Shown piece by piece: positions 1 through 64,000 of a stretch of 64,000 nt of DNA. Source of the stretch: Arthrobacter sp. SDTb3-6 (GTDB lineage Bacteria; Actinomycetota; Actinomycetes; Actinomycetales; Micrococcaceae); NCBI RefSeq assembly GCF_013376095.1, contig NZ_JAAMFN010000001.1, positions 124,001-188,000 on the forward strand, written 5' to 3'. The translations under genes were made by a program, and so were the position numbers. Position 1 is the first letter of the stretch; every line of letters begins with the position of its first letter. The notes under the pieces were generated by a model. That model did no database searches and had not been told where the DNA came from. It worked only from the letters and a program-made list of their open reading frames with translations.

Positions 1-386
1 GCACTGCAGATGCCGACTCCTACGCCCTCGGCCAGGAAATCTCCGTTGAGATCTTCGAAGCCGGCCAGAAGGTCGACGTCGTCGGCACTTCCAAGGGCAA
101 GGGCTTCGCCGGTGTCATGAAGCGCCACGGCTTCCACGGAGCCCCGGCATCGCACGGTGCCCACAAGAACCACCGCAAGCCCGGTTCCATCGGTGGCGCG
201 TCCACCCCTGGCCGCGTCTTCAAGGGTGTCCGCATGGCTGGCCGCATGGGCGCCGAGCGTGTCACGACCATGAACCTGACCGTTCACGGTGTCGACGCCG
301 AGAAGTCGCTGCTGCTGATCAAGGGTGCCGTCCCCGGCGCCCGCGGCTCGGTCGTCCTGGTACGCACCGCCGTGAAGGGAGCATAA
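1..386 (+). CDS. rplC: 50S ribosomal protein L3 (C-terminal part)
   Basis: The window opens inside this gene; the reading frame starts at base 3 and gives the last 127 residues, ending in TAA. The stretch [13 protein letters not shown] followed by [14 protein letters not shown] is the typical L3 signature that reaches the peptidyl transferase centre. L3 is an early-assembly 23S rRNA binder of the large subunit. It is the leading visible gene of the S10 operon, and rplD starts 5 bases after its stop. The upstream part, and rpsJ expected before it, are outside the window. Confidence 0.95.
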
Positions 387-391
387 GTAAA

Positions 392-1219
392 ATGGCAACT
401 GTAAAGGTTGACCTGCCTGCAGAGATCTTCGACGTGCAGACCAACGTGCCGCTGCTGCACCAGGTCGTTGTTGCACAGCTCGCTGCTGCACGCCAGGGTA
501 CCCACAAGACCAAGACCCGCGCCGAAGTTTCCGGTGCCGGCCGCAAGCCGTTCGCCCAGAAGGGCACCGGCCGCGCCCGCCAGGGTTCCATCCGCGCCCC
601 TCACATGACCGGCGGTGGCATTGTCCACGGTCCGACCCCGCGTGACTACAGCCAACGCACCCCCAAGAAGATGAAGGCTGCAGCCCTGCGCGGTGCCCTC
701 TCCGACCGGGCACGCAACGGCCGCATCCACGTTGTTTCCGAACTGGTTTCCGGCACCAAGCCGTCGACCAAGTCGGCCAAGGCACTGCTGGCCACGGTTT
801 CCGAGCGCAAGAACCTGCTGGTCGTCATCGAGCGCAGCAACGACGTTGCCGCCCTGAGTGTCCGCAACATCACCAACATCCACGTGCTGTACGTTGACCA
901 GCTCAACACCTACGACGTGCTCGTTGCCGATGACGTGGTCTTCACCGAAGCCGCCTACGAGATCTTCATCTCCGGCCGCGCCGCTGCCGAGGCATTCGCC
1001 TCCAGCTTGGTGCTGGTTGAGGAAGAGGTTTCCGCAGATGCTGCCGAAGGCACCATCAAGGGCAACAAGGACTCCATGAAGTACCACGTGCCTGGTTCAC
1101 GCTGGTATGACGCCACTGTGGCCGAGGTTTGGTTCGCAACCGTTGAGGACGCCAAGGCCGCAGGCTTTGTCCCCGCCGGCGGCGAAGCTGCCCAGACGAT
1201 TGAGGAGGACGCCAAGTGA
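392..1219 (+). CDS. rplD: 50S ribosomal protein L4 with C-terminal sunset-like domain
   Basis: L4 binds 23S rRNA and lines the peptide exit tunnel. The L4 core fills about residues 1-212, with the conserved tunnel loop seen as [17 protein letters not shown]. The protein is 275 residues, about 60 longer than a usual L4. The surplus is an acidic linker followed, at about residues 220-266, by a compact domain containing [20 protein letters not shown] and AEVWF. Nearly the same domain ends L17 in this window. I believe it matches the 'sunset' domain known from some actinobacterial ribosomal proteins; its function is unknown to me. The gene overlaps rplW by 4 bases (GTGA). Confidence 0.95.
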
Positions 1220-1521
1220 GCGCCGTCACCATCAAGGATCCGCGCGACGTCGTGCTTGCACCCGTCGTCTCGGAAAAGAGCTACGGCCTGATCGACGAAG
1301 GCAAATACACCTTCCTGGTCGACCCCCGCTCGAACAAGACCGAGATCAAGCTGGCCGTGGAGAAGATTTTCTCCGTCAAGGTCGACTCGATCAACACCAT
1401 CAACCGTGCCGGCAAGCGCAAGCGCACCCGCTTCGGATGGGGGCAGCGCAAGAGCACCAAGCGCGCCATTGTCTCCCTCAAAGAAGGCACAATCGACATC
1501 TTCGGCGGTCCGCTTTCCTAA
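1216..1521 (+). CDS. rplW: 50S ribosomal protein L23
   Basis: L23 sits at the tunnel exit and is a docking site for trigger factor and SRP. The 101-residue product has the family features [17 protein letters not shown] at the N-terminus and [17 protein letters not shown] in the rRNA-binding loop. The GTG start overlaps the rplD stop as GTGA, which implies translational coupling; an AGGAGG-like sequence lies just upstream within rplD. Length is normal. Confidence 0.96.
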
Positions 1522-1551
1522 GCGGAGACCACTTTAACGAGGAAATAAACT

Positions 1552-2391
1552 ATGGGAATCCGTAAATACAAGCCGACAACCCCGGGCCGTCGCGGCTCGA
1601 GCGTTGCCGACTTCACCGAAATCACGCGGTCGACGCCGGAGAAGTCTCTGGTCCGTCCCCTGCCCAAAAAGGGTGGCCGCAACAACACCGGTCGTATCAC
1701 GACGCGTCACAAGGGTGGTGGCCACAAGCGCCAGTACCGCCTGATTGACTTCCGTCGCCACGACAAGGACGGCGTCAACGCACGTGTGGCCGAGATCGAA
1801 TACGATCCCAACCGCACGGCACGCATTGCCCTCCTGCACTACGTTGATGGCACCAAGCGTTACATCATCGCGCCGAACAAGCTCAAGCAGGGCGACTTTG
1901 TTGAAGCCGGCCCCGCGGCCGACATCAAGCCTGGCAACAACCTGCCGCTGCGCAACATCCCGGTGGGTACCGTTATCCACGCCGTGGAGCTGCGTCCCGG
2001 TGGCGGTGCCAAGATGGCCCGTTCCGCCGGTGCTTCCGTTCAGCTGGTCGCCAAGGAAGGCAAGTTCGCCCAGCTGCGGCTGCCCTCCGGTGAAATCCGC
2101 AACGTTGATGCGCGCTGCCGCGCCACCATCGGCGAAGTCGGAAACGCCGAGCAGTCCAACATCAACTGGGGCAAGGCAGGGCGCATGCGCTGGAAGGGCG
2201 TCCGCCCGACCGTCCGCGGTGTTGTCATGAACCCGGTCGACCACCCGCATGGTGGTGGTGAAGGCAAGACCTCCGGTGGACGCCACCCGGTCAACCCGAA
2301 CGGCAAGCCGGAAGGCCGTACCCGCCGTCCCAACAAAGAGAGCGACAAACTCATCGTTCGTCGCCGTCGTACTGGCAAGAACAAGCGATAG
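1552..2391 (+). CDS. rplB: 50S ribosomal protein L2
   Basis: L2 is a universally conserved 23S rRNA binder needed for subunit association and peptidyl transferase assembly. The 279-residue protein has the diagnostic C-terminal segment [19 protein letters not shown], which contains the functionally important histidine near the catalytic centre, and the N-terminal [19 protein letters not shown]. An ATG start follows GAGGAAAT at a good distance. It lies in the S10 operon between rplW and rpsS, with a 30-base gap from rplW. Confidence 0.97.
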
Positions 2392-2403
2392 GAGCCTGGA
2401 GAC

Positions 2404-2685
2404 ATGCCACGTAGCCTGAAGAAGGGTCCCTTCGTAGACCAGCACCTCTTTGTCAAGGTCGCTAGGGAAAACGAAAAGGGCACCAAGAACGTCATCAAGA
2501 CCTGGTCCCGCCGCTCGATGATCATCCCGGACATGCTGGGTCACACGATCGCCGTGCACGATGGTCGCAAGCACATCCCCGTGTTTGTCACCGAGTCGAT
2601 GGTCGGGCACAAGCTCGGCGAATTCGCCCCCACGCGGACATTCCGCGGCCATGTCAAGGACGACCGCAAGGGCAAGCGCCGCTAG
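2404..2685 (+). CDS. rpsS: 30S ribosomal protein S19
   Basis: S19 binds the head of the 30S subunit near the A-site finger together with S13. The 93 residues begin [12 protein letters not shown], which is the standard N-terminus, and contain [10 protein letters not shown]-like (here [10 protein letters not shown]) and [13 protein letters not shown]. The ATG is preceded by GGAG. It sits 12 bases after rplB in the S10 operon. Confidence 0.97.
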
Positions 2686-2723
2686 GCGCTTGGCTTTACG
2701 GCTAAGACGAGAGAAGGATAGCA

Positions 2724-3089
2724 ATGGAAGCCAAGGCAAGTGCGCGTCATCTGCGCGTCACGCCTATGAAGGCCCGGCGCGTCGTCAACCTGATTCGTGG
2801 CAAGCAGGCGAATGAGGCATTGGCGATTCTGAAGTTTGCCCCCCAGGCAGCTTCTGAGCCGGTATTCAAGGTAGTCCAGTCCGCAGTGGCCAACGCCCGC
2901 GTTCTGGCTGATCGCGACAGCGTCGCGTTCAATGAAAATGACCTGTACATCAGCGAAATCTTCGTTGATGAGGGCCCGACCATGAAGCGGTTCCAGCCGC
3001 GCGCCCAGGGTCGTGCCTACCAGATCAAGAAGCGCACCAGCCACGTCACCGTGGTTGTCGCTACCCCCGAGAAAGAGGAGGCTCGCTAA
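2724..3089 (+). CDS. rplV: 50S ribosomal protein L22
   Basis: L22 spans the large subunit and its beta-hairpin narrows the exit tunnel, where macrolide resistance changes occur. The product has 121 residues and carries the family segments [17 protein letters not shown] and [20 protein letters not shown]. The ATG follows GAGAGAAGGATAGCA. The stop TAA is followed directly by the rpsC GTG with no gap. Confidence 0.96.
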
Positions 3090-3938
3090 GTGGGACAGAA
3101 AGTAAACCCGCACGGGTTCCGTCTCGGGATCACCACGGACCACCGTTCACACTGGTTCGCGGACAGCAACAAGCCCGGACAGCGTTACAAGGACTTCGTA
3201 AAAGAAGACATCAAGATCCGCGCGCTCATGTCCACGGGCATGGACCGCGCCGGCATTTCCAAGGTTGAGATCGAGCGCACCCGTGACCGTGTACGTGTGG
3301 ACATCCACACCGCACGTCCCGGCATTGTGATCGGCCGCCGTGGGGCTGAAGCAGACCGCATCCGCGGCGAGCTCGAAAAGCTCACCGGCAAGCAGGTCCA
3401 GCTGAACATCCTGGAAGTGAAGAACCCGGAAGCCGACGCACAGCTGGTGGCCCAGGGCATCGCTGAGCAGCTGACTTCCCGTGTGGCTTTCCGCCGCGCG
3501 ATGAAGAAGGCCATGCAGTCCGCACAGCGCACCGGCAGCGTCAAGGGCATCCGTGTCGCTTGCGCCGGCCGTCTGGGTGGCGCTGAAATGTCGCGCACCG
3601 AGTTCTACCGCGAAGGCCGTGTGCCCCTGCACACCCTGCGCGCCAACATCGACTACGGCTTCTTCGAGGCCAAGACCGTGTTCGGCCGCATCGGTGTCAA
3701 GGTCTGGATCTACAAGGGCGATGTCACGAGCAAGGAACTGGCTGCCCAGGCAGCTGCCGCCCCTGCCCGTGGCCGTGGCCCCCGCCGTGACGGCGATGAC
3801 CGCGGACCCCGCGGCCCCCGCTCCGGTGGCGACCGCCGTCGCAACGACCGCCCCGAGCGCACCGAGGCTGCTGCCGCGGCCCCGGCTCCTGCAGCTGCAG
3901 AGGCTGCAGCTCCGGCAGCAGAAGGAGGACAGGCTTAA
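3090..3938 (+). CDS. rpsC: 30S ribosomal protein S3 with low-complexity C-terminus
   Basis: S3 lies at the mRNA entry channel and takes part in helicase activity. Residues 1-210 contain the KH domain ([16 protein letters not shown]) and the S3 C-terminal domain ([20 protein letters not shown]). After that comes a tail of about 65 residues made of Arg-Gly-Asp-rich and then Ala-Pro-Glu-rich sequence, longer than in most bacteria. The GTG start abuts the rplV stop, and the stop TAA abuts the rplP ATG, so all three are probably coupled. Confidence 0.96.
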
Positions 3939-4355
3939 ATGCTTATCCCACGTCGAGTAAAGTTCCGCAAGCAGCACCACCCGGGTCGCTCCGGGCAGGC
4001 TACGGGCGGCACCACGGTCACGTTTGGTGAGTGGGGCATTCAGGCCCTGACGCCCGCCTACGTCACCAACCGCCAGATTGAATCCGCACGTATCGCCATG
4101 ACGCGTCACATCAAGCGTGGCGGAAAGGTGTGGATCAACATCTACCCTGACCGTCCGTTGACGAAGAAGCCGGCCGAAACCCGCATGGGTTCCGGTAAGG
4201 GTTCGCCCGAGTGGTGGATTGCGAATGTCAAGCCCGGCCGCGTTCTCTTTGAACTCTCCGGTGTATCAGAAGAGGTAGCTCGCGAGGCCCTGCGCCTGGC
4301 AATCCACAAGCTGCCGTTGAAAGCACGCATCGTGCGTCGCGAAGGTGGTGAGTAG
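3939..4355 (+). CDS. rplP: 50S ribosomal protein L16
   Basis: L16 helps place the A-site tRNA in the large subunit. The 138-residue product starts [19 protein letters not shown] and contains [20 protein letters not shown], both diagnostic. The region [19 protein letters not shown] contains the conserved arginine that is hydroxylated in some bacteria. The start codon directly follows the rpsC stop. It ends two bases before rpmC. Confidence 0.97.
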
Positions 4356-4357
4356 AG

Positions 4358-4681
4358 ATGTCAGTTGGATCCAAGGATCTGGCCCCCGCACAGCTTGACG
4401 GGTTCGACAACGAGCGTCTTGTTGAAGAACTCCGGAAGGCCAAGGAGGAACTGTTCAACCTGCGCTTCCAGTCCGCCACCGGTCAGCTGGAAAGCCACGG
4501 GCGTCTGCGCGTGGTAAAGCGCGATATCGCCCGCATCTACACGGTGCTGCGCGAGCGCGAGCTGGGCATTCGCCCGGATGTTGTTGCCGCCGCCCCGGTG
4601 GAGAAGGCCTCCAAGAAGGCTGACAAGGAAGCCAAGAAGGCCTCCAAGAAGGCTGAAGAAACTGAGGAGGTCGCCAAGTGA
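4358..4681 (+). CDS. rpmC: 50S ribosomal protein L29 with Lys/Ala-rich tail
   Basis: L29 contacts L23 near the tunnel exit and is part of the SRP and trigger factor docking site. The core is present ([20 protein letters not shown], then [20 protein letters not shown]). The protein has 107 residues where 65-80 is usual; the last 30 or so are a [13 protein letters not shown]-type basic tail. The gene overlaps rpsQ by 4 bases (GTGA). Confidence 0.94.
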
Positions 4682-4974
4682 GCGATTCTGTAAACAACAC
4701 TGAAACCGGCTCCGCCGCAGTGGTCCGCAACGAGCGCAAGAAGATGCGCGGCTATGTCGTCTCCGACAAGATGGACAAGACCATCGTTGTTGAGGTCGAA
4801 GACCGCGTAAAGCACGCCTTGTACGGCAAGGTCCTTCGCCGCAACAAGAAGGTCAAGGCCCATGATGAAGAGAACAGCGCCGGCATCGGCGACCTGGTCA
4901 TCATCAGCGAGACCCGCCCGCTGTCTGCGACGAAGCGGTTCCGCCTCGTCGAGATCGTCGAAAAGGCCAAGTAA
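4678..4974 (+). CDS. rpsQ: 30S ribosomal protein S17
   Basis: S17 is an OB-fold primary binder of 16S rRNA. The 98-residue product has the family core [18 protein letters not shown] and the C-terminal [18 protein letters not shown], preceded by about 20 extra residues. The GTG start overlaps the rpmC stop. It is the last gene of the S10 operon here, being followed by a strong hairpin and a long gap. Confidence 0.95.
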
Positions 4975-5005
4975 CCTTTCGGCCCTGTGCTGATTGATTA
5001 CCGAG

Positions 5006-5045
5006 GCGTTGGGCCCGTCACCGTTTACGGTGGCGGGCCCAACGT
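5006..5045 (+). terminator. Strong hairpin after rpsQ
   Basis: An inverted repeat with arms CGTTGGGCCCGTCACCG and CGGTGGCGGGCCCAACG around a TTTA loop gives a stem of about 17 bp with one G-U pair. Only a short GTTT follows, so it is either a weak intrinsic terminator or an RNA-processing or stability structure. It separates the S10 operon from rplN. Confidence 0.6.
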
Positions 5046-5458
5046 GCGTTTAACCCCCGACGGCGGACGCGTGCGCGATGGCCGCGGGGGATGCGCACAC
5101 TGCTGCCGAGGACGCCCGGAGTGTGCGCAAGGCAACGCCGGCGGCGGGCCTGCGGCGGGAGCCGGGGTTCCGGCGCCGTGCTAGGATTATCTATTGCTGC
5201 GCCTTTTCTGTGCCGCCGATTTCGGTAGCGGCAGTGGGTGCGCAATTACCTCGTAAATGCCCGTGCCACTACAAACTGCCCTCCGGCTGGTGGAGAAATC
5301 CACCGCGTCCGGTGCGGAAAGTGCAGTTGGCATGACGCATTTAGGCGTGTGCTGGCAAAATCCAGGCACGTCGAGAGACATCCCGAACAATACGTTCCGC
5401 AAGGCTTGTCCACAGATGGATTGTGGCCAAGAACCGGCGCGACGAACAGGAGACACTA
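5046..5458. other. Long gap before rplN, likely promoter region
   Basis: These 413 bases separate the S10 and spc operons. I see no credible gene: the open frames are short and lack family features. Candidate promoter elements are TTGGCA near 5327 and CAAAAT near 5356, but their spacing is not standard, so I do not assign a promoter. The segment is longer than most gaps inside ribosomal clusters and probably carries the spc promoter and leader. Confidence 0.4.
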
Positions 5459-5827
5459 GTGATTCAGCAGGAGTCGCGGCTTAAGGTCGCCGACAACACG
5501 GGTGCCAAGGAAATCTTGACCATCCGCGTTCTCGGTGGATCCGGGCGCCGCTACGCAGGCATTGGCGACACCATTGTCGCTACCGTCAAGGACGCAATTC
5601 CCGGCGGAAACGTCAAGAAGGGTGACGTCGTCAAGGCTGTCATCGTTCGCACCAAGAAGGAACGCCGCCGTGCGGATGGTTCCTACATCAAGTTCGACGA
5701 GAACGCCGCTGTGCTTCTCAAGAACGACGGGGACCCCCGCGGTACCCGTATCTTCGGCCCGGTTGGCCGTGAGCTTCGTGACAAGAAGTTCATGAAGATC
5801 ATCTCGTTGGCTCCGGAGGTGCTGTAA
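5459..5827 (+). CDS. rplN: 50S ribosomal protein L14
   Basis: L14 forms an intersubunit bridge with 16S rRNA. The 122-residue product begins [18 protein letters not shown] and contains [19 protein letters not shown], the normal L14 pattern. I chose the GTG at 5459 because AGGAGA lies 5-10 bases before it and because it gives the standard N-terminus; an in-frame upstream ATG at 5423 would add 12 unlike residues. It is the first gene of the spc operon here. Confidence 0.96.
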
Positions 5828-5830
5828 CTT

Positions 5831-6193
5831 ATGGCAAAGATCAAGAAGGGTGACCTGGTTCAGGTCATCACTGGCGGCAAGGCCGAACGTGGCGGCGACC
5901 GTGGCAAGCAGGGCAAGGTCCTGAAGGTTTTCCCCGAGACCAACCGCGTGTTGGTGGAAGGCGTCAACCGCGTCACCCGGCACACCAAGGCCGGCCAGAC
6001 GGAACGTGGCACCAAGACCGGTGGCATTGAAATCGTCGAGGCACCCATTCACATCTCCAACGTTGCCGTGGTGGACCCGTCCACCAAGAAGCCGACCCGC
6101 GTTGGCTACCGCATCGAAACCGTTGAGCGCGATGGCCGCGAGCGTCAAGTACGCATCCGCGTTGCCAAGGCCTCGGGGAAGGACCTGGCATGA
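5831..6193 (+). CDS. rplX: 50S ribosomal protein L24
   Basis: L24 is an assembly-initiator protein with a KOW motif. The KOW region is visible at the N-terminus as [20 protein letters not shown], followed by [19 protein letters not shown]. The length of 120 residues is normal. It starts 3 bases after the rplN stop and overlaps rplE by 4 bases (ATGA). Confidence 0.96.
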
Positions 6194-6774
6194 GCGCCGA
6201 AGTTGCAGAGAACACGCCCAAGGTCTCGCCTCGCCTGAAGACCCGCTACGCTGCGGAAATCAAGGCGACGCTGACGGAGGAATTCAAGTACGCGAACGTC
6301 AACCAGGTTCCGCGCCTGGTCAAGGTCGTTGTCAACATGGGTGTTGGAGATGCCGCCAAGGACTCCAAGATCATCGACGGCGCCGTCCGCGACCTCACCG
6401 CCATCACCGGCCAGAAGCCCCAGGTTTCCAAGGCCCGCAAGTCGATCGCACAGTTCAAGCTGCGCGAAGGCATGCCGATCGGCTGCCACGCCACGCTGCG
6501 TGGGGACCGCATGTGGGAATTCCTGGACCGCCTGGTCACACTGGCACTGCCCCGTATCCGCGACTTCCGCGGCCTCAGCGGCAAGCAGTTCGACGGCAAC
6601 GGCAACTACACCTTCGGTCTGACCGAGCAGGTCATGTTCCACGAGATCGACCAGGATGCCATTGACCGCGTACGCGGCATGGACATCACCGTCGTGACCA
6701 CCGCCAAGACCGACGACGAAGGCCGCGCGCTGCTCAAGGCGCTTGGCTTCCCGTTCAAATCCGAAGATAAATAA
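6190..6774 (+). CDS. rplE: 50S ribosomal protein L5
   Basis: L5 binds 5S rRNA and contacts the P-site tRNA. The 194-residue product has [36 protein letters not shown] and [14 protein letters not shown], all L5 signatures, plus a short acidic N-terminal extension. The ATG overlaps the rplX stop (ATGA). A 103-base gap follows, where many bacteria have rpsN; no S14 frame is present there. Confidence 0.96.
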
Positions 6775-6877
6775 TCTACGTAACAGGTCCGTTCCGTTGG
6801 ACGAGCCGCCCGAAAGCTGATTTCGGGAAGCTCCTTCGACGCGGAGGAAACCGTTACGAGGAAGGGCAAGCGCCCAA

Positions 6878-7276
6878 ATGACAATGACAGATCCTGTCGC
6901 AGACATGCTTACGCGTCTGCGCAACGCAAACTCGGCACACCACGATTCCGTGTCCATGCCGTTCAGCAAGCTCAAGGGCCACATCGCCGACATCCTCAAG
7001 GCACAGGGCTACATCGCTGCCTGGAAGGTTGAAGACGCCGAAGTTGGCAAGAAGATGACCATCGACCTCAAATACGGCCCCAGCCGCGAGCGTTCAATCG
7101 CCGGCCTGCGCCGTATTTCCAAGCCGGGCCTGCGCGTTTACGCAAAGTCCACCAACCTCCCCAACGTGTTGGGCGGTTTGGGTGTCGCCATCCTGTCCAC
7201 CTCATCCGGTCTGTTGACCGACCGCCAGGCCGCCAAGAAGGGCGTGGGTGGGGAAGTCCTCGCCTACGTCTGGTAG
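6878..7276 (+). CDS. rpsH: 30S ribosomal protein S8
   Basis: S8 is a primary binder of the central domain of 16S rRNA and, in some bacteria, the translational repressor of the spc operon. The 132 residues begin [18 protein letters not shown] and end in [22 protein letters not shown], which are standard. The ATG at 6878 was preferred over the one 6 bases on, as it gives the normal actinobacterial N-terminus. Confidence 0.96.
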
Positions 7277-7294
7277 TAGGGAAGGGAAAGAATA

Positions 7295-7831
7295 ATGTCA
7301 CGTATTGGACGTCTCCCCATTTCCGTGCCTGCCGGCGTCGAGGTCAAGATTGACAACAACCTCGTTTCCGTCAAGGGCCCGAAGGGAACGCTGGAGCACA
7401 CTGTTGCCAGCCCCATCGCCGTTGCTCTCGAAGAGAACACCATCACGGTGACCCGCCCCAACGATGAGCGCGCATCACGCTCACTCCACGGCCTGACCCG
7501 CACCCTCATTGACAACCTGATCGTCGGTGTCACCCAGGGCTACGAGAAGAAGCTGGAAATTGTTGGTACCGGTTACCGCGTCGTCGCCAAGGGCGCAAAC
7601 CTTGAGTTTGCCCTCGGCTACAGCCACCCCGTTGTCGTTGAGGCACCGGTTGGCATCACCCTGACGGTTGAGGGCCCCACCAAGCTCTCGGTGGCAGGCA
7701 TTGACAAGCAGCAGGTGGGCGAAGTTGCTGCCAACATCCGCAAGCTGCGCAAGCCCGACCCGTACAAGGGCAAGGGCGTTCGCTACGCAGGCGAGATCAT
7801 CCGCCGCAAGGTCGGAAAGGCTGGTAAGTAA
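7295..7831 (+). CDS. rplF: 50S ribosomal protein L6
   Basis: L6 sits near the sarcin-ricin loop and stabilises the factor-binding region. The 178-residue product starts [17 protein letters not shown] and ends with the L6 signature [33 protein letters not shown] Shine-Dalgarno region precedes the ATG. It is followed after 2 bases by rplR. Confidence 0.97.
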
Positions 7832-7833
7832 CC

Positions 7834-8205
7834 ATGGCACTGTCCGTAAGAGGAAAGTCCAAGGCCGCAGCACGCGGCCGTCGCCACCTGCGCGTGCGCA
7901 AGCGCGTCACGGGCAGCACTGTCCGTCCGCGTCTGGTGGTCAACCGCTCCGCACGTCACATCTTCGTCCAGGTCATCGACGACTCCCAGGGCCTGACCCT
8001 GGCGTCCGCCTCGACCCTCGAAGCCGACCTGCGCTCGTTCGACGGCGACAAGACCGCCAAGGCCAAGCGTGTCGGTGAGCTCGTTGCCGAGCGCGCCAAG
8101 GCTGCCGGCATTGCCGCTGTTGTGTTCGACCGTGGCGGCAACCGCTACCACGGCCGGGTCGCCGCTGTGGCCGACGGTGCACGTGAAGGTGGTCTGGCAC
8201 TGTGA
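7834..8205 (+). CDS. rplR: 50S ribosomal protein L18
   Basis: L18 binds 5S rRNA with L5. The 123-residue protein has [19 protein letters not shown] at the N-terminus and [20 protein letters not shown] at the C-terminus, both L18 family marks. It starts 2 bases after rplF, in the spc operon order rplF-rplR-rpsE. Confidence 0.96.
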
Positions 8206-8231
8206 CCGAAAACATTAACAAGGAGAACACT

Positions 8232-8912
8232 GTGTCAGAAGCAACTGCAGCTGACGGTGCGGCTGCCAAGACTGAGTCTGCACCAGCAACCGACGGCGGC
8301 CGTGGCCGCGGCGGTCGCGACGGTGGACGTGGAGGCCGCGACGGCGGTCGTGACGGTGGCCGTGGCCGCGGTCGCGACGGTGGCCGCGAGGCTGAGAAGA
8401 ACCAGTTCATCGAGCGCGTCGTCAACATCAACCGCGTTGCAAAGGTGGTCAAGGGTGGCCGTCGCTTCAGCTTCACCGCCCTCGTGATCGTCGGCGACGG
8501 CAACGGACTCGTTGGCGTCGGCTACGGCAAGGCCAAGGAAGTTCCCGCGGCCATCGCCAAGGGCGTTGAAGAAGCCAAGAAGTCCTTCTTCCGCGTTCCG
8601 CTCATCGGCAAGACTGTTCCGCACCGCGTCCAGGGTGAAGCCGCTGCCGGCGTCGTCCTGCTGCGCCCGGCTGCCGCCGGTACCGGTGTTATCGCCGGTG
8701 GTCCGGTGCGCGCCGTATTGGAATGCGTTGGCATCCACGACGTTCTGTCCAAGTCGCTCGGCTCCTCCAATGCCATCAACATTGTTCACGCAACCGTTGA
8801 TGCACTCAAGCGCCTGGAAGACCCCAAGTCAGTCGCGGCCCGCCGCGGACTGCCCTTGGACGAGGTCGCTCCGGATGTGCTGCTGCGCAACATGCAAAAG
8901 GCAGGTCTGTAA
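8232..8912 (+). CDS. rpsE: 30S ribosomal protein S5 with RG-rich N-terminus
   Basis: S5 acts in decoding accuracy and mRNA unwinding. The core has [40 protein letters not shown] and [13 protein letters not shown]-like (here [13 protein letters not shown]). I chose the GTG at 8232 (226 residues) because AGGAG lies 6 bases before it; an in-frame GTG at 8202 overlaps the rplR stop and would add 10 residues. Residues about 23-56 are a tandem RGGRDGG-type array, which is unusual in length. The stop overlaps the rpmD start by one base. Confidence 0.93.
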
Positions 8913-9124
8913 TGACTACACCGAAGAACATTCAGCCTTCCGAAAAGAAGCTGGAAATCACGCAGGTCAGGGGCGTCGTTGGCGCCCGGCAGTTCCAGAA
9001 GGACACCCTTCGCTCGCTGGGTCTCAAGCGCATCGGTCACACTGTTGTCCGCACGGCTGACGCAGTGACCGCTGGCATGATCAACACGGTCCCGCACCTG
9101 ATCAAGGTTGAGGAGGCTAAGTAA
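8912..9124 (+). CDS. rpmD: 50S ribosomal protein L30
   Basis: L30 is a small large-subunit protein. The 70-residue product contains [20 protein letters not shown] and [15 protein letters not shown], the family pattern, with a 10-residue N-terminal extension. TAATG joins the rpsE stop and this start, implying coupled translation. It ends one base before the rplO GTG. Confidence 0.95.
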
Positions 9125-9125
9125 A

Positions 9126-9605
9126 GTGGCTACTGAAAAGACTGCAGAAACTGCTGAGAAGCAGAACGCACTGAAGGTCCACCACCTGCGCCCGGCGCCG
9201 GGTGCCAAGACGGCTAAAACCCGTGTTGGCCGCGGTGAAGGATCCAAGGGCAAGACCGCAGGCCGCGGCACCAAGGGCACCAAGGCACGCTACCAGGTCA
9301 AGGCCGGCTTTGCCGGTGGCCAGCTGCCGCTGCACATGCGCCTGCCGAAGCTGCGCGGCTTCAAGAACCCGTTCCGCGTCGAGTTCCAGGTTGTCAACCT
9401 GGACAAGCTGAACGAGCTCTTCCCCGAGGGTGGCGTTGTCACCGTCGAGACGCTGGTTGAAAAGGGTGCGGTTCGCAAGAACCAGCCCGTGAAGGTGCTG
9501 GGCACCGGCGACATCACCGTCAAGGTTGACGTCACCGCCCACGCGTTTTCGACCAGCGCAGCGGAAAAGATCTCTGCTGCAGGTGGCTCGACCACGGAAC
9601 TGTAA
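9126..9605 (+). CDS. rplO: 50S ribosomal protein L15
   Basis: L15 is a late-assembly protein of the large subunit. The product has 159 residues with [20 protein letters not shown] and [20 protein letters not shown], typical of L15. The GTG at 9126 is preceded by AGGAGG at 9111-9116; an upstream TTG at 9108 would add residues that overlap rpmD. It ends the spc ribosomal block and is followed by an intrinsic terminator. Confidence 0.95.
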
Positions 9606-9635
9606 CCAGTTCAAAATGCGCACATCTGGCGACTA

Positions 9636-9680
9636 GACTCCTGGTGGGCGGGGCTTACGTTCCGCCCCCGGGAGTCTTTT
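9636..9680 (+). terminator. Rho-independent terminator after rplO
   Basis: GACTCC pairs with GGAGTC and GGGCGG with CCGCCC, with a further three pairs between and one bulge, giving a stem of about 15 bp closed by a 10-base loop. Four T follow. It would end the spc transcript before secY. Confidence 0.8.
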
Positions 9681-9753
9681 GCCTATGTGCCGCAACGGCT
9701 GCCGTAACAGCCCGGGTGGCACGGCCGGTTTCAGTGCGAGCCACGTCACCCAC

Positions 9754-9785
9754 TAGAATCTTTCCTTGGGTTCACTTGCGAACCC
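9754..9785 (+). promoter_or_regulatory. secY -10 element and leader hairpin
   Basis: TAGAAT at 9754-9759 is a good -10 hexamer; the -35 is weak (TTTCAG or TCAGTG). Directly downstream, GGGTTC and GAACCC (9768-9785) form a 6-bp hairpin followed by GACTTTT, which looks like a small attenuator in the secY leader. The order terminator, promoter, secY supports separate control of secY-adk. Confidence 0.45.
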
Positions 9786-9815
9786 GACTTTTCTCTCTAC
9801 ATGTCAGGAGGACGC

Positions 9816-11141
9816 TTGCTTACCGCATTTGGCCGCGCCTTTCGCACGCCTGATCTGCGACGCAAGTTGTTGTTCACGCTGGGAATCCTCGCCATCTTCC
9901 GCTTGGGTGCATTCATCCCCTCGCCCGGAGTTGACTACCGCAATGTCCAACAGTGCGTAAATTCCGCGAACACCACCGGAGGCATTTACCAGCTGGTCAA
10001 CCTGTTCAGTGGCGGCGCCCTGCTTCAAGTGTCCATTTTTGCCCTGGGCATCATGCCGTACATCACCGCGAGCATCATCGTCCAGCTCCTGCGCGTGGTC
10101 ATTCCCCGCTTCCAGGAACTCCACCTGGAAGGTGCACAGGGACAGGGCCAGCTCACGCAGTACACGCGCTACCTGACCATCGCCCTCGGCCTGCTCAACG
10201 CCACCACGCTGGTGACCCTGGCCCGTTCCGGCCAGCTCTTCGCCGGCTGCGGGGCCGCCGGAAGCGCCACCCCGCTGATTCCGGACGACAGCCTGGTCGT
10301 CATTGGGCTGCTTATCCTGACCCTGACCGCCGGATCCGGGCTGATCATGTGGATGGGCGAGCTCGTCACCGAAAAGGGCGTCGGCAACGGCATGTCCCTG
10401 CTGATCTTCGTGGCCATCGCCGCACAGTTCCCGACCTCCCTGGGCGCGATCCTCAAGACCCAGGGCTGGGGCACCTTCCTGATCGTCATGCTCCTGGGCC
10501 TGGTGATCGTGGGGCTGGTCGTGTTCGTTGAACAGTCGCAGCGCCGCGTCCCCGTCCAATATGCCAAGCGCATGATTGGCCGGCGCACCATGGGCGGCAC
10601 CAGCACCTACATCCCGATCAAGGTCAACATGGCCGGCGTCATACCTGTCATCTTTGCCTCGTCAATGCTGTACCTGCCGGCACTGCTTGCCCAGTTCGCC
10701 ACGCCCAAGAACAGCGCCAACGTCCCGGGCTGGATCCAGTGGATCAACAACTACCTCACACGTGGCGACCACCCGTTCTACATGCTGATGTACTTCCTGC
10801 TTACGATCGGGTTTACGTACTTCTATGTCGCGATAACTTTCAACCCGGAAGAAGTCTCTGACAACATGAAGAAGTACGGCGGCTTCATTCCCGGCATTCG
10901 TGCCGGCAAGCCGACGCAGGACTACCTGCAGTACGTAATATCACGCGTCACCCTGCCGGGATCGCTGTACCTGGGCATCGTTGCCCTGATCCCGCTGATT
11001 GCCCTGGTCATGATCGGGGCAAACCAGAACTTCCCGTTCGGCGGCACTTCGCTGTTGATTGTTGTCGGTGTCGGGCTGGAGACGGTCAAGCAGATTGATG
11101 CACAGCTCCAACAGCGCCACTATGAAGGGTTATTGCGATGA
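9816..11141 (+). CDS. secY: Protein translocase subunit SecY
   Basis: SecY is the membrane channel of the Sec translocon, working with SecE, SecG and SecA. The product has 441 residues and about ten membrane segments. Family marks include the N-terminal MLTAFGRAFRTPDLRRK, QRRVPVQYAKRMIGRR in a cytosolic loop, and NPEEVSDNMKKYGGFIPGIR. I chose the TTG at 9816 because AGGAGG lies 4 bases before it and it gives the usual actinobacterial SecY N-terminus; an ATG at 9801 would place the Shine-Dalgarno inside the gene. It overlaps adk by 4 bases (ATGA). Confidence 0.95.
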   Translation: MLTAFGRAFRTPDLRRKLLFTLGILAIFRLGAFIPSPGVDYRNVQQCVNSANTTGGIYQLVNLFSGGALLQVSIFALGIMPYITASIIVQLLRVVIPRFQELHLEGAQGQGQLTQYTRYLTIALGLLNATTLVTLARSGQLFAGCGAAGSATPLIPDDSLVVIGLLILTLTAGSGLIMWMGELVTEKGVGNGMSLLIFVAIAAQFPTSLGAILKTQGWGTFLIVMLLGLVIVGLVVFVEQSQRRVPVQYAKRMIGRRTMGGTSTYIPIKVNMAGVIPVIFASSMLYLPALLAQFATPKNSANVPGWIQWINNYLTRGDHPFYMLMYFLLTIGFTYFYVAITFNPEEVSDNMKKYGGFIPGIRAGKPTQDYLQYVISRVTLPGSLYLGIVALIPLIALVMIGANQNFPFGGTSLLIVVGVGLETVKQIDAQLQQRHYEGLLR

Positions 11142-11707
11142 CAAGAATGCTGATCATTGGACCTCCCGGGTCAGGAAAAGGCACGCAGGCGGAACGCATC
11201 TGTGTAGAGCTTGGCATTGTCGCCATCTCCACCGGCGACATCTTCCGCGCCAACGTCAGGGGCGAAACCCCGTTGGGACTGGAAGCGAAGAAGTACATCG
11301 ACAACGGTGACTTCGTTCCGGACAGCGTCACCAACCGGATGGTCCGTGACCGGCTCGCGCAGGACGACGTCACGGACGGCTTCCTGCTGGACGGCTACCC
11401 CCGCACCACGGCACAGGTTGACGAGCTCGACGACATCCTCGCCGCGGCCGGCGTCAAGCTCGACGTGGTGGTCCAGCTGACCGCCGACGACGCCGAACTC
11501 GTCAAGCGCCTGCTGGGCCGGGCCCAGGAAACCGGCCGCAGCGATGACAACGAGGCCGTCATCCGCCACCGCCTGGACCTCTACCGCGAGCAGACCGAAC
11601 CCGTGGTGGCCCGTTATGCGGAGCGCGGCATCCTGGCCAAGGTCGACGGCCTCGGCCACATCGACGACGTCACCACCCGCATCATGGACGCGATCAAGGG
11701 CGTCTAG
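11138..11707 (+). CDS. adk: Adenylate kinase
   Basis: Adk interconverts ATP plus AMP and two ADP. The 189-residue product has the P-loop GPPGSGKGTQ near residue 8, the AMP-binding ISTGDIFRANV, and FLLDGYPRT. The lid is short and lacks the four-cysteine zinc site, as in other actinobacterial enzymes. The start overlaps the secY stop (ATGA), so the two are co-transcribed. A terminator follows. Confidence 0.97.
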   Translation: MTRMLIIGPPGSGKGTQAERICVELGIVAISTGDIFRANVRGETPLGLEAKKYIDNGDFVPDSVTNRMVRDRLAQDDVTDGFLLDGYPRTTAQVDELDDILAAAGVKLDVVVQLTADDAELVKRLLGRAQETGRSDDNEAVIRHRLDLYREQTEPVVARYAERGILAKVDGLGHIDDVTTRIMDAIKGV

Positions 11708-11756
11708 TCCAAACAGATTTGCCTCTCGGGCAGCCCAAGGGGGCCACCAACGAGAG

Positions 11757-11798
11757 GAGGGCTCCTTCCCCGTGGCGGGAGGGGGCCCTCACATTTTT
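11757..11798 (+). terminator. Rho-independent terminator between adk and map
   Basis: A 14-bp stem (arms at 11757-11770 and 11777-11790, two G-U pairs) closes a 6-base loop and is followed by ATTTTT. The map start codon lies only 20 bases after the T-run, leaving no room for a separate promoter, so map probably depends on readthrough or on a promoter upstream of the hairpin. Confidence 0.8.
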
Positions 11799-11817
11799 CC
11801 AGCGAAGGGACCCTGCC

Positions 11818-12654
11818 ATGGCATTCGGCCAGCAACGGATTGAGTACAAGACCATCGAACAGATGCGCGTCATGCATCGCAGCGGGCTGATCCTTGACGA
11901 CGCCCTGAACCAGGTGGTGGCCGCCGCCGCGCCCGGTGTCACCACGTCCGAGCTGGACACGCTTTTTGCCGGCCTGCTCAAGAAGGCAGGGGCCACGTCC
12001 AACTTCCTGGGCTACTACGACTACCCGGCCACGATCTGCACGTCCGTCAACGAGGTGGTGGTCCACGGCATCCCGGGCGGGCGGGAGCTCAAGGCCGGGG
12101 ACGTGCTGTCCATCGATGGCGGCGCCGTCGTTGAGGGCTGGCACTCCGACTCCGCCCGCACGGTGATTGTGGGCGGCCCCGCCGCCGAGGACCCGGCGGA
12201 CCGGCGCCTGAGTGACATCACCGAGGAATCCATGTGGCGCGGCATCGCCGCCATGGCGACGGCCAAGTATGTGGGCGACATCGGCGACGCGATTGACGAC
12301 TACGTCACCGCCCAGCCCGGCCAGCCCCTGGGCATCCTGGAAGACTACGTGGGCCACGGGATCGGCTCCGCCATGCACATGGCGCCCGACGTGCTCAACT
12401 ACAGCTCCAAGCACCGCGGCCCCAAGCTGAAGCCCGGCATGTGCCTGGCCATTGAACCCATGCTGGTGCGTGGCGGGCTGGCGACCAAGACCCTCGCCGA
12501 CGACTGGACGGTGGTCACGGAGGACAAGGCGCGCGCCGCACACTGGGAGCACTCCGTGGCCGTCCATGCCAAGGGCATCTGGGTTTTGACGGCGGCCGAC
12601 GGCGGTGCGGAGCGGCTCGCGCCGTTGGGCGTCACGCCCGCGCCCCTGGGCTGA
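11818..12654 (+). CDS. map: Type I methionine aminopeptidase
   Basis: Map removes the N-terminal methionine from nascent proteins with two metal ions. The 278-residue product shows the metal-binding and substrate residues in VVVHGIPGG (His), SIDGGAVVEGWHSDSARTV (two Asp), GHGIGSAMHMAPDVLNY (His) and the glutamates in CLAIEPML and HWEHSVAV. I chose the ATG at 11818, after GAAGGGA, giving MAFGQQRIEYKTIEQM; a longer frame upstream runs through the terminator hairpin. Its place after adk is conserved in bacteria. Confidence 0.95.
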   Translation: MAFGQQRIEYKTIEQMRVMHRSGLILDDALNQVVAAAAPGVTTSELDTLFAGLLKKAGATSNFLGYYDYPATICTSVNEVVVHGIPGGRELKAGDVLSIDGGAVVEGWHSDSARTVIVGGPAAEDPADRRLSDITEESMWRGIAAMATAKYVGDIGDAIDDYVTAQPGQPLGILEDYVGHGIGSAMHMAPDVLNYSSKHRGPKLKPGMCLAIEPMLVRGGLATKTLADDWTVVTEDKARAAHWEHSVAVHAKGIWVLTAADGGAERLAPLGVTPAPLG

Positions 12655-12813
12655 GACCCGCGGCCCGCCCCTGGCGGAGCCGGGCCCGACCGTGCAACCA
12701 TGTTGCCAAGGGTGCGGCCATCCATTCCCCTGCGGGGACGGCGCCCTTCCGGTGCCGGCCGCGAGCCGGCCGGACGCACCCTGCAACCGCCCGCACGTCC
12801 AGGAGGACAGGCC

Positions 12814-13758
12814 ATGACCAACGGTTCCATCACAGACGTTCCCGGCATCCGGGTGGGGCAGGCGCAGCGGCGTGGGGACGGCTGGCTCACCGGCGTCACG
12901 GTCGTTTTGCCGCCACCGGGCACCATCGGATCGGTCGACGTCCGCGGCGGCGGGCCCGGCACCCACGAGACCGACGCGCTGGACCCCACCACCCTGGTCC
13001 CCACCGTGGATGCCGTGGTGCTCACGGGAGGCAGCGCGTATGGGCTGGCGGCCGCCGGCGGCGTGCAGCGCTGGTGTGAGGAAAACGGCCGCGGCTTCCC
13101 CGTGCCCGGGGGAGTGGTGCCGATCGTGCCGGCGGCCGCGATCTTTGACCTGGGCCGTGGCGGGGACTTCGGGGCACGCCCCGACGCCGCCATGGGGTAC
13201 GAGGCCGCCCTCGACGCGGCAGGCTCGGCAGATGGGGCCGCCGTCGACTGCGGCAACTCCGGTGCCGGGACGGGCGCCGCCCTCGGGGCCGGGAGGTACA
13301 AGGGCGGCCTGGGCACGGCGTCGCTGCGGCTTGCGGGGGAAAACAGCACCGTGGTGGTCGGCGCCCTCGCCGTGGTCAACGCCGCCGGTGTGCCCTGGCA
13401 CCCGGGTGCCGTGCCGCCGTCGAACGGCCAAGGGCTTAACACCACCCTGGTGGTGGTGGCCACGAACGCGGCGCTCACGACGGCGGAGGCGCGGCGGACG
13501 GCCACCGCCGCACACGCCGGCATGGCCCGCGCGCTGAACCCAGTCCACACGCTGGCCGACGGCGACACCATTTTCACGCTGGCAACGGGGGCCGCGGCGC
13601 TGGTGCCCCCTCCGCAACTGCCCGCCGCCGCGTTGATCGAGCTCCAAAGCGCAGCGGCCGAGGCCGTCCGACTGGCGGTCCTGGACGGCGTGGCAGCCGC
13701 GGAAGCGGTCACGACGCCGGCCGGCAGCTGGCCGGCGTACCCGGCCAAAAGCGCTTAA
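12814..13758 (+). CDS. P1 family (DmpA/NylC-like) peptidase
   Basis: The 314-residue product matches the P1 family of self-cleaving N-terminal-nucleophile aminopeptidases and amidases. Family features are [10 protein letters not shown] at the N-terminus, [40 protein letters not shown] and the cleavage region [15 protein letters not shown]. By analogy with NylC, self-cleavage should fall between Asn209 and Thr210, freeing Thr210 as nucleophile. AGGAGG lies 7 bases before the ATG. Substrate is unknown. Its position between map and infA, inside the ribosomal supercluster, is unusual. Confidence 0.85.
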
Positions 13759-13786
13759 CACCACAGCCGCACAGGGCCTTGGCAAT

Positions 13787-13815
13787 TTAACTTATTTGCC
13801 ACTTTGCCGTAGAGT
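13787..13815 (+). promoter_or_regulatory. Candidate promoter for infA-rpmJ
   Basis: TTAACT and TAGAGT are separated by 17 bases in an AT-rich stretch just after the peptidase gene. It would give a leader of about 170 bases before infA, in which I see no further gene. Confidence 0.45.
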
Positions 13816-13990
13816 GGGTTGTTGGTTGTCTGTGCCTGCTGTCATTTGGGGTGTGCTGCGGAAGCCCGGTTCAATCCGGACGCCCGCCGTGAACGCAGAC
13901 GAACAAACATCAGTAGTAAACCCAAAGTCGACCCGTGTTGTGCCCATTCCGGGCCAGGGGCGGGCCGGCGCAACAAAGTTAGCGGAGGAT

Positions 13991-14212
13991 ATGGCCAAGA
14001 AAGACGGGGTCATTGAGATCGAGGGCGTTGTGACTGAAGCGCTGCCCAACGCGATGTTTCGTGTTGAGCTGACGAACAAGCACATCGTTCTTGCCCATAT
14101 CTCAGGAAAAATGCGCCAGCACTACATTCGTATCCTTCCTGAGGACCGGGTTGTGGTGGAGCTGAGTCCTTACGACCTCACCCGTGGTCGCATCGTCTAC
14201 CGCTACAAATAA
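13991..14212 (+). CDS. infA: Translation initiation factor IF-1
   Basis: IF-1 blocks the ribosomal A site during initiation. The 73-residue protein is a single OB fold: [40 protein letters not shown] and [16 protein letters not shown] are all standard. GGAGG lies 3-7 bases before the ATG. The frame is open for 195 bases upstream, but that part has no conserved sequence. It is followed after 29 bases by rpmJ. Confidence 0.97.
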
Positions 14213-14241
14213 CTACAACTGCAATCACGCAAAGGAATGCC

Positions 14242-14355
14242 ATGAAGGTCAAGCCGAGCGTCAAGCAGATCTGCGACAAGTGCAAGGTGATCCGCCGTAA
14301 CGGGCGGGTCATGGTGATCTGCGAGAACCCGCGCCACAAGCAGCGCCAGGGCTAA
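14242..14355 (+). CDS. rpmJ: 50S ribosomal protein L36
   Basis: This small gene encodes 37 residues beginning [19 protein letters not shown] and ending in [10 protein letters not shown]. Three cysteines and one histidine (CDKC, C-x4-H) form the zinc-ribbon of the zinc-binding L36 type. AAAGGAA precedes the ATG. The order infA-rpmJ-rpsM is the conserved bacterial arrangement. Confidence 0.97.
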
Positions 14356-14459
14356 TCCTTCCCACATCGGGAAGAAGCCGGGCAGCCGCTCACGCAATTA
14401 AATACATAAGGCAGCACAAGTTGGACGAAGGCGGAGCGATCCGCAACCGGCCAACGGAC

Positions 14460-14498
14460 CCCCGGTCGGAGGCCGGGGCCGCACTGGGAATAGTGCGG
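14460..14498 (+). other. Two tandem hairpins in the rpsM leader
   Basis: CCCCGG and CCGGGG (loop TCGGAGG) are followed at once by CCGCACT and AGTGCGG (loop GGGAAT). Both are perfect stems 45-80 bases before rpsM. They may form a translational control element of the alpha operon; no known motif is recognised. Confidence 0.4.
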
Positions 14499-14542
14499 GT
14501 GTACTGTCTACGACCTCCGGTAAACACCAAGGAGCAGCCACC

Positions 14543-14920
14543 ATGGCACGTCTCGCTGGCGTAGACCTTCCCCGCGAAAAGCGGTTGGAAGTAGCGCTTA
14601 CATACATCTACGGCGTGGGCAAGACCCGTGCAAAGAAAGTCCTGGCAGACACGGGGATCTCCCCGGACGTCCGCGTCAAGGACCTTTCCGACGCTGAACT
14701 CGTTCAGCTGCGTGACAACATCGAGGGCAACTACAAGGTTGAGGGTGACCTTCGCCGCGAGGTCGCAGCAGACATCCGCCGCAAGGTGGAGATCGGCAGC
14801 TACCAGGGCATCCGTCACCGTCGCGGCATGCCTGTGCATGGCCAGCGCACGAAGACCAACGCTCGCACCCGCAAGGGCCCGAAGCGCACCGTCGCAGGCA
14901 AGAAGAAGGCCGGCCGCTGA
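14543..14920 (+). CDS. rpsM: 30S ribosomal protein S13
   Basis: S13 bridges the 30S head to the large subunit and contacts the P-site tRNA. The 125-residue product starts [20 protein letters not shown] and contains [20 protein letters not shown], the C-terminal rRNA-binding signature. AAGGAG lies 9 bases before the ATG. It is the first ribosomal gene of the alpha operon. Confidence 0.97.
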
Positions 14921-14967
14921 CATACGTCGGCGCCATCCCCTCAAAAAAACTTTCGTAGGAGAATAAA

Positions 14968-15369
14968 ATGCCCCCAAAGACTCGTGGAGCGGTTCGTAAG
15001 CCGCGTCGCAAGGATAAAAAGAATATTGCGCTGGGCCAGGCGCACATCAAGAGCACCTTTAACAACACCATCGTTTCCATCACGGATCCGTCCGGTGCCG
15101 TCATCTCGTGGGCTTCCGCCGGCGAGGTTGGCTTCAAGGGCTCCCGCAAGTCGACTCCGTACGCCGCGCAGATGGCTGCAGAAGCTGCTGCCAAGCGCGC
15201 CCAGGAGCACGGCCTGCGCAAGGTTGACGTTTTTGTAAAGGGTCCGGGCTCGGGCCGCGAAACGGCTATCCGTTCGCTGCAGGCCGCTGGTCTTGAGGTT
15301 GGCTCCATCCAGGATGTCACCCCCAGCGCGCACAACGGCTGTCGTCCGCCCAAGCGCCGCCGCGTCTAA
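14968..15369 (+). CDS. rpsK: 30S ribosomal protein S11
   Basis: S11 forms part of the mRNA exit platform. The 133-residue product contains [35 protein letters not shown] and the C-terminal [18 protein letters not shown], all conserved. GTAGGAGAATAAA precedes the ATG. No rpsD follows; a long hairpin separates this gene from rpoA. Confidence 0.97.
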
Positions 15370-15388
15370 CGACACACCGCCGCAGTGT

Positions 15389-15450
15389 GAGTTGGCCTTT
15401 CCCGAAAAGCCCCCGGATCCAATCCAGGGGCTTCCGGGGAGGGCCAACTC
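15389..15450 (+). other. Long stem-loop between rpsK and rpoA
   Basis: Arms at 15389-15413 and 15427-15450 pair over about 22 of 24 positions (outer arm GAGTTGGCC with GGCCAACTC, inner AAGCCCC with GGGGCTT), with a 13-base loop. No T-run follows, so it is not an obvious terminator. It may be an RNase processing site, an attenuator, or a binding site for a ribosomal protein regulator. Confidence 0.6.
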
Positions 15451-15531
15451 CGCCGCCGTTAAGTCGCCAGCCGCCTTTTCCACTACCTGTGTTGCGTCAT
15501 ATAGCGGATGCTCGCTGAAAGGAAACCCCCA

Positions 15532-16542
15532 GTGCTCATTGCACAGCGCCCCACCCTATCTGAAGAAGTTGTTTCCGAAAACCGCTCCCGGTTCGTCATT
15601 GAACCGTTGGAGCCCGGCTTCGGCTACACCCTGGGAAACTCCCTCCGTCGGACCCTGCTGTCCTCCATCCCCGGCGCTGCTGTCACCAGCATCCGCATTG
15701 ATGGCGTGCTGCACGAGTTCACCACGGTTCCCGGTGTGAAGGAAGATGTCACCGAGATCATCCTGAACATCAAGGGCCTGTCCGTGTCCAGCGAGCATGA
15801 CGAGCCCGTCGTGGCCTACCTGCGCAAGCAGGGTCCCGGCGTCGTCACGGCTGCGGACATCGCCCCGCCGGCCGGGGTGGAATTCCACAACCCGGACATG
15901 CACATTGCCACGCTGAACTCGAAGGGCAAGTTCGAACTCGAATTGACCATCGAGCGCGGCCGCGGCTACGTTTCGGCAGCCCAGAACAAGAGCGCGGACT
16001 CCGAGATCGGCCGGATCCCGGTCGACTCGATCTACTCGCCCGTCCTGAAGGTGACCTTCCGCGTGGAGGCCACCCGTGTTGAGCAGCGCACCGACTTCGA
16101 CAAGCTGATTGTTGACGTTGAGACGAAGCAGGCCATCTCCCCCCGGGATGCCATCGCTTCCGCCGGCACCACGCTGGTTGAGCTCTTCGGCCTGGCCCGC
16201 GAGCTGAACACCGCTGCTGAAGGCATCGAGATCGGCCCGTCCCCGACGGATGCCGCCCTCGCCGCCGACATGGCACTGCCGATCGAGGACCTGGACCTGA
16301 CGGTGCGTTCCTACAACTGCCTCAAGCGTGAGGGCATCCACTCCGTGGGTGAACTCGTTGCTCGCTCCGAGGCTGACCTGATGGACATCCGCAACTTTGG
16401 TGCGAAGTCCATTGACGAGGTAAAGGCAAAGCTGGTTGAACTGGGCCTGTCCCTGAAGGATTCCCCTCCAGGATTTGACCTGGCCGCCCGTGCCGCAGCC
16501 ATTGACGAGAACGACGACGCCTACGGCGACGACGAACTCTAA
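15532..16542 (+). CDS. rpoA: RNA polymerase alpha subunit
   Basis: Alpha dimers nucleate RNA polymerase assembly, and the C-terminal domain contacts UP elements and activators. The 336-residue protein begins [13 protein letters not shown] and has the N-terminal domain signature [19 protein letters not shown]. The CTD is visible as [20 protein letters not shown] and [16 protein letters not shown] chose the GTG at 15532, after GAAAGGA, over an in-frame ATG at 15508 that lacks family support. Long stem-loops lie on both sides. Confidence 0.96.
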
Positions 16543-16562
16543 AGACGAACAACCATTCTTTT

Positions 16563-16608
16563 AGCCGGCACCTCCGGCCACGCTTGATGTGGCCGGCCCG
16601 GTGCGGCT
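16563..16608 (+). other. Two-step stem-loop between rpoA and rplQ
   Basis: CCGGCCAC pairs perfectly with GTGGCCGG, and outside it AGCCGGCACC pairs with GGTGCGGCT with one bulge. No T-run follows; the rplQ Shine-Dalgarno lies 8 bases after it. Probably an RNA stability or control structure. Confidence 0.5.
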
Positions 16609-16628
16609 GATACTTGAGGAGAAACACC

Positions 16629-17321
16629 ATGCCTACACCCGCCAAGGGTCCCCGCCTCGGAGGCGGCGCGGCTCACGAGCGCCTGATGCTCGCGAACCTG
16701 TCCGCTGCCCTGTTCGAGCACAAGCGGATCACCACCACCCTGACCAAGGCCAAGCGCCTGAGCCCCTACGCTGAGCGTCTGGTCACCTTCGCCAAGCGTG
16801 GGGACCTGTCCTCACGCCGCCGCGTCCTCGGCCTGATCAGCGACAAGGGCGTTGTCCACGAGCTGTTCACCGACATCGCCAAGGCAGTGGAGAACCGCGA
16901 TGGCGGCTACACGCGCATCACGAAGATCGGCAACCGCAAGGGCGACAACGCCCCCATGGCCGTCATCGAACTGGTCCTGGAGCCGCTGAGCGCCAAGCAG
17001 GCCGTTGTGAAGGAAGCCGCCACCGCTGCCGCCGCTGCCGCGCTGGTTGAGGAAGCTGCTGCACCGGTTGAGGAAGCTGCAGCCCCGGCTGAAGCTGCCG
17101 AGGCCAAGTACGCCGGCGCCCACGCCGCCACCGAGGACAACGAAGCCCCCGAGGGCTTCCCCGTCAAGGGCAACGAGGACTCCATGAAGTTCCACGTTCC
17201 CGGCTCGCGCTGGTACGACGCCACGGTCGCTGAAGTCTGGTTCGACTCTGCCGAGTCGGCTGCGGCTGCAGGCTTCGCGCCTGCCGGCGGCGAGGCTGCC
17301 CAGGAAGTTGAAGCTGAGTAG
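16629..17321 (+). CDS. rplQ: 50S ribosomal protein L17 with C-terminal sunset-like domain
   Basis: L17 is a large-subunit protein near the tunnel exit. The core occupies about residues 1-125 ([40 protein letters not shown]). An Ala-Glu-rich linker follows, then at about residues 176-222 a domain with [20 protein letters not shown] and AEVWF, nearly identical to the end of L4 here. Total length is 230 residues against about 120-130 for a plain L17. GAGGAG precedes the ATG at 16629; an in-frame ATG 15 bases earlier is unlikely. Confidence 0.95.
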
Positions 17322-17340
17322 CCACGCTTCAGCGCCACGG

Positions 17341-17346
17341 TAGACT
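17341..17346 (+). promoter_or_regulatory. -10 element of probably leaderless truA
   Basis: TAGACT stands 7 bases before the truA ATG, and no Shine-Dalgarno sequence is present. The same hexamer and spacing occur before glmM. Confidence 0.5.
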
Positions 17347-17353
17347 TGTGGCC

Positions 17354-18259
17354 ATGAACCATCAACAACCCGTCGTCCCCCTTCCCGGGGGCGGCGGGTT
17401 GTTGCGTGTCCGGCTGGACATCGCCTACGACGGCGGCCCGTTCAGCGGGTGGGCAGTCCAGCCGGGGCGGCGCACGGTCCAGGGCGTGCTCGAGGGGTCC
17501 CTCGCCTTGATCCTGCGGCGGCCGGTGCGCCTCACTGTCGCCGGACGCACGGACGCGGGCGTGCACGCCCGCGGCCAGGTCGCCCACCTGGACGTCACGC
17601 AGGAGGAGTGGACCGGGCTGCGGCGCGGGCACGACGCCGTGCCCCAGGAATCGCTGAAACGCCGGCTCAACGGGGCGCTTGCCAGGATCCTTGAAGACCT
17701 CCACGGTGCCGTGGAGGTCGTGGCGGCGGGGCCCGCGCCCGAGGGCTTCGACGCACGCTTCTCCGCCCTGTGGCGGCGCTACAGCTACCGGATTGCCGAC
17801 GCCCCGACGCGGCGTGATCCGCTCCAGCGTGCCGTGACGCTGTGGCACAAGCATGGGCTGGACGTGGACCTGATGAACCAGGCTGCCGGGCCGCTGCTGG
17901 GCCTGCAGGACTTCAAGGCCTTCGCCAAGCCCCGGGAGGGGTCCACCACCGTGCGCACGCTCCAGCGGCTGGACTATGTGCGCGGAGCCGACGGTGTGAT
18001 TAATGTCAATGTCCAGGCCGACGCCTTTTGCCACAACATGGTCCGCGCCCTGATGGGGGCTGCGCTCCGGGTGGGGGAGGGGCGCGAGGACCCGGAATGG
18101 ATGCACCGCCGGCTGCTGGCGGGCGTCAGGGACGCAAAGTCCGTCCTGGCCGCCCCGCACCCGCTGGTCCTGGAGGAAGTCCACTACCCGGCGGACTCGG
18201 AACTGTCGGGGCGTGCGGTGCTGACCCGGGCACGGCGGGGGACCCCGGCCCCGCTTTGA
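17354..18259 (+). CDS. truA: tRNA pseudouridine synthase A
   Basis: TruA makes pseudouridine at positions 38-40 of the anticodon stem. The 301-residue product has the catalytic motif AGRTDAGVHARGQVAH with the nucleophile Asp at residue 67, and the C-terminal FCHNMVRALMGAALRVG. The start is uncertain: ATG 17354 fits a leaderless mRNA, but the first 17 codons fall in a perfect-looking hairpin, and TTG codons at 17399 or 17402 would give the more usual short N-terminus. Its place after rplQ is common in bacteria. Confidence 0.92.
   Translation: MNHQQPVVPLPGGGGLLRVRLDIAYDGGPFSGWAVQPGRRTVQGVLEGSLALILRRPVRLTVAGRTDAGVHARGQVAHLDVTQEEWTGLRRGHDAVPQESLKRRLNGALARILEDLHGAVEVVAAGPAPEGFDARFSALWRRYSYRIADAPTRRDPLQRAVTLWHKHGLDVDLMNQAAGPLLGLQDFKAFAKPREGSTTVRTLQRLDYVRGADGVINVNVQADAFCHNMVRALMGAALRVGEGREDPEWMHRRLLAGVRDAKSVLAAPHPLVLEEVHYPADSELSGRAVLTRARRGTPAPL
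17363..17404 (+). other. Hairpin overlapping the start of truA
   Basis: Arms at 17363-17381 and 17387-17404 pair almost completely (CAACAACCCG with CGGGTTGTTG, and CCCCC with GGGGG) around a 5-base loop. It lies inside the N-terminal truA codons if ATG 17354 is the start. It may serve as the 3' end of the rplQ transcript, though no T-run follows. Confidence 0.55.
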
Positions 18260-18485
18260 CCGGCGGGCAGGATTAACGGTATCGTTGGTAGTCGTTGTGC
18301 GTGTCCTATCCCGATGCCACACGCCCGCTGGAGGTCCGGTTGCAGGACTGCCACCCGGCAGGCGTGATCGGGAAGTGTATGGATGACTGGTGTTAGAGCC
18401 CTCACCTCTGTTCCGGTAAACGCATAGATAGCAGGTGTCAACCATCTGTGACACCAACCAAGAACAAGAAACGAAGGCAAAAACC
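18260..18485 (+). promoter_or_regulatory. Leader region of rplM-rpsI
   Basis: These 226 bases hold no gene. Just before rplM, GGTGTCA (18434-18440) and TGACACC (18449-18455) form a perfect 7-bp hairpin about 30 bases from the start codon. Further upstream are shorter inverted repeats such as GTGT...ACAC near 18300. I infer promoter and leader functions but recognise no defined L13 leader motif. Confidence 0.4.
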
Positions 18486-18929
18486 GTGCGTACGTATACC
18501 CCGAAGCCCGGCGATATCAACCGTCAGTGGCACATCATTGATGCCAATGACGTTGTCTTGGGCCGTCTTGCCAGCCAGACCGCAACACTGCTGCGTGGAA
18601 AGCACAAGCCGACCTTCGCTCCCCACATGGACATGGGCGATTTCGTCATCATCATCAACGCCGAGAAGGTTGCCCTGACCGGCGCCAAGCTCGAGCAGAA
18701 GCGCGCTTACCGCCACTCCGGTTACCCGGGCGGCCTGTCAAGCATGAACTATGCAGAACTGCTGGAAAAGAACCCGGTTCGCGCCGTGGAAAAGGCCGTT
18801 GCCGGCATGCTCCCGAAGACCAAGCTGGGCAACGCCCAGATTGGCAAGCTGAAGGTGTACCGCGGTGCCGAGCACCCGCACGCCGCCCAGCAGCCCAAGA
18901 CGTTTGAAATCACCCAGGTCGCCCAGTAG
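18486..18929 (+). CDS. rplM: 50S ribosomal protein L13
   Basis: L13 is an early-assembly large-subunit protein. The 147-residue product begins [20 protein letters not shown] and contains [27 protein letters not shown] and [14 protein letters not shown], the normal L13 pattern. The GTG at 18486 gives the standard length; GAAGG lies about 10 bases upstream. The frame is open for 51 bases further upstream without conserved sequence. It pairs with rpsI as in nearly all bacteria. Confidence 0.96.
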
Positions 18930-18967
18930 TCCTGGCCACCACCTAAATTTACTTATCAAGGAGAATC

Positions 18968-19483
18968 GTGGCTCAGAATACTGAAGAGCTGAACACCGAC
19001 GCCGTTGCGGCCGAGGAAGAAGTTTTGACCAGCTACACCAGCGAAAGCGCCCCCGCCGCCGACGCCGCCCCGAAGAAGGAACGCCCCGCGCTGACCGTTT
19101 CCGGTGCTGCAGTCGGCCGCCGCAAGCAGGCCATTGCCCGCGTGCGTGTTGTCCCCGGCACCGGCAAGTGGGTTGTCAACGGCCGCGAACTGGCTGACTA
19201 CTTCCCGAACAAGCTGCACCAGCAGGAAGTCAACGACCCGTTCCGCATCCTGGACCTCGACGGCGCCTACGACGTCATCGCCCGCATCCACGGCGGCGGC
19301 CCCTCCGGCCAGGCCGGTGCACTGCGCCTGGGCGTTGCCCGTTCCCTGAACGAGATCGACGTTGAGAACAACCGGGCCACCCTGAAGAAGGCCGGCTTCC
19401 TGACCCGTGACGCCCGCGTCATCGAGCGCAAGAAGGCTGGTCTGAAGAAGGCCCGCAAGGCTTCGCAGTACTCCAAGCGCTAA
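18968..19483 (+). CDS. rpsI: 30S ribosomal protein S9
   Basis: S9 reaches the P site through its C-terminal tail. The core begins at about residue 45 ([20 protein letters not shown]) and ends in the required basic tail [12 protein letters not shown], whose last Arg contacts P-site tRNA. The product has 171 residues because of about 40 extra acidic and Ala-rich residues at the N-terminus. AAGGAGA lies before the GTG. It is closed by a perfect terminator. Confidence 0.96.
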
Positions 19484-19498
19484 TTTCCGCGCTCCCAT

Positions 19499-19533
19499 AA
19501 AAATCCCCGGCCGCCGCGCGGCCGGGGATTTTT
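19499..19533. terminator. Perfect bidirectional terminator after rpsI
   Basis: AAAAATCCCCGGCCGC, a CGC loop, and GCGGCCGGGGATTTTT form a 16-bp stem that includes both the A-run and the T-run, so it can stop transcription from either side. It ends rplM-rpsI before glmM. Confidence 0.92.
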
Positions 19534-19590
19534 ATGTCTCCGGGCGGGCTGGTTCCGGGTCCCGCGGCGGCGTTGGGGCCGGAGATGAAT

Positions 19591-19596
19591 TAGACT
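19591..19596 (+). promoter_or_regulatory. -10 element of probably leaderless glmM
   Basis: TAGACT ends 7 bases before the glmM ATG. There is no Shine-Dalgarno sequence and no good -35. Confidence 0.5.
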
Positions 19597-19603
19597 GGAC
19601 GGG

Positions 19604-20950
19604 ATGTCTAGATTATTTGGAACCGACGGTGTCCGCGGATTGGCCAATGGCCTCCTGACGGCAGAGCTCGCATTGTCACTGGCGCAGGCCGCTGCCGTGG
19701 TGCTGGGACACGACCAGATGAGCGAAGGAAAGCGGCCACGTGCGGTGCTCGCCCGTGATCCGCGCGCGAGCGGCGAATTCATCGGCGCCGCAGTGGCGGC
19801 CGGCCTGGCCAGCGCGGGAGTCGACGTCTACGACGCCGGTGTCCTGCCGACGCCGGCCACCGCATTCCTCATCGCAGACTTAGGCGCAGACTTTGGCGTG
19901 ATGATCTCCGCCTCCCACAATCCTGCCCCGGACAACGGCATCAAGTTCTTTGCCCGCGGCGGCCAGAAGCTGGACGACGCGGTGGAGGATGCCATCGAGG
20001 ACCAGCTCCAGCGCGATGCCTTCCGCCCCGTTGGCGTCGACGTCGGACGCATCCAGCGTTTCTCAGACGCCGAGGACCGCTACATCGTCCACCTGCTCGG
20101 CACCATGCCCCACCGCCTCGACGGGTTGAAGATTGTCCTGGACTGCGCCAACGGCGCCGCCAGCGGCTGCTCCCCGCAGGTCTTCACCGACGCCGGTGCA
20201 ACAGTGACCGTCATTGGCGCGGACCCGGACGGGCTGAACATCAATGACGGCGTGGGTTCCACACACCTTGAAAAGTTGCAGGACAGGGTCCTGTCCACCG
20301 GTGCGGACCTGGGCATTGCCCACGACGGCGACGCCGACCGGTGCCTTGCCGTGGACCACGAGGGGCAGGTTGTGGACGGCGACCAGATCATGGCCGTGCT
20401 GGCCCTGGCACAAAAGGAAGCCGGCGAACTTAAGGGCAACGTCCTGGTCGCCACCGTCATGAGCAACCTGGGCCTGAAGATCGCGCTGCGCGATGCCGGC
20501 ATCACCATCCGCGAAACCGCTGTTGGCGACCGCTATGTGCTGGAGGAAATGCGCCGCGGAGACTACTCGCTGGGCGGGGAACAGTCCGGACACGTCATTT
20601 TCTCCGACTACGCCACCACGGGCGACGGCCTCCTGACCGGCCTGCAGCTCGCTGCCCAGGTTGCCAAGACGGGCAGGACCCTCAAGGACCTGGCCGGCGC
20701 CATGCACAAGCTGCCCCAGGTCATGATCAACGTCAAGGACGTGGACAAGTCCCGTGCCGCGATCGTCCCCGCGGTCAAGGCCGCCGTGGCCAAGGCCGAG
20801 GCCGAGCTCGGCGACACCGGCCGCGTGCTGCTGCGCCCGTCGGGGACCGAGCAGCTGGTCCGGGTCATGGTTGAGGCGGCCGACACCGCGACGGCACAGC
20901 GCATCTGCGACGGCCTGGTCGACGTGGTGCGCCAGGAACTTGCCCTGTAG
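19604..20950 (+). CDS. glmM: Phosphoglucosamine mutase
   Basis: GlmM converts glucosamine-6-phosphate to glucosamine-1-phosphate for UDP-GlcNAc and peptidoglycan synthesis. The 448-residue product begins [15 protein letters not shown]. The phosphorylated serine is Ser104 in SASHNP, the metal loop is DGDADR, the sugar loop GGEQSGH, and the phosphate loop [12 protein letters not shown]. glmS, which makes its substrate, lies 2.8 kb downstream on the same strand. The start fits a leaderless transcript. Confidence 0.97.
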
Positions 20951-21025
20951 CAGGTGCCCGGAAGTGGCACCGGAGCGGGCCTTGGTGGTCCGGCTCACAG
21001 CCAACACGCTGCCCTGCGTAAGCGC

Positions 21026-21054
21026 TTGACCTCGCCGTATTCTTCCCTTAGCGT
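21026..21054 (+). promoter_or_regulatory. Promoter of mscL
   Basis: TTGACC and TAGCGT are separated by exactly 17 bases, in the gap between glmM and mscL. The mscL start follows about 40 bases later with GAGGAG as Shine-Dalgarno. Confidence 0.6.
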
Positions 21055-21096
21055 GACAACCGACAGTAAATTGTTGTTGATTGGTGAGGAGTAATG

Positions 21097-21528
21097 ATGA
21101 TTCGTGGATTTAAGAATTTTCTAATGCGTGGTGACGTAATTACCGTGGCAATCGGTTTGGTTGTTGCCCTGGCCTTCAGCACCTTGGTGAAGGCCTTTAC
21201 GGATTTCGTCATCAATCCCCTCATTGCCGCACTTCAGGGTGGCCAGTCACTGGGCCTTGGCTGGCAGCTGGGAGCGGCTGGCAACAAGGCGACCTACCTC
21301 GATATCGGGTCCTTTATTTCCGCCATCATCTATTTCATCATCTTCATGGCAGTCGTGTACTTCGTTATTGTCGTTCCTTACAAGGCGATCCAGGCCCGCC
21401 GTGGCATCACGGCGTTTGGTGACCCGGCGCCGACCAAGGCCTGCCCCGCCTGCCTTTCCGACGACCTGCCGGTCGCAGCAAGCAAATGCAAGTATTGCGG
21501 GACCGAGCAGCCTGTCGTGAGCGTCTAA
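21097..21528 (+). CDS. mscL: MscL-type mechanosensitive channel with C-terminal zinc ribbon
   Basis: MscL opens under membrane tension and releases solutes during osmotic downshock. Residues 1-95 are a normal MscL: amphipathic MIRGFKNFLMRGDVITVAIG, the first membrane helix AIGLVVALAFSTLVKAFTDF, and a second helix around FISAIIYFIIFMAVVYFVIV. The usual cytoplasmic helix is replaced by a short segment and CPACLSDDLPVAASKCKYCG, a CxxC-x11-CxxC zinc ribbon. GAGGAG favours ATG 21097 over ATG 21094. Whether the ribbon gates or only stabilises the channel is unknown. Confidence 0.93.
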   Translation: MIRGFKNFLMRGDVITVAIGLVVALAFSTLVKAFTDFVINPLIAALQGGQSLGLGWQLGAAGNKATYLDIGSFISAIIYFIIFMAVVYFVIVVPYKAIQARRGITAFGDPAPTKACPACLSDDLPVAASKCKYCGTEQPVVSV

Positions 21529-21607
21529 AACCGCAGTTTCCGCCGGGGCGCCCTTGAAGGCGTTCCTGGGAATGAAAATTTGATGTCCGCAGGTCGGTGC
21601 CAGCGGA

Positions 21608-21667
21608 TTTGGGCCGGTTGCATTGAGACCAAAAGGGAATTGTCCCGCTCAATGCAGCCGGCCCAAA
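21608..21667. repeat. 20-bp inverted repeat between mscL and the VanY-like gene
   Basis: TTTGGGCCGGTTGCATTGAG (21608-21627) pairs with its near-perfect complement at 21648-21667 (one G-U), and the 20-base loop contains a smaller GGGA/TCCC hairpin. It sits between convergent genes with A/T tracts on both ends, so it probably works as a bidirectional terminator. The stem is unusually long for that role. Confidence 0.65.
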
Positions 21668-21755
21668 AACGTGGACGCGCGGCAGCTTCCCGGAATGGCG
21701 CAGGAGCGCGCCAGGCACCTCATGGACGGCATTTTCACAAATGCCTCCACGCGGC

Positions 21756-22697
21756 CTATTCATAACCCGGTGCGCCGGGCAGCCCCAAATATTGTTCGTA
21801 CGTCAGGATTCCGCGCCTGGACATGTCCTGGGCAACGGCAGCACCCACAAAGCGCAGGTGCCAGGGTTCGGCGAGGTATCCGGTGGTGCCCTCCAGGCCA
21901 AGTTGGTAGCGGACCACAAAGCCGTATTTCGCGGCGTGTCCGGCCACCCACAGGCCAGCCGGGCTTGACGCCATGCACCACGTGAACGCGCACGACGCCG
22001 GGACGGCGGCGTCCCCGATATCGAGGGCAAAGCCGGTCTGGTGCTCGGAGTATCCCGGCCGGGCCGAGGCCGTGTCCGCCGCTTCGGCGCCCCTTTGTGC
22101 CGCGTAACTGTTGTAGAGGGACACCTGCGTGGCGTAGGAGCGGAAGCTGCTCATCACCGTCATGTTGACGCCGTCTGCTGCGGCCGCGGCAAACATTTGC
22201 CCGACAGCCGCTGCCGCTGCCCGCCGCAGGAGGGCGGGCTCGCCCGAACCCGTGGGAACGGCGGGCGTCACCAGGAACGGTGGCATGTAGTTCCGCGGCA
22301 CGAGTGCATGGTGCTTGTTCACCAGCACGAGCACACTGGACGGGTCGGTGATGTCCCACAGCGCCCGGTCGGGCAGGGAATTGCCGCCGGCGGCGAACAG
22401 CTGCTGGATGGGTGCCCCGGCAGGCGCGCCGGCGACCGGGGGTTTCGCCGCCGAAGCGGGGGAGGACGACGCCGGCCGCTGGGTTTTGGCCGATGCCGGG
22501 CCCGGCGCCGTGGAGGGGGAAACGGAAGGTGCGGCGCCCGCCCGGGAGGGCCCCGGCGTCGGACGGGGGAAGCAGCCGCCCAGGGAGAAGGCCAGGACGG
22601 CAAGGAGCGGCACGGCAAGGAATGCTGTCAGGACGGCGCCCGGGCGGGCCCGGCGAGTTCCCGGGGCATTGCCGGGGGCCTGGTGGCTTCCGGCCAT
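21756..22697 (-). CDS. VanY-like D-Ala-D-Ala carboxypeptidase lipoprotein
   Basis: The product (313 residues) is an M15-family zinc carboxypeptidase that would trim D-Ala from peptidoglycan stem peptides outside the cell. The N-terminus has a signal peptide with lipobox LGGC (Cys42) and then a Pro-Ala-Ser-rich linker to about residue 95. Catalytic motifs are SSFRSYATQVSLYNSY, HQTGFALDIG (metal His and Asp) and EPWHLRF (Glu and His). It starts 6 bases after the coaA stop, so the two are probably one operon. Confidence 0.9.
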   Translation of the reverse strand: MAGSHQAPGNAPGTRRARPGAVLTAFLAVPLLAVLAFSLGGCFPRPTPGPSRAGAAPSVSPSTAPGPASAKTQRPASSSPASAAKPPVAGAPAGAPIQQLFAAGGNSLPDRALWDITDPSSVLVLVNKHHALVPRNYMPPFLVTPAVPTGSGEPALLRRAAAAAVGQMFAAAAADGVNMTVMSSFRSYATQVSLYNSYAAQRGAEAADTASARPGYSEHQTGFALDIGDAAVPASCAFTWCMASSPAGLWVAGHAAKYGFVVRYQLGLEGTTGYLAEPWHLRFVGAAVAQDMSRRGILTYEQYLGLPGAPGYE

Positions 22698-22703
22698 GAC
22701 CGG

Positions 22704-23672
22704 CTAGACCTTCCTCAGCAGCATCCGGCGGATGGAGTGGTCGGAGTCCTTGGTGAGCACCAGCTGGGCCCGGCCGCGGGTGGGGAGCACGTTTTGGAGC
22801 AGGTTCGGTTCGTTGATGGTTTTCCAGATGTGGGTGGCGGTTTCCACGGCCTCGGCGTCGGACAGGGCCGCGTACCGGCGGAAATACGATTCCGGGTTGG
22901 AGAACGCCCCGCTGCGCAGGGAGCGGAAGCGGTCGATGTACCACTGTTCGATGTATTGCGTTTTCGCGTCCACGTAGATGGAAAAGTCGAAGAAGTCGCT
23001 GACGGCCAGGCCGGACCGGCCGTCCGGGCGCGGCCGGGCGGCGGCCAGGACGTTCAGGCCCTCCACGATGAGCACGTCGGGGCGGTGGACCACCACTTCC
23101 CGGCCGGGCATGATGTCGTACGTCAGGTGCGAGTACATCGGGGCTCGGACTTCCTCGGCGCCGCTCTTGACGGCGCTGACAAAGCGGAGCAGGGCGCGGC
23201 GGTCATAGGATTCCGGGAAGCCCTTGCGGGACATCAGCCCGCGGCGCTCCAGTTCGGCGTTGGGATAGAGGAAGCCGTCAGTGGTCACGAGTTCCACGTT
23301 GGGTGTGTCCGGCCAGCGGCGCAGCATCTCGCGCAGCACACGTGCCGTGGTGGACTTGCCCACGGCCACGGAACCGGCGACACCAATGACGAACGGCGTC
23401 CGGCTGCCGCGTTCGCCCAGGAAGGTGGTGGTGGCGCTGTGCAGGTGCCCCGCCGCGGCCACGTAGAGGTTCAGGAGCCGGGACAGCGGGAGGTAGACGT
23501 CGCGAATCTCACGCATGTCGAGCTGGTCACCCAGGCCGCGGATGCGTGCGAGGTCCTCTTCGTTGAGTGGCTGCTCGATTTTATTGGCAAGCCGCGACCA
23601 CGTCTGGCGGTCCAGCTCCACAAAGGGGGAGGCGCCGTCGCCGTTGCTGGACTCGGATTTTTGCGATGTCAC
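22704..23672 (-). CDS. coaA: Pantothenate kinase, type I
   Basis: CoaA phosphorylates pantothenate, the controlling step of coenzyme A synthesis. The 322-residue product has the Walker A motif [12 protein letters not shown] at residues 97-108, [10 protein letters not shown], and [20 protein letters not shown], all typical of the bacterial type I enzyme. I chose the GTG at 23672, giving [10 protein letters not shown]; a CAGAAT hexamer ends 7 bases upstream, so the gene may be leaderless. A longer frame upstream lacks conservation. acpS, which uses CoA, lies 2 kb away. Confidence 0.94.
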
Positions 23673-23788
23673 GCTGTTGATTCTGCCTTGTTTGTGGTGC
23701 AGCGCGAAATACGGGACGTCACGGTGGGGCGGGACTGCGGTGCGTTTTCCGCCCCTAACGTAGGACGTACTACAAATCAATCAGCGAT

Positions 23789-23794
23789 TATGAT
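23789..23794 (+). promoter_or_regulatory. -10 element of probably leaderless glmS
   Basis: TATGAT ends 8 bases before the glmS ATG, and no Shine-Dalgarno is present. Transcription would begin at or next to the start codon. There is no space for a glmS ribozyme. Confidence 0.6.
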
Positions 23795-23802
23795 TGGTTT
23801 TC

Positions 23803-25707
23803 ATGTGTGGAATTGTTGGTTATGCCGGAACCGCCCCGGCCAATGGAACGTCGACTGCAGCCGGGCACCAGGCCCTGGACGTGCTCATGGAGGGCCTGCG
23901 GCGCCTTGAGTACCGCGGCTACGACTCAGCCGGGGTGGCAGTGGTGGCCAACGGCGAAATCGCCATGCGCAAAAAGGCGGGAAAGCTGGCCAACCTGACG
24001 GCGGAGCTCGCCGCGAGCCCGCTGCCGGATTCCATGACCGGGATCGGCCACACCCGCTGGGCCACCCACGGCGGTCCCACGGACAAGAACGCCCACCCGC
24101 ATGTGGTGGACGACGGCCGGCTGGCCGTGATCCACAACGGGATCATTGAAAACTATGCACCCCTGAAGGCCGAGCTCGTCTACCAGGGGCACACCTTCAT
24201 CTCCGACACCGACACCGAAGTGGCGGCGGTCCTGCTGGGGGAGATCTACCGCTCGCTTCCGGCCGATGAATCCGCCGACGGCGCCCGCCTCACCCGGGCC
24301 ATGCAGCTTGCCTCCCAGCGCCTTGAGGGGGCCTTCACCCTCCTCGCCGCCCATGCGGCCCACCCCGGCACCGTGGTGGCCTCGCGCCGCAATTCACCCC
24401 TGGTGGTGGGGCTGGGCGACGGCGAGAACTTCCTCGGCTCGGACGTATCCGGCTTCATTGACTACACGCGCCGGGCCGTGGAGCTGGGCCAGGACCAGGT
24501 GGTCACCATCACCGCGGCGACCGTGGCCATCACCGATTTCCGCGGTGAACCCGCCGAGGGCCGCGAGTACCTGGTCGACTGGGATGCCGCCGCCGCCGAG
24601 AAGGACGGCTTCCCGTCCTTCATGGAGAAGGAAATCCATGACCAGCCTGAGGCCGTGGCCCAGACCCTGCTGGGCCGTTCGGACATCGACGGCAAGCTGA
24701 CGCTGGATGAAATGCGCATCGACGCCGACGTGCTGAAAACCGTCAACAAGATCATCGTGCTCGCCTGCGGCACGTCCGCCTACGCCGGCCAGGTGGCCAA
24801 GTACGCCATCGAGCACTGGTGCCGGATCCCCACCGAGGTGGAACTGTCCCATGAATTCCGCTACCGTGACCCGATCGTGGATGACAAGACGCTGATCGTC
24901 TCGCTGTCCCAGTCCGGTGAAACCATGGACACGCTGATGGCCGTGCGCTACGCCCGCGAGCAGGGCGCCAAGACCGTCGCCATTTGCAACACGAACGGCT
25001 CCACCATCCCGCGCGAATCCGACGCCGTGCTGTACACGCACGCCGGACCGGAGATCGCCGTGGCCTCGACCAAGGCGTTCCTCGCCCAGATCACGGCCGC
25101 CTACCTGCTGGGCCTGTATTTGGCACAGCTGCGCGGCAACCTGTTCCAGGGGCAGATCAAGGATGTGCTGGCCGACCTGGCCAAGGTGCCGGCAAAGATC
25201 GCGCAGGTCCTGGAAAACGACCAGCAGATCAAGGACCTGGCCCGCAGCATGGCCGACACCAGCTCGGTGCTGTTCCTGGGCCGCCACGTCGGCTTCCCCG
25301 TGGCCATGGAAGGGGCGCTCAAGCTCAAGGAGCTCGCCTACATCCACGCCGAAGGATTTGCCGCCGGCGAACTCAAGCACGGCCCCATCGCCCTGATCGA
25401 GGAGGGCCAGCCCGTCATCGTGGTGGTCCCCTCGCCCCGTGGCCGGGACTCCCTGCATTCGAAGGTCGTCTCCAACATCCAGGAGGTGCGCGCCCGCGGT
25501 GCGAAGACCATTGTGATTGCCGAGGAAGGCGACGAGTCCGTGCGCGCCCACGCCGAGCACGTTTTCTACATCCCGGAGACCACCACGCTGCTGGCGCCGC
25601 TGCTGGCCACCGTGCCGCTGCAGATCTTCGCCTGCGAGCTGGCCATGGCCAAGGGCTACGACGTGGACCAGCCGCGCAACCTGGCAAAGTCCGTCACCGT
25701 CGAGTAG
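23803..25707 (+). CDS. glmS: Glutamine-fructose-6-phosphate aminotransferase
   Basis: GlmS makes glucosamine-6-phosphate from fructose-6-phosphate and glutamine, the first step to UDP-GlcNAc. The 634-residue enzyme begins MCGIVGYAG, with the catalytic Cys2 of the glutaminase domain. Two SIS domains follow (ACGTSAYAGQVAKYAIE and SQSGETMDTL; then LFLGRHVGFPVAMEGALKLK), and the C-terminal DVDQPRNLAKSVTVE is standard. Upstream in-frame ATG at 23794 is excluded because Cys2 must follow Met. glmM is nearby. Confidence 0.97.
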   Translation: MCGIVGYAGTAPANGTSTAAGHQALDVLMEGLRRLEYRGYDSAGVAVVANGEIAMRKKAGKLANLTAELAASPLPDSMTGIGHTRWATHGGPTDKNAHPHVVDDGRLAVIHNGIIENYAPLKAELVYQGHTFISDTDTEVAAVLLGEIYRSLPADESADGARLTRAMQLASQRLEGAFTLLAAHAAHPGTVVASRRNSPLVVGLGDGENFLGSDVSGFIDYTRRAVELGQDQVVTITAATVAITDFRGEPAEGREYLVDWDAAAAEKDGFPSFMEKEIHDQPEAVAQTLLGRSDIDGKLTLDEMRIDADVLKTVNKIIVLACGTSAYAGQVAKYAIEHWCRIPTEVELSHEFRYRDPIVDDKTLIVSLSQSGETMDTLMAVRYAREQGAKTVAICNTNGSTIPRESDAVLYTHAGPEIAVASTKAFLAQITAAYLLGLYLAQLRGNLFQGQIKDVLADLAKVPAKIAQVLENDQQIKDLARSMADTSSVLFLGRHVGFPVAMEGALKLKELAYIHAEGFAAGELKHGPIALIEEGQPVIVVVPSPRGRDSLHSKVVSNIQEVRARGAKTIVIAEEGDESVRAHAEHVFYIPETTTLLAPLLATVPLQIFACELAMAKGYDVDQPRNLAKSVTVE

Positions 25708-25745
25708 ATTTTCGCCGCCGGCCGGTGGTTGGGCTTGCCGGTGAT

Positions 25746-25779
25746 CGGGCCTGTCGAAATCAAGGTCTCGACGGGCTCG
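25746..25779. repeat. REP-like imperfect palindrome
   Basis: CGGGCCTGTCGA and TCGACGGGCTCG face each other around a 10-base loop, with G-U pairs. Its right arm (TCTCGACGGGCTCG) recurs at about 58650 inside the methyltransferase gene. Similar TCGACxGGCTCGA motifs are common in intergenic repeats of related genomes, as far as I recall. It could also act as the glmS terminator. Confidence 0.45.
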
Positions 25780-25815
25780 ACCGCCGGGGTCCCCGCGGTG
25801 GGAGCTTCTGGGGAA

Positions 25816-25821
25816 TAGGCT
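25816..25821 (+). promoter_or_regulatory. -10 element of probably leaderless acpS
   Basis: TAGGCT ends 6 bases before the acpS ATG. The spacer GGGAGC has a weak Shine-Dalgarno resemblance but lies too close to the start. Confidence 0.45.
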
Positions 25822-25827
25822 GGGAGC

Positions 25828-26175
25828 ATGATTATTGGCATTGGTGTGGACGTCGTTGACATAGAACGCTTTGGCCGGCAGCTGGAGCGTACGCCCGGGC
25901 TGCGGGACAGGTTGTTTGTGCCCGCCGAGCGCGGCCTGAACACCCAGTCGCTCGCAGCGCGCTTTGCCGCCAAGGAATCCGTGGCCAAGGCCCTCGGCGC
26001 GCCGGCCGGCATGAACTGGCAGGACTGCTGGATCGGCCTGGACGAGCACGGCCCCACCATCAACGTCAAGGACACTGTGGCCGCCGTCGCCAAGGCCAAG
26101 GGCATCAAGCGCTGGCACCTGTCCATGAGCCACGACGGCGGCATTTCCACGGCCATGGTGATTGCCGAGGGCTGA
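25828..26175 (+). CDS. acpS: Holo-[acyl-carrier-protein] synthase
   Basis: AcpS moves phosphopantetheine from CoA to the acyl carrier protein. The 115-residue product has the two motifs of the family: [12 protein letters not shown] (magnesium Asp8) and [14 protein letters not shown] (Glu and Lys). The C-terminal [18 protein letters not shown] is also typical. It is followed at once by nnr, whose GTG lies one base after the stop. Confidence 0.95.
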
Positions 26176-26176
26176 C

Positions 26177-27739
26177 GTGCTCCCCGCCTACACCGCCGCA
26201 GCCGTGCGCGCTGCCGAACAGCCGCTGCTCGAGGCCGGGGGCGGGCCGGAATTGATGCAGCGCGCCGCGTACGGCCTGGCGATGGGCGTGGTTTCCGTGC
26301 TGCGGGGACGCGGCTGCGGCGTCTACGGATCGCACGTTGCCCTGCTCGTCGGTTCGGGCAACAACGGTGGTGACGCGTTGTTTGCCGGAGCCTGGCTGGC
26401 CGGACGCGGGGCCCGCGCGATGGCGCTGCTCACCAGCACCCGCACCCACCCTGGGGCGCTGGCCGCCTTCACGAAGGCCGGCGGCCTGATCCTCAGCGTC
26501 CCGGAGGGCAGCGACCGCTTTTGCGCCCAGGCCGCAGCCGCCGACGTGATTGTGGACGGACTTCTGGGCACCGGCGGGCATGGCGGCCTGCGGGAGCCCG
26601 CAGCAAGCATTGTGGCACGGTTGTGCAAAATAATCCCGAACAACCCGGCCGGCCCCGGTCCGGGGCCGGCGGCCACCTCCGCCCCCGCAGTGGTGGCATG
26701 CGACCTGCCCAGCGGCGTGGACGCCACCACCGGGGAAGTGCACGGGCCCGTGCTGCCGGCAACGCTCACCGTGACCTTCGGTGCCGCCAAGACAGGGCTG
26801 CTTGCGGCGCCGGGGGAGCAGCTCAGCGGTGGGGCCACCGTCGTCGGGCTGGGCATTGAGGACGGGCTGGGGACGCCGGATGTGCTCCGCCTGCAAACGG
26901 CGGACCTGGCGGCGCTGCTGCCACGGCCGGAAGCGGCCGACCAGAAATATACGCGCGGGGTGGCGGGGATCGTGGCCGGGTCCGCAGACTATCCGGGGGC
27001 GGCGCTGCTGGCAGTGGCCGCGGCGTCGGCCTGCGGACCGGGCATGGTGCGCTACCTGGGACCGGGCGCGGTGGCTGCCGCCCTGCATGTGCGCAACCCG
27101 GAGGCCGTATGCACCGAAGGTCCCCCGGACAGCGTCCGCGTGCAGGCCTGGCTTGCCGGTCCCGGCATTGACGGCGACCGGGAACAACTGGCCCGGGCCC
27201 GCCAGGCGCTGGCCTCCGGCCTGCCAACGGTGGTTGACGCCGGGGCGCTGGAACTCGTGTCCCGGGCGGCCGGGGCGGAGCAGTCGCACCTGGTCCTGAC
27301 CCCGCATGCCGGCGAGCTGGCCGCACTCCTGACCAGGCTGGGTAAGGAGACCGAGCGGGCGGAGGTGGAAGCGGCCCCGCTGGCTGCCGCCCGCGATGCC
27401 GCCGCGCTGACAGGGGCCACGGTCCTGCTCAAGGGGCCGACCACCTTCGTGGCGTCCCCCGGCGGGAGGACGTACAGCCAGGGCGACGGCACGCCGTCGT
27501 TGGCCACGGCAGGCAGCGGCGACACCCTGGCCGGCATCCTGGTGGCACTGCTGGCCATGGACACCGGGCGCGGCCAGGCAGCCGGCGCGGACCCGCCCGA
27601 CGCCTTGGCCGCAACTGCCGCGTTGGCGGCGGCATTCCATGGCAGACTGGGGCGGTACGGCACCGGGGCGCCGCTGAATGCCGGCATGCTGGCGGGGCGC
27701 ATCCCGGCCGTGTGGAAAGGGCTGTCCGGAGCCTGCTGA
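26177..27739 (+). CDS. nnr: Bifunctional NAD(P)H-hydrate epimerase/dehydratase
   Basis: The enzyme repairs hydrated NADH and NADPH. The 520-residue product joins an epimerase domain (about 1-215, with LLVGSGNNGGDALFAGAWLA) and an ADP-dependent dehydratase domain (about 250-520, with TPHAGELAAL, TVLLKGPTTFV and GSGDTLAGILVALLAMD). The GTG at 26177 follows GAGGG by 5 bases; the TTG at 26162 would overlap acpS. Linkage to acpS is common in actinobacteria. Confidence 0.94.
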   Translation: MLPAYTAAAVRAAEQPLLEAGGGPELMQRAAYGLAMGVVSVLRGRGCGVYGSHVALLVGSGNNGGDALFAGAWLAGRGARAMALLTSTRTHPGALAAFTKAGGLILSVPEGSDRFCAQAAAADVIVDGLLGTGGHGGLREPAASIVARLCKIIPNNPAGPGPGPAATSAPAVVACDLPSGVDATTGEVHGPVLPATLTVTFGAAKTGLLAAPGEQLSGGATVVGLGIEDGLGTPDVLRLQTADLAALLPRPEAADQKYTRGVAGIVAGSADYPGAALLAVAAASACGPGMVRYLGPGAVAAALHVRNPEAVCTEGPPDSVRVQAWLAGPGIDGDREQLARARQALASGLPTVVDAGALELVSRAAGAEQSHLVLTPHAGELAALLTRLGKETERAEVEAAPLAAARDAAALTGATVLLKGPTTFVASPGGRTYSQGDGTPSLATAGSGDTLAGILVALLAMDTGRGQAAGADPPDALAATAALAAAFHGRLGRYGTGAPLNAGMLAGRIPAVWKGLSGAC

Positions 27740-27771
27740 CCAACCAACGCACCAACCGCAAGGGGGAACCC

Positions 27772-29892
27772 GTGGAACCTTGGCCCGGAAAACCGTATCC
27801 GCTCGGCGCCGAGGCCGACGCCGACGGCACCAACTTCGCCCTGTTCAGCGACAGTGCCGAGGCCGTGTACCTGTGCCTGTTTGATGACGGCGGGAACGAG
27901 GAACGCATCCGCCTCACCGAAGTCGACGCGTACGTGTGGCACGGGTATGTGCCCGGGGTGAAGCCCGGCCAGCACTACGGCTTCCGCGTTGACGGGTCCT
28001 GGGACCCTGCCAACGGGAAACGGTTCAACGTCCACAAGCTGCTGCTGGACCCCTATGCCCGGGCCATTGCCGGCCAGGTGACGTGGGGCCAGCCGGTCTA
28101 CGCATACACCTTCGGCGAGCCGCTCACCCGCAACGACGAGGACTCCGCCGCCCACACCTACCGCTCGGTGGTGGTCGATGCGGGCTTCGACTGGAGCGGC
28201 GATGACGGCCGGGAGGTGGCCCGGCCGGACACCCCCTACCACCGCACCGTCATCTACGAGGCCCACGTCAAGGGCCTGACCCGGCAGCATCCTGACGTGC
28301 CGGAACACCAGCGGGGCCGTTATGCAGGGGTGGCGCACCCCGCCGTCGTCGGGCACCTGAAGAAGCTGGGCGTGACCGCCGTCGAACTCATGCCGGTACA
28401 GCAATTTGTCCAGGACGACGCGCTGGAAAGCCGTGGACTGCGCAACTATTGGGGCTACAACACCATCGGCTTCTTTGCCCCGCACAACGAATATGCGGCC
28501 GACACGGACCCCTGCGGGCAGGTGCGCGAGTTCAAGGAGATGGTCAAGGAACTGCACCGCAACGGGCTCGAGGTGATCCTGGACGTCGTGTACAACCACA
28601 CGGCCGAAGGCAGCGACCTGGGACCCACGCTTTCCTTCCGCGGGATCGACAACGACGGCTACTACCGCCTGGTCGAGGGCGACGCGGCCCACTACCTGGA
28701 CTACACCGGGACCGGGAATTCCTTCAACGTCCGCCAGCCGCACCCCCTGGCGCTGATCATGGACTCCCTGCGGTACTGGGTCACCGAGATGCACGTGGAC
28801 GGCTTCCGCTTTGACCTGGCCGCCACACTGGCCCGCGAATTCTACGAAGTGGACAAGCTCTCCACGTTCTTCGAAATGGTGCAGCAGGATCCGGTGATCT
28901 CCCGCGTCAAGCTCATCGCCGAACCCTGGGACCTGGGCCCCGGCGGCTACCAGGTGGGCAACTTCCCGCCGCAGTGGACCGAGTGGAACGGCAAGTTCCG
29001 CGACACCGTGCGCGACTTCTGGCGAGGGGAACCGGCCACGCTGGGGGAGTTTGCCTCCCGGCTGACGGGCTCCTCGGACCTGTACGGCCACTCCGGCCGC
29101 CGCCCCGTGGCGTCCATCAACTTCGTGACGGCCCACGACGGCTTCACCCTCGCCGACCTGGTCAGCTACAACGACAAGCACAACGACGCCAACGGGGAGG
29201 AGAACCGCGACGGCGAATCCACCAACCGTTCCTGGAACTGCGGCGTGGAGGGCCCCACCGACGACCCCGCCGTCAACAGCCTCCGCGCCCGGCAGCAGCG
29301 CAACTTCCTCACCACCTTGCTGCTGGCCCAGGGCGTGCCCATGATCTCCCACGGCGACGAGCTGGGCCGCACGCAGGGCGGCAACAACAACGGCTACGCC
29401 CAGGACTCGCCCCTGACCTGGATCGACTGGTCCGGCGCCGACACCGCCCTGGTTGACTTTGCCTCCCGACTGGGCGCACTGCGGGCAGCGCACCCGGTGT
29501 TCCGGCGCCGGCGCTTCTTTAACGGGCACCCCGTGGACCGCGGGGACGACGGCGCCCTGCCGGACATCGTGTGGCTGCGCCCCGACGCCGCCGCCATGAC
29601 CGAGGCCGACTGGGAAAGCGGGTTCGGGCGCAGCATCGGGGTGTTCCTCAACGGTGACGGACTCCCGGACTGCGACGAACGCGGCCGGCCCGTGGTGGAC
29701 GACTGCTTCCTGATGCTGTTCAACGCCGGGGACGACGTGGTGGACTTTACGCTGCCGGATGGGGGCTACGCGGACAGCTGGGTGGTGGAAATCCACACCG
29801 ACGGCGTCAGTGCTGAGGAATTCGCGGCCGGGCAGGTGGTGGGCGTGGCCGGACGGTCCACGCTGGTGCTGCGCGCGCCCGGCCGGGACTGA
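27772..29892 (+). CDS. glgX: Glycogen debranching enzyme GlgX
   Basis: GlgX (GH13) hydrolyses alpha-1,6 branches of limit glycogen. The 706-residue product has an N-terminal CBM48 domain (DGTNFALFSDSAEAVYLCLF) and the catalytic barrel with DVVYNHTAEG, GFRFDLA (nucleophile Asp348), IAEPWD (acid Glu384) and TAHDGF (Asp456). I chose the GTG at 27772 after AGGGGGAA; upstream frame overlaps nnr and lacks conservation. It could act on storage glycogen or, as TreX-like enzymes, in trehalose synthesis, but no treY or treZ is near. Confidence 0.94.
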   Translation: MEPWPGKPYPLGAEADADGTNFALFSDSAEAVYLCLFDDGGNEERIRLTEVDAYVWHGYVPGVKPGQHYGFRVDGSWDPANGKRFNVHKLLLDPYARAIAGQVTWGQPVYAYTFGEPLTRNDEDSAAHTYRSVVVDAGFDWSGDDGREVARPDTPYHRTVIYEAHVKGLTRQHPDVPEHQRGRYAGVAHPAVVGHLKKLGVTAVELMPVQQFVQDDALESRGLRNYWGYNTIGFFAPHNEYAADTDPCGQVREFKEMVKELHRNGLEVILDVVYNHTAEGSDLGPTLSFRGIDNDGYYRLVEGDAAHYLDYTGTGNSFNVRQPHPLALIMDSLRYWVTEMHVDGFRFDLAATLAREFYEVDKLSTFFEMVQQDPVISRVKLIAEPWDLGPGGYQVGNFPPQWTEWNGKFRDTVRDFWRGEPATLGEFASRLTGSSDLYGHSGRRPVASINFVTAHDGFTLADLVSYNDKHNDANGEENRDGESTNRSWNCGVEGPTDDPAVNSLRARQQRNFLTTLLLAQGVPMISHGDELGRTQGGNNNGYAQDSPLTWIDWSGADTALVDFASRLGALRAAHPVFRRRRFFNGHPVDRGDDGALPDIVWLRPDAAAMTEADWESGFGRSIGVFLNGDGLPDCDERGRPVVDDCFLMLFNAGDDVVDFTLPDGGYADSWVVEIHTDGVSAEEFAAGQVVGVAGRSTLVLRAPGRD

Positions 29893-29952
29893 GGCGCGGG
29901 GCCGGCGCGGCAAAAGCCGCCCGCGGTGCGCCGGGGGTGGCAGGATGGGGAC

Positions 29953-30990
29953 ATGACATTTCATGCTGCGGAAAACCGCTATGAGACCATGCCCTACCGC
30001 CGCGTCGGACGCAGCGGACTGAAACTGCCCGCCGTCTCGCTGGGCCTGTGGCACAACTTTGGCGATGACAAGCCGTTCGAGGTCCAGCGTGCCATCCTGC
30101 GCCGCGCCTTCGACCTGGGCGTCACCCACTTTGACCTGGCCAACAACTACGGCCCGCCGGACGGCAGCGCCGAAACCAACTTTGGCCGCCACCTCAAGGA
30201 TGACTTTGCCGCCCACCGCGACGAACTGGTCATCTCCACCAAGGCCGGCTACTACATGTGGCCCGGGCCGTACGGCGAGTGGGGCTCCCGCAAGTACCTG
30301 CTGTCCAGCCTGGATGCGTCGTTGGGACGCATGGGCCTTGACTACGTGGACATCTTCTACAGCCACCGGCCAGACCCGGAAACGCCCATGGAGGAGACCA
30401 TGGGCGCCCTGGACACGGCCGTTCGTTCCGGCAAGGCACTGTACGCGGGCATTTCGTCGTACACGCCCGCCCAGACGCTCGAGGCGGCACGGATCCTGAA
30501 GGAAATGGGTACGCCGCTGTTGATCCACCAGCCCTCCTACTCCATGCTGAACCGGTGGACGGAAAACGGCGAACCAAACCTGTACGAGGCCCTTGACGAG
30601 GTTGGCGCGGGGTCGATAGCGTTCTCGCCGCTGGCCCAGGGCATGCTCACGGACCGCTACCTCAACGGGGTCCCCGCCGACTCGCGGGCCGCCAAGGAAC
30701 GCTTCCTGCACGAAAACGACCTCACCGAGGAAAAGATGGCCCGGGTGCGCGCGTTGAACGGCATCGCTGCCGCGCGCGGCCAGTCGCTGGCGCAAATGGC
30801 CATCGCCTGGATCCTGCGCCCGCAGGCCAAGGGCAGCGCCGTGACGTCCGCCCTGGTGGGTGCCTCCAGCGTCCGGCAGCTTGAAAACAATGTCGCCGCC
30901 ATCAACAACCTGGCGTTTACGGACCGTGAACTCACCGCCATCGACGAGTTCGCCGTCGAATCCGACATCAACAAGTGGGCCCAAAAGTAG
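29953..30990 (+). CDS. Aldo/keto reductase (YghZ-like)
   Basis: This 345-residue NADPH-dependent reductase is closest in pattern to the YghZ/GPR group, which reduces L-glyceraldehyde-3-phosphate and methylglyoxal. Features are the start MPYRRVGRSGLKLPAVSLGL, the catalytic Asp and Tyr in FDLANNYGPPDGSAE, Lys in ISTKAGYYMWPGPYG, His in FYSHRPDP, and the C-terminal cofactor site LVGASSVRQLENN. CAGGAT ends 6 bases before the ATG, again suggesting a leaderless mRNA. The physiological substrate is not settled by sequence. Confidence 0.9.
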   Translation: MTFHAAENRYETMPYRRVGRSGLKLPAVSLGLWHNFGDDKPFEVQRAILRRAFDLGVTHFDLANNYGPPDGSAETNFGRHLKDDFAAHRDELVISTKAGYYMWPGPYGEWGSRKYLLSSLDASLGRMGLDYVDIFYSHRPDPETPMEETMGALDTAVRSGKALYAGISSYTPAQTLEAARILKEMGTPLLIHQPSYSMLNRWTENGEPNLYEALDEVGAGSIAFSPLAQGMLTDRYLNGVPADSRAAKERFLHENDLTEEKMARVRALNGIAAARGQSLAQMAIAWILRPQAKGSAVTSALVGASSVRQLENNVAAINNLAFTDRELTAIDEFAVESDINKWAQK

Positions 30991-31021
30991 CTGCGTTAAG
31001 ATGCCCCGGGGTCGCCCCGGG

Positions 31022-31062
31022 GCCCTCATGGGGCCGCCACCGGCCGGCGGCCCCATGAGGGC
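31022..31062. terminator. Perfect 17-bp hairpin after the aldo/keto reductase gene
   Basis: GCCCTCATGGGGCCGCC and GGCGGCCCCATGAGGGC are perfect complements around a 7-base loop. Just before it lies CCCCGGGG-TCG-CCCCGGGG. There is no T-run, so termination would be of the L-shaped or Rho-assisted kind. The rest of the 269-base gap before ino1 holds a TATGGT hexamer at 31121 as a possible -10, and no gene. Confidence 0.6.
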
Positions 31063-31259
31063 GGCCACGAAGATCTTTCGTGACGTGGGGAACAATGCCA
31101 AGGCGCGGTACGTTGCTTAGTATGGTTAGGGCGCCGTGGTGGCGCCGGGTCCGGTTCGACCAGCCGTCCGCCTGAGCTCACGAGAATTCCGTGCAGCCGT
31201 GCGCCGACCGATCGCCCTGAAATGGGTCCGGACCGGGATATTTTTTATGAAGGAGTTCC

Positions 31260-32345
31260 GTGTCCAATCATCCTATTCGGGTTGCCATTGTCGGTGTGGG
31301 AAACTGTGCCTCGTCGCTGGTCCAGGGCGTCCAGTACTACAAGGATGCCGATCCGTCCGCGAAGGTTCCGGGCCTGATGCACGTCGAGTTCGGGCCGTAC
31401 CACGTCAATGACGTGACGTTCGTGGCCGCGTTCGACGTGGACGGCAAGAAGGTGGGGCTGGACCTCTCCGAGGCCATCGGCGCCAGCGAGAACAACACCA
31501 TCAAGCTCGCTGATGTGCCCGTGCTCGACGTCCCCGTCCTGCGCGGACAGACCCTCGACGGCCTGGGCAAGTACTACCGCGAGACCATCGTGGAGTCCGA
31601 CGCCGAGGCCGTGGACGTGGTGGCGACCCTCAAGGAAGCCAAGGTCGACGTCATGGTGTGCTACCTGCCGGTGGGCTCCGACGCCGCCGCCAAGTTCTAC
31701 GCCCAGTGCGCCATCGACGCCGGGGTCGCCTTTGTCAACGCCCTGCCGGTGTTCATTGCCGGCACCAAGGAATGGGCCGACAAGTTCACCGCCGCCGGCG
31801 TGCCGATCATCGGCGATGACATCAAGAGCCAGATCGGCGCAACCATCACCCACCGTGTCATGGCCAAGCTGTTTGAGGACCGCGGCGTGATCCTGGACCG
31901 CACCTACCAGCTGAACGTCGGCGGCAACATGGACTTCAAGAACATGCTGGAACGCGACCGCCTCGAGTCCAAGAAGATTTCCAAGACCCAGGCCGTCACC
32001 TCCAACACCTCGGCCGTGCTGGGCGCGGACGACGTCCACATCGGCCCGTCCGACTACGTTGCGTGGCTCGACGACCGCAAGTGGGCCTTCGTCCGCCTGG
32101 AAGGCCGCAACTTCGGTGACGCGCCCGTATCCCTGGAATACAAGCTGGAAGTGTGGGATTCCCCGAACTCCGCCGGCGTGATCATCGACGCGATCCGCGC
32201 CGCCAAGATCGCCCTGGACCGCGGCATCGGCGGCCCCATCCTCTCCGCCGCGAGCTACTTCATGAAGTCCCCGCCCGTCCAGCACCCCGACGACGAGGCC
32301 CACGAGCTGGTCGAAGCGTTCATCCGCGGAGACATCGAGCGCTGA
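31260..32345 (+). CDS. ino1: Inositol-3-phosphate synthase
   Basis: Ino1 makes inositol-3-phosphate from glucose-6-phosphate with NAD, the entry to mycothiol and phosphatidylinositol. The 361-residue protein is the short actinobacterial type: [20 protein letters not shown] (NAD fold), [32 protein letters not shown] and [19 protein letters not shown] precedes the GTG. mshA, which uses its product, is 7 kb downstream. A paired palindrome and a strong terminator follow the stop. Confidence 0.96.
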
Positions 32346-32355
32346 CACCGACGCT

Positions 32356-32401
32356 CGGTTGCAACCGGGGCACTTTTCCCCGACGCCCGGTTGCAACCGG
32401 G
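32356..32401. repeat. Paired palindrome element, copy A
   Basis: Two palindromes, CGGTTGCAACCG at 32356-32367 and CCCGGTTGCAACCGGG at 32386-32401, have their cores exactly 32 bp apart. The 20-base spacer GGGCACTTTTCCCCGACGCC is related to the spacers of the other two copies. It sits between the ino1 stop and its terminator. Confidence 0.85.
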
Positions 32402-32404
32402 TCG

Positions 32405-32455
32405 AAAAGGGCGGATGCTCCCTCACTTTTGTGAGGGGGGCATGCGCCCTTTTTT
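32405..32455. terminator. Bidirectional terminator after ino1
   Basis: AAAAGGGC...CCCTCAC, a TTTT loop, and GTGAGGG...GCGCCCTTTTTT form a stem of about 20 bp with small internal mismatches. Both A-run and T-run are present, fitting the convergent genes ino1 and the nuclease-like gene. Confidence 0.88.
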
Positions 32456-32469
32456 GATGTGGGACCGGT

Positions 32470-33420
32470 TCAGCTGCCCGTGGCGAAGCCGGCGACGATG
32501 GCCGGGTCCGTCCACGCGTTCCGCAGGGCCGCCTTGATCCGCCGGACGGCGCCGTCGTAGCCGTCGGCAAGGTCATGGTTGTCAAGGACCAGGACGGTCC
32601 AGCCGGCGTTGCGGAACGCTGCATCGCGGCGTTGGTCGCGTTTGGCCTGGAAGGGGTCGTCGTGGGTGCCGCCGTCGTACTGGATGGCGATCCTCCGCCG
32701 CCTGTAGCCGAGGTCGGCGGACGGGGCGCTCGGCGTCGGCCACAGGGACAGCTGCAGTTCCGGCTCCGGCAGGCCGGCGTCGAGCATGGCCAGCCGCAGC
32801 AGCGTCTCCGGCGCGGAATCGGCGCCCACCCGCATCAGCCCCAGTGCATCCCTCGCGCGGACGATCCCCTGGAGGTTTTTGTGCCTGGCGGTCATGGCGC
32901 GCAGTGAGGCGGGGGTGGCGTAGGGACCGGTGCGCCCCTCAAACACGGCGCGGGGGACCCGGATCAGCTGGTCGCCCATGCACACAAGGTTGGGCAGGGG
33001 GAGGTGGCGGGCCAAGTCCAGCCAGGTGCGGGCGCGGGTGCTGATCCGCAGCCCATTGACAGTTTCCACCTCGTCATCGTAGGCGAGAAGTGTATGGCCG
33101 GTGATGCCCCTGCGGCGGGTTTCGGGCAGTTTCCGGGGCTTGCTCACATGCAATTCCGCAGCGTCCTGGAGCCAGGGCGGGAGGATGAGTCCGTGCAGTT
33201 GTGCCGCCGTCGTATGGGAAATCCAGGCGCCGGGCGTGGCGGCACAAAGTGCGCGGGCTGCCTCGGACAGCGTGAACTCCCACGTCGCCGGCCTGTACAG
33301 TCCATACCCTGCGGCCATGAAGTTCGAGCCCCGCAGCCGGTCCCGGCTGACGCCCAGCGATTCGGCCTCGCCGAGCGTGAACGGTACGTCCGGGAGCCGG
33401 GATTCCTCTGGCGTGTCCAT
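32470..33420 (-). CDS. DUF559/Vsr-like nuclease-fold protein
   Basis: The 316-residue product has an N-terminal half resembling the AbiEi-like helix-turn-helix proteins of actinobacteria (FTLGEAESLGVSRDRLRG, AWISHTTAAQLHGL) and a C-terminal half of the Vsr/DUF559 PD-(D/E)xK kind: SAPETLLRLAMLDAGLPEPE, ADLGYRRRRIAIQYDGGTHD, RDAAFRNAGWTVLVLDNHDL. In the usual core ExD/ExE position it has IQYDG, so activity is uncertain. The ATG at 33420 has GGAG 4 bases upstream and a CATACT hexamer. Two inverted copies of the paired palindrome flank it. Function unknown. Confidence 0.7.
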   Translation of the reverse strand: MDTPEESRLPDVPFTLGEAESLGVSRDRLRGSNFMAAGYGLYRPATWEFTLSEAARALCAATPGAWISHTTAAQLHGLILPPWLQDAAELHVSKPRKLPETRRRGITGHTLLAYDDEVETVNGLRISTRARTWLDLARHLPLPNLVCMGDQLIRVPRAVFEGRTGPYATPASLRAMTARHKNLQGIVRARDALGLMRVGADSAPETLLRLAMLDAGLPEPELQLSLWPTPSAPSADLGYRRRRIAIQYDGGTHDDPFQAKRDQRRDAAFRNAGWTVLVLDNHDLADGYDGAVRRIKAALRNAWTDPAIVAGFATGS

Positions 33421-33538
33421 GGCTCCAGTATGGCCGCTGCCGGGCACCCGCCGCAGAAGTTATCCACAGCTCGGCGCCATCTGGAGCGGCCATGGGCGCA
33501 GACGTTGCGGACGTTGCGGAAGGGTTTGGAAACAGTGC

Positions 33539-33586
33539 CCCGGTTGCAACCGGGCGTTGGCGGAAAGTGCCCCGGTTGCAACCGGG
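33539..33586. repeat. Paired palindrome element, copy B (inverted relative to A)
   Basis: CCCGGTTGCAACCGGG occurs at 33539-33554 and again at 33571-33586, a period of 32 bp. Read on the minus strand, the spacer and right flank match copies A and C. Adjacent at 33501-33520 is a short tandem GACGTTGCG repeat. Confidence 0.85.
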
Positions 33587-33594
33587 CGTTTGGC

Positions 33595-35280
33595 CTAGGG
33601 GGCGAGCCAGAGGGTGGTTTCTGCCGGGACGGTACCGGTGGCCGGCACGCCGGAGCTGAGCACCACCTTGGCAGGGTCGACGCCGGAGGGCACCAGTGCG
33701 GGCGCGGCACCAAAGTTGGTCAGCACCTCCCAGCCGTTGGGGCGCCGGTAGTGCACCACGGACGCCGCCGGTTCGCTCAGCCAGGCCAGCGACTCGTCGG
33801 TTTGCAGCTTGCGCCGCCAGCCCAGCGCGGCGCGGTACATTTCCAGGGTGGAGCCCTCGACGCCGTCCTGTGCGTCGGCCGCGTGGCCGGCAAACCAGTC
33901 CGGCTGCGGCAGCCACGGGGTGCCGCCAAAGCCGAAGTTTGCCGCATCCCGCTGCCACGGCAGGGGCACCCGGCAACCGTCGCGGCCCTTCACCTTGTGC
34001 TGCGTGCGGAACCAGGTCGGGTCCTGCAGCGAGGCCTCCGGCAGGTCGGCCACCTCGAACAGCCCCAGCTCCTCGCCCTGGTAAAGATAGGCGGAGCCGG
34101 GCAGGCCCAACATGAACAGCGTTGCCGCCCGGGCCCGGCGCAGCCCGCGCCCCAGGTCAGCCGGGGGAACGGTGCCGCCGGCCAGCAGCCAGGCCTCGAG
34201 GTCTTCGAGGGTGCTGCCGTCCGGCAGGGCGTAGCGGGAGGCGTGGCGGACGACGTCGTGGTTGGAAAAAACCCACGTCGAGGACGCCCCGGACGCCTCG
34301 GCCTCCACGAGGCACTTCTCGGCGATGGCCCGGAACTCGGCGGCGTCAAACGGGGCCTGCAGGAGGTCGAAGTTGAAGGCCTGTCCGAGTTCGGTGGGGC
34401 GGGCGTACATGAGGCGGCGGTTGGTGAACGGCACCCAGGCCTCGGCCACGGCGGCCTTGGGGGGATCGTATTCGTTCAGGACGCCGCGCCAGCCGGTGAA
34501 GATGTCGTGGACGGCGTCGCGGTCAAAAAGCGGGTCCGAGCCGTCGTCCACGAGGATCTCCAGCTGGGGCTTGGACCGCAGCGGCAGGGACATGTCCTTC
34601 GCCAGCCCGTGGGCCACGTCCACGCGGAAGCCGTCCACGCCGCGGTCCGCCCAGAAGCGCAGGGTGGTGTGGAAGTCCGCCTGCACCTCGGGATGGTCCC
34701 AGTTGAAGTCGGGCTGCTCGGTGGCGAACAGGTGCAGGTACCACTGGCCCGGCCTGCCCGCGTTGGGGCCGGCCTGTTCCACGACCCGCGTCCAGGCCCC
34801 GCCGCCAAAGTGCGAGGGCCAGTCCGACGGCGGCAGCTCGCCGTTGACCCCCAGCCCGTCCGCGAAGTGGTACCGCGCGCGTTCGGGCGAGCCCGGGGCG
34901 GAGCCGAGGGCGGCCTGGAACCAGACGTGCCGGTTGGAGGAATGGTTCGGGACGACGTCCACGATCACCTTGATGCCGGCGTCGTGGCTGGCGGCGACCA
35001 TGGCGTCGAAGTCGTCCAGCGTGCCCAGGCGGGGATCGACGTTGCGGTAGTCGTCGACGTCGTACCCGCCGTCAGCCAGCGCCGAGGGGTAGAACGGGCT
35101 CAGCCAGATCGCGTCGATGCCCAGCGCCGAGAGGTAGCCCATGCGGGCCGTGGCCCCGGGCAGGTCGCCGATGCCGTCGCCGGTGGCGTCCGAAAAGCTG
35201 CGCGGGTAGATCTGGTAGACGGCGGCCTGGCGCCACCAGCCGGCGTCCGGATGGGTGGAGGGGGATGCGGGAACGGTCAT
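33595..35280 (-). CDS. GH13 alpha-glucosidase
   Basis: The 561-residue enzyme belongs to the oligo-1,6-glucosidase/alpha-glucosidase group of GH13 and would release glucose from short alpha-glucans or maltose-type sugars in the cytoplasm. Motifs in order: AAVYQIYPRSFSDATGDGIG, DVVPNHSSNRHVWF, GFRVDVAHGL (nucleophile Asp), VAEAWV (acid Glu) and FSNHDVVRH (third Asp). There is no signal peptide. The ATG at 35280 follows GAGAGGA by about 10 bases. It is divergent from the inhibitor-like gene, sharing a 118-base gap. Confidence 0.9.
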   Translation of the reverse strand: MTVPASPSTHPDAGWWRQAAVYQIYPRSFSDATGDGIGDLPGATARMGYLSALGIDAIWLSPFYPSALADGGYDVDDYRNVDPRLGTLDDFDAMVAASHDAGIKVIVDVVPNHSSNRHVWFQAALGSAPGSPERARYHFADGLGVNGELPPSDWPSHFGGGAWTRVVEQAGPNAGRPGQWYLHLFATEQPDFNWDHPEVQADFHTTLRFWADRGVDGFRVDVAHGLAKDMSLPLRSKPQLEILVDDGSDPLFDRDAVHDIFTGWRGVLNEYDPPKAAVAEAWVPFTNRRLMYARPTELGQAFNFDLLQAPFDAAEFRAIAEKCLVEAEASGASSTWVFSNHDVVRHASRYALPDGSTLEDLEAWLLAGGTVPPADLGRGLRRARAATLFMLGLPGSAYLYQGEELGLFEVADLPEASLQDPTWFRTQHKVKGRDGCRVPLPWQRDAANFGFGGTPWLPQPDWFAGHAADAQDGVEGSTLEMYRAALGWRRKLQTDESLAWLSEPAASVVHYRRPNGWEVLTNFGAAPALVPSGVDPAKVVLSSGVPATGTVPAETTLWLAP

Positions 35281-35398
35281 GGCAGGAATTCCTCTCGTCG
35301 TATCCGTGACGTTACCAACTTCGGCGCCGCCCTGGCGGGAACGTGTCCCCGCCCGCCGCCATGTCGGTGGGCTACCATGGCAGAAATGCAAGGAGGCG

Positions 35399-35920
35399 GT
35401 GGACCTGGGACGGTTGTGGAACCCCGCGGTGTTCGACGCCGCCGCCTGGGCCGGCGTGGTCCTGGCCGTCCTGCTGGCGGCCGGGTTGGCGGCGTGCGCG
35501 CCGGTGCCGGCGCTCCCGGGCACGGGCGGCCGGCCGCCGGCTTCCGGAATGCCGGTGCAGCCGCCGGCTGCGGCCACGGACCTGTCCATCACCGTGACGG
35601 CGTCGCCGGGGGCGAAGCCGCTGGACTACCGGCTGGTGGTGGAGAACGGCAGGCCCGGACCGGAAACAACTGTTCCGGACCCTGCCGCCGCCGTGGCGGC
35701 GCTGGAGCGCTACGGGCAGGCCATCTTCTTCCCCGTTCCGGGGCCGCCCCGGATGTGCAGCGACGTGTACAGCGGCCCGCAGGTGGCGGTGGTGCGCGGC
35801 GTGTTCAAGGGCCGTGACGTCCGCTCCACGTTCAAGCGGACCGACAGCTGCGAAACCGCGCGCTGGCAGGCCCTTGCGCCCTTGTTCGGCGCCGTGGCCG
35901 GCGGCACCGGCGCCACATAG
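35399..35920 (+). CDS. SSI-like (subtilisin inhibitor family) lipoprotein
   Basis: The 173-residue product has a signal peptide ending in lipobox LAAC (Cys33), a Pro-Gly-rich linker, and from about residue 60 a domain that I align by eye to the Streptomyces subtilisin inhibitor family: LSITVTAS, then MCSDVYSGPQVAVVRGVFKG and SCETARW. Cys120 and Cys151 match the reactive-site disulfide of SSI; the other SSI disulfide is missing. The P1 position is Asp122 rather than Met. AGGAGG is very close (2 bases) to the GTG, so the start is uncertain. It converges on a subtilase gene. Confidence 0.7.
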   Translation: MDLGRLWNPAVFDAAAWAGVVLAVLLAAGLAACAPVPALPGTGGRPPASGMPVQPPAAATDLSITVTASPGAKPLDYRLVVENGRPGPETTVPDPAAAVAALERYGQAIFFPVPGPPRMCSDVYSGPQVAVVRGVFKGRDVRSTFKRTDSCETARWQALAPLFGAVAGGTGAT

Positions 35921-36022
35921 CCGGTCCGGCCCGGCGCCGGGCCGGACCGGACCGGCCGTTAAAGTGCAGGGTGCCTGACTGGGCCGATAATGCATGGGCC
36001 GTTCCGGCCCGGCCAGGACTGC

Positions 36023-39000
36023 CTAGAGTTCCGGGTTTGGCTGGGCCGGTGACTCGGGCAGCACCAGCGGCTGGTGCTGCTTGTAAGGTTTGTCCTTCCC
36101 GGGCCCGCCCGTCCCCTGGTCCGGCACCACTGCGGTGCCGTCCGGGGAAACGACCACGGAAACGAACGTCTGGGTCCCGGTGCCGCCGAAGGAGACGCGC
36201 CCAATGTAGGAGCCCGGGTCCAGGCCGGTCCAGGCCAGGACCACCGCCCCCGACTTGCCGTTGGCCAGCTTCAGCGGGTTGGGCGTCACGGTCGCGTTGC
36301 CCGTCTCCGCGCCCAGCACAGCGGCGTCAACGGTGGCCTTCACGGCCGCCCCGTCGGCGCTGGAGTAGAGGTTCGCCAGGATCGTGTACGTGCCGGGCGC
36401 CGGGTCGGCCAGCGAAAGGGTCTCGCTGGAGGACCCGGTTCGGACGTCGTAGTACGATCCTGCCGGGTTGAAGACCACCATGTCGTAGTCGGCCGCCGGA
36501 TCCGAGGAGATGACGGAGAACTTCGCCAGCTTGGCCCCGGCCGGGACCTGGACGGTCTTGAGGAAGTTCGACGGGCCGTCCGCCACCTCGAGCGGGCCGG
36601 GCACCAGCGAGATCTCCGAGGAATCCGCCTTCGACAACCCGTCGAGCGTCACCTGGATGGGGGCATTGGTGCCGGACACGACCGGGATGTTTCCGGTGCC
36701 GGTGCCGCCGGCGGAGGTGAACGCCACGTCCTTGGCCGCGATGACCGGCAGCGGCCGTACGGCGACGGGCGAGGCGACGTGCTTGCCGGCACCCTCCCAG
36801 ACCAGGCTGCCCATGGCGAACTTGCCCAGCGGTGCCGTGGCGTTTTCGAAGGTGACCGTGAAGGTTTGCTGCTGGCCCGCCTTGGCGAAGTTCAGCACGG
36901 AAGGGGTGACCTTGACGTTCACGCCGGGCACCTTGGCCGTGGCCCGGTACAGGCCCGGTGCCAGAGCCGTCACGGTACGGGTGACGGTGACCTTGCCGGC
37001 CAGGCTGCCGAGGGCAAACGAGGCCAGGTTCATGTCGCGGGGCGCCGTGCTGCCGAGCCCCGGGATGCCCAGGTCCAGGCCGGTGCCCTGGATGAACCTG
37101 AGGTAGTCGTTGGTGCCGGCGTCGTAGACCAGGCCCGGGTCGGGCACCTTCGCGACGGCCACCTGGCCGGCGCCGGTTGCGAAGACGTCGGTGTTTTTGC
37201 TGCCGTCGGCATTGACGACGCCGGACGCCGTCGTCATCATGGCCGACTTGACCGTGGCAGGGGACCAGGTGGGGTGCCGGGACAGGACGAGGGCCCCGAA
37301 GCCGGCAACATGCGGGGACGCCATGGACGTTCCGGACATCATGCCGAACCGGGCGCCGTCGGAACCGATGGGTGAGACCCCGGCCAGCACGCCAACGCCG
37401 GGGGCGGCGACGTCGGGCTTGAGCAGGTCCGAATCCGTGGCCGTCAGCGGGCCCCTGGAGGAGAAGCCGGCGATCTGCGGCTGCGGCTCAACGGGCAGGC
37501 CCGTCGTGTCTTTGTTGACCAGGGCCACCAGGATGTCCGGGGTGGCCGTGACCTTGTCCTTGATCTGCTGGCTGGCCGGCGGGTTCACGTGGACCGTGGG
37601 CACCGAGTGGAGGTCAAGGTCCTCGGACCCGGGGGTGATGTTGGCCAGGATCATGCCGATCCCGCCCGCCCGCTTCACTTCGGCGCTCTTGGCCACCCGG
37701 TCAAAGACGCCGCGGTCGCAGACAACGACCTTGCCGGCGGCCTTGGCGGCGTCCAGCGAATCGGGGCCGCAGAGTTCCGGCGTGGCCGCGCCCGCTGCTG
37801 CCGCATCGGCGGCGAGGACAACGTGGCTGGCCGGGACTTCATGGTCCATCATGCTGGCACCGCGGAACTTGGTGCCGTCGGAAAATGCCGCCGTCCCCTG
37901 CAGTTCGGAGCTGAAGGTGGTGGCCGCGACGGTGGTCAGCCACGGGGCGCCGTGGTTGACCGTGCCTGCGGCGGGGCCGGAGTTGCCGGCGGACGCGGCC
38001 ACAAAGACGCCGGCCGAGGCTGCGGACAGGAACGCCAGCGCCACGGGGTCGGTGATGGTGGCCGTGCTGCCGGAGATGGAATAGTTGAGCACGTCCACGC
38101 CGTCCAGGATGGCCTGGTCAATGGCCGCCACGGAGGCGGAGGTGTAGCAGCCGCCCGTGTTGGGGTCGTCGTCCTCCCAGCAGATCTTGTAGATGGACAG
38201 CTTCGCCGCCGGGGCAATGCCGCTGGTGGTGCCCATGTCCTTGCCGCCGACCGTGGCATGGATGTTGGCGTTGCCGGCCGCGGTGCTGGCCGTGTGCGTG
38301 CCGTGGCTGCCCACGTCCACCGGCGAAAGCAGTTCCTGTGGCGCCCGGTGTTCCGGTGCCACGTAGTTCAGGAAGTCTTCGGCGAAGTACCGTGCGCCCA
38401 GGACCTTGGAGTTGCAGGCGGAGCCGTCAAAGGCGGCGCCGCTGCCCGTGCCCGGCTGGCACTCGCCGAGGAACGTTTCGCCGTCGGCCTTCAACATGGC
38501 GATCTTGCCGTCCGGGGTGCGGTAGGGGACCCCCACCTGCGGTGTGCCCGTCAGCGGCTTGACGTCATCGCCGGCGAAGAACGGGCTCGACGGCGTATAC
38601 CCCGAGTCGATCACGCCCACCACGACGCCCTTGCCGGCGTTCCCCTGTCCGCCAAAGGCGGAGTTCCAGGTGCCGTTCGGCCCGCTCAGGCCCAGGAAAT
38701 CGGTGGTGGAGTAGTCCGGTGCGTTCTCCGTGTCCGGGGCAACCATCAGGACTTGCGGGTCCCTGGCCAGCTTGAGGGCCTGTGCGGCGGACAGTTCCGC
38801 CGAGAAGCCGTTGAGGGCGGCGGTGTACGTCCGGTTGATCTTGACATTTTCAGATTTGGCCACGGCCGACTGCCTGGTGCGCAGGTGGTCCTGGTACTTC
38901 TTCACGGCCGGCTTGCTGGCATCGAGCTTGCGGCCCTTGTCCGGCTTGGTTGCGGCCAGCCCGGCAGTGCCGCCCGCATAGGTCGCGGCCGGCCTTTCGG

Positions 39001-39202
39001 CCAGGACCACAATGTAGCGGCCCGCCTGGTAGGTGGCCGGGCCAGGGTTTTTGGCCTGGACGGTGGATGCCGTGGCCGGCAGCGGGCCGGCCGTGGCCGG
39101 CAGCGCCCCCACGGTGGCCAGGAGCAACGGAAGGCCTGCGGAAATTGCCGCAGCCCTCCTGAATCCCGGCCTGGATAACAGAGCTCTCCCCAAGGTTTTC
39201 AC
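36023..39202 (-). CDS. Secreted S8 subtilase with PA domain
   Basis: The product (1059 residues) is a secreted serine protease. In order: signal peptide (to about 40, ending PATA), an I9-type inhibitor propeptide (YIVVLAERPA to LMVAPD), the catalytic domain with Asp199 (GVIDSGY), His300 (GSHGTHTA) and Ser626 (GTSMASPHVAG), a protease-associated insert between His and Ser (ELCGPDSLDAAKAAGKVVV), and C-terminal Fn3-like regions. I chose the GTG at 39202, which gives MKTLGRALLSRPGF; ATGs at 39268 and 39286 would add 22-28 unlike residues. A palindrome lies upstream. Confidence 0.92.
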   Translation of the reverse strand: MKTLGRALLSRPGFRRAAAISAGLPLLLATVGALPATAGPLPATASTVQAKNPGPATYQAGRYIVVLAERPAATYAGGTAGLAATKPDKGRKLDASKPAVKKYQDHLRTRQSAVAKSENVKINRTYTAALNGFSAELSAAQALKLARDPQVLMVAPDTENAPDYSTTDFLGLSGPNGTWNSAFGGQGNAGKGVVVGVIDSGYTPSSPFFAGDDVKPLTGTPQVGVPYRTPDGKIAMLKADGETFLGECQPGTGSGAAFDGSACNSKVLGARYFAEDFLNYVAPEHRAPQELLSPVDVGSHGTHTASTAAGNANIHATVGGKDMGTTSGIAPAAKLSIYKICWEDDDPNTGGCYTSASVAAIDQAILDGVDVLNYSISGSTATITDPVALAFLSAASAGVFVAASAGNSGPAAGTVNHGAPWLTTVAATTFSSELQGTAAFSDGTKFRGASMMDHEVPASHVVLAADAAAAGAATPELCGPDSLDAAKAAGKVVVCDRGVFDRVAKSAEVKRAGGIGMILANITPGSEDLDLHSVPTVHVNPPASQQIKDKVTATPDILVALVNKDTTGLPVEPQPQIAGFSSRGPLTATDSDLLKPDVAAPGVGVLAGVSPIGSDGARFGMMSGTSMASPHVAGFGALVLSRHPTWSPATVKSAMMTTASGVVNADGSKNTDVFATGAGQVAVAKVPDPGLVYDAGTNDYLRFIQGTGLDLGIPGLGSTAPRDMNLASFALGSLAGKVTVTRTVTALAPGLYRATAKVPGVNVKVTPSVLNFAKAGQQQTFTVTFENATAPLGKFAMGSLVWEGAGKHVASPVAVRPLPVIAAKDVAFTSAGGTGTGNIPVVSGTNAPIQVTLDGLSKADSSEISLVPGPLEVADGPSNFLKTVQVPAGAKLAKFSVISSDPAADYDMVVFNPAGSYYDVRTGSSSETLSLADPAPGTYTILANLYSSADGAAVKATVDAAVLGAETGNATVTPNPLKLANGKSGAVVLAWTGLDPGSYIGRVSFGGTGTQTFVSVVVSPDGTAVVPDQGTGGPGKDKPYKQHQPLVLPESPAQPNPEL

Positions 39203-39270
39203 GAGTGATGTGGACCTTTCGACAGGAACCGCCCGGCGTTTTTGCCGGGACAGTTGACGTTGCGCCATAA

Positions 39271-39286
39271 ATGACAAAGTTGTCAT
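39271..39286. promoter_or_regulatory. Palindrome upstream of the subtilase gene
   Basis: ATGACAA-AG-TTGTCAT is a 16-base palindrome with perfect 7-bp arms, about 70 bases before the chosen start. It looks like an operator for a dimeric regulator controlling the protease; the regulator is unknown. Confidence 0.45.
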
Positions 39287-39364
39287 CTAAATGCGGGTAC
39301 TTGTCACACGCTACAGCGTTGCCCGGTTTTGTGATAGGGGACACGCCTGCCCGTCAGTGGCTGG

Positions 39365-40669
39365 TCAGCAGCCCGGCGGGGCCACGTATTGGTAGGTCAG
39401 CGAAAGGTCGTAGCTGGCCATGGTCTGCGCGGCCGTGTTTTCCCATCCGAACGACTCGGCAAACACGGAGGCGGCCCGTCCCATGTCCTTGCGGGTCTGC
39501 GGGAAGTCGTGGAGCGAGGCGATGGCTTCGGCCCAAAGCCTGGAGGAGCGGCCGTCCACCAGCAGCCCCGTGCGGCCGTCGCTGACGGCACGCGGCAGTC
39601 CGCCCACGTTGGTGGCGACGACGGCGGTCCCGCACGCCTGTGCTTCCAACGCCACCAGCCCGAAGGACTCGCTGGCCGACGGCACGGCCACCAGGTCCGC
39701 GCTGCGGTACCAGTCCGCCAGTTCCGCGGCGGTGACGGGCGGGAGCACGGCGGCGGTGCCGGCGAGGCCGGCCTCCGCCACCAGCTGGCCGAGGTCGTAC
39801 TTGTCGTTGCCGCTGCGGGCGCCGAGGAAGGTCAGCCGCAGCGGAATGTCAGGGCGTTCGGCGCGCAGCAGCTTCGCCGCCTTGACCAGCACATGCGGGC
39901 CCTTCAGCCGTTGCAGCCGGCCGGCAAACACCACATGGAAGTCGGCCGGGGCAATGCCGCGCAGCTGGCGTGAACGGTCGCGGAAGGCCGGCTTGAACAC
40001 CTTCAGGTCCACGCCGGGGGAGACCACGTCAATGCGCTGCTCACAGCCGTCGTAATGTGCCTCCAGCTCCGCGGCCTCGGCCGTCGTGTTGGCAATCAGG
40101 CGCGTGGCCGCAGCCACGATCTGCTGTTCGCCCTCTTCCCTGATGCCCGGTTCGGCGGCCTGGCCCGAGGGCAGGTGCTTGTTCTTCACCCGGGCCATGG
40201 TGTGCATCGTGTGGACCAGCGGCAGGTCAAGCCCGCGGGCCACCAGGATGCCGGCCATCCCGGATACCCAATAATGGGAATGCACCACGTTGACGGGGAC
40301 GGGCCCGGGAAGGCCGCCGCCCGCACCGGCCGCCGGCCAGGCCGGGGACGGCTGGGTGGAAAGGTGGCGCATGTGGGCGGCAACGGCGTCGGCCATCTGG
40401 GGGACCAGCTCCGGCAGCGACTCCTTGGACACCTTGCCGAAGGGGCCCGCCGTCACATGGTGGACGTTCACGCCGGGCGCCAGCGCCACCGTGTCCGCCA
40501 GTTCCAGGGACGTCCGGCGCGTATAAATGTCAACCAGGATGCCCGCCGCGGCCAGCTCCAGGGCCAGCTGGCGGACGTAGACGTTCATGCCGCCGGCGTC
40601 GCCCCCGCCCGGCTGGTCCAGGGGGGAGGTGTGGAGGGAGAGCATGGCAACGCGTCGAACCTGGTGCAC
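39365..40669 (-). CDS. mshA: D-inositol-3-phosphate glycosyltransferase MshA
   Basis: MshA joins GlcNAc from UDP-GlcNAc to inositol-3-phosphate, the first committed step of mycothiol synthesis. The 434-residue GT4 enzyme has GGGDAGGMNVYVRQLALELA near the N-terminus, VVHSHYWVSGMAG, FAGRLQRLKGPHVLVKAAK and the ESFGLVALEAQACGTAVVA motif. The start GTG at 40669 follows AGGAAAGG. ino1 and glmS/glmM in this window supply the two substrates. It is divergent from alr. Confidence 0.94.
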   Translation of the reverse strand: MHQVRRVAMLSLHTSPLDQPGGGDAGGMNVYVRQLALELAAAGILVDIYTRRTSLELADTVALAPGVNVHHVTAGPFGKVSKESLPELVPQMADAVAAHMRHLSTQPSPAWPAAGAGGGLPGPVPVNVVHSHYWVSGMAGILVARGLDLPLVHTMHTMARVKNKHLPSGQAAEPGIREEGEQQIVAAATRLIANTTAEAAELEAHYDGCEQRIDVVSPGVDLKVFKPAFRDRSRQLRGIAPADFHVVFAGRLQRLKGPHVLVKAAKLLRAERPDIPLRLTFLGARSGNDKYDLGQLVAEAGLAGTAAVLPPVTAAELADWYRSADLVAVPSASESFGLVALEAQACGTAVVATNVGGLPRAVSDGRTGLLVDGRSSRLWAEAIASLHDFPQTRKDMGRAASVFAESFGWENTAAQTMASYDLSLTYQYVAPPGC

Positions 40670-40801
40670 TGGCGTGCCTTTCCTGCCGGGCCTGGAAATT
40701 TATCCTTTCCATCTTCGCACTGCGGTGCTGGAATCACCGCGCCCCGGCGGCCGGGCCGCCCCCTGGCCGTCCGGCCGCGCGGGGTCGGCGGCGCGAAGGC
40801 C

Positions 40802-40807
40802 TAAAAT
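40802..40807 (+). promoter_or_regulatory. -10 element of probably leaderless alr
   Basis: TAAAAT ends 6 bases before the alr GTG in an otherwise GC-rich region. No Shine-Dalgarno and no clear -35 are visible. Confidence 0.55.
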
Positions 40808-40813
40808 GAAGCT

Positions 40814-42004
40814 GTGAATCCCACCGTTGAGCCCCTGCCCGTCCACGGCCACGTCCCGGAACGGCAAGCCGTCATCAACCTTTCCGCCATCGCCCACAAC
40901 ATCGGGACGCTGCGTTCCATTGCGGCCCCGGCCAAGCTCATGGCCGTGGTCAAGGCCGACGCCTACGGCCACGGCATGCTGCCCGTGGCCCGCACCGCCC
41001 TGGCCGCGGGGGCGGACTGGCTGGGCACGGCCCACGTCTCCGAGGCCCTCCAGCTCCGCGCAGCCGGCATTGACGCGCCGGTGCTCGCCTGGCTGCACAC
41101 CCCGTCCACCGACTTCGCGGCAGCCGTCGCCGCCGGCATCGACGTGGGCTGCTCCGGCTGGGAGCTGGAACACATTGCCGCCGCCGCGCGCGCGCAGGAA
41201 CGCCCGGCACGCATCCACCTGAAGATTGACACTGGACTGGGGCGCAACGGCTGCTCCATGGCCGGGTGGGATGCGCTGGTCTCCGACGCCATCGCCTACC
41301 AGGACGAGGGGCTGCTGCGCGTGGTGGGCGTCTTCAGCCACCTGGCCGTGGCCGACGAGCCCCACCGGCCCGAAACGGACGCCCAGCTCGAGGTGTTCCG
41401 CGAGGCCGTGGCCATTGCCGAGGACGCCGGCGCGGACCTGGAAGTGCGCCACATTGCCAACACGCCGGCCACGCTGTCCCGCCCGGACGCACACTTTGAC
41501 CTGGTCCGCACGGGCCTGGGCATCTACGGCCTCTCGCCGTTTGAGGACCGCACCTCCGCCCAGCTGGGCCTGGTCCCGGCCATGACGCTGCAAACCCGCG
41601 TGGCCCTCTGCAAGGACGTGCCCGCCGGCCAGGGCGTGTCCTACGGGCTGAATTTTGTCAGCAACCGGCCCACCACCCTGGGGCTGATCCCGCTGGGGTA
41701 TGCGGACGGGATTCCGCGCGTCGCCACGGGCGGCCCCGTCCGCGTCAATGGCACCACCTACCCCGTGGTGGGCCGGATCGCCATGGACCAGATGGTCATT
41801 GACCTTGGCCCCGACGGGCGTGCAGGCTTCAGCGGTGCCGAGGTGCCCGGCTCGGCGCTTGGCTGCGCCGCCGTCCTCTTTGGTGACGGGTCCGACGGCG
41901 GTCCCCTCGTTGAGCAGTGGGCCGAAGCCGCCGGGACGGTCAACTACGAGGTGGTGACCCGCATCAGCGGGCGCGTCCCGCGCAGCTATGTGGGCGGCGC
42001 CTGA
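40814..42004 (+). CDS. alr: Alanine racemase
   Basis: Alr makes D-alanine for peptidoglycan. The 396-residue PLP enzyme has the cofactor lysine Lys47 in MAVVKADAYGHG, the barrel segments GIDVGCSGWELEHI and RTGLGIYGLSPFED, and the C-terminal domain PLGYADGIPRVATGG with VGRIAMDQMVIDLG. It overlaps tsaE at TGATG. The pairing with tsaE-tsaB-rimI-tsaD is widespread in actinobacteria. Confidence 0.96.
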   Translation: MNPTVEPLPVHGHVPERQAVINLSAIAHNIGTLRSIAAPAKLMAVVKADAYGHGMLPVARTALAAGADWLGTAHVSEALQLRAAGIDAPVLAWLHTPSTDFAAAVAAGIDVGCSGWELEHIAAAARAQERPARIHLKIDTGLGRNGCSMAGWDALVSDAIAYQDEGLLRVVGVFSHLAVADEPHRPETDAQLEVFREAVAIAEDAGADLEVRHIANTPATLSRPDAHFDLVRTGLGIYGLSPFEDRTSAQLGLVPAMTLQTRVALCKDVPAGQGVSYGLNFVSNRPTTLGLIPLGYADGIPRVATGGPVRVNGTTYPVVGRIAMDQMVIDLGPDGRAGFSGAEVPGSALGCAAVLFGDGSDGGPLVEQWAEAAGTVNYEVVTRISGRVPRSYVGGA

Positions 42005-42615
42005 TGGCCTGGGAATTTGCCACCGCCACGGCCGGGGAAACCCAGCGGCTGGCCGAAAACCTCGCCGGCCTGCTCAGGGCCGGCGATCTGGTCATCCTCA
42101 GCGGCGGGCTGGGGGCCGGCAAAACCACGTTCACGCAGGGCCTGGGCCGCAGCCTCGGCGTGCGCGAGGGCATCATCTCGCCGACGTTCGTGCTGGTCCG
42201 CATCCACCACAACCTGGCTGACGGCCCCCGACCCGGCGGCCCCGACCTGGTCCATGTGGACGCGTACCGGCTTGGCTCCGAGGCCGAAATTGACGACATC
42301 GACCTGGAAAACACCATGGACTCGGCCGTCACCGTCGTGGAATGGGGCGCCGGCCGGGTGGAGCACCTCTCCGCCAACAGGCTCGAAATCGAGCTGGGCC
42401 GCAGCACGGGCGGCCGGGACACAGGCAGCGGGACCCCCGGCGAGGCATCAGGCGGGGACGGCGTGGCGCCCGGCGCCTTTGAAGCCGACGACGCCGATGA
42501 ACCCCGGACCGTGCGCCTGAACGCCGTCGGCCCGCGCTGGGACGGCGTTGACTTCAGCGTGCTCGACGGGACCGGCACCCGCCAGCCCGCCGGTCCGCGC
42601 GGGACCGTGGAATAG
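42004..42615 (+). CDS. tsaE: tRNA t6A biosynthesis ATPase TsaE
   Basis: TsaE supports the TsaB-TsaD complex that makes threonylcarbamoyladenosine (t6A) at tRNA position 37. The 203-residue product has the Walker A GGLGAGKTTFTQGLG, SPTFVLVRIH, HVDAYRLGSEAEIDDID and VVEWGAGRV. The ATG at 42004 overlaps the alr stop. After residue 135 comes an acidic Gly-rich insertion of about 35 residues that is not part of the family core. Confidence 0.93.
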   Translation: MAWEFATATAGETQRLAENLAGLLRAGDLVILSGGLGAGKTTFTQGLGRSLGVREGIISPTFVLVRIHHNLADGPRPGGPDLVHVDAYRLGSEAEIDDIDLENTMDSAVTVVEWGAGRVEHLSANRLEIELGRSTGGRDTGSGTPGEASGGDGVAPGAFEADDADEPRTVRLNAVGPRWDGVDFSVLDGTGTRQPAGPRGTVE

Positions 42616-42618
42616 GCT
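42613..42618 (+). promoter_or_regulatory. -10-like element before tsaB
   Basis: TAGGCT ends 6 bases before the tsaB GTG and includes the tsaE stop codon TAG. It could give an internal leaderless transcript; co-transcription from alr is also likely. Confidence 0.35.
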
Positions 42619-42624
42619 GGATGC

Positions 42625-43344
42625 GTGCGCATCCTCACCATTGACACCTCCGCCGTGGCCAGCGCGGCCCTGCTTTCCTTCGACGGGACCGCAGCGTCCG
42701 CCGCGCCTGCACGGGTCGAGGCAGAATTTGCCACGGCCGACACCCGCACCCACGCCGAGGTGCTGGCCCCGGGCATCCGGTCCCTGTTCACCGACCCTGT
42801 CGCGGAAGGGCCCGCGCTGGACGCCATCGTGGTCGGGGTGGGCCCCGGCCCGTTCACCGGCCTGCGGTCCGGGATTGCCATGGCCCGCACACTGGCGTTC
42901 ACCTGGCAGGTGCCTCTGCACGGGCTCATGAGCCTGGAGGCTCTGGCCTGGGACGTGCTCGCGCTGCGGCAGGCCGCGCAGGGGCCGGCGGGCCGGCCCG
43001 CCGGCGAGTTTGTGGTGGCGACGGACGCCCGGCGGAAGGAAGTCTACTGGGCGCGCTTCTCCGGCACCGGCGAACTGTTGGAGGGCCCGGTGGTGGGCCC
43101 GGCTGCGGACCTCCGGGACGTGCCCGTCCACGGGGCTGGCGCAGGACTGTACGCTGCGGAGCTTGCGGGGAACGGCTGCACCGTGGACCCCGCCACCGCC
43201 GGCCTGCAGCCCACCGCCGCCTCCTTGGGCCACATGGCGTCGGGCAGGATCCGGGCCGGGATCGAGCTGCCCGGCAGCGCGCCGTTGTACCTGCGTGAGT
43301 CCGACGCGAAGGTCCCCGGACCCCGGAAGCGGGCCCTGCTGTGA
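42625..43344 (+). CDS. tsaB: t6A biosynthesis protein TsaB
   Basis: TsaB is the inactive paralogue and partner of TsaD in t6A synthesis. The 239-residue product starts MRILTIDTSAVASAALL and has VVGVGPGPFTGLRSGIAMAR and TDARRKEVYWARF, standard for the family. Its last codons and stop lie inside the first unit of a 15-bp tandem repeat shared with the start of rimI. Confidence 0.93.
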   Translation: MRILTIDTSAVASAALLSFDGTAASAAPARVEAEFATADTRTHAEVLAPGIRSLFTDPVAEGPALDAIVVGVGPGPFTGLRSGIAMARTLAFTWQVPLHGLMSLEALAWDVLALRQAAQGPAGRPAGEFVVATDARRKEVYWARFSGTGELLEGPVVGPAADLRDVPVHGAGAGLYAAELAGNGCTVDPATAGLQPTAASLGHMASGRIRAGIELPGSAPLYLRESDAKVPGPRKRALL

Positions 43345-43423
43345 ATGGACCTGCTGTGAATGGACCGGCTGTGAATGGAGCTGCTGCGAATGGGCCGGCC
43401 GGGAATGGGCCTGCTGTCACGGG
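43335..43423 (+). repeat. 15-bp tandem repeat at the tsaB-rimI junction
   Basis: About six units of a CCTGCTGTGAATGGA-type 15-mer run in tandem: units 1-3 are nearly identical, units 4-6 diverged. The first unit carries the tsaB stop (TGA) and the rimI start (GTG). Units 2 and 3 repeat that in-frame GTG at 43356 and 43371. The rimI product thereby gains five NGPAV-like repeats. Confidence 0.85.
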
Positions 43424-43976
43424 CCAGGAGGCGGACGTCGCCCGGGTGCCCCAGGCGCCGGCGACGCTGCGGGACATGGCCGCGTCCGACGTCGGCCCCA
43501 TCACGGCCATGGACGCCCTGCTGTTCGGTGTGGACTGCTGGCCGCGCCAGCTCTTTGAAGACGAGTTGGCCGCACCCCTGACCAGGCGGTACATCGTCGC
43601 CGAAGTGCCCGGCGGGGACGGCCGCCCCCAAACCGTGGGGTACGCGGGGCTCATGTGCGTGCCGCCCATCGGGGACATCCAGACCATCGGCGTCCTGCCG
43701 GAATTTGAGGGACGCGGCATTGCCCGGGCCATGCTGGCCGAACTCATCGGGGAGGCGCGGCGGCGCGGCGCCCGGGACGTGATGTTGGAGGTCAGCGCCA
43801 CCAACCCGCGCGCGCAGGAACTCTACCGCCGCTTTGGCTTTGAACACATCCACACCCGCCGCCGCTACTACCGGGACGGCTCGGACGGGCTGGTCATGCG
43901 CCTGTCCGTGGCCGCCTGGACCGGCGCGGCAGCCGCCGATGCTGCGGAAACGACAGACACGAAGGACCCGTCATGA
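43341..43976 (+). CDS. rimI: Ribosomal protein S18-alanine N-acetyltransferase RimI
   Basis: RimI is a GNAT enzyme that acetylates the S18 N-terminus; in this operon it is the usual companion of TsaB-TsaD. The 211-residue product has [20 protein letters not shown], the acetyl-CoA loop [20 protein letters not shown] and the C-terminal [20 protein letters not shown]. The first 25 residues are pentapeptide repeats from the 15-bp array, so the real start may be any of the GTGs at 43341, 43356 or 43371, or further in. It overlaps tsaD by 4 bases (ATGA). Confidence 0.9.
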
Positions 43977-45064
43977 ACCAGGCCAATCCGCTGATCCTGG
44001 GGATCGAATCCTCTTGCGACGAAACCGGCGTGGGGCTGGTCCACGGGGTCGAGCTGCTCACCAACACGGTGTCCTCCTCCATGGAGGAGCACGTGCGCTT
44101 TGGCGGCGTGATCCCCGAGATCGCCTCGCGGGCGCACCTGGACGCGTTTGTGCCCACGCTGGAACAGGCGCTCGCCGACGCCGGCGTGGCGCTGGCCGAC
44201 GTCGATGCCATCGCGGTGACCAGCGGACCCGGGCTGGCCGGCGCCCTCATGGTGGGCGTGAGTGCCGCCAAGGCCCTGGCCCTGGCCACGGGCAAGCCGC
44301 TGTACGCCATCAACCACCTGGTGGCACACGTGGGCGTGGGGCTGCTGGACGAGTCGATCGCCGCCGCGTCCACGGCGGGGAAACTGCCGGAAAACCTCGG
44401 CGCCCTGCTGGTTTCCGGCGGCCACACCGAAATCCTGCGGGTGCGCAGCATCGCCTCAGACGTGGAATTGCTGGGCGCCACGATAGATGACGCCGCCGGT
44501 GAGGCCTTTGACAAGGTGGCCCGGCTGCTCGGCCTGAGCTACCCCGGCGGGCCCGCCATCGACAGGCTGGCCAGGGAGGGCAATCCCAAGGCCATCCGGT
44601 TTCCCCGGGGGCTGAGCGTCCCCAAGTACATGGGCACCGCCGAAGCCCCCGGACCGCACCGTTATGACTTTTCCTTCTCCGGCCTGAAGACCGCGGTGGC
44701 CCGCTGCGTGGAGGGGTACGAAGCCCGGGGTGAGGACGTCCCGGTGGCCGACGTGGCGGCGTCGTTCCAGGAAGCGGTGATGGACGTCGTCACTGCCAAG
44801 GCGGTGCTGGCGTGCCGCGAAAACGGCATCACCACGCTGCTGCTGGGCGGCGGCGTGGCTGCCAATTCCCGGCTGCGCGAACTGGCCCGGAAGCGGTGCG
44901 AGGCGGCGGGCATTGCGCTGCTGGTGCCCAAGCTGTCCCTGTGCACCGACAACGGCGCCATGGTGGCGGCCCTTGGCGCCCAGCTGGTCATGAACGGGGT
45001 GGCGCCCAGCAACCTCGCGTTCGCACCCGACTCCTCCATGCCGGTGGGCAGCATCAGCCTGTAG
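43973..45064 (+). CDS. tsaD: t6A synthase catalytic subunit TsaD
   Basis: TsaD transfers the threonylcarbamoyl group to A37 of tRNA. The 363-residue product starts with [19 protein letters not shown], has metal-binding His115 and His119 in [12 protein letters not shown], the glycine-rich [13 protein letters not shown], and [20 protein letters not shown]. It is the last gene of alr-tsaE-tsaB-rimI-tsaD and faces the APC permease gene after a 69-base gap. Confidence 0.96.
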
Positions 45065-45133
45065 CGCGAACCGGCACCTGACGCGGATGCCCGCAAACAT
45101 CACTGTCAAGTGCCCGTTCGCGCTGCCCGTGCC

Positions 45134-46393
45134 TCAGCCCCGGGCGCGGCGCAGCCGGAAAAGCCGGTAGCCGGTTCCCACGGCAAACATGACCAGGCCC
45201 GCCACGACCGCCTCCAGCGGCAGCGTGGCCACCAGGACCAGGCAGGCGGCCGCGCCCAGCAGCTGCAGGAACCGGGGGTAGCGGCGGGCCGCCCGGTCCT
45301 GGGTGAACGCCGAAACGTTGGCCACCAGGTAGTACACCAACACGCCAAAGGAGGAAAATCCGATGGCCCCGCGCAGGTCCGCAACGGCAATGATCACGCA
45401 AATCACCGCGCCCAGGGTCAGCTCGGCATGGTGCGGCACCTGAAACGTGGGGTGCACGGCGGCAAGCCAGCGGGGAAGGTCGGATTCACGCGCCATGGCC
45501 AGCGACGTCCGGCCCAGCCCAGCGACGAGCGCCAGCAGCGCGCCCAGGGAGGCCAGCGCCGCGCCGACCCGGACCACGGGGGCCGCCCAGGCCCACCCGC
45601 CGGCCGCCACCGCCTGGGCGAGGGGCGCGGGGGCGGCGGCAACGCCGTCGGGCCCCAGGGCGGCCAGGACCGTGGCGGCGACGGCAGCATAGACCACCGC
45701 CGCGATGGCCAGGGCCACGAGGATGGCGCGCGGGATGGTCCGGCGCGGGTCCTTCACCTCCTCGCCGAGGGTCGCGATCCGTGCGTAGCCGGCGAAGGCG
45801 AAAAACAGCAGCCCGGCCGACTGCAGGATCCCGTACCAGCCGTGCGAGAGGACCCCGGCGCCCCACAACCGGCCCCCTCCGCCGGACGGGCCGCCCGCCC
45901 AGGCTGCCGACACGCCCACGGCCAGCGCAACGAGCACGGCCGCCACAATGACCCGGGCCAGCGCCGCCGTGCGGGTCACGCCCCGGTAGTTCACGGCCAC
46001 CAGGAGCACGACGGCGGCAATCGCCACCGGCCTTTCCCATCCCGGAGGCGCGGCGTAGGCGGCAAACGTCATCGCCATGGCGGCGCTGCTGGCCGTCTTT
46101 CCGACCACGAATCCCCAGCCGGCCAGGAACCCGGGCCATTCACCCAGCTGCTTCCGCCCGTAAACGTATGTGCCGCCGGACGTCGGGTAGGCGGCGGCCA
46201 GCTGCGCCGAGGACGTTGCATTGCAATACGCGACGACGCCGGCCACGGCCAGCCCGACGAGCAGTCCCGAACCCGCTGCCTGGGCCGCCGGCGTAAAGGC
46301 TGCGAAAACGCCGGCCCCGATCATGGAGCCGAGGCCGATGACGACGGCGTCGACCGTGCCCAGGCGGCGGGCCAGCGCCGGGTTGCCACTCAT
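45134..46393 (-). CDS. APC-family amino acid permease
   Basis: The 419-residue protein has about 12 predicted membrane helices of the amino acid-polyamine-organocation superfamily. Diagnostic is the start of helix 1, VIGLGSMIGAGVFAAF, the unwound GSGLLVG region, and FFAFAGYARIATLGEEVKDP in helix 6. The ATG at 46393 follows GAAAGGGC; an ATG at 46438 is further from a ribosome site. The substrate cannot be read from the sequence; a cationic or neutral amino acid is likely. Confidence 0.85.
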   Translation of the reverse strand: MSGNPALARRLGTVDAVVIGLGSMIGAGVFAAFTPAAQAAGSGLLVGLAVAGVVAYCNATSSAQLAAAYPTSGGTYVYGRKQLGEWPGFLAGWGFVVGKTASSAAMAMTFAAYAAPPGWERPVAIAAVVLLVAVNYRGVTRTAALARVIVAAVLVALAVGVSAAWAGGPSGGGGRLWGAGVLSHGWYGILQSAGLLFFAFAGYARIATLGEEVKDPRRTIPRAILVALAIAAVVYAAVAATVLAALGPDGVAAAPAPLAQAVAAGGWAWAAPVVRVGAALASLGALLALVAGLGRTSLAMARESDLPRWLAAVHPTFQVPHHAELTLGAVICVIIAVADLRGAIGFSSFGVLVYYLVANVSAFTQDRAARRYPRFLQLLGAAACLVLVATLPLEAVVAGLVMFAVGTGYRLFRLRRARG

Positions 46394-46480
46394 GATGGTT
46401 GCCCTTTCGGTTCGGGAAGTGCGTGCTTCCAGCGACAATAGCCGCTTCGGGCGGACATTGCCCGAACTGCGTGCTTGGGG

Positions 46481-47476
46481 CTACGGCACGGCGGGGAAGG
46501 TCAGGGCCATGGTGGTGCCGCGCGGGCCCGTGGAGCTGATCTCCACCTGCCCGCCGGCGGCCACGGCGATCTCCCTGACCAGGGCCAGGCCCAGGCCGTA
46601 GCTGCGCCGGTTGCCGGGGGAGGGCTCACTCGTGCGGGCGAACCGGTCGAAGACGCGGTCCTGGTCGATCCCGGAAATCCCGGTGCCGGTGTCCGCCACG
46701 GTGATGGCCGCTTCCCTGCCCCGGGACATGGCCGTGACAGTGACCCGTCCGCCTTCGGGCGTGTGGGTGAGGGCGTTGTCCACCAGTCCAAGGACGGCGC
46801 GGCGCAGGCTGTTGGGCTGGATGCGCACGCGGGGGCTGCCGGTGTGCACGAACTCCAGGCGGATGCCGCGGCCGGCGGCCATGTCCTGGAAGTCTGCCGT
46901 GACCCCGGCAACCACGTCATTGACGTCCACGGGTTCGGCATCGGCTGACCCGGGATCCCCCGTCGCCGCCAGCAGGAGCTCCTGGACCGTGGCGGCCAGC
47001 CCGGCCGTGTCGTGCCGGACCTGGGCGAGCAGCGCCGCCGCTTCGGTGCCTGCGGCCACGTGGTCCTGGGCCAGCTGGACCCGGGCGTCGAGGATGGCCA
47101 GCGGGGTGCGCAGCTCATGGCTGGCATCCTGGACGAAGCGGCGCTGCAGTTCCAGGGCCCGCCCCAGCGGGCGGATGGCGTTGCGGGCGCTGAGCCAGCC
47201 AATGGCCCCGGCGGCCAGGATGCCGGCCAGGCCGGCCACGGCCATGGCCTTGAGCATGTCATTGGACTCGACGTACACCCTGGCCGAATGGGGGTCCTGC
47301 CTGGACACGTCCGGGTGGTGGGAGAGGTAGAGCATGTAGATGGCGGCCGCCACGATCACGGCGATCACCATGACGGCGATGGCCACGGCAATCCGCAGGC
47401 CCACCGTCAGGGCCGCCCGGCGCAGCTGCAGTTCGTCGGGCCGCGTGCCGGCGGGGCCCGGCGTGCGGGACGTCAT
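46481..47476 (-). CDS. Sensor histidine kinase
   Basis: This 331-residue membrane kinase has two membrane helices (about 25-50 and 76-95) around a short extracellular loop, then the phosphorylated His120 in FVQDASHELRTPLAIL, the N-box VDNALTHTPEGG, the G1 box VADTGTGIS and G2 box YGLGLALVREI. The small sensor loop suggests sensing in or at the membrane. ATGA joins it to the response regulator stop. Confidence 0.92.
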   Translation of the reverse strand: MTSRTPGPAGTRPDELQLRRAALTVGLRIAVAIAVMVIAVIVAAAIYMLYLSHHPDVSRQDPHSARVYVESNDMLKAMAVAGLAGILAAGAIGWLSARNAIRPLGRALELQRRFVQDASHELRTPLAILDARVQLAQDHVAAGTEAAALLAQVRHDTAGLAATVQELLLAATGDPGSADAEPVDVNDVVAGVTADFQDMAAGRGIRLEFVHTGSPRVRIQPNSLRRAVLGLVDNALTHTPEGGRVTVTAMSRGREAAITVADTGTGISGIDQDRVFDRFARTSEPSPGNRRSYGLGLALVREIAVAAGGQVEISSTGPRGTTMALTFPAVP

Positions 47477-48153
47477 GAAGCGTCGCCGATCTGGTAGCCG
47501 GAGCCGTGGACGGTGCGGATGACGGACTTGGAGACCTTCTTGCGAAGGTAGTGCACATAGGTGTCGATGACGCCGGGGGAATCCTGCGGGTGGAACAGCG
47601 CCGCCATGAGCTCCGGGCGGGTGAAGACGCGCCCCGGCTCCCCGGCGAGCATGGCCAGCAGCTCGGCCTCCTTGGCCGTGAGCTCAACATGCCCGCCGTA
47701 GATGGAGCGCAGCAGCCGGCCCGCAGGGTCCAGGGTCCAGTCGCCAATGGACAGCCGGGCCGGGGCGGCGTCAAAGCGGCGGGTGATGGCGCGCAGGCGG
47801 GCGCGCAGCTCGCCGGCGTCGAACGGCTTGGCCATGTAGTCGTTGGCACCGGCGTCGAGCCCCGCAATCTTCTCGGCGGTGCTGCCCAGCGCGGTGAGAA
47901 CCAGGACGGGGGTGCCGTTTCCGGCGCGGCGCAGGGCGCGGATCATTTCGATGCCGTCCATGACGGGCAGGCCGCGGTCCACCACGATGGCCGTCCATTC
48001 CCGGGTCAGGGCCAGGTGCAGCCCGGACTGCCCGTCCGCGGCGAGTTCGACGTCGTAGTCCCCGGCCAGCAGTTGTGCCGTCAACGGGCCCAGGACGGGG
48101 TCGTCCTCCACGAGCAGGAGGCGGGGGCGCTCATTGGTGTGCATGCCTTCCAT
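47473..48153 (-). CDS. OmpR-family response regulator
   Basis: The 226-residue product has a receiver domain with phosphoacceptor Asp59 in VVDRGLPVMDG, acidic pair EDD near residue 16 and Lys in YMAKPFDAGEL, then a winged-helix DNA-binding domain (LTAKEAELLAMLAGEPGRVF, VIDTYVHYLRKKV, IRTVHGSGYQI). ATG 48153 was chosen; ATG 48144 is possible. Its start lies inside the end of the DedA gene, so it is co-transcribed with DedA and the PAP2 phosphatase, probably feeding back on them. Confidence 0.92.
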   Translation of the reverse strand: MEGMHTNERPRLLLVEDDPVLGPLTAQLLAGDYDVELAADGQSGLHLALTREWTAIVVDRGLPVMDGIEMIRALRRAGNGTPVLVLTALGSTAEKIAGLDAGANDYMAKPFDAGELRARLRAITRRFDAAPARLSIGDWTLDPAGRLLRSIYGGHVELTAKEAELLAMLAGEPGRVFTRPELMAALFHPQDSPGVIDTYVHYLRKKVSKSVIRTVHGSGYQIGDAS

Positions 48154-48847
48154 TGTCGCCTGTGGCGGCGTTGGCAGCCTCGTGCACCGGGGGGACGCCC
48201 CGGCGCGCCGCCCGGCGGGAGCGCAGCACGCTGATGATGCCGGGAATGATGGACACCAGCACCATGAGGACGGCAATCAGGTCGATGTTCTTGGCAATGA
48301 CCTCAAAGTGGCCCAGCCAGGTGCCCAGCAGGACGACGGAGGCGGCCCAGCCGATTGCCCCCGTCACGTTCCACAGGGTGAACTTTTTGTGGTCGTATTT
48401 GGCAACGCCGGCCACGAGCGGCGCGTAGGTGCGCACGATGGGCACGAACCGCGCCAGGACAATGGCCCAGCCGCCGCGTTTGGCGAAGAACGTTTCCGTC
48501 TCCACGAGGTATTTGGTCTTCAGGATCCGGGCGTCGTCCTTGAACCAGCGCCGGCCAAACCTGCGCCCCAGCAGGTAGCCGACCTGGTCGCCGGCGATCG
48601 CCGCAATCGCGACGACGCCGATCAGCACGGGCAGGGCCAGGTTCAGCTGCTGGTGCAGCAGCCCGGCCGTGAACAGCAGGGAATCGCCGGGCAGGAAGGG
48701 GAAAAGCAGGCCGGATTCAATGAAGACGATCACGGCGACCACGGCCAGCGTGGCGGGGCCGAGGCCCTGCAGGAGGGCCGACGGGTCCATGACCGACGTC
48801 AGGCCGGCGGGGGCAAGCGCAGGAAGCGCGGTGGCAAATATGTTCAC
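48131..48847 (-). CDS. DedA-family membrane protein
   Basis: DedA proteins are membrane transporters; some members (UptA) return undecaprenyl phosphate to the inner leaflet. The 238-residue product has the family segments VIVFIESGLLFPFLPGDSLL, GDQVGYLLGRRFGRRWF and FVPIVRTYAPLVAGVAKYDH, with the conserved Glu and Arg residues. I chose the GTG at 48847, preceded by GAAAGG 7 bases away. The stop lies 22 bases inside the response regulator gene. Confidence 0.92.
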   Translation of the reverse strand: MNIFATALPALAPAGLTSVMDPSALLQGLGPATLAVVAVIVFIESGLLFPFLPGDSLLFTAGLLHQQLNLALPVLIGVVAIAAIAGDQVGYLLGRRFGRRWFKDDARILKTKYLVETETFFAKRGGWAIVLARFVPIVRTYAPLVAGVAKYDHKKFTLWNVTGAIGWAASVVLLGTWLGHFEVIAKNIDLIAVLMVLVSIIPGIISVLRSRRAARRGVPPVHEAANAATGDNGRHAHQ

Positions 48848-48861
48848 GGTGCGGCCTTTCG

Positions 48862-49659
48862 TTAGTGGCGGGCTGCAGGGGCGGCCCCGGCGCGGACCGG
48901 GCCAAAGCGCTCCAGCAGGGGTATGCGCGGCAGCACGCTTCCCTGGAAGCGGTTCCACACGCCGACGAAGAGAAGCACCGCGGCGGTGGCCGCCAGGAAG
49001 GAGGCAATGACGTCGGTGGGGTAGTGGACGCCGATGTAGAGCCTGGACCAGGCCAGGACCACGGGGACCACGACGCCCAGGATGGCAGCCAGCCTGGACC
49101 AGCGGGTGTGCCGGGCCAGGAACCAGAACGCCCAGGCAAGCCCCACGGCCAGCGCCACGTGGCCGCTGGGGAAGCTGTTGGAGCCGGTTTCCGGGGCGAG
49201 CGGGTCAAACAGCAGCGCCGGGTTGGGGCGCTGGCGCTCCACGATGGCCTTGAAGAACTGGCTGGAGAGGTACCCGGCGGCGGCCGTGCCGCCAAAGGCA
49301 ATGGCATTCACGGGGGATTTCCGCACCACCAGCAGGAACAGGCAGCACAGGGCAATGACCAGCACCGCGCCGACGGGGGAAAACACGTAGTTCAAGGTCA
49401 TCGCCAGGGCGGTCAGCACGCCGTCATGGTGCCGGCTCAGGTCCTGGTCGACGGTGAACTCGTCGGCGCTGAAACCGTGCACGTCGGTGGCCACAAAACC
49501 CAGGGTCAGGACCGCTGCGGACAGCACCACGACCCACAGGCCCCACAGCCGAAGCTGCGGCAGCACGGTCAGGCGGGTGGCCGCCCCGGACGCATGGCGG
49601 GGGGCGGCACCGCCCGGGCGGCCGTCACGGTACTGGTGGTCTGGAACAGGATGGGACAA
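48862..49659 (-). CDS. PAP2-family phosphatase
   Basis: The 265-residue membrane protein has all three PAP2 motifs: KAIVERQRP, PSGH, and SRLYIGVHYPTD. It would dephosphorylate a lipid phosphate such as undecaprenyl pyrophosphate or phosphatidic acid on the outer face. Six membrane helices are visible, after a 30-residue hydrophilic N-terminus. It is the first gene of PAP2-DedA-regulator-kinase, 14 bases before DedA. Confidence 0.92.
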   Translation of the reverse strand: MSHPVPDHQYRDGRPGGAAPRHASGAATRLTVLPQLRLWGLWVVVLSAAVLTLGFVATDVHGFSADEFTVDQDLSRHHDGVLTALAMTLNYVFSPVGAVLVIALCCLFLLVVRKSPVNAIAFGGTAAAGYLSSQFFKAIVERQRPNPALLFDPLAPETGSNSFPSGHVALAVGLAWAFWFLARHTRWSRLAAILGVVVPVVLAWSRLYIGVHYPTDVIASFLAATAAVLLFVGVWNRFQGSVLPRIPLLERFGPVRAGAAPAARH

Positions 49660-49740
49660 GTAACTCTCCGATGCGTGCGGGGACTGGGAGGCGGCCCGAA
49701 GGCCTTTCCTCCACTGTCCCGCACGGCGCTTAAGAATTCG

Positions 49741-53791
<4,051 letters not shown>

Positions 53792-53795
<4 letters not shown>

Positions 53796-54739
53796 GAGGA
53801 TTTCCTGTTCGTGATGGCGAGGAAGGCAAAGGAAAGCGCGAAGGCAATCACGGCGATGAGCACGGCCTGGGCGGCGGCGACGTTGTAGTCGTTGTAGGCG
53901 AACGCTGTGGTGTACGCGCTGAGGTTGGGCGTGTACTGGCTGTCAATGGAGGAGGAGACGGATTGCAGCACCTGGGGTTCGGCGAAGAGCTGCAGCGTGC
54001 CGATGATGGAGAAGATGGTGGTCAGGACCAGCGCCGGGCGGATCAGGGGCAGCTGGATGCTGGACGCCACCCGGACGGGGGACGCGCCGTCCATCCTGGC
54101 GGCCTCGTAGACTTCGCCGGGAATCGCCTTGAGCTGGGCGATGATGATGAGCATGTTGTAGCCCGTGTAGCTCCATGTGACGATGTTGGCAATGGACCAG
54201 AGCACCGAGTGGGGGCCCAGGAAGTCCGGCGACAGGCCAAAGGCGGAAGCAATGCTGTACAGCGGGCTCAGGCCGGGGACGTAAAGGAAGGACCACAGGA
54301 TGGTGGCGATGACGCCCGGGACGCCATAGGGCAGGAAGAACGCGGCGCGGAAAAGGCCGGGCCAGCGTGCGGAGGCGGATTCGAGCAGCAGTGCCAGAAC
54401 GGTGGCGAGCACGATCATGACCGGAACCTGCACCACGCCAAAGAGCAGCATCCGCCCGATCGAGCCGATGAAGTTGCCGTCGGCGAGCGCCTGGGCGTAG
54501 TTGGAGAAGCCGGCAAAGCCGCTGCTGATCCCCTGCTCACCAAACAGGCCGCGCCGGGTGACCTTCGTGAAGCTGGAGATGACCGCCACGATGATCGGCA
54601 GGATGAACGTCAGCAGGAACAGGGCCAGGAACGGCGCCAGCAAAAGCCAGGGCGCGCGGGTCGTGGCGCCGTTGCGCCGGCGGCGGGCCGGAACGGCAGC
54701 CGTGGCTTCGCGGCGTGCCTTGAGGGACGTGGTTGTCAT
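53792..54739 (-). CDS. Sugar ABC transporter permease (MalF type)
   Basis: The 315-residue permease has an Arg-rich N-terminus (KARREATAAVPARRRRNG), six helices, and the EAA loop EAARMDGASPVRVASSIQLP. It pairs with the downstream MalG-type subunit. No ATP-binding protein is encoded in the cluster, so a shared MsmK/UgpC-like ATPase from elsewhere must energise it. ATGA overlaps join it to the binding protein and the next permease. Confidence 0.93.
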
Positions 54740-56070
54740 GCGTTTTCCTTTCGGATGCTCAGGCCGCTGTTCTTGAAAACGGTCATGATTTGTTGTTCCG
54801 CCGTGGCGATGGAATCAACCAGCGTGGTTCCCGAGGCCTTTCTGCGGAATCCGTCGCTGAGGATGTTGAAGGACTGCTGCTGGGACGGCCACCAGGACCA
54901 GCCGGGGTTTTGCTGCAGGGAGGCCGGGGCGAAGACGTCCTGGTTGTAGTTTTGGCCGCTGAAGAACGCCGAGTGCTGCTGCCTTGACGTGCCGGTGAAG
55001 TCCGGGCTCGGGGACCAGCCAATGCCGCAGTTCTTGATCTCGGCGTCAATGCCTTCGCGGCTGGACGTCAGCCACACGGCGAACTCGAGGGCCTCGCGGG
55101 GGTGCCTGCTGTTGGCGAGCACGGCCGCCGTGGAGCCGCCGAGGTAGCTGGAGCCGTATCCGGAGGCGCCCCAGGTGGGCATCCTGGCGACCTTCCACTT
55201 GCCCTTGCCGCCGCTGATGCCTTCAATGAGTGCATCCGCCCAGCTGGCCGAGGTGAGGGAGGCGATGCCGCCGCTGCCCGCGGCCGCGAACCAGCCGGGG
55301 GAGTAGGCGCCAAAACCGGTCTGGACCAGGTCCTTGTCAATGGCGGCGTCAAAGAACCGGGCCACGGACAACGTGGCGTCGTCGGTCATGTTGATGACCC
55401 AGCCGTCCTGGTCTGCGCGGAACCACCGGGCCCCGGCCTGCTGGGCCAGGGAGGTGAAGAAGCTTGCGTCGCCCAGCGGGAAGCAGTCCAGGTAGCTCTT
55501 GGCCTTGCGCAGCTCGGCGGCGACGGCGGCCCATTCCTCCCACGTTGCCGGCGCCGTGGCGCCCACCTTGTCCAGGACGGCAGGCTGGTAGAACAAGGCC
55601 ATGGGGCCGGAGTCCTGGGGGATGCCGTAGACGCCGTTGGCGTAGCTGACCTGGTTCCACAACGTCTTGTCGTACCGGGAGGCAAAGTCGCCGGCCCCGT
55701 AGCGGTTAAGGTCCACCAGGCCGTTGACCATCATGAAGGACGGGATGACGCCGAACTCGACCTGGGCCAGGTCCGGCCCGCCGCCGGCCGCCAGGGCGGA
55801 GAACAGCTTGGGGTAGCCGCCGCTGTTGCCGCTGGGGATCCACACGGTCTTGACCTGGATGCGCGGGTTGGCCGCGTTCCACAGGTCCGCCACGGGCTGG
55901 AGGTCCTTGAGCCAGGACCAATATTCAATGGTCACCGTGCCGCCTGCTGCGGGAATGGCGGGCGCGGCATTGATGGATGTTGTTCCGGGCGTGGCACAGC
56001 CCGACAACAGGCCCAGTGCGGCAGTTCCCAAACCGGCCCGCAACAGCTGCCGTCGTGTTGCCTGCTTCAT
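54736..56070 (-). CDS. Sugar-binding lipoprotein of ABC transporter
   Basis: This 444-residue solute-binding protein delivers the sugar to the two permeases. The N-terminus has twin arginines (TRRQLLRAG) and the lipobox LSGC with Cys25, so it is probably exported as a lipoprotein, perhaps by Tat. The family 1 features are VTIEYWSWLKDLQPVADLWN, DLAQVEFGVIPSFM and NGVYGIPQDSGPMALFY. It is the first gene of the operon and lies across the operator from the TetR gene. Confidence 0.93.
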   Translation of the reverse strand: MKQATRRQLLRAGLGTAALGLLSGCATPGTTSINAAPAIPAAGGTVTIEYWSWLKDLQPVADLWNAANPRIQVKTVWIPSGNSGGYPKLFSALAAGGGPDLAQVEFGVIPSFMMVNGLVDLNRYGAGDFASRYDKTLWNQVSYANGVYGIPQDSGPMALFYQPAVLDKVGATAPATWEEWAAVAAELRKAKSYLDCFPLGDASFFTSLAQQAGARWFRADQDGWVINMTDDATLSVARFFDAAIDKDLVQTGFGAYSPGWFAAAGSGGIASLTSASWADALIEGISGGKGKWKVARMPTWGASGYGSSYLGGSTAAVLANSRHPREALEFAVWLTSSREGIDAEIKNCGIGWSPSPDFTGTSRQQHSAFFSGQNYNQDVFAPASLQQNPGWSWWPSQQQSFNILSDGFRRKASGTTLVDSIATAEQQIMTVFKNSGLSIRKENA

Positions 56071-56191
56071 CGTCGTGGCACCTCACTTCGTCATGTGGGT
56101 GCACGGGCCGGCAGTGGCATGTTTCGGGCCTTTCGGCCTTCGGGCCGGTGTCCGCGCATCCTTTTCGGGGGGATTGGGGAAAAACTACCAT

Positions 56192-56216
56192 AAATTTCGA
56201 GTGGTTACTCGAATTT
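56192..56216. promoter_or_regulatory. Operator-like palindrome between the lac operon and tetR gene
   Basis: TTCGAGT-GGTT-ACTCGAA (18 bases, perfect 7-bp arms) is flanked by AAAT and TTT in the divergent gap. On the minus strand it overlaps the spacer of a possible promoter whose -10 is TATGGT, about 110 bases before the binding-protein gene. A TetR-type repressor dimer is the natural candidate to bind it. Confidence 0.65.
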
Positions 56217-56255
56217 GACGTGGGGGAACCGCCGCGTGGGCTAAGCTGACATGCC

Positions 56256-56867
56256 ATGAGCACCCCAATGGCGGCCCGCCCGGCCAAGCGCGGCCCCTAT
56301 GCGAAGTCCAGGCAGCGGCGGGAGAGCATTGTCCAGGCCGCCCACGAGGTGTTTGCCGCGCACGGCTACCGCGGCGGGTCCCTGCAGGATGTGGCGGACA
56401 AGGTGGGAATGAGCCAGACCAGCCTGCTGCACTACTTCCGCTCCAAAAGCGAGCTGCTGCTGGCCGTTCTGCACTGGCGCGACTCAATCACCGGCGACGG
56501 GCAGCCCCGGGACCCGGAGGAGACGCTGGTGGACGCCGTGGTCCGCCAGGCGCGCTTCAATGAGACGGTGCCCGGCGTCATCGAGCTCTACACGGTGCTG
56601 TGTGCCGAGTCCATCACGGACAACCATCCCGGGCTGGAATACTTCACCGGGCGCTACGAAAAGCTGCGCGCCAGCTACCTGCGCGCGTTTTCCGCGCTCG
56701 CAGACGAAGGGCGGCTGCGCCCCGGCGTCGACCCTGAACGCGCCGCCGCGAGCCTGATCGCCCTGTGGGACGGGATCCAGACCCAGTGGCTGATGGCGCC
56801 CGAGCGCGTCGACATGGCGGGGTGCCTGCGCGACTACCTCGAGCTGGTGGTGCTGCCGGCCGGCTGA
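56256..56867 (+). CDS. TetR-family transcriptional regulator
   Basis: The 203-residue protein has the TetR N-terminal HTH: RRESIVQAAHEVFAAHGYRG, SLQDVADKVGMSQTSLLHYF and RSKSELLLAVL. The C-terminal ligand domain is not recognisable to a subgroup. It is divergent from the beta-galactoside operon with an operator-like palindrome between them, so it probably represses that operon in the absence of a sugar signal. TAAGCT ends 8 bases before the ATG. Confidence 0.92.
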   Translation: MSTPMAARPAKRGPYAKSRQRRESIVQAAHEVFAAHGYRGGSLQDVADKVGMSQTSLLHYFRSKSELLLAVLHWRDSITGDGQPRDPEETLVDAVVRQARFNETVPGVIELYTVLCAESITDNHPGLEYFTGRYEKLRASYLRAFSALADEGRLRPGVDPERAAASLIALWDGIQTQWLMAPERVDMAGCLRDYLELVVLPAG

Positions 56868-56894
56868 GGCCCGGCGGGTGGGCCCCGGTGGGGA

Positions 56895-58037
56895 CTAGTT
56901 CCCGGCCATCTCCGCCACGAGTTCACGCACGACGGCGCGCAGGTCGCCCCGGTGCGCCTCGGCGACGCGGCGCTGGCGCTGGTAGCTGGCCCCGCGGGCG
57001 ATGATGTCCTCGACGCCGGCGAGTTCCTTGGCGCAGCCCAGGCGTGCAGCCACGGGCTCCAGCTTGTTCAGCAATTCCACGGTGTGTTCGGTGACGAGCT
57101 GTTCGCGGCCGGCGGCGTCGAGGATGATGATGGCGTCCAGGCCGTAGCGGGCGGCGCGCCACTTGTTCTCCTGCACGTGCCAGGGCGGCATGGTGGGGAT
57201 GGTGCCGCCGTCGTCCAGGGTGGTGGAGAAATCATGCACGAGGCACTGCGTGAGTGCCGCGATGGAGCCGATTTCGGCCAGGGTGGACATGCCGTCGCAG
57301 ATGCGCATCTCGATGGTGCCCAGGCCCGCCACGGGGCGGATGTCCCAGCGGATTTCATTGGCCGCGTCAATGACCCCGGTGGTGAACATGTCCTGGACAT
57401 AGGATTCGTAGGCCGCCCAGTCCGGGAACTGGAACGGCAGCCCGGCGGTGGGCAGCTGCTGGAACATCAGGGCCCGCTGCGAGGCGTAGCCGGTGTCCTC
57501 GCCGTTCCAGAACGGGGACGACGCCGAGAGCGCCTGGAAGTGCGGGAAGTAGTTGACCAGCCCGTCCAGCACGGGCATGGCCTTGGAGACATGGTCCAGG
57601 CCGACGTGGACGTGTACGCCGTAAATGAGCATCTGGCTGCCCCACCACTGGGTGCGGTCCACGAGCTTGGCGTAGCGTTCCTTGTCGGTGACCGGCTGCT
57701 TGCGCGGGTTGCTGAACGGGTGGGTGCCGGCGCTGAGCAGTTCCAGCCCCAGCGGCGCCGCCGCATCGCGCAGGACGTTCAGGTTTCCGCGCAGGTCCTC
57801 GCAGCCCTCGGCAACGGCGTGGCTGACGCCGGTGACCAGTTCCACGGTGTTTTGGAGCATCTCGCCCTTGATGTGGGGGTGCTCGCCGCCGTCCATCGTC
57901 CCGGGGTGGGCCGCTTCGATGTTGGCAAAGACCTCGTTGGCGCGGGCGGCCAGTTCGCCCGTTTCCTTGTCCACCAAGGCAATTTCCCATTCCAGGCCCA
58001 GCGTAGACTGCTCGGACTGTGCGAAATTTATTTTCAC
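56895..58037 (-). CDS. YbdK-type carboxylate-amine (glutamate-cysteine) ligase
   Basis: The 380-residue product belongs to the GCS2 family of ATP-dependent glutamate-cysteine ligases. Motifs: TLGLEWEIALVDKETGEL (metal Glu), GEMLQNTVELVTGVS, GTHPFSNPRKQPVT, YGVHVHVGLDH and MRICDGMSTLAEI. In bacteria that use mycothiol its role is unclear; gamma-glutamylcysteine has been proposed as a product. I chose the GTG at 58037, which follows GGGGG. The frame is open upstream into the repeat, without conservation. Confidence 0.9.
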   Translation of the reverse strand: MKINFAQSEQSTLGLEWEIALVDKETGELAARANEVFANIEAAHPGTMDGGEHPHIKGEMLQNTVELVTGVSHAVAEGCEDLRGNLNVLRDAAAPLGLELLSAGTHPFSNPRKQPVTDKERYAKLVDRTQWWGSQMLIYGVHVHVGLDHVSKAMPVLDGLVNYFPHFQALSASSPFWNGEDTGYASQRALMFQQLPTAGLPFQFPDWAAYESYVQDMFTTGVIDAANEIRWDIRPVAGLGTIEMRICDGMSTLAEIGSIAALTQCLVHDFSTTLDDGGTIPTMPPWHVQENKWRAARYGLDAIIILDAAGREQLVTEHTVELLNKLEPVAARLGCAKELAGVEDIIARGASYQRQRRVAEAHRGDLRAVVRELVAEMAGN

Positions 58038-58381
58038 TTCGGGCGCCCCCTTTTGGCATGTGGTGGAAGTGTGCGCAAAGCGGCGAGGGTGCCGGCTGCC
58101 TTTACGATTGTAGTTCAGGCAGCCGGGCGCAAGGGCTGGATGCCGATTGTGAACAAGCCCACGCCCGCAAGTCCGGCACCCCCACCCAACGCTCGGTTGC
58201 AACCGGGGCTGTTTGGCCGGACCCTCGGTTGCAACCGGGCGCCTTTTCACCAACCCTTTCGCAGTTCCGCCGTGGCACACGGAGTGCCTGGAAGTTGTGT
58301 AGGGCTTCATTTCCGCGAAGTGGGGGAGCATTGGGGTTTGGTGCCCCGGTTGCGCGGGAGCGTTTGTTGGTCCGGCGTGGG
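58038..58381. other. 344-base gap with promoter signs and repeat copy C
   Basis: GCCGGCTGCC (58092) and GGCAGCCGGG (58118) form an inverted repeat that encloses ATTGTA at 58107-58112, a TACAAT -10 for the minus-strand ligase gene. Copy C of the paired palindrome follows at 58194-58237. I see no gene here. Confidence 0.5.
58194..58237. repeat. Paired palindrome element, copy C
   Basis: CGGTTGCAACCG at 58194-58205 and at 58226-58237 are exactly 32 bp apart. The spacer GGGCTGTTTGGCCGGACCCT and the right flank (CCTTTTCACCAACCCTTTCG) resemble those of copies A and B. Confidence 0.85.
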
Positions 58382-59617
58382 CTAGCGGGTGCGCGCGCTG
58401 TCCACGGGACCAAACGGCTCAACCACGACGGCGACCCTCTCCTCGCCGATCCGCGTCAGGACCAGCGTGGCCTTGTTGGGCCCCTTGCCGGAACCCGTCA
58501 GCAGATGGCGGCGCAGCTCCTCGGGGGTGACGGACACGCCGCGCTTCTTGATGTCCAGGACACCGATCCGGTTGGCCTTCACCCAGCTTTTGAGCGCCTT
58601 GACGTTGAACGGCCTGACCTCCAGCACCTTGTACGCGCGGGCAAAAGGTGTCTCGACGGGCTCGCTGGCGCACAGGTAGGCGATGTGCGGGTCCAGCAGG
58701 TGGGCGCCGATGGTGCCGGCCAGGTCCGCCACGAGCCCGGCGCGGATCACGGCGCCGTCGGGCTCGTAAAGGTAGCCGGCCACCGGGCCGGTTTCCACGT
58801 CCTGCGCTGCCGGGTCGAAGGCCGTGCCGCTGGTCAGCTCTGCGCTGCCGTACGGGCCGATGACCAGGGCGGCGCGGCGCACGCCCGGGCGGGCCAACGC
58901 GTTGAAGTACAGGCCGGCCTCCACCACGTCGCCGTTGACCGAGACCCACTGGGCTTCCGCCGTGGCGGGCACGGCGTCGTGGGGAATGCCCGGCCCCATC
59001 TTCACGCCCACGGCCTTGCCCGAATCGGCCAGCCGTTCCACAAAGGACAGCGGCGGGGAGAAGGCCTCCGGATCGAACAGGCGCGTGGTGCCGGAGGTGC
59101 TGGTGGTGCGTCGGGCCGGGTCCAGCCAGACGCCGTCGATCCCGTCCAGCCCAAAGTCCTCCGCCTTGGCACACACCACGTTGGCGTGCGGAAACGGCAT
59201 GAGGTTCACGGTGGCGCAGGCGGCGGTGAGCTCGTCCATTTCCACGGCCGTGACAGCGAGGTCCAGGCTGGCCATGGCCAGCGAGTCGGCCCCGATGCCG
59301 CAGCCGAGGTCGGCCACGGTGGTGATCCCCGCCGTCGTAAACCGCTGCGCGTGGAGTGCGGCAATGCCCAGCCGGGTGGCCTGTTCCAGGCCTGTCTGGG
59401 TGAAGAGCATTTGGCGGGCAAATTCCCCGAACTTGGGCTCGGCCTTCGCCCGCAGGCGGGACTGCGTGAGCGCTGCGGCGACGAGTTCCGGGGAGTGTCC
59501 GGCCTTCCTCAGCGACTCGTTTAGCGTGAGCGCATCGGCGTCGGAATACGGGCCAAGGGAGGACAGCAGTTCCCAGCCGTCGGCGGTCAGGAGCGGTGAA
59601 ATTGCGTCGGTGGCCAT
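58382..59617 (-). CDS. Class I SAM methyltransferase with THUMP-like domain
   Basis: The 411-residue product has a Rossmann methyltransferase domain (VADLGCGIGADSLAMASLDL, then the acidic AVEMDE, and VWLDPARR as the DPPY-like motif) and a C-terminal THUMP-like region ending in RRHLLTGSGKGPNKATLVLT. Proteins of this kind probably modify RNA; the target is unknown. TACGAT ends 6 bases before the ATG at 59617, so the gene is probably leaderless. The frame upstream of 59617 is open but not conserved. Confidence 0.85.
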   Translation of the reverse strand: MATDAISPLLTADGWELLSSLGPYSDADALTLNESLRKAGHSPELVAAALTQSRLRAKAEPKFGEFARQMLFTQTGLEQATRLGIAALHAQRFTTAGITTVADLGCGIGADSLAMASLDLAVTAVEMDELTAACATVNLMPFPHANVVCAKAEDFGLDGIDGVWLDPARRTTSTSGTTRLFDPEAFSPPLSFVERLADSGKAVGVKMGPGIPHDAVPATAEAQWVSVNGDVVEAGLYFNALARPGVRRAALVIGPYGSAELTSGTAFDPAAQDVETGPVAGYLYEPDGAVIRAGLVADLAGTIGAHLLDPHIAYLCASEPVETPFARAYKVLEVRPFNVKALKSWVKANRIGVLDIKKRGVSVTPEELRRHLLTGSGKGPNKATLVLTRIGEERVAVVVEPFGPVDSARTR

Positions 59618-59623
59618 GGGTAG

Positions 59624-59629
59624 ATCGTA
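59624..59629 (-). promoter_or_regulatory. -10 element of probably leaderless methyltransferase gene
   Basis: On the minus strand TACGAT ends 6 bases before the ATG; no Shine-Dalgarno is present. The remaining gap to the CIRCE site (59630-59950) holds no gene I can support. Confidence 0.5.
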
Positions 59630-59950
59630 TCCGCCGGGGCCGGGGTGGTGGTCACCGCCGGCCATGGGGCACGGACAAGTGCGGCCATGAGGGGTGCCCA
59701 GACACCGTCGCGGAAACATGATCCTGGGCGTTGCATGGCGTCCACTTGTAAATGGAGGAATCCGCTGCCGGAAAGCCGGCGGAGCACCAATGTGGACCAG
59801 GCGCCGAACCAGTCCCGCCTGCCGTTTACTGCCGGCAGTCCCTGCGGACCCGGCGGCACGCCAGCCGCACCCTGCGCCTGCCGGCGCGCCCGCCCGGGGT
59901 GCGCCCACAGCGAAACCCGGCCTGCCGGCGTCGTACTTTTACACGGTTTG

Positions 59951-60024
59951 CTGGCACTCGCCTTGACCGAGTGCTAACTCATTCAATAGAGTCAGGGTTA
60001 GCACTCTCACCCTGAGGGTGCCAG
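59951..60024 (+). promoter_or_regulatory. groES promoter with two CIRCE operators
   Basis: CTGGCACTC-N9-GAGTGCTAA (59951-59977) and TTAGCACTC-N9-GGGTGCCAG (59998-60024) both match the HrcA operator CIRCE, each with one degenerate arm. Between them lie TTGACC (59963-59968) and TAGAGT (59987-59992), spaced 18 bases, a good housekeeping promoter overlapped by the first operator. HrcA would repress groES-groL until heat or other protein stress. Confidence 0.9.
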
Positions 60025-60142
60025 CACCTTGGACTCTTGGCCTGGGGATCATCACCGGCACCGCGACGACGGTTGGTATCCCGCCTGGGCCAGGCGTCCT
60101 TGAGCCATCCAAAGAATTTACTCATGTGAAGGAGAGGTCCGA

Positions 60143-60439
60143 GTGTCGGTCTCTATTAAGCCTCTTGAGGATCGTATTGTTGTCCGCCAGCTCGAAGCAG
60201 AGCTGACCACCGCTTCCGGCCTGGTCATCCCGGACACCGCCAAGGAAAAGCCCCAGGAGGGCGAAGTTGTGGCAGTGGGCCCCGGCCGCGTTGACGACAA
60301 CGGCAACCGCGTTCCGATCGATGTTGCCGTCGGCGACGTCGTCATCTACTCCAAGTACGGTGGAACCGAAGTAAAGACCGGCGGCGAAGAGCTGCTGGTG
60401 CTTTCGTCCCGCGACGTGCTGGCCATCGTCGTCAAGTAA
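60143..60439 (+). CDS. groES: Co-chaperonin GroES
   Basis: GroES caps the GroEL ring. The 98-residue product starts [20 protein letters not shown], includes the mobile loop [19 protein letters not shown] and ends DVLAIVVK, all standard. A strong GAAGGAGAGG lies before the GTG. The leader from the promoter is about 140 bases. Confidence 0.97.
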
Positions 60440-60452
60440 CCACTTTGTGAAA

Positions 60453-60515
60453 GCCCCGCACCCGGGACCCCCGGGGATCGAGCCTGTCTGGATCCATTGG
60501 GTCTGGGTGCGGGGC
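60453..60515 (+). other. Stem-loop between groES and groL
   Basis: GCCCCGCACCC and GGGTGCGGGGC are perfect complements at the base of a longer stem that continues with GACCC and GGGTC. No T-run follows. Such intercistronic hairpins can mark RNA cleavage sites that set the GroES to GroEL ratio. Confidence 0.6.
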
Positions 60516-60525
60516 ATTTGCGTGA

Positions 60526-62145
<1,620 letters not shown>

Positions 62146-62156
62146 CCCGGGCCTGA

Positions 62157-63947
<1,791 letters not shown>

Positions 63948-64000
63948 CGCCAGTCCCGGACGGGACCTGCCGCTTTGGGCTTACAGTTGTTGCCCCAAAA

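Follow-up and report, generated by a model that had tools for sequence, protein, structure and literature searches.

In our judgement the balance leans towards the paired palindromes of the window (the whole stretch of DNA analysed, 64,000 nucleotides of the Arthrobacter sp. SDTb3-6 genome) being the local dialect of genus-wide modular arrays at the 3' ends of genes, with a bidirectional terminator role. Dispersed bacterial repeats are usually put down to a transposase or left as junk. In the Arthrobacter case, gene ends share one fixed period genus-wide, and the repeat sequence itself shifts in a coordinated way along the chromosome. The arrays are a natural experiment on the homogenisation of non-coding repeats in bacteria, and also bear on a possible role of phased repeats in terminating or insulating transcription. 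The named array carriers, among them Arthrobacter silviterrae DSM 27180, are Arthrobacter species, which are environmental bacteria.

Arrays of the window

The window contains exact copies of CGGTTGCAACCG in three pairs, each spaced 32 bp (Table 1), in agreement with a sequence-only reading that had described paired palindromes 32 bp apart at three loci, and gene calling placed all three between genes, as that reading had done. The palindrome pair that it had located at 33539-33586 is real, but the units there are oriented on the minus strand. An extra degenerate unit, absent from that reading, was seen at 58347-58358 on the minus strand.

Table 1. Units and central hairpin of the three window arrays, with the exact CGGTTGCAACCG copy held by each unit
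Feature	Position	Strand	Exact CGGTTGCAACCG copy	Remarks
Array 1, unit 1	32350..32381	+	32356-32367	GACGCT-CGGTTGCAACCG-GGGCACTTTTCCCC
Array 1, unit 2	32382..32413	+	32388-32399	Exactly 32 bp on; right end runs into hairpin
Array 1 centre, long hairpin	32405..32455	.		Stem ~20 bp, loop TTTT 32427-32430
Array 2, unit adjoining stop codon	33559..33590	-	33573-33584	Alpha-amylase-family gene (33595-35280, -)
Array 2, second unit	33527..33558	-	33541-33552
Array 3, unit 1	58188..58219	+	58194-58205
Array 3, unit 2	58220..58251	+	58226-58237
Array 3, opposite-arm unit	58333..58364	-		Variant core CCCGCGCAACCG

Array 1 follows a myo-inositol-1-phosphate synthase-like gene (31296-32345, +), beginning 4 bp past its stop codon, and the central hairpin of the array, the ATGCTCCCTCAC arm of which is in phase (+32 from unit 2), has A4 at the foot and T6 after it, the shape of an intrinsic terminator readable from either side. 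The MFE of this hairpin is -39.9 kcal/mol (z -7.75), and compensatory changes were found in 4/16 pairs among five sequences from five species (1/500 shuffles), three of the four compensatory pairs coming from one species, G011. The stable hairpin, the compensatory changes and the T-tract after a stop codon support the prediction of a bidirectional intrinsic terminator at array 1 (32350-32455). A terminator-like scan matched at 32433-32452, one match being found against 1.2 expected, which is hence weak alone, and the window arrays do not stand out in a simple terminator scan. The site orthologous to array 2 holds one unit in G006 and two in G022, G009 and G011, and in array 3 the opposite-arm unit follows a THUMP-like-domain gene (58382-59617, -), past its stop codon.

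Unit, period and copy number

Throughout the 4.3-Mb genome (G000) CGGTTGCAACCG occurs in 53 exact copies, compared with one for a reversed-pattern control, and 29 of the 53 lie exactly 32 bp from another copy; a search for exact GGTTGCAACC-N(18-26)-GGTTGCAACC pairs returned 16, all 16 at a repeat distance of 32 bp. A 74-base composite query (E up to 10) gave 108 matches, a count that includes both strands of palindromes, model matches numbered 103-107, and about 100 units were found, those of the inspected loci lying at gene ends. The dispersed family with 32-bp spacing that had been suggested from three copies is thereby borne out, its extent having been understated: copies are enriched beyond the three loci and the spacing is kept, same-strand neighbour units in five genomes lying 32 bp apart in 102/109 cases; the remainder comprise 4 at 33 bp and 3 at larger distances.

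The unit reads RAC(G/C)C-core-GGGG(C/G)nnTTTT, with a 12-base dialect core and a T-run at its end. The base before the core at position -6 is A in 29, G in 21 and C in 2 units (n=52), so that GACG is found in some units and AACG in others, and T predominates at unit positions 25-27 (0.70, 0.60 and 0.59; 63 model-free units, 13 genomes). Self-match at lag 32 was detected in 94/171 3' regions, with eight or fewer at other non-harmonic lags, and RACGC-anchored repeat pairs at period 32 numbered 9 in 380 kb of genus DNA versus 0 in 384 kb from other genera. Besides the anchor ACGC, the blocks [GT]CA, G and TTT are conserved. It is this frame that defines the family, not the palindrome, and the core varies between species; the 20-base spacers described earlier as related have parts that are more widely conserved across the genus than the palindrome itself.

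Arrays in G000 form runs of up to five direct repeats, and those with units on both strands are all in plus-then-minus order with one inversion each (16/16), the exception to this order being one array in G011 (locus 9). Among both-arm arrays in plus-then-minus order (n=44), the centre measures 40 nt or less in 42, and the loop is 2-4 nt in 30 of these 42.

Position and orientation relative to genes

In 25/31 arrays a stop codon is found 4-23 bp from the outer core, and the first unit is directed away from the gene at 79/89 array-bearing gene ends (five genomes). Convergent gaps make up 15/28 gaps with an array versus 13/146 without (Fisher p 2.9e-7), and only 1/28 gaps with an array is divergent. 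The array loci read are gaps between called genes, and one weak match (L043, 5961) falls inside a predicted gene. Convergent gene pairs often have two arms meeting between them.

Dialects, retention and concerted evolution

The core behaves as a species dialect (CGGTTGCAACCG, CGCTCACATACG, CCTGCAGATCCG and others) that is palindromic in only part of the dialects, and model-free period scans run on samples show the 32-bp period to be recurrent across members of the genus. Several core variants are present inside one genome (in G000, 60 CGGTTGC, 16 CCCGCGC and others). The apparent confinement of the family to 6/23 genomes under the first model (R1) was a dialect bias, and was corrected by R2 and the model-free scans.

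Arrays are kept at 60/96 orthologous gene ends in four relatives, with unit number varying between orthologous sites. Core similarity is 0.678 within a genome, 0.586 at the orthologous locus and 0.558 in the background, and none of 200 label permutations (one draw) reached the observed value. Judged by these similarities, the cores undergo concerted evolution, being closer to other loci of their own genome than to the orthologous locus.

At the 3' end of hisF in 23 genomes, a 32-bp array was found in 7, a strong but unrelated hairpin (score at least 18) in 7 others and both in none, the identity of the convergent partner gene being assumed across genomes. The stop codons abut or overlap in G009 and G022, and in G000 (199 bp) and G006 an array separates them. 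A general replacement of lost arrays by hairpins was not upheld beyond hisF, a hairpin score of 14 or more being reached in 6/36 orthologs without an array versus 34/89 with one.

RNA folding and covariation

No clear RNA-pair covariation was found inside the unit, which leaves the function of these repeats to be inferred. Swapping right flanks between units left the folding energy unchanged, and a swap of whole right halves cost 0.3 kcal/mol, a weak sign for pairing. A hairpin of unit positions 2-24 beat 59/60 permutations over all genomes and only 51/60 within genomes, a further weak sign, which linkage between the dialect halves would equally produce. Among the structures rejected were a spacer hairpin GGGG..CCCC (60/60 permutations fold better), a single-unit RNA hairpin as terminator (empty consensus fold over 73 units, and the right-flank swap without energy effect) and a long RNA duplex of left and right arms (opposite-arm core likeness 0.719 versus 0.726 for other loci of the same genome).

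Adjacent palindromic units in G000 fold beyond mononucleotide shuffles (mean z -3.9), and tandem pairs of the non-palindromic dialects of G006 and G011 fold slightly better than shuffles (mean z -1.0). Over all loci the centre arms match weakly more than permuted arms (21/2000; 44/2000 at the 7 variable positions and 233/2000 within genomes). No Rfam 15 covariance model matched five array loci on both strands at E up to 0.1.

Comparison with known systems

In passages of PMC2817692, REP/BIME elements are described as short palindromic units in intergenic DNA, grouped in composite arrays in which REPs alternate in orientation. The Arthrobacter units resemble those of enterobacteria and pseudomonads in being short, palindromic, dispersed, extragenic and in arrays of varying unit number, and the family falls under REP/BIME in the broad sense (dispersed, extragenic, palindromic, many copies). 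It differs in that its arms are direct repeats with one inversion at the centre, whereas the REPs of BIMEs alternate according to those passages, and in its exact 32-bp period, a core that changes while the frame stays, and the lack of a RAYT in G000. REP super-families carry a GTAG or CGTC tag at one end in passages of PMC3733652; in the Arthrobacter family some units have GACG, the reverse complement of CGTC, ahead of the core, and others have AACG.

A REPIN moved by a RAYT had been one of two mechanisms proposed with the family, and the unit visible in G000 does resemble one in having two palindromes at fixed spacing, but the Arthrobacter runs reach five direct repeats and many loci are retained by descent. 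The RAYT gene that this mechanism calls for was not found by Y1_Tnp (PF01797) in G000 (0 matches), nor in the array-bearing G009, G022 and G006; in the genus the domain was matched in 2/23 genomes (G011, G017), and the search detected it in 5/14 named genomes as a control. An inverted REP pair as the mobile unit does not agree with same-strand neighbours at 32 bp and one inversion per array. The family and its spacing are thus retained from the earlier proposal, the REPIN/RAYT mechanism is unsupported, and a tandem operator is contradicted (see below).

Bidirectional intrinsic terminators of convergent genes are a general notion that does not include flanking phased repeats or concerted evolution. 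The window copy in array 1 shares with them convergent stop codons, a symmetric short-loop hairpin, and an A-tract and a T-tract; at other short-centre arrays the 2-4 nt loop recurs, with weak arm covariation. The Arthrobacter centre differs in having beside it direct repeats phased at 32 bp, which show concerted evolution throughout the genome. DNA uptake sequences have lineage-specific dialects and form inverted pairs in terminators, and in dialects and inverted placement at gene ends the arrays are like them; the difference lies in the about 100 units of G000, located at gene ends wherever loci were read, and in several cores per genome. Uptake sequences are not known to be clustered with a tandem period. 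Promoter operators, attC-like integron sites and uptake sequences were set aside by position and copy number.

No description of this repeat family was found in the open-licence literature searched, including passages of PMC12306157, PMC3733652 and PMC2267715, in which the only mention of Arthrobacter is an A. livingstonensis row in a palindrome-count table (PMC12306157); that count may include such units, unnamed.

Proposed function and alternatives

The arrays probably help to end transcription. An array is built of one or more 32-bp units in direct repeat, beginning a few bases past the stop codon and directed away from the gene, and between convergent genes the two arms often come together at a hairpin whose half-units face each other across a 2-4 nt loop. 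Under the proposed mechanism, transcription would be ended from both sides of convergent genes and also at single-gene ends, the centre hairpin stopping RNA polymerase and the tandem units supplying extra places for pausing or folding back; neighbouring units of the palindromic dialect can form a paired stem with a T-run behind it. Units would be gained and lost in 32-bp steps and homogenised across the chromosome, so that dialects would turn over together. Speaking for this reading are the excess of convergent gaps, the orientation away from the gene, the plus-then-minus order, the short-looped centres, the compensatory changes at array 1, the split between arrays and hairpins at hisF, the T-run, the folding of adjacent palindromic units and the concerted cores. 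Counting against it are the lack of clear covariation inside the unit, the slight folding excess of non-palindromic tandem pairs, the weak match of centre arms, the few strong hairpins where orthologs lack an array, the G011 array that departs from the usual order, and the fact that a plain terminator needs no fixed 32-bp period.

It is possible, though somewhat unlikely, that the arrays are REP/BIME-like selfish or neutral DNA, spread by unspecified transposition or gene conversion and tolerated only after stop codons, their terminator look being a by-product of palindromes in 3' regions. The many similar units at unrelated loci, the homogenised dialects within genomes, the differing unit number at orthologous sites and presence/absence differences such as hisF (array in G000 and G006, none in G009 and G022) would fit such spread; the retention at orthologous gene ends in four relatives, the scarcity of any Y1_Tnp in the genus and its absence from G000 argue against it, and the strict orientation to the gene is not expected from random insertion. 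A tandem operator for a regulator of neighbouring genes, the other mechanism of the sequence-only reading, is highly improbable despite inverted-repeat cores at helical spacing, for the arrays come after stop codons, are directed outward from the gene and are enriched in convergent gaps and rare in divergent ones, and the five genes neighbouring the window arrays belong to unrelated families.

The period persists as the sequence drifts, and for that reason the earlier remark on three helical turns in 32 bp keeps its appeal. In a phased binding array, this spacing would place all units on one DNA face for a putative DNA-binding protein (a roadblock terminator, insulator or nucleoid protein) with which the dialect would co-evolve. 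The exact period across dialects and the conserved blocks without clear RNA covariation speak for this alternative; the coexistence of several core variants in one genome speaks against it, and tandem duplication alone preserves a period. We regard it as unlikely, and similarly doubtful is a putative trans-acting factor that recognises the phased units at gene ends and terminates or insulates transcription where genes converge, the dialect of all sites in the genome changing with the factor. If this were true, the codes at gene ends would be foreign between closely related species even where the loci correspond.

The arrays also seem to break assemblies, as several of the contigs in this genome start within or beside one.

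Window palindromes and unit structure

The palindrome pairs of the window belong to a larger repeat system that spans the genus, lies at gene 3′ ends, has a 32-bp period and is biased in orientation; its dialects (the species-specific spellings of a 12-base core) evolve concertedly. The sequence-only reading had described six palindromes in pairs 32 bp apart, which were recovered in the window as listed below, and had taken three copies to suggest a dispersed family. This was borne out in the whole genome of strain SDTb3-6 (G000, a 4.31-Mb draft of 144 contigs), which contains 53 exact 12-base cores with 1 in the reversed control; the spacing is kept beyond the window, 29 of the 53 having a second exact copy at a distance of precisely 32 bp. 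In a one-genome-per-species collection of 84,980 species (size according to the tool description; G000 itself possibly absent), the exact pair was found only in A. silviterrae and A. wenxiniae and, with one occurrence apiece, in two unrelated MAGs, the latter taken as chance.

Palindrome pairs and array 1 in the window
Feature	Position	Strand of units
Palindrome pair	32356-32401	
Palindrome pair	33539-33586	minus
Palindrome pair	58194-58237	
Array 1	32350-32455	

An alignment of 98 units at the threshold used, from 29 G000 sources (the window and 28 fetched loci), gave a 32-bp unit consisting in order of R-A-C-(G/C)-C-Y, the 12-base core, GGGG(C/G), two free positions, a run of T (mostly 3 to 5) and a C-rich stretch that leads to the following unit. 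About half of the G000 units have CGGTTGCAACCG as their core, and other cores include CCCGCGCAACCG and CGCTCCCGATTG. Neighbouring same-strand units are spaced at 32 bp in 102 of 109 cases (five genomes). Plus-strand units lie to the left and minus-strand units to the right in all 16 two-strand G000 arrays, an order broken by one array among the relatives (G011, locus 9). Half-units form the meeting point of the arms in the 44 arrays with both arms in plus-then-minus order; the centre is at most 40 nt in 42 of these, with the half-units 2 to 4 nt apart in 30 of the 42. An unrelated hairpin between the arms replaces the usual half-unit centre at L083 and L089 of A. wenxiniae AETb3-4 (G022) and at L102 of G011.

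Contigs of the draft start in or adjoining an array at L044 (C62), L060 (C86) and L065 (C101), and on C80 near position 54. Because contigs start at arrays, and L044 and L045 have a common flank, arrays seem to break or duplicate assembly ends.

Distribution in the genus

The comparison set comprised G000 and 22 further species genomes of the genus, among them A. silviterrae and A. wenxiniae (NCBI family Micrococcaceae). A first model, trained on G000, detected units in 6 of the 23 genomes, and the loci retrieved with it had an identical frame and different cores. Across the bacterial family, 4 genomes out of 295 carried an exact spacer pattern, and every one of them belongs to this genus. A second model, built from seven genomes, detected units (E up to 0.05, at most 150 candidates scored per genome) in 18 of the 23: at least 151 in G011, 103 in G000, 80 in A. 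silviterrae DSM 27180 (G009), 71 in G022, 68 in G006 and 52 in G017, the lowest count among the 18 being 1. The other five gave none at that threshold; three of them (G007, G012, G019) carry 32-bp arrays in other dialects, for example AACGCCGCATCAC and GACGCGGTATCAC. With stricter filters and E up to 0.01, 12 of 178 family genomes had a match, six in the genus (1 to 54 matches each) and six outside it with a single match each (E 0.0017 to 0.0094, three in one other genus), a slight excess of single hits over the number expected from the nominal E-values.

When 171 regions lying behind genes, mostly picked as orthologs of G000 array loci, were scanned without a model, self-similarity appeared at lag 32 in 94 (1 in shuffled sequence), at lag 64, its harmonic, in 37, at lag 33 in 8 and at lag 31 in 5; every remaining lag from 18 to 69 occurred in at most 3. 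The 17 genomes beyond the best-sampled six contributed 34 cysS and hisF regions, of which 10 gave lag 32. RACGC-anchored repeat pairs of period 32 numbered 9 in 380 kb of genus DNA not selected for arrays, and none in 384 kb of other genera. Inspection of seven lag-32 signals by eye identified five as 32-bp arrays and two as unrelated repeats. The model-free set of 63 units from 13 genomes, in which ACGC is present by construction, has further conserved blocks: positions 10-12 read [GT]CA, position 19 is G (0.90) and positions 25-27 are mostly T (0.70, 0.60, 0.59). A second repeated 3′-region element, whose motif resembles CCCGCATTATSTGCACCACCGA and also occurs inverted, was seen in L324 from 5469 (G006) and in the ortholog regions of locus 7 (G006, G022) and locus 14 (G006); in one copy it is repeated in tandem at 31 bp.

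Position relative to genes

Genes were called with a simple codon-usage caller written for this analysis. Array-bearing gaps (n = 28) were 15 convergent, 12 co-directional and 1 divergent, compared with 13, 106 and 27 array-free gaps in the same loci, an enrichment of convergent gaps among the former (Fisher p 2.9e-7). A called stop codon lies 4-23 bp from the outermost core in 25 of 31 G000 arrays; the remaining six are 33-160 bp from a stop codon or have no called gene nearby, and a 32nd cluster, one weak match within a predicted gene, was left out. At 79 of 89 gene ends in five genomes, the unit that comes first after the chosen gene is directed away from that gene, and the four G000 exceptions include symmetric fused-unit arrays (L040, L041) or arrays closer to the other gene.

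Vertical descent and concerted change at orthologous gene ends

The orthologous ends of 29 G000 loci were located in G022, G006, G009 and G011 (97 of 105 matches read), and units were detected in them with a profile that gave core columns zero weight except for the two outer ones. Of those counted, arrays were present at 17/27, 17/28, 16/20 and 10/21 ends, respectively, rates valid for this locus set only because the loci were chosen for a G000 array; shuffled regions gave 2 units in 125. The site is constant and the number of units variable, the end of the window alpha-amylase gene having two units in G000, G022, G009 and G011 and one in G006.

Mean core identity (one unit drawn per locus and genome, 200 draws) was 0.678 within a genome (different loci), 0.586 across genomes at a shared locus and 0.558 for unrelated pairs, and when genome labels were permuted within loci (one draw) the observed value was reached in 0 of 200 trials. 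On these comparisons the cores do not follow loci, and change is concerted within genomes. The effect is largest in G000 (0.789 vs 0.622) and G011 (0.654 vs 0.500) and small in G022 (0.685 vs 0.660). In the tree of cysS and hisF, G006 and G022 are sister species, yet their main cores differ (CCTGCAG and CGGTTGC); CGGTTGC is retained at some G006 loci, which looks like a dialect change under way.

Alternative identities and folding

The array family might have been a REPIN moved by a RAYT, as the sequence-only reading offered; this is not supported, a Y1 transposase being absent from G000 and found in 2 of 23 genus genomes. These are single Y1_Tnp genes, which may be IS200-like or RAYT, at L325 (G017, E 1.8e-38) and L326 (G011, E 1.3e-32). 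The other proposal of that reading, a tandem operator, does not hold for an upstream operator, given the position of the arrays. An exact 32-bp period kept while the letters change is compatible with phased DNA binding, but array expansion by whole units would leave it too. No description of the family was found in the literature searched, including the portions available of PMC12306157, PMC3733652 and PMC2267715.

In the outer units, compensatory changes inside the unit gave no clear case, and two weak signs pointed the other way. The unit-internal hairpin averages -10.3 kcal/mol in G000, with its palindromic dialect, and is less stable in other dialects (-6.8 in G011 and G001). Folding of the window copies showed that neighbouring palindromic cores can pair with each other to form a long stem, after which comes the T-run of the second unit. 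Folded tandem pairs had mean z-scores against mononucleotide shuffles of -3.9 (G000), -3.2 (G022), -2.1 (G009), -1.0 (G006) and -1.0 (G011). Because paired neighbour cores fold well in the palindromic dialect, the palindrome may have been a local refinement and not the founding feature.

Array centre

Where best testable, the array centre looks like a bidirectional terminator. The arm of array 1 leads into a hairpin (stem about 20 bp, loop TTTT; -39.9 kcal/mol, z -7.75) that has A4 at the base and is followed by T6, a terminator shape that would be usable from both flanking genes. Compensatory change, with both sides altered and pairing kept, affects 4 of the 16 stem pairs across five species, three of the four in G011; pairing holds in 96% of the compared cells, and 1 of 500 shuffles reaches this level. 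Five array loci scanned had no Rfam match.

Among the hisF 3′ ends of 23 genomes, seven have a 32-bp array, seven an unrelated strong hairpin (score ≥18), two a weaker hairpin and seven neither; array and hairpin of score ≥18 occur together in none, which suggests that the two are interchangeable in role there. Across the 29 loci, however, hairpins of score ≥14 were counted in 6 of 36 array-less vs 34 of 89 array-bearing orthologs, which speaks against interchange as a simple story. The hisF ends of G011, G014 and G021 (L265, L272, L266) carry a related long hairpin around GCAGTTGTTG / CAACAACTGC, at the site where other species carry the array. One of the two weaker-hairpin ends adjoins an apparent insertion sequence, in G012 (L262) the hisF gene is followed by an IS-like stretch, and the array at L110 of G011 abruptly gives way to an apparent insertion sequence.
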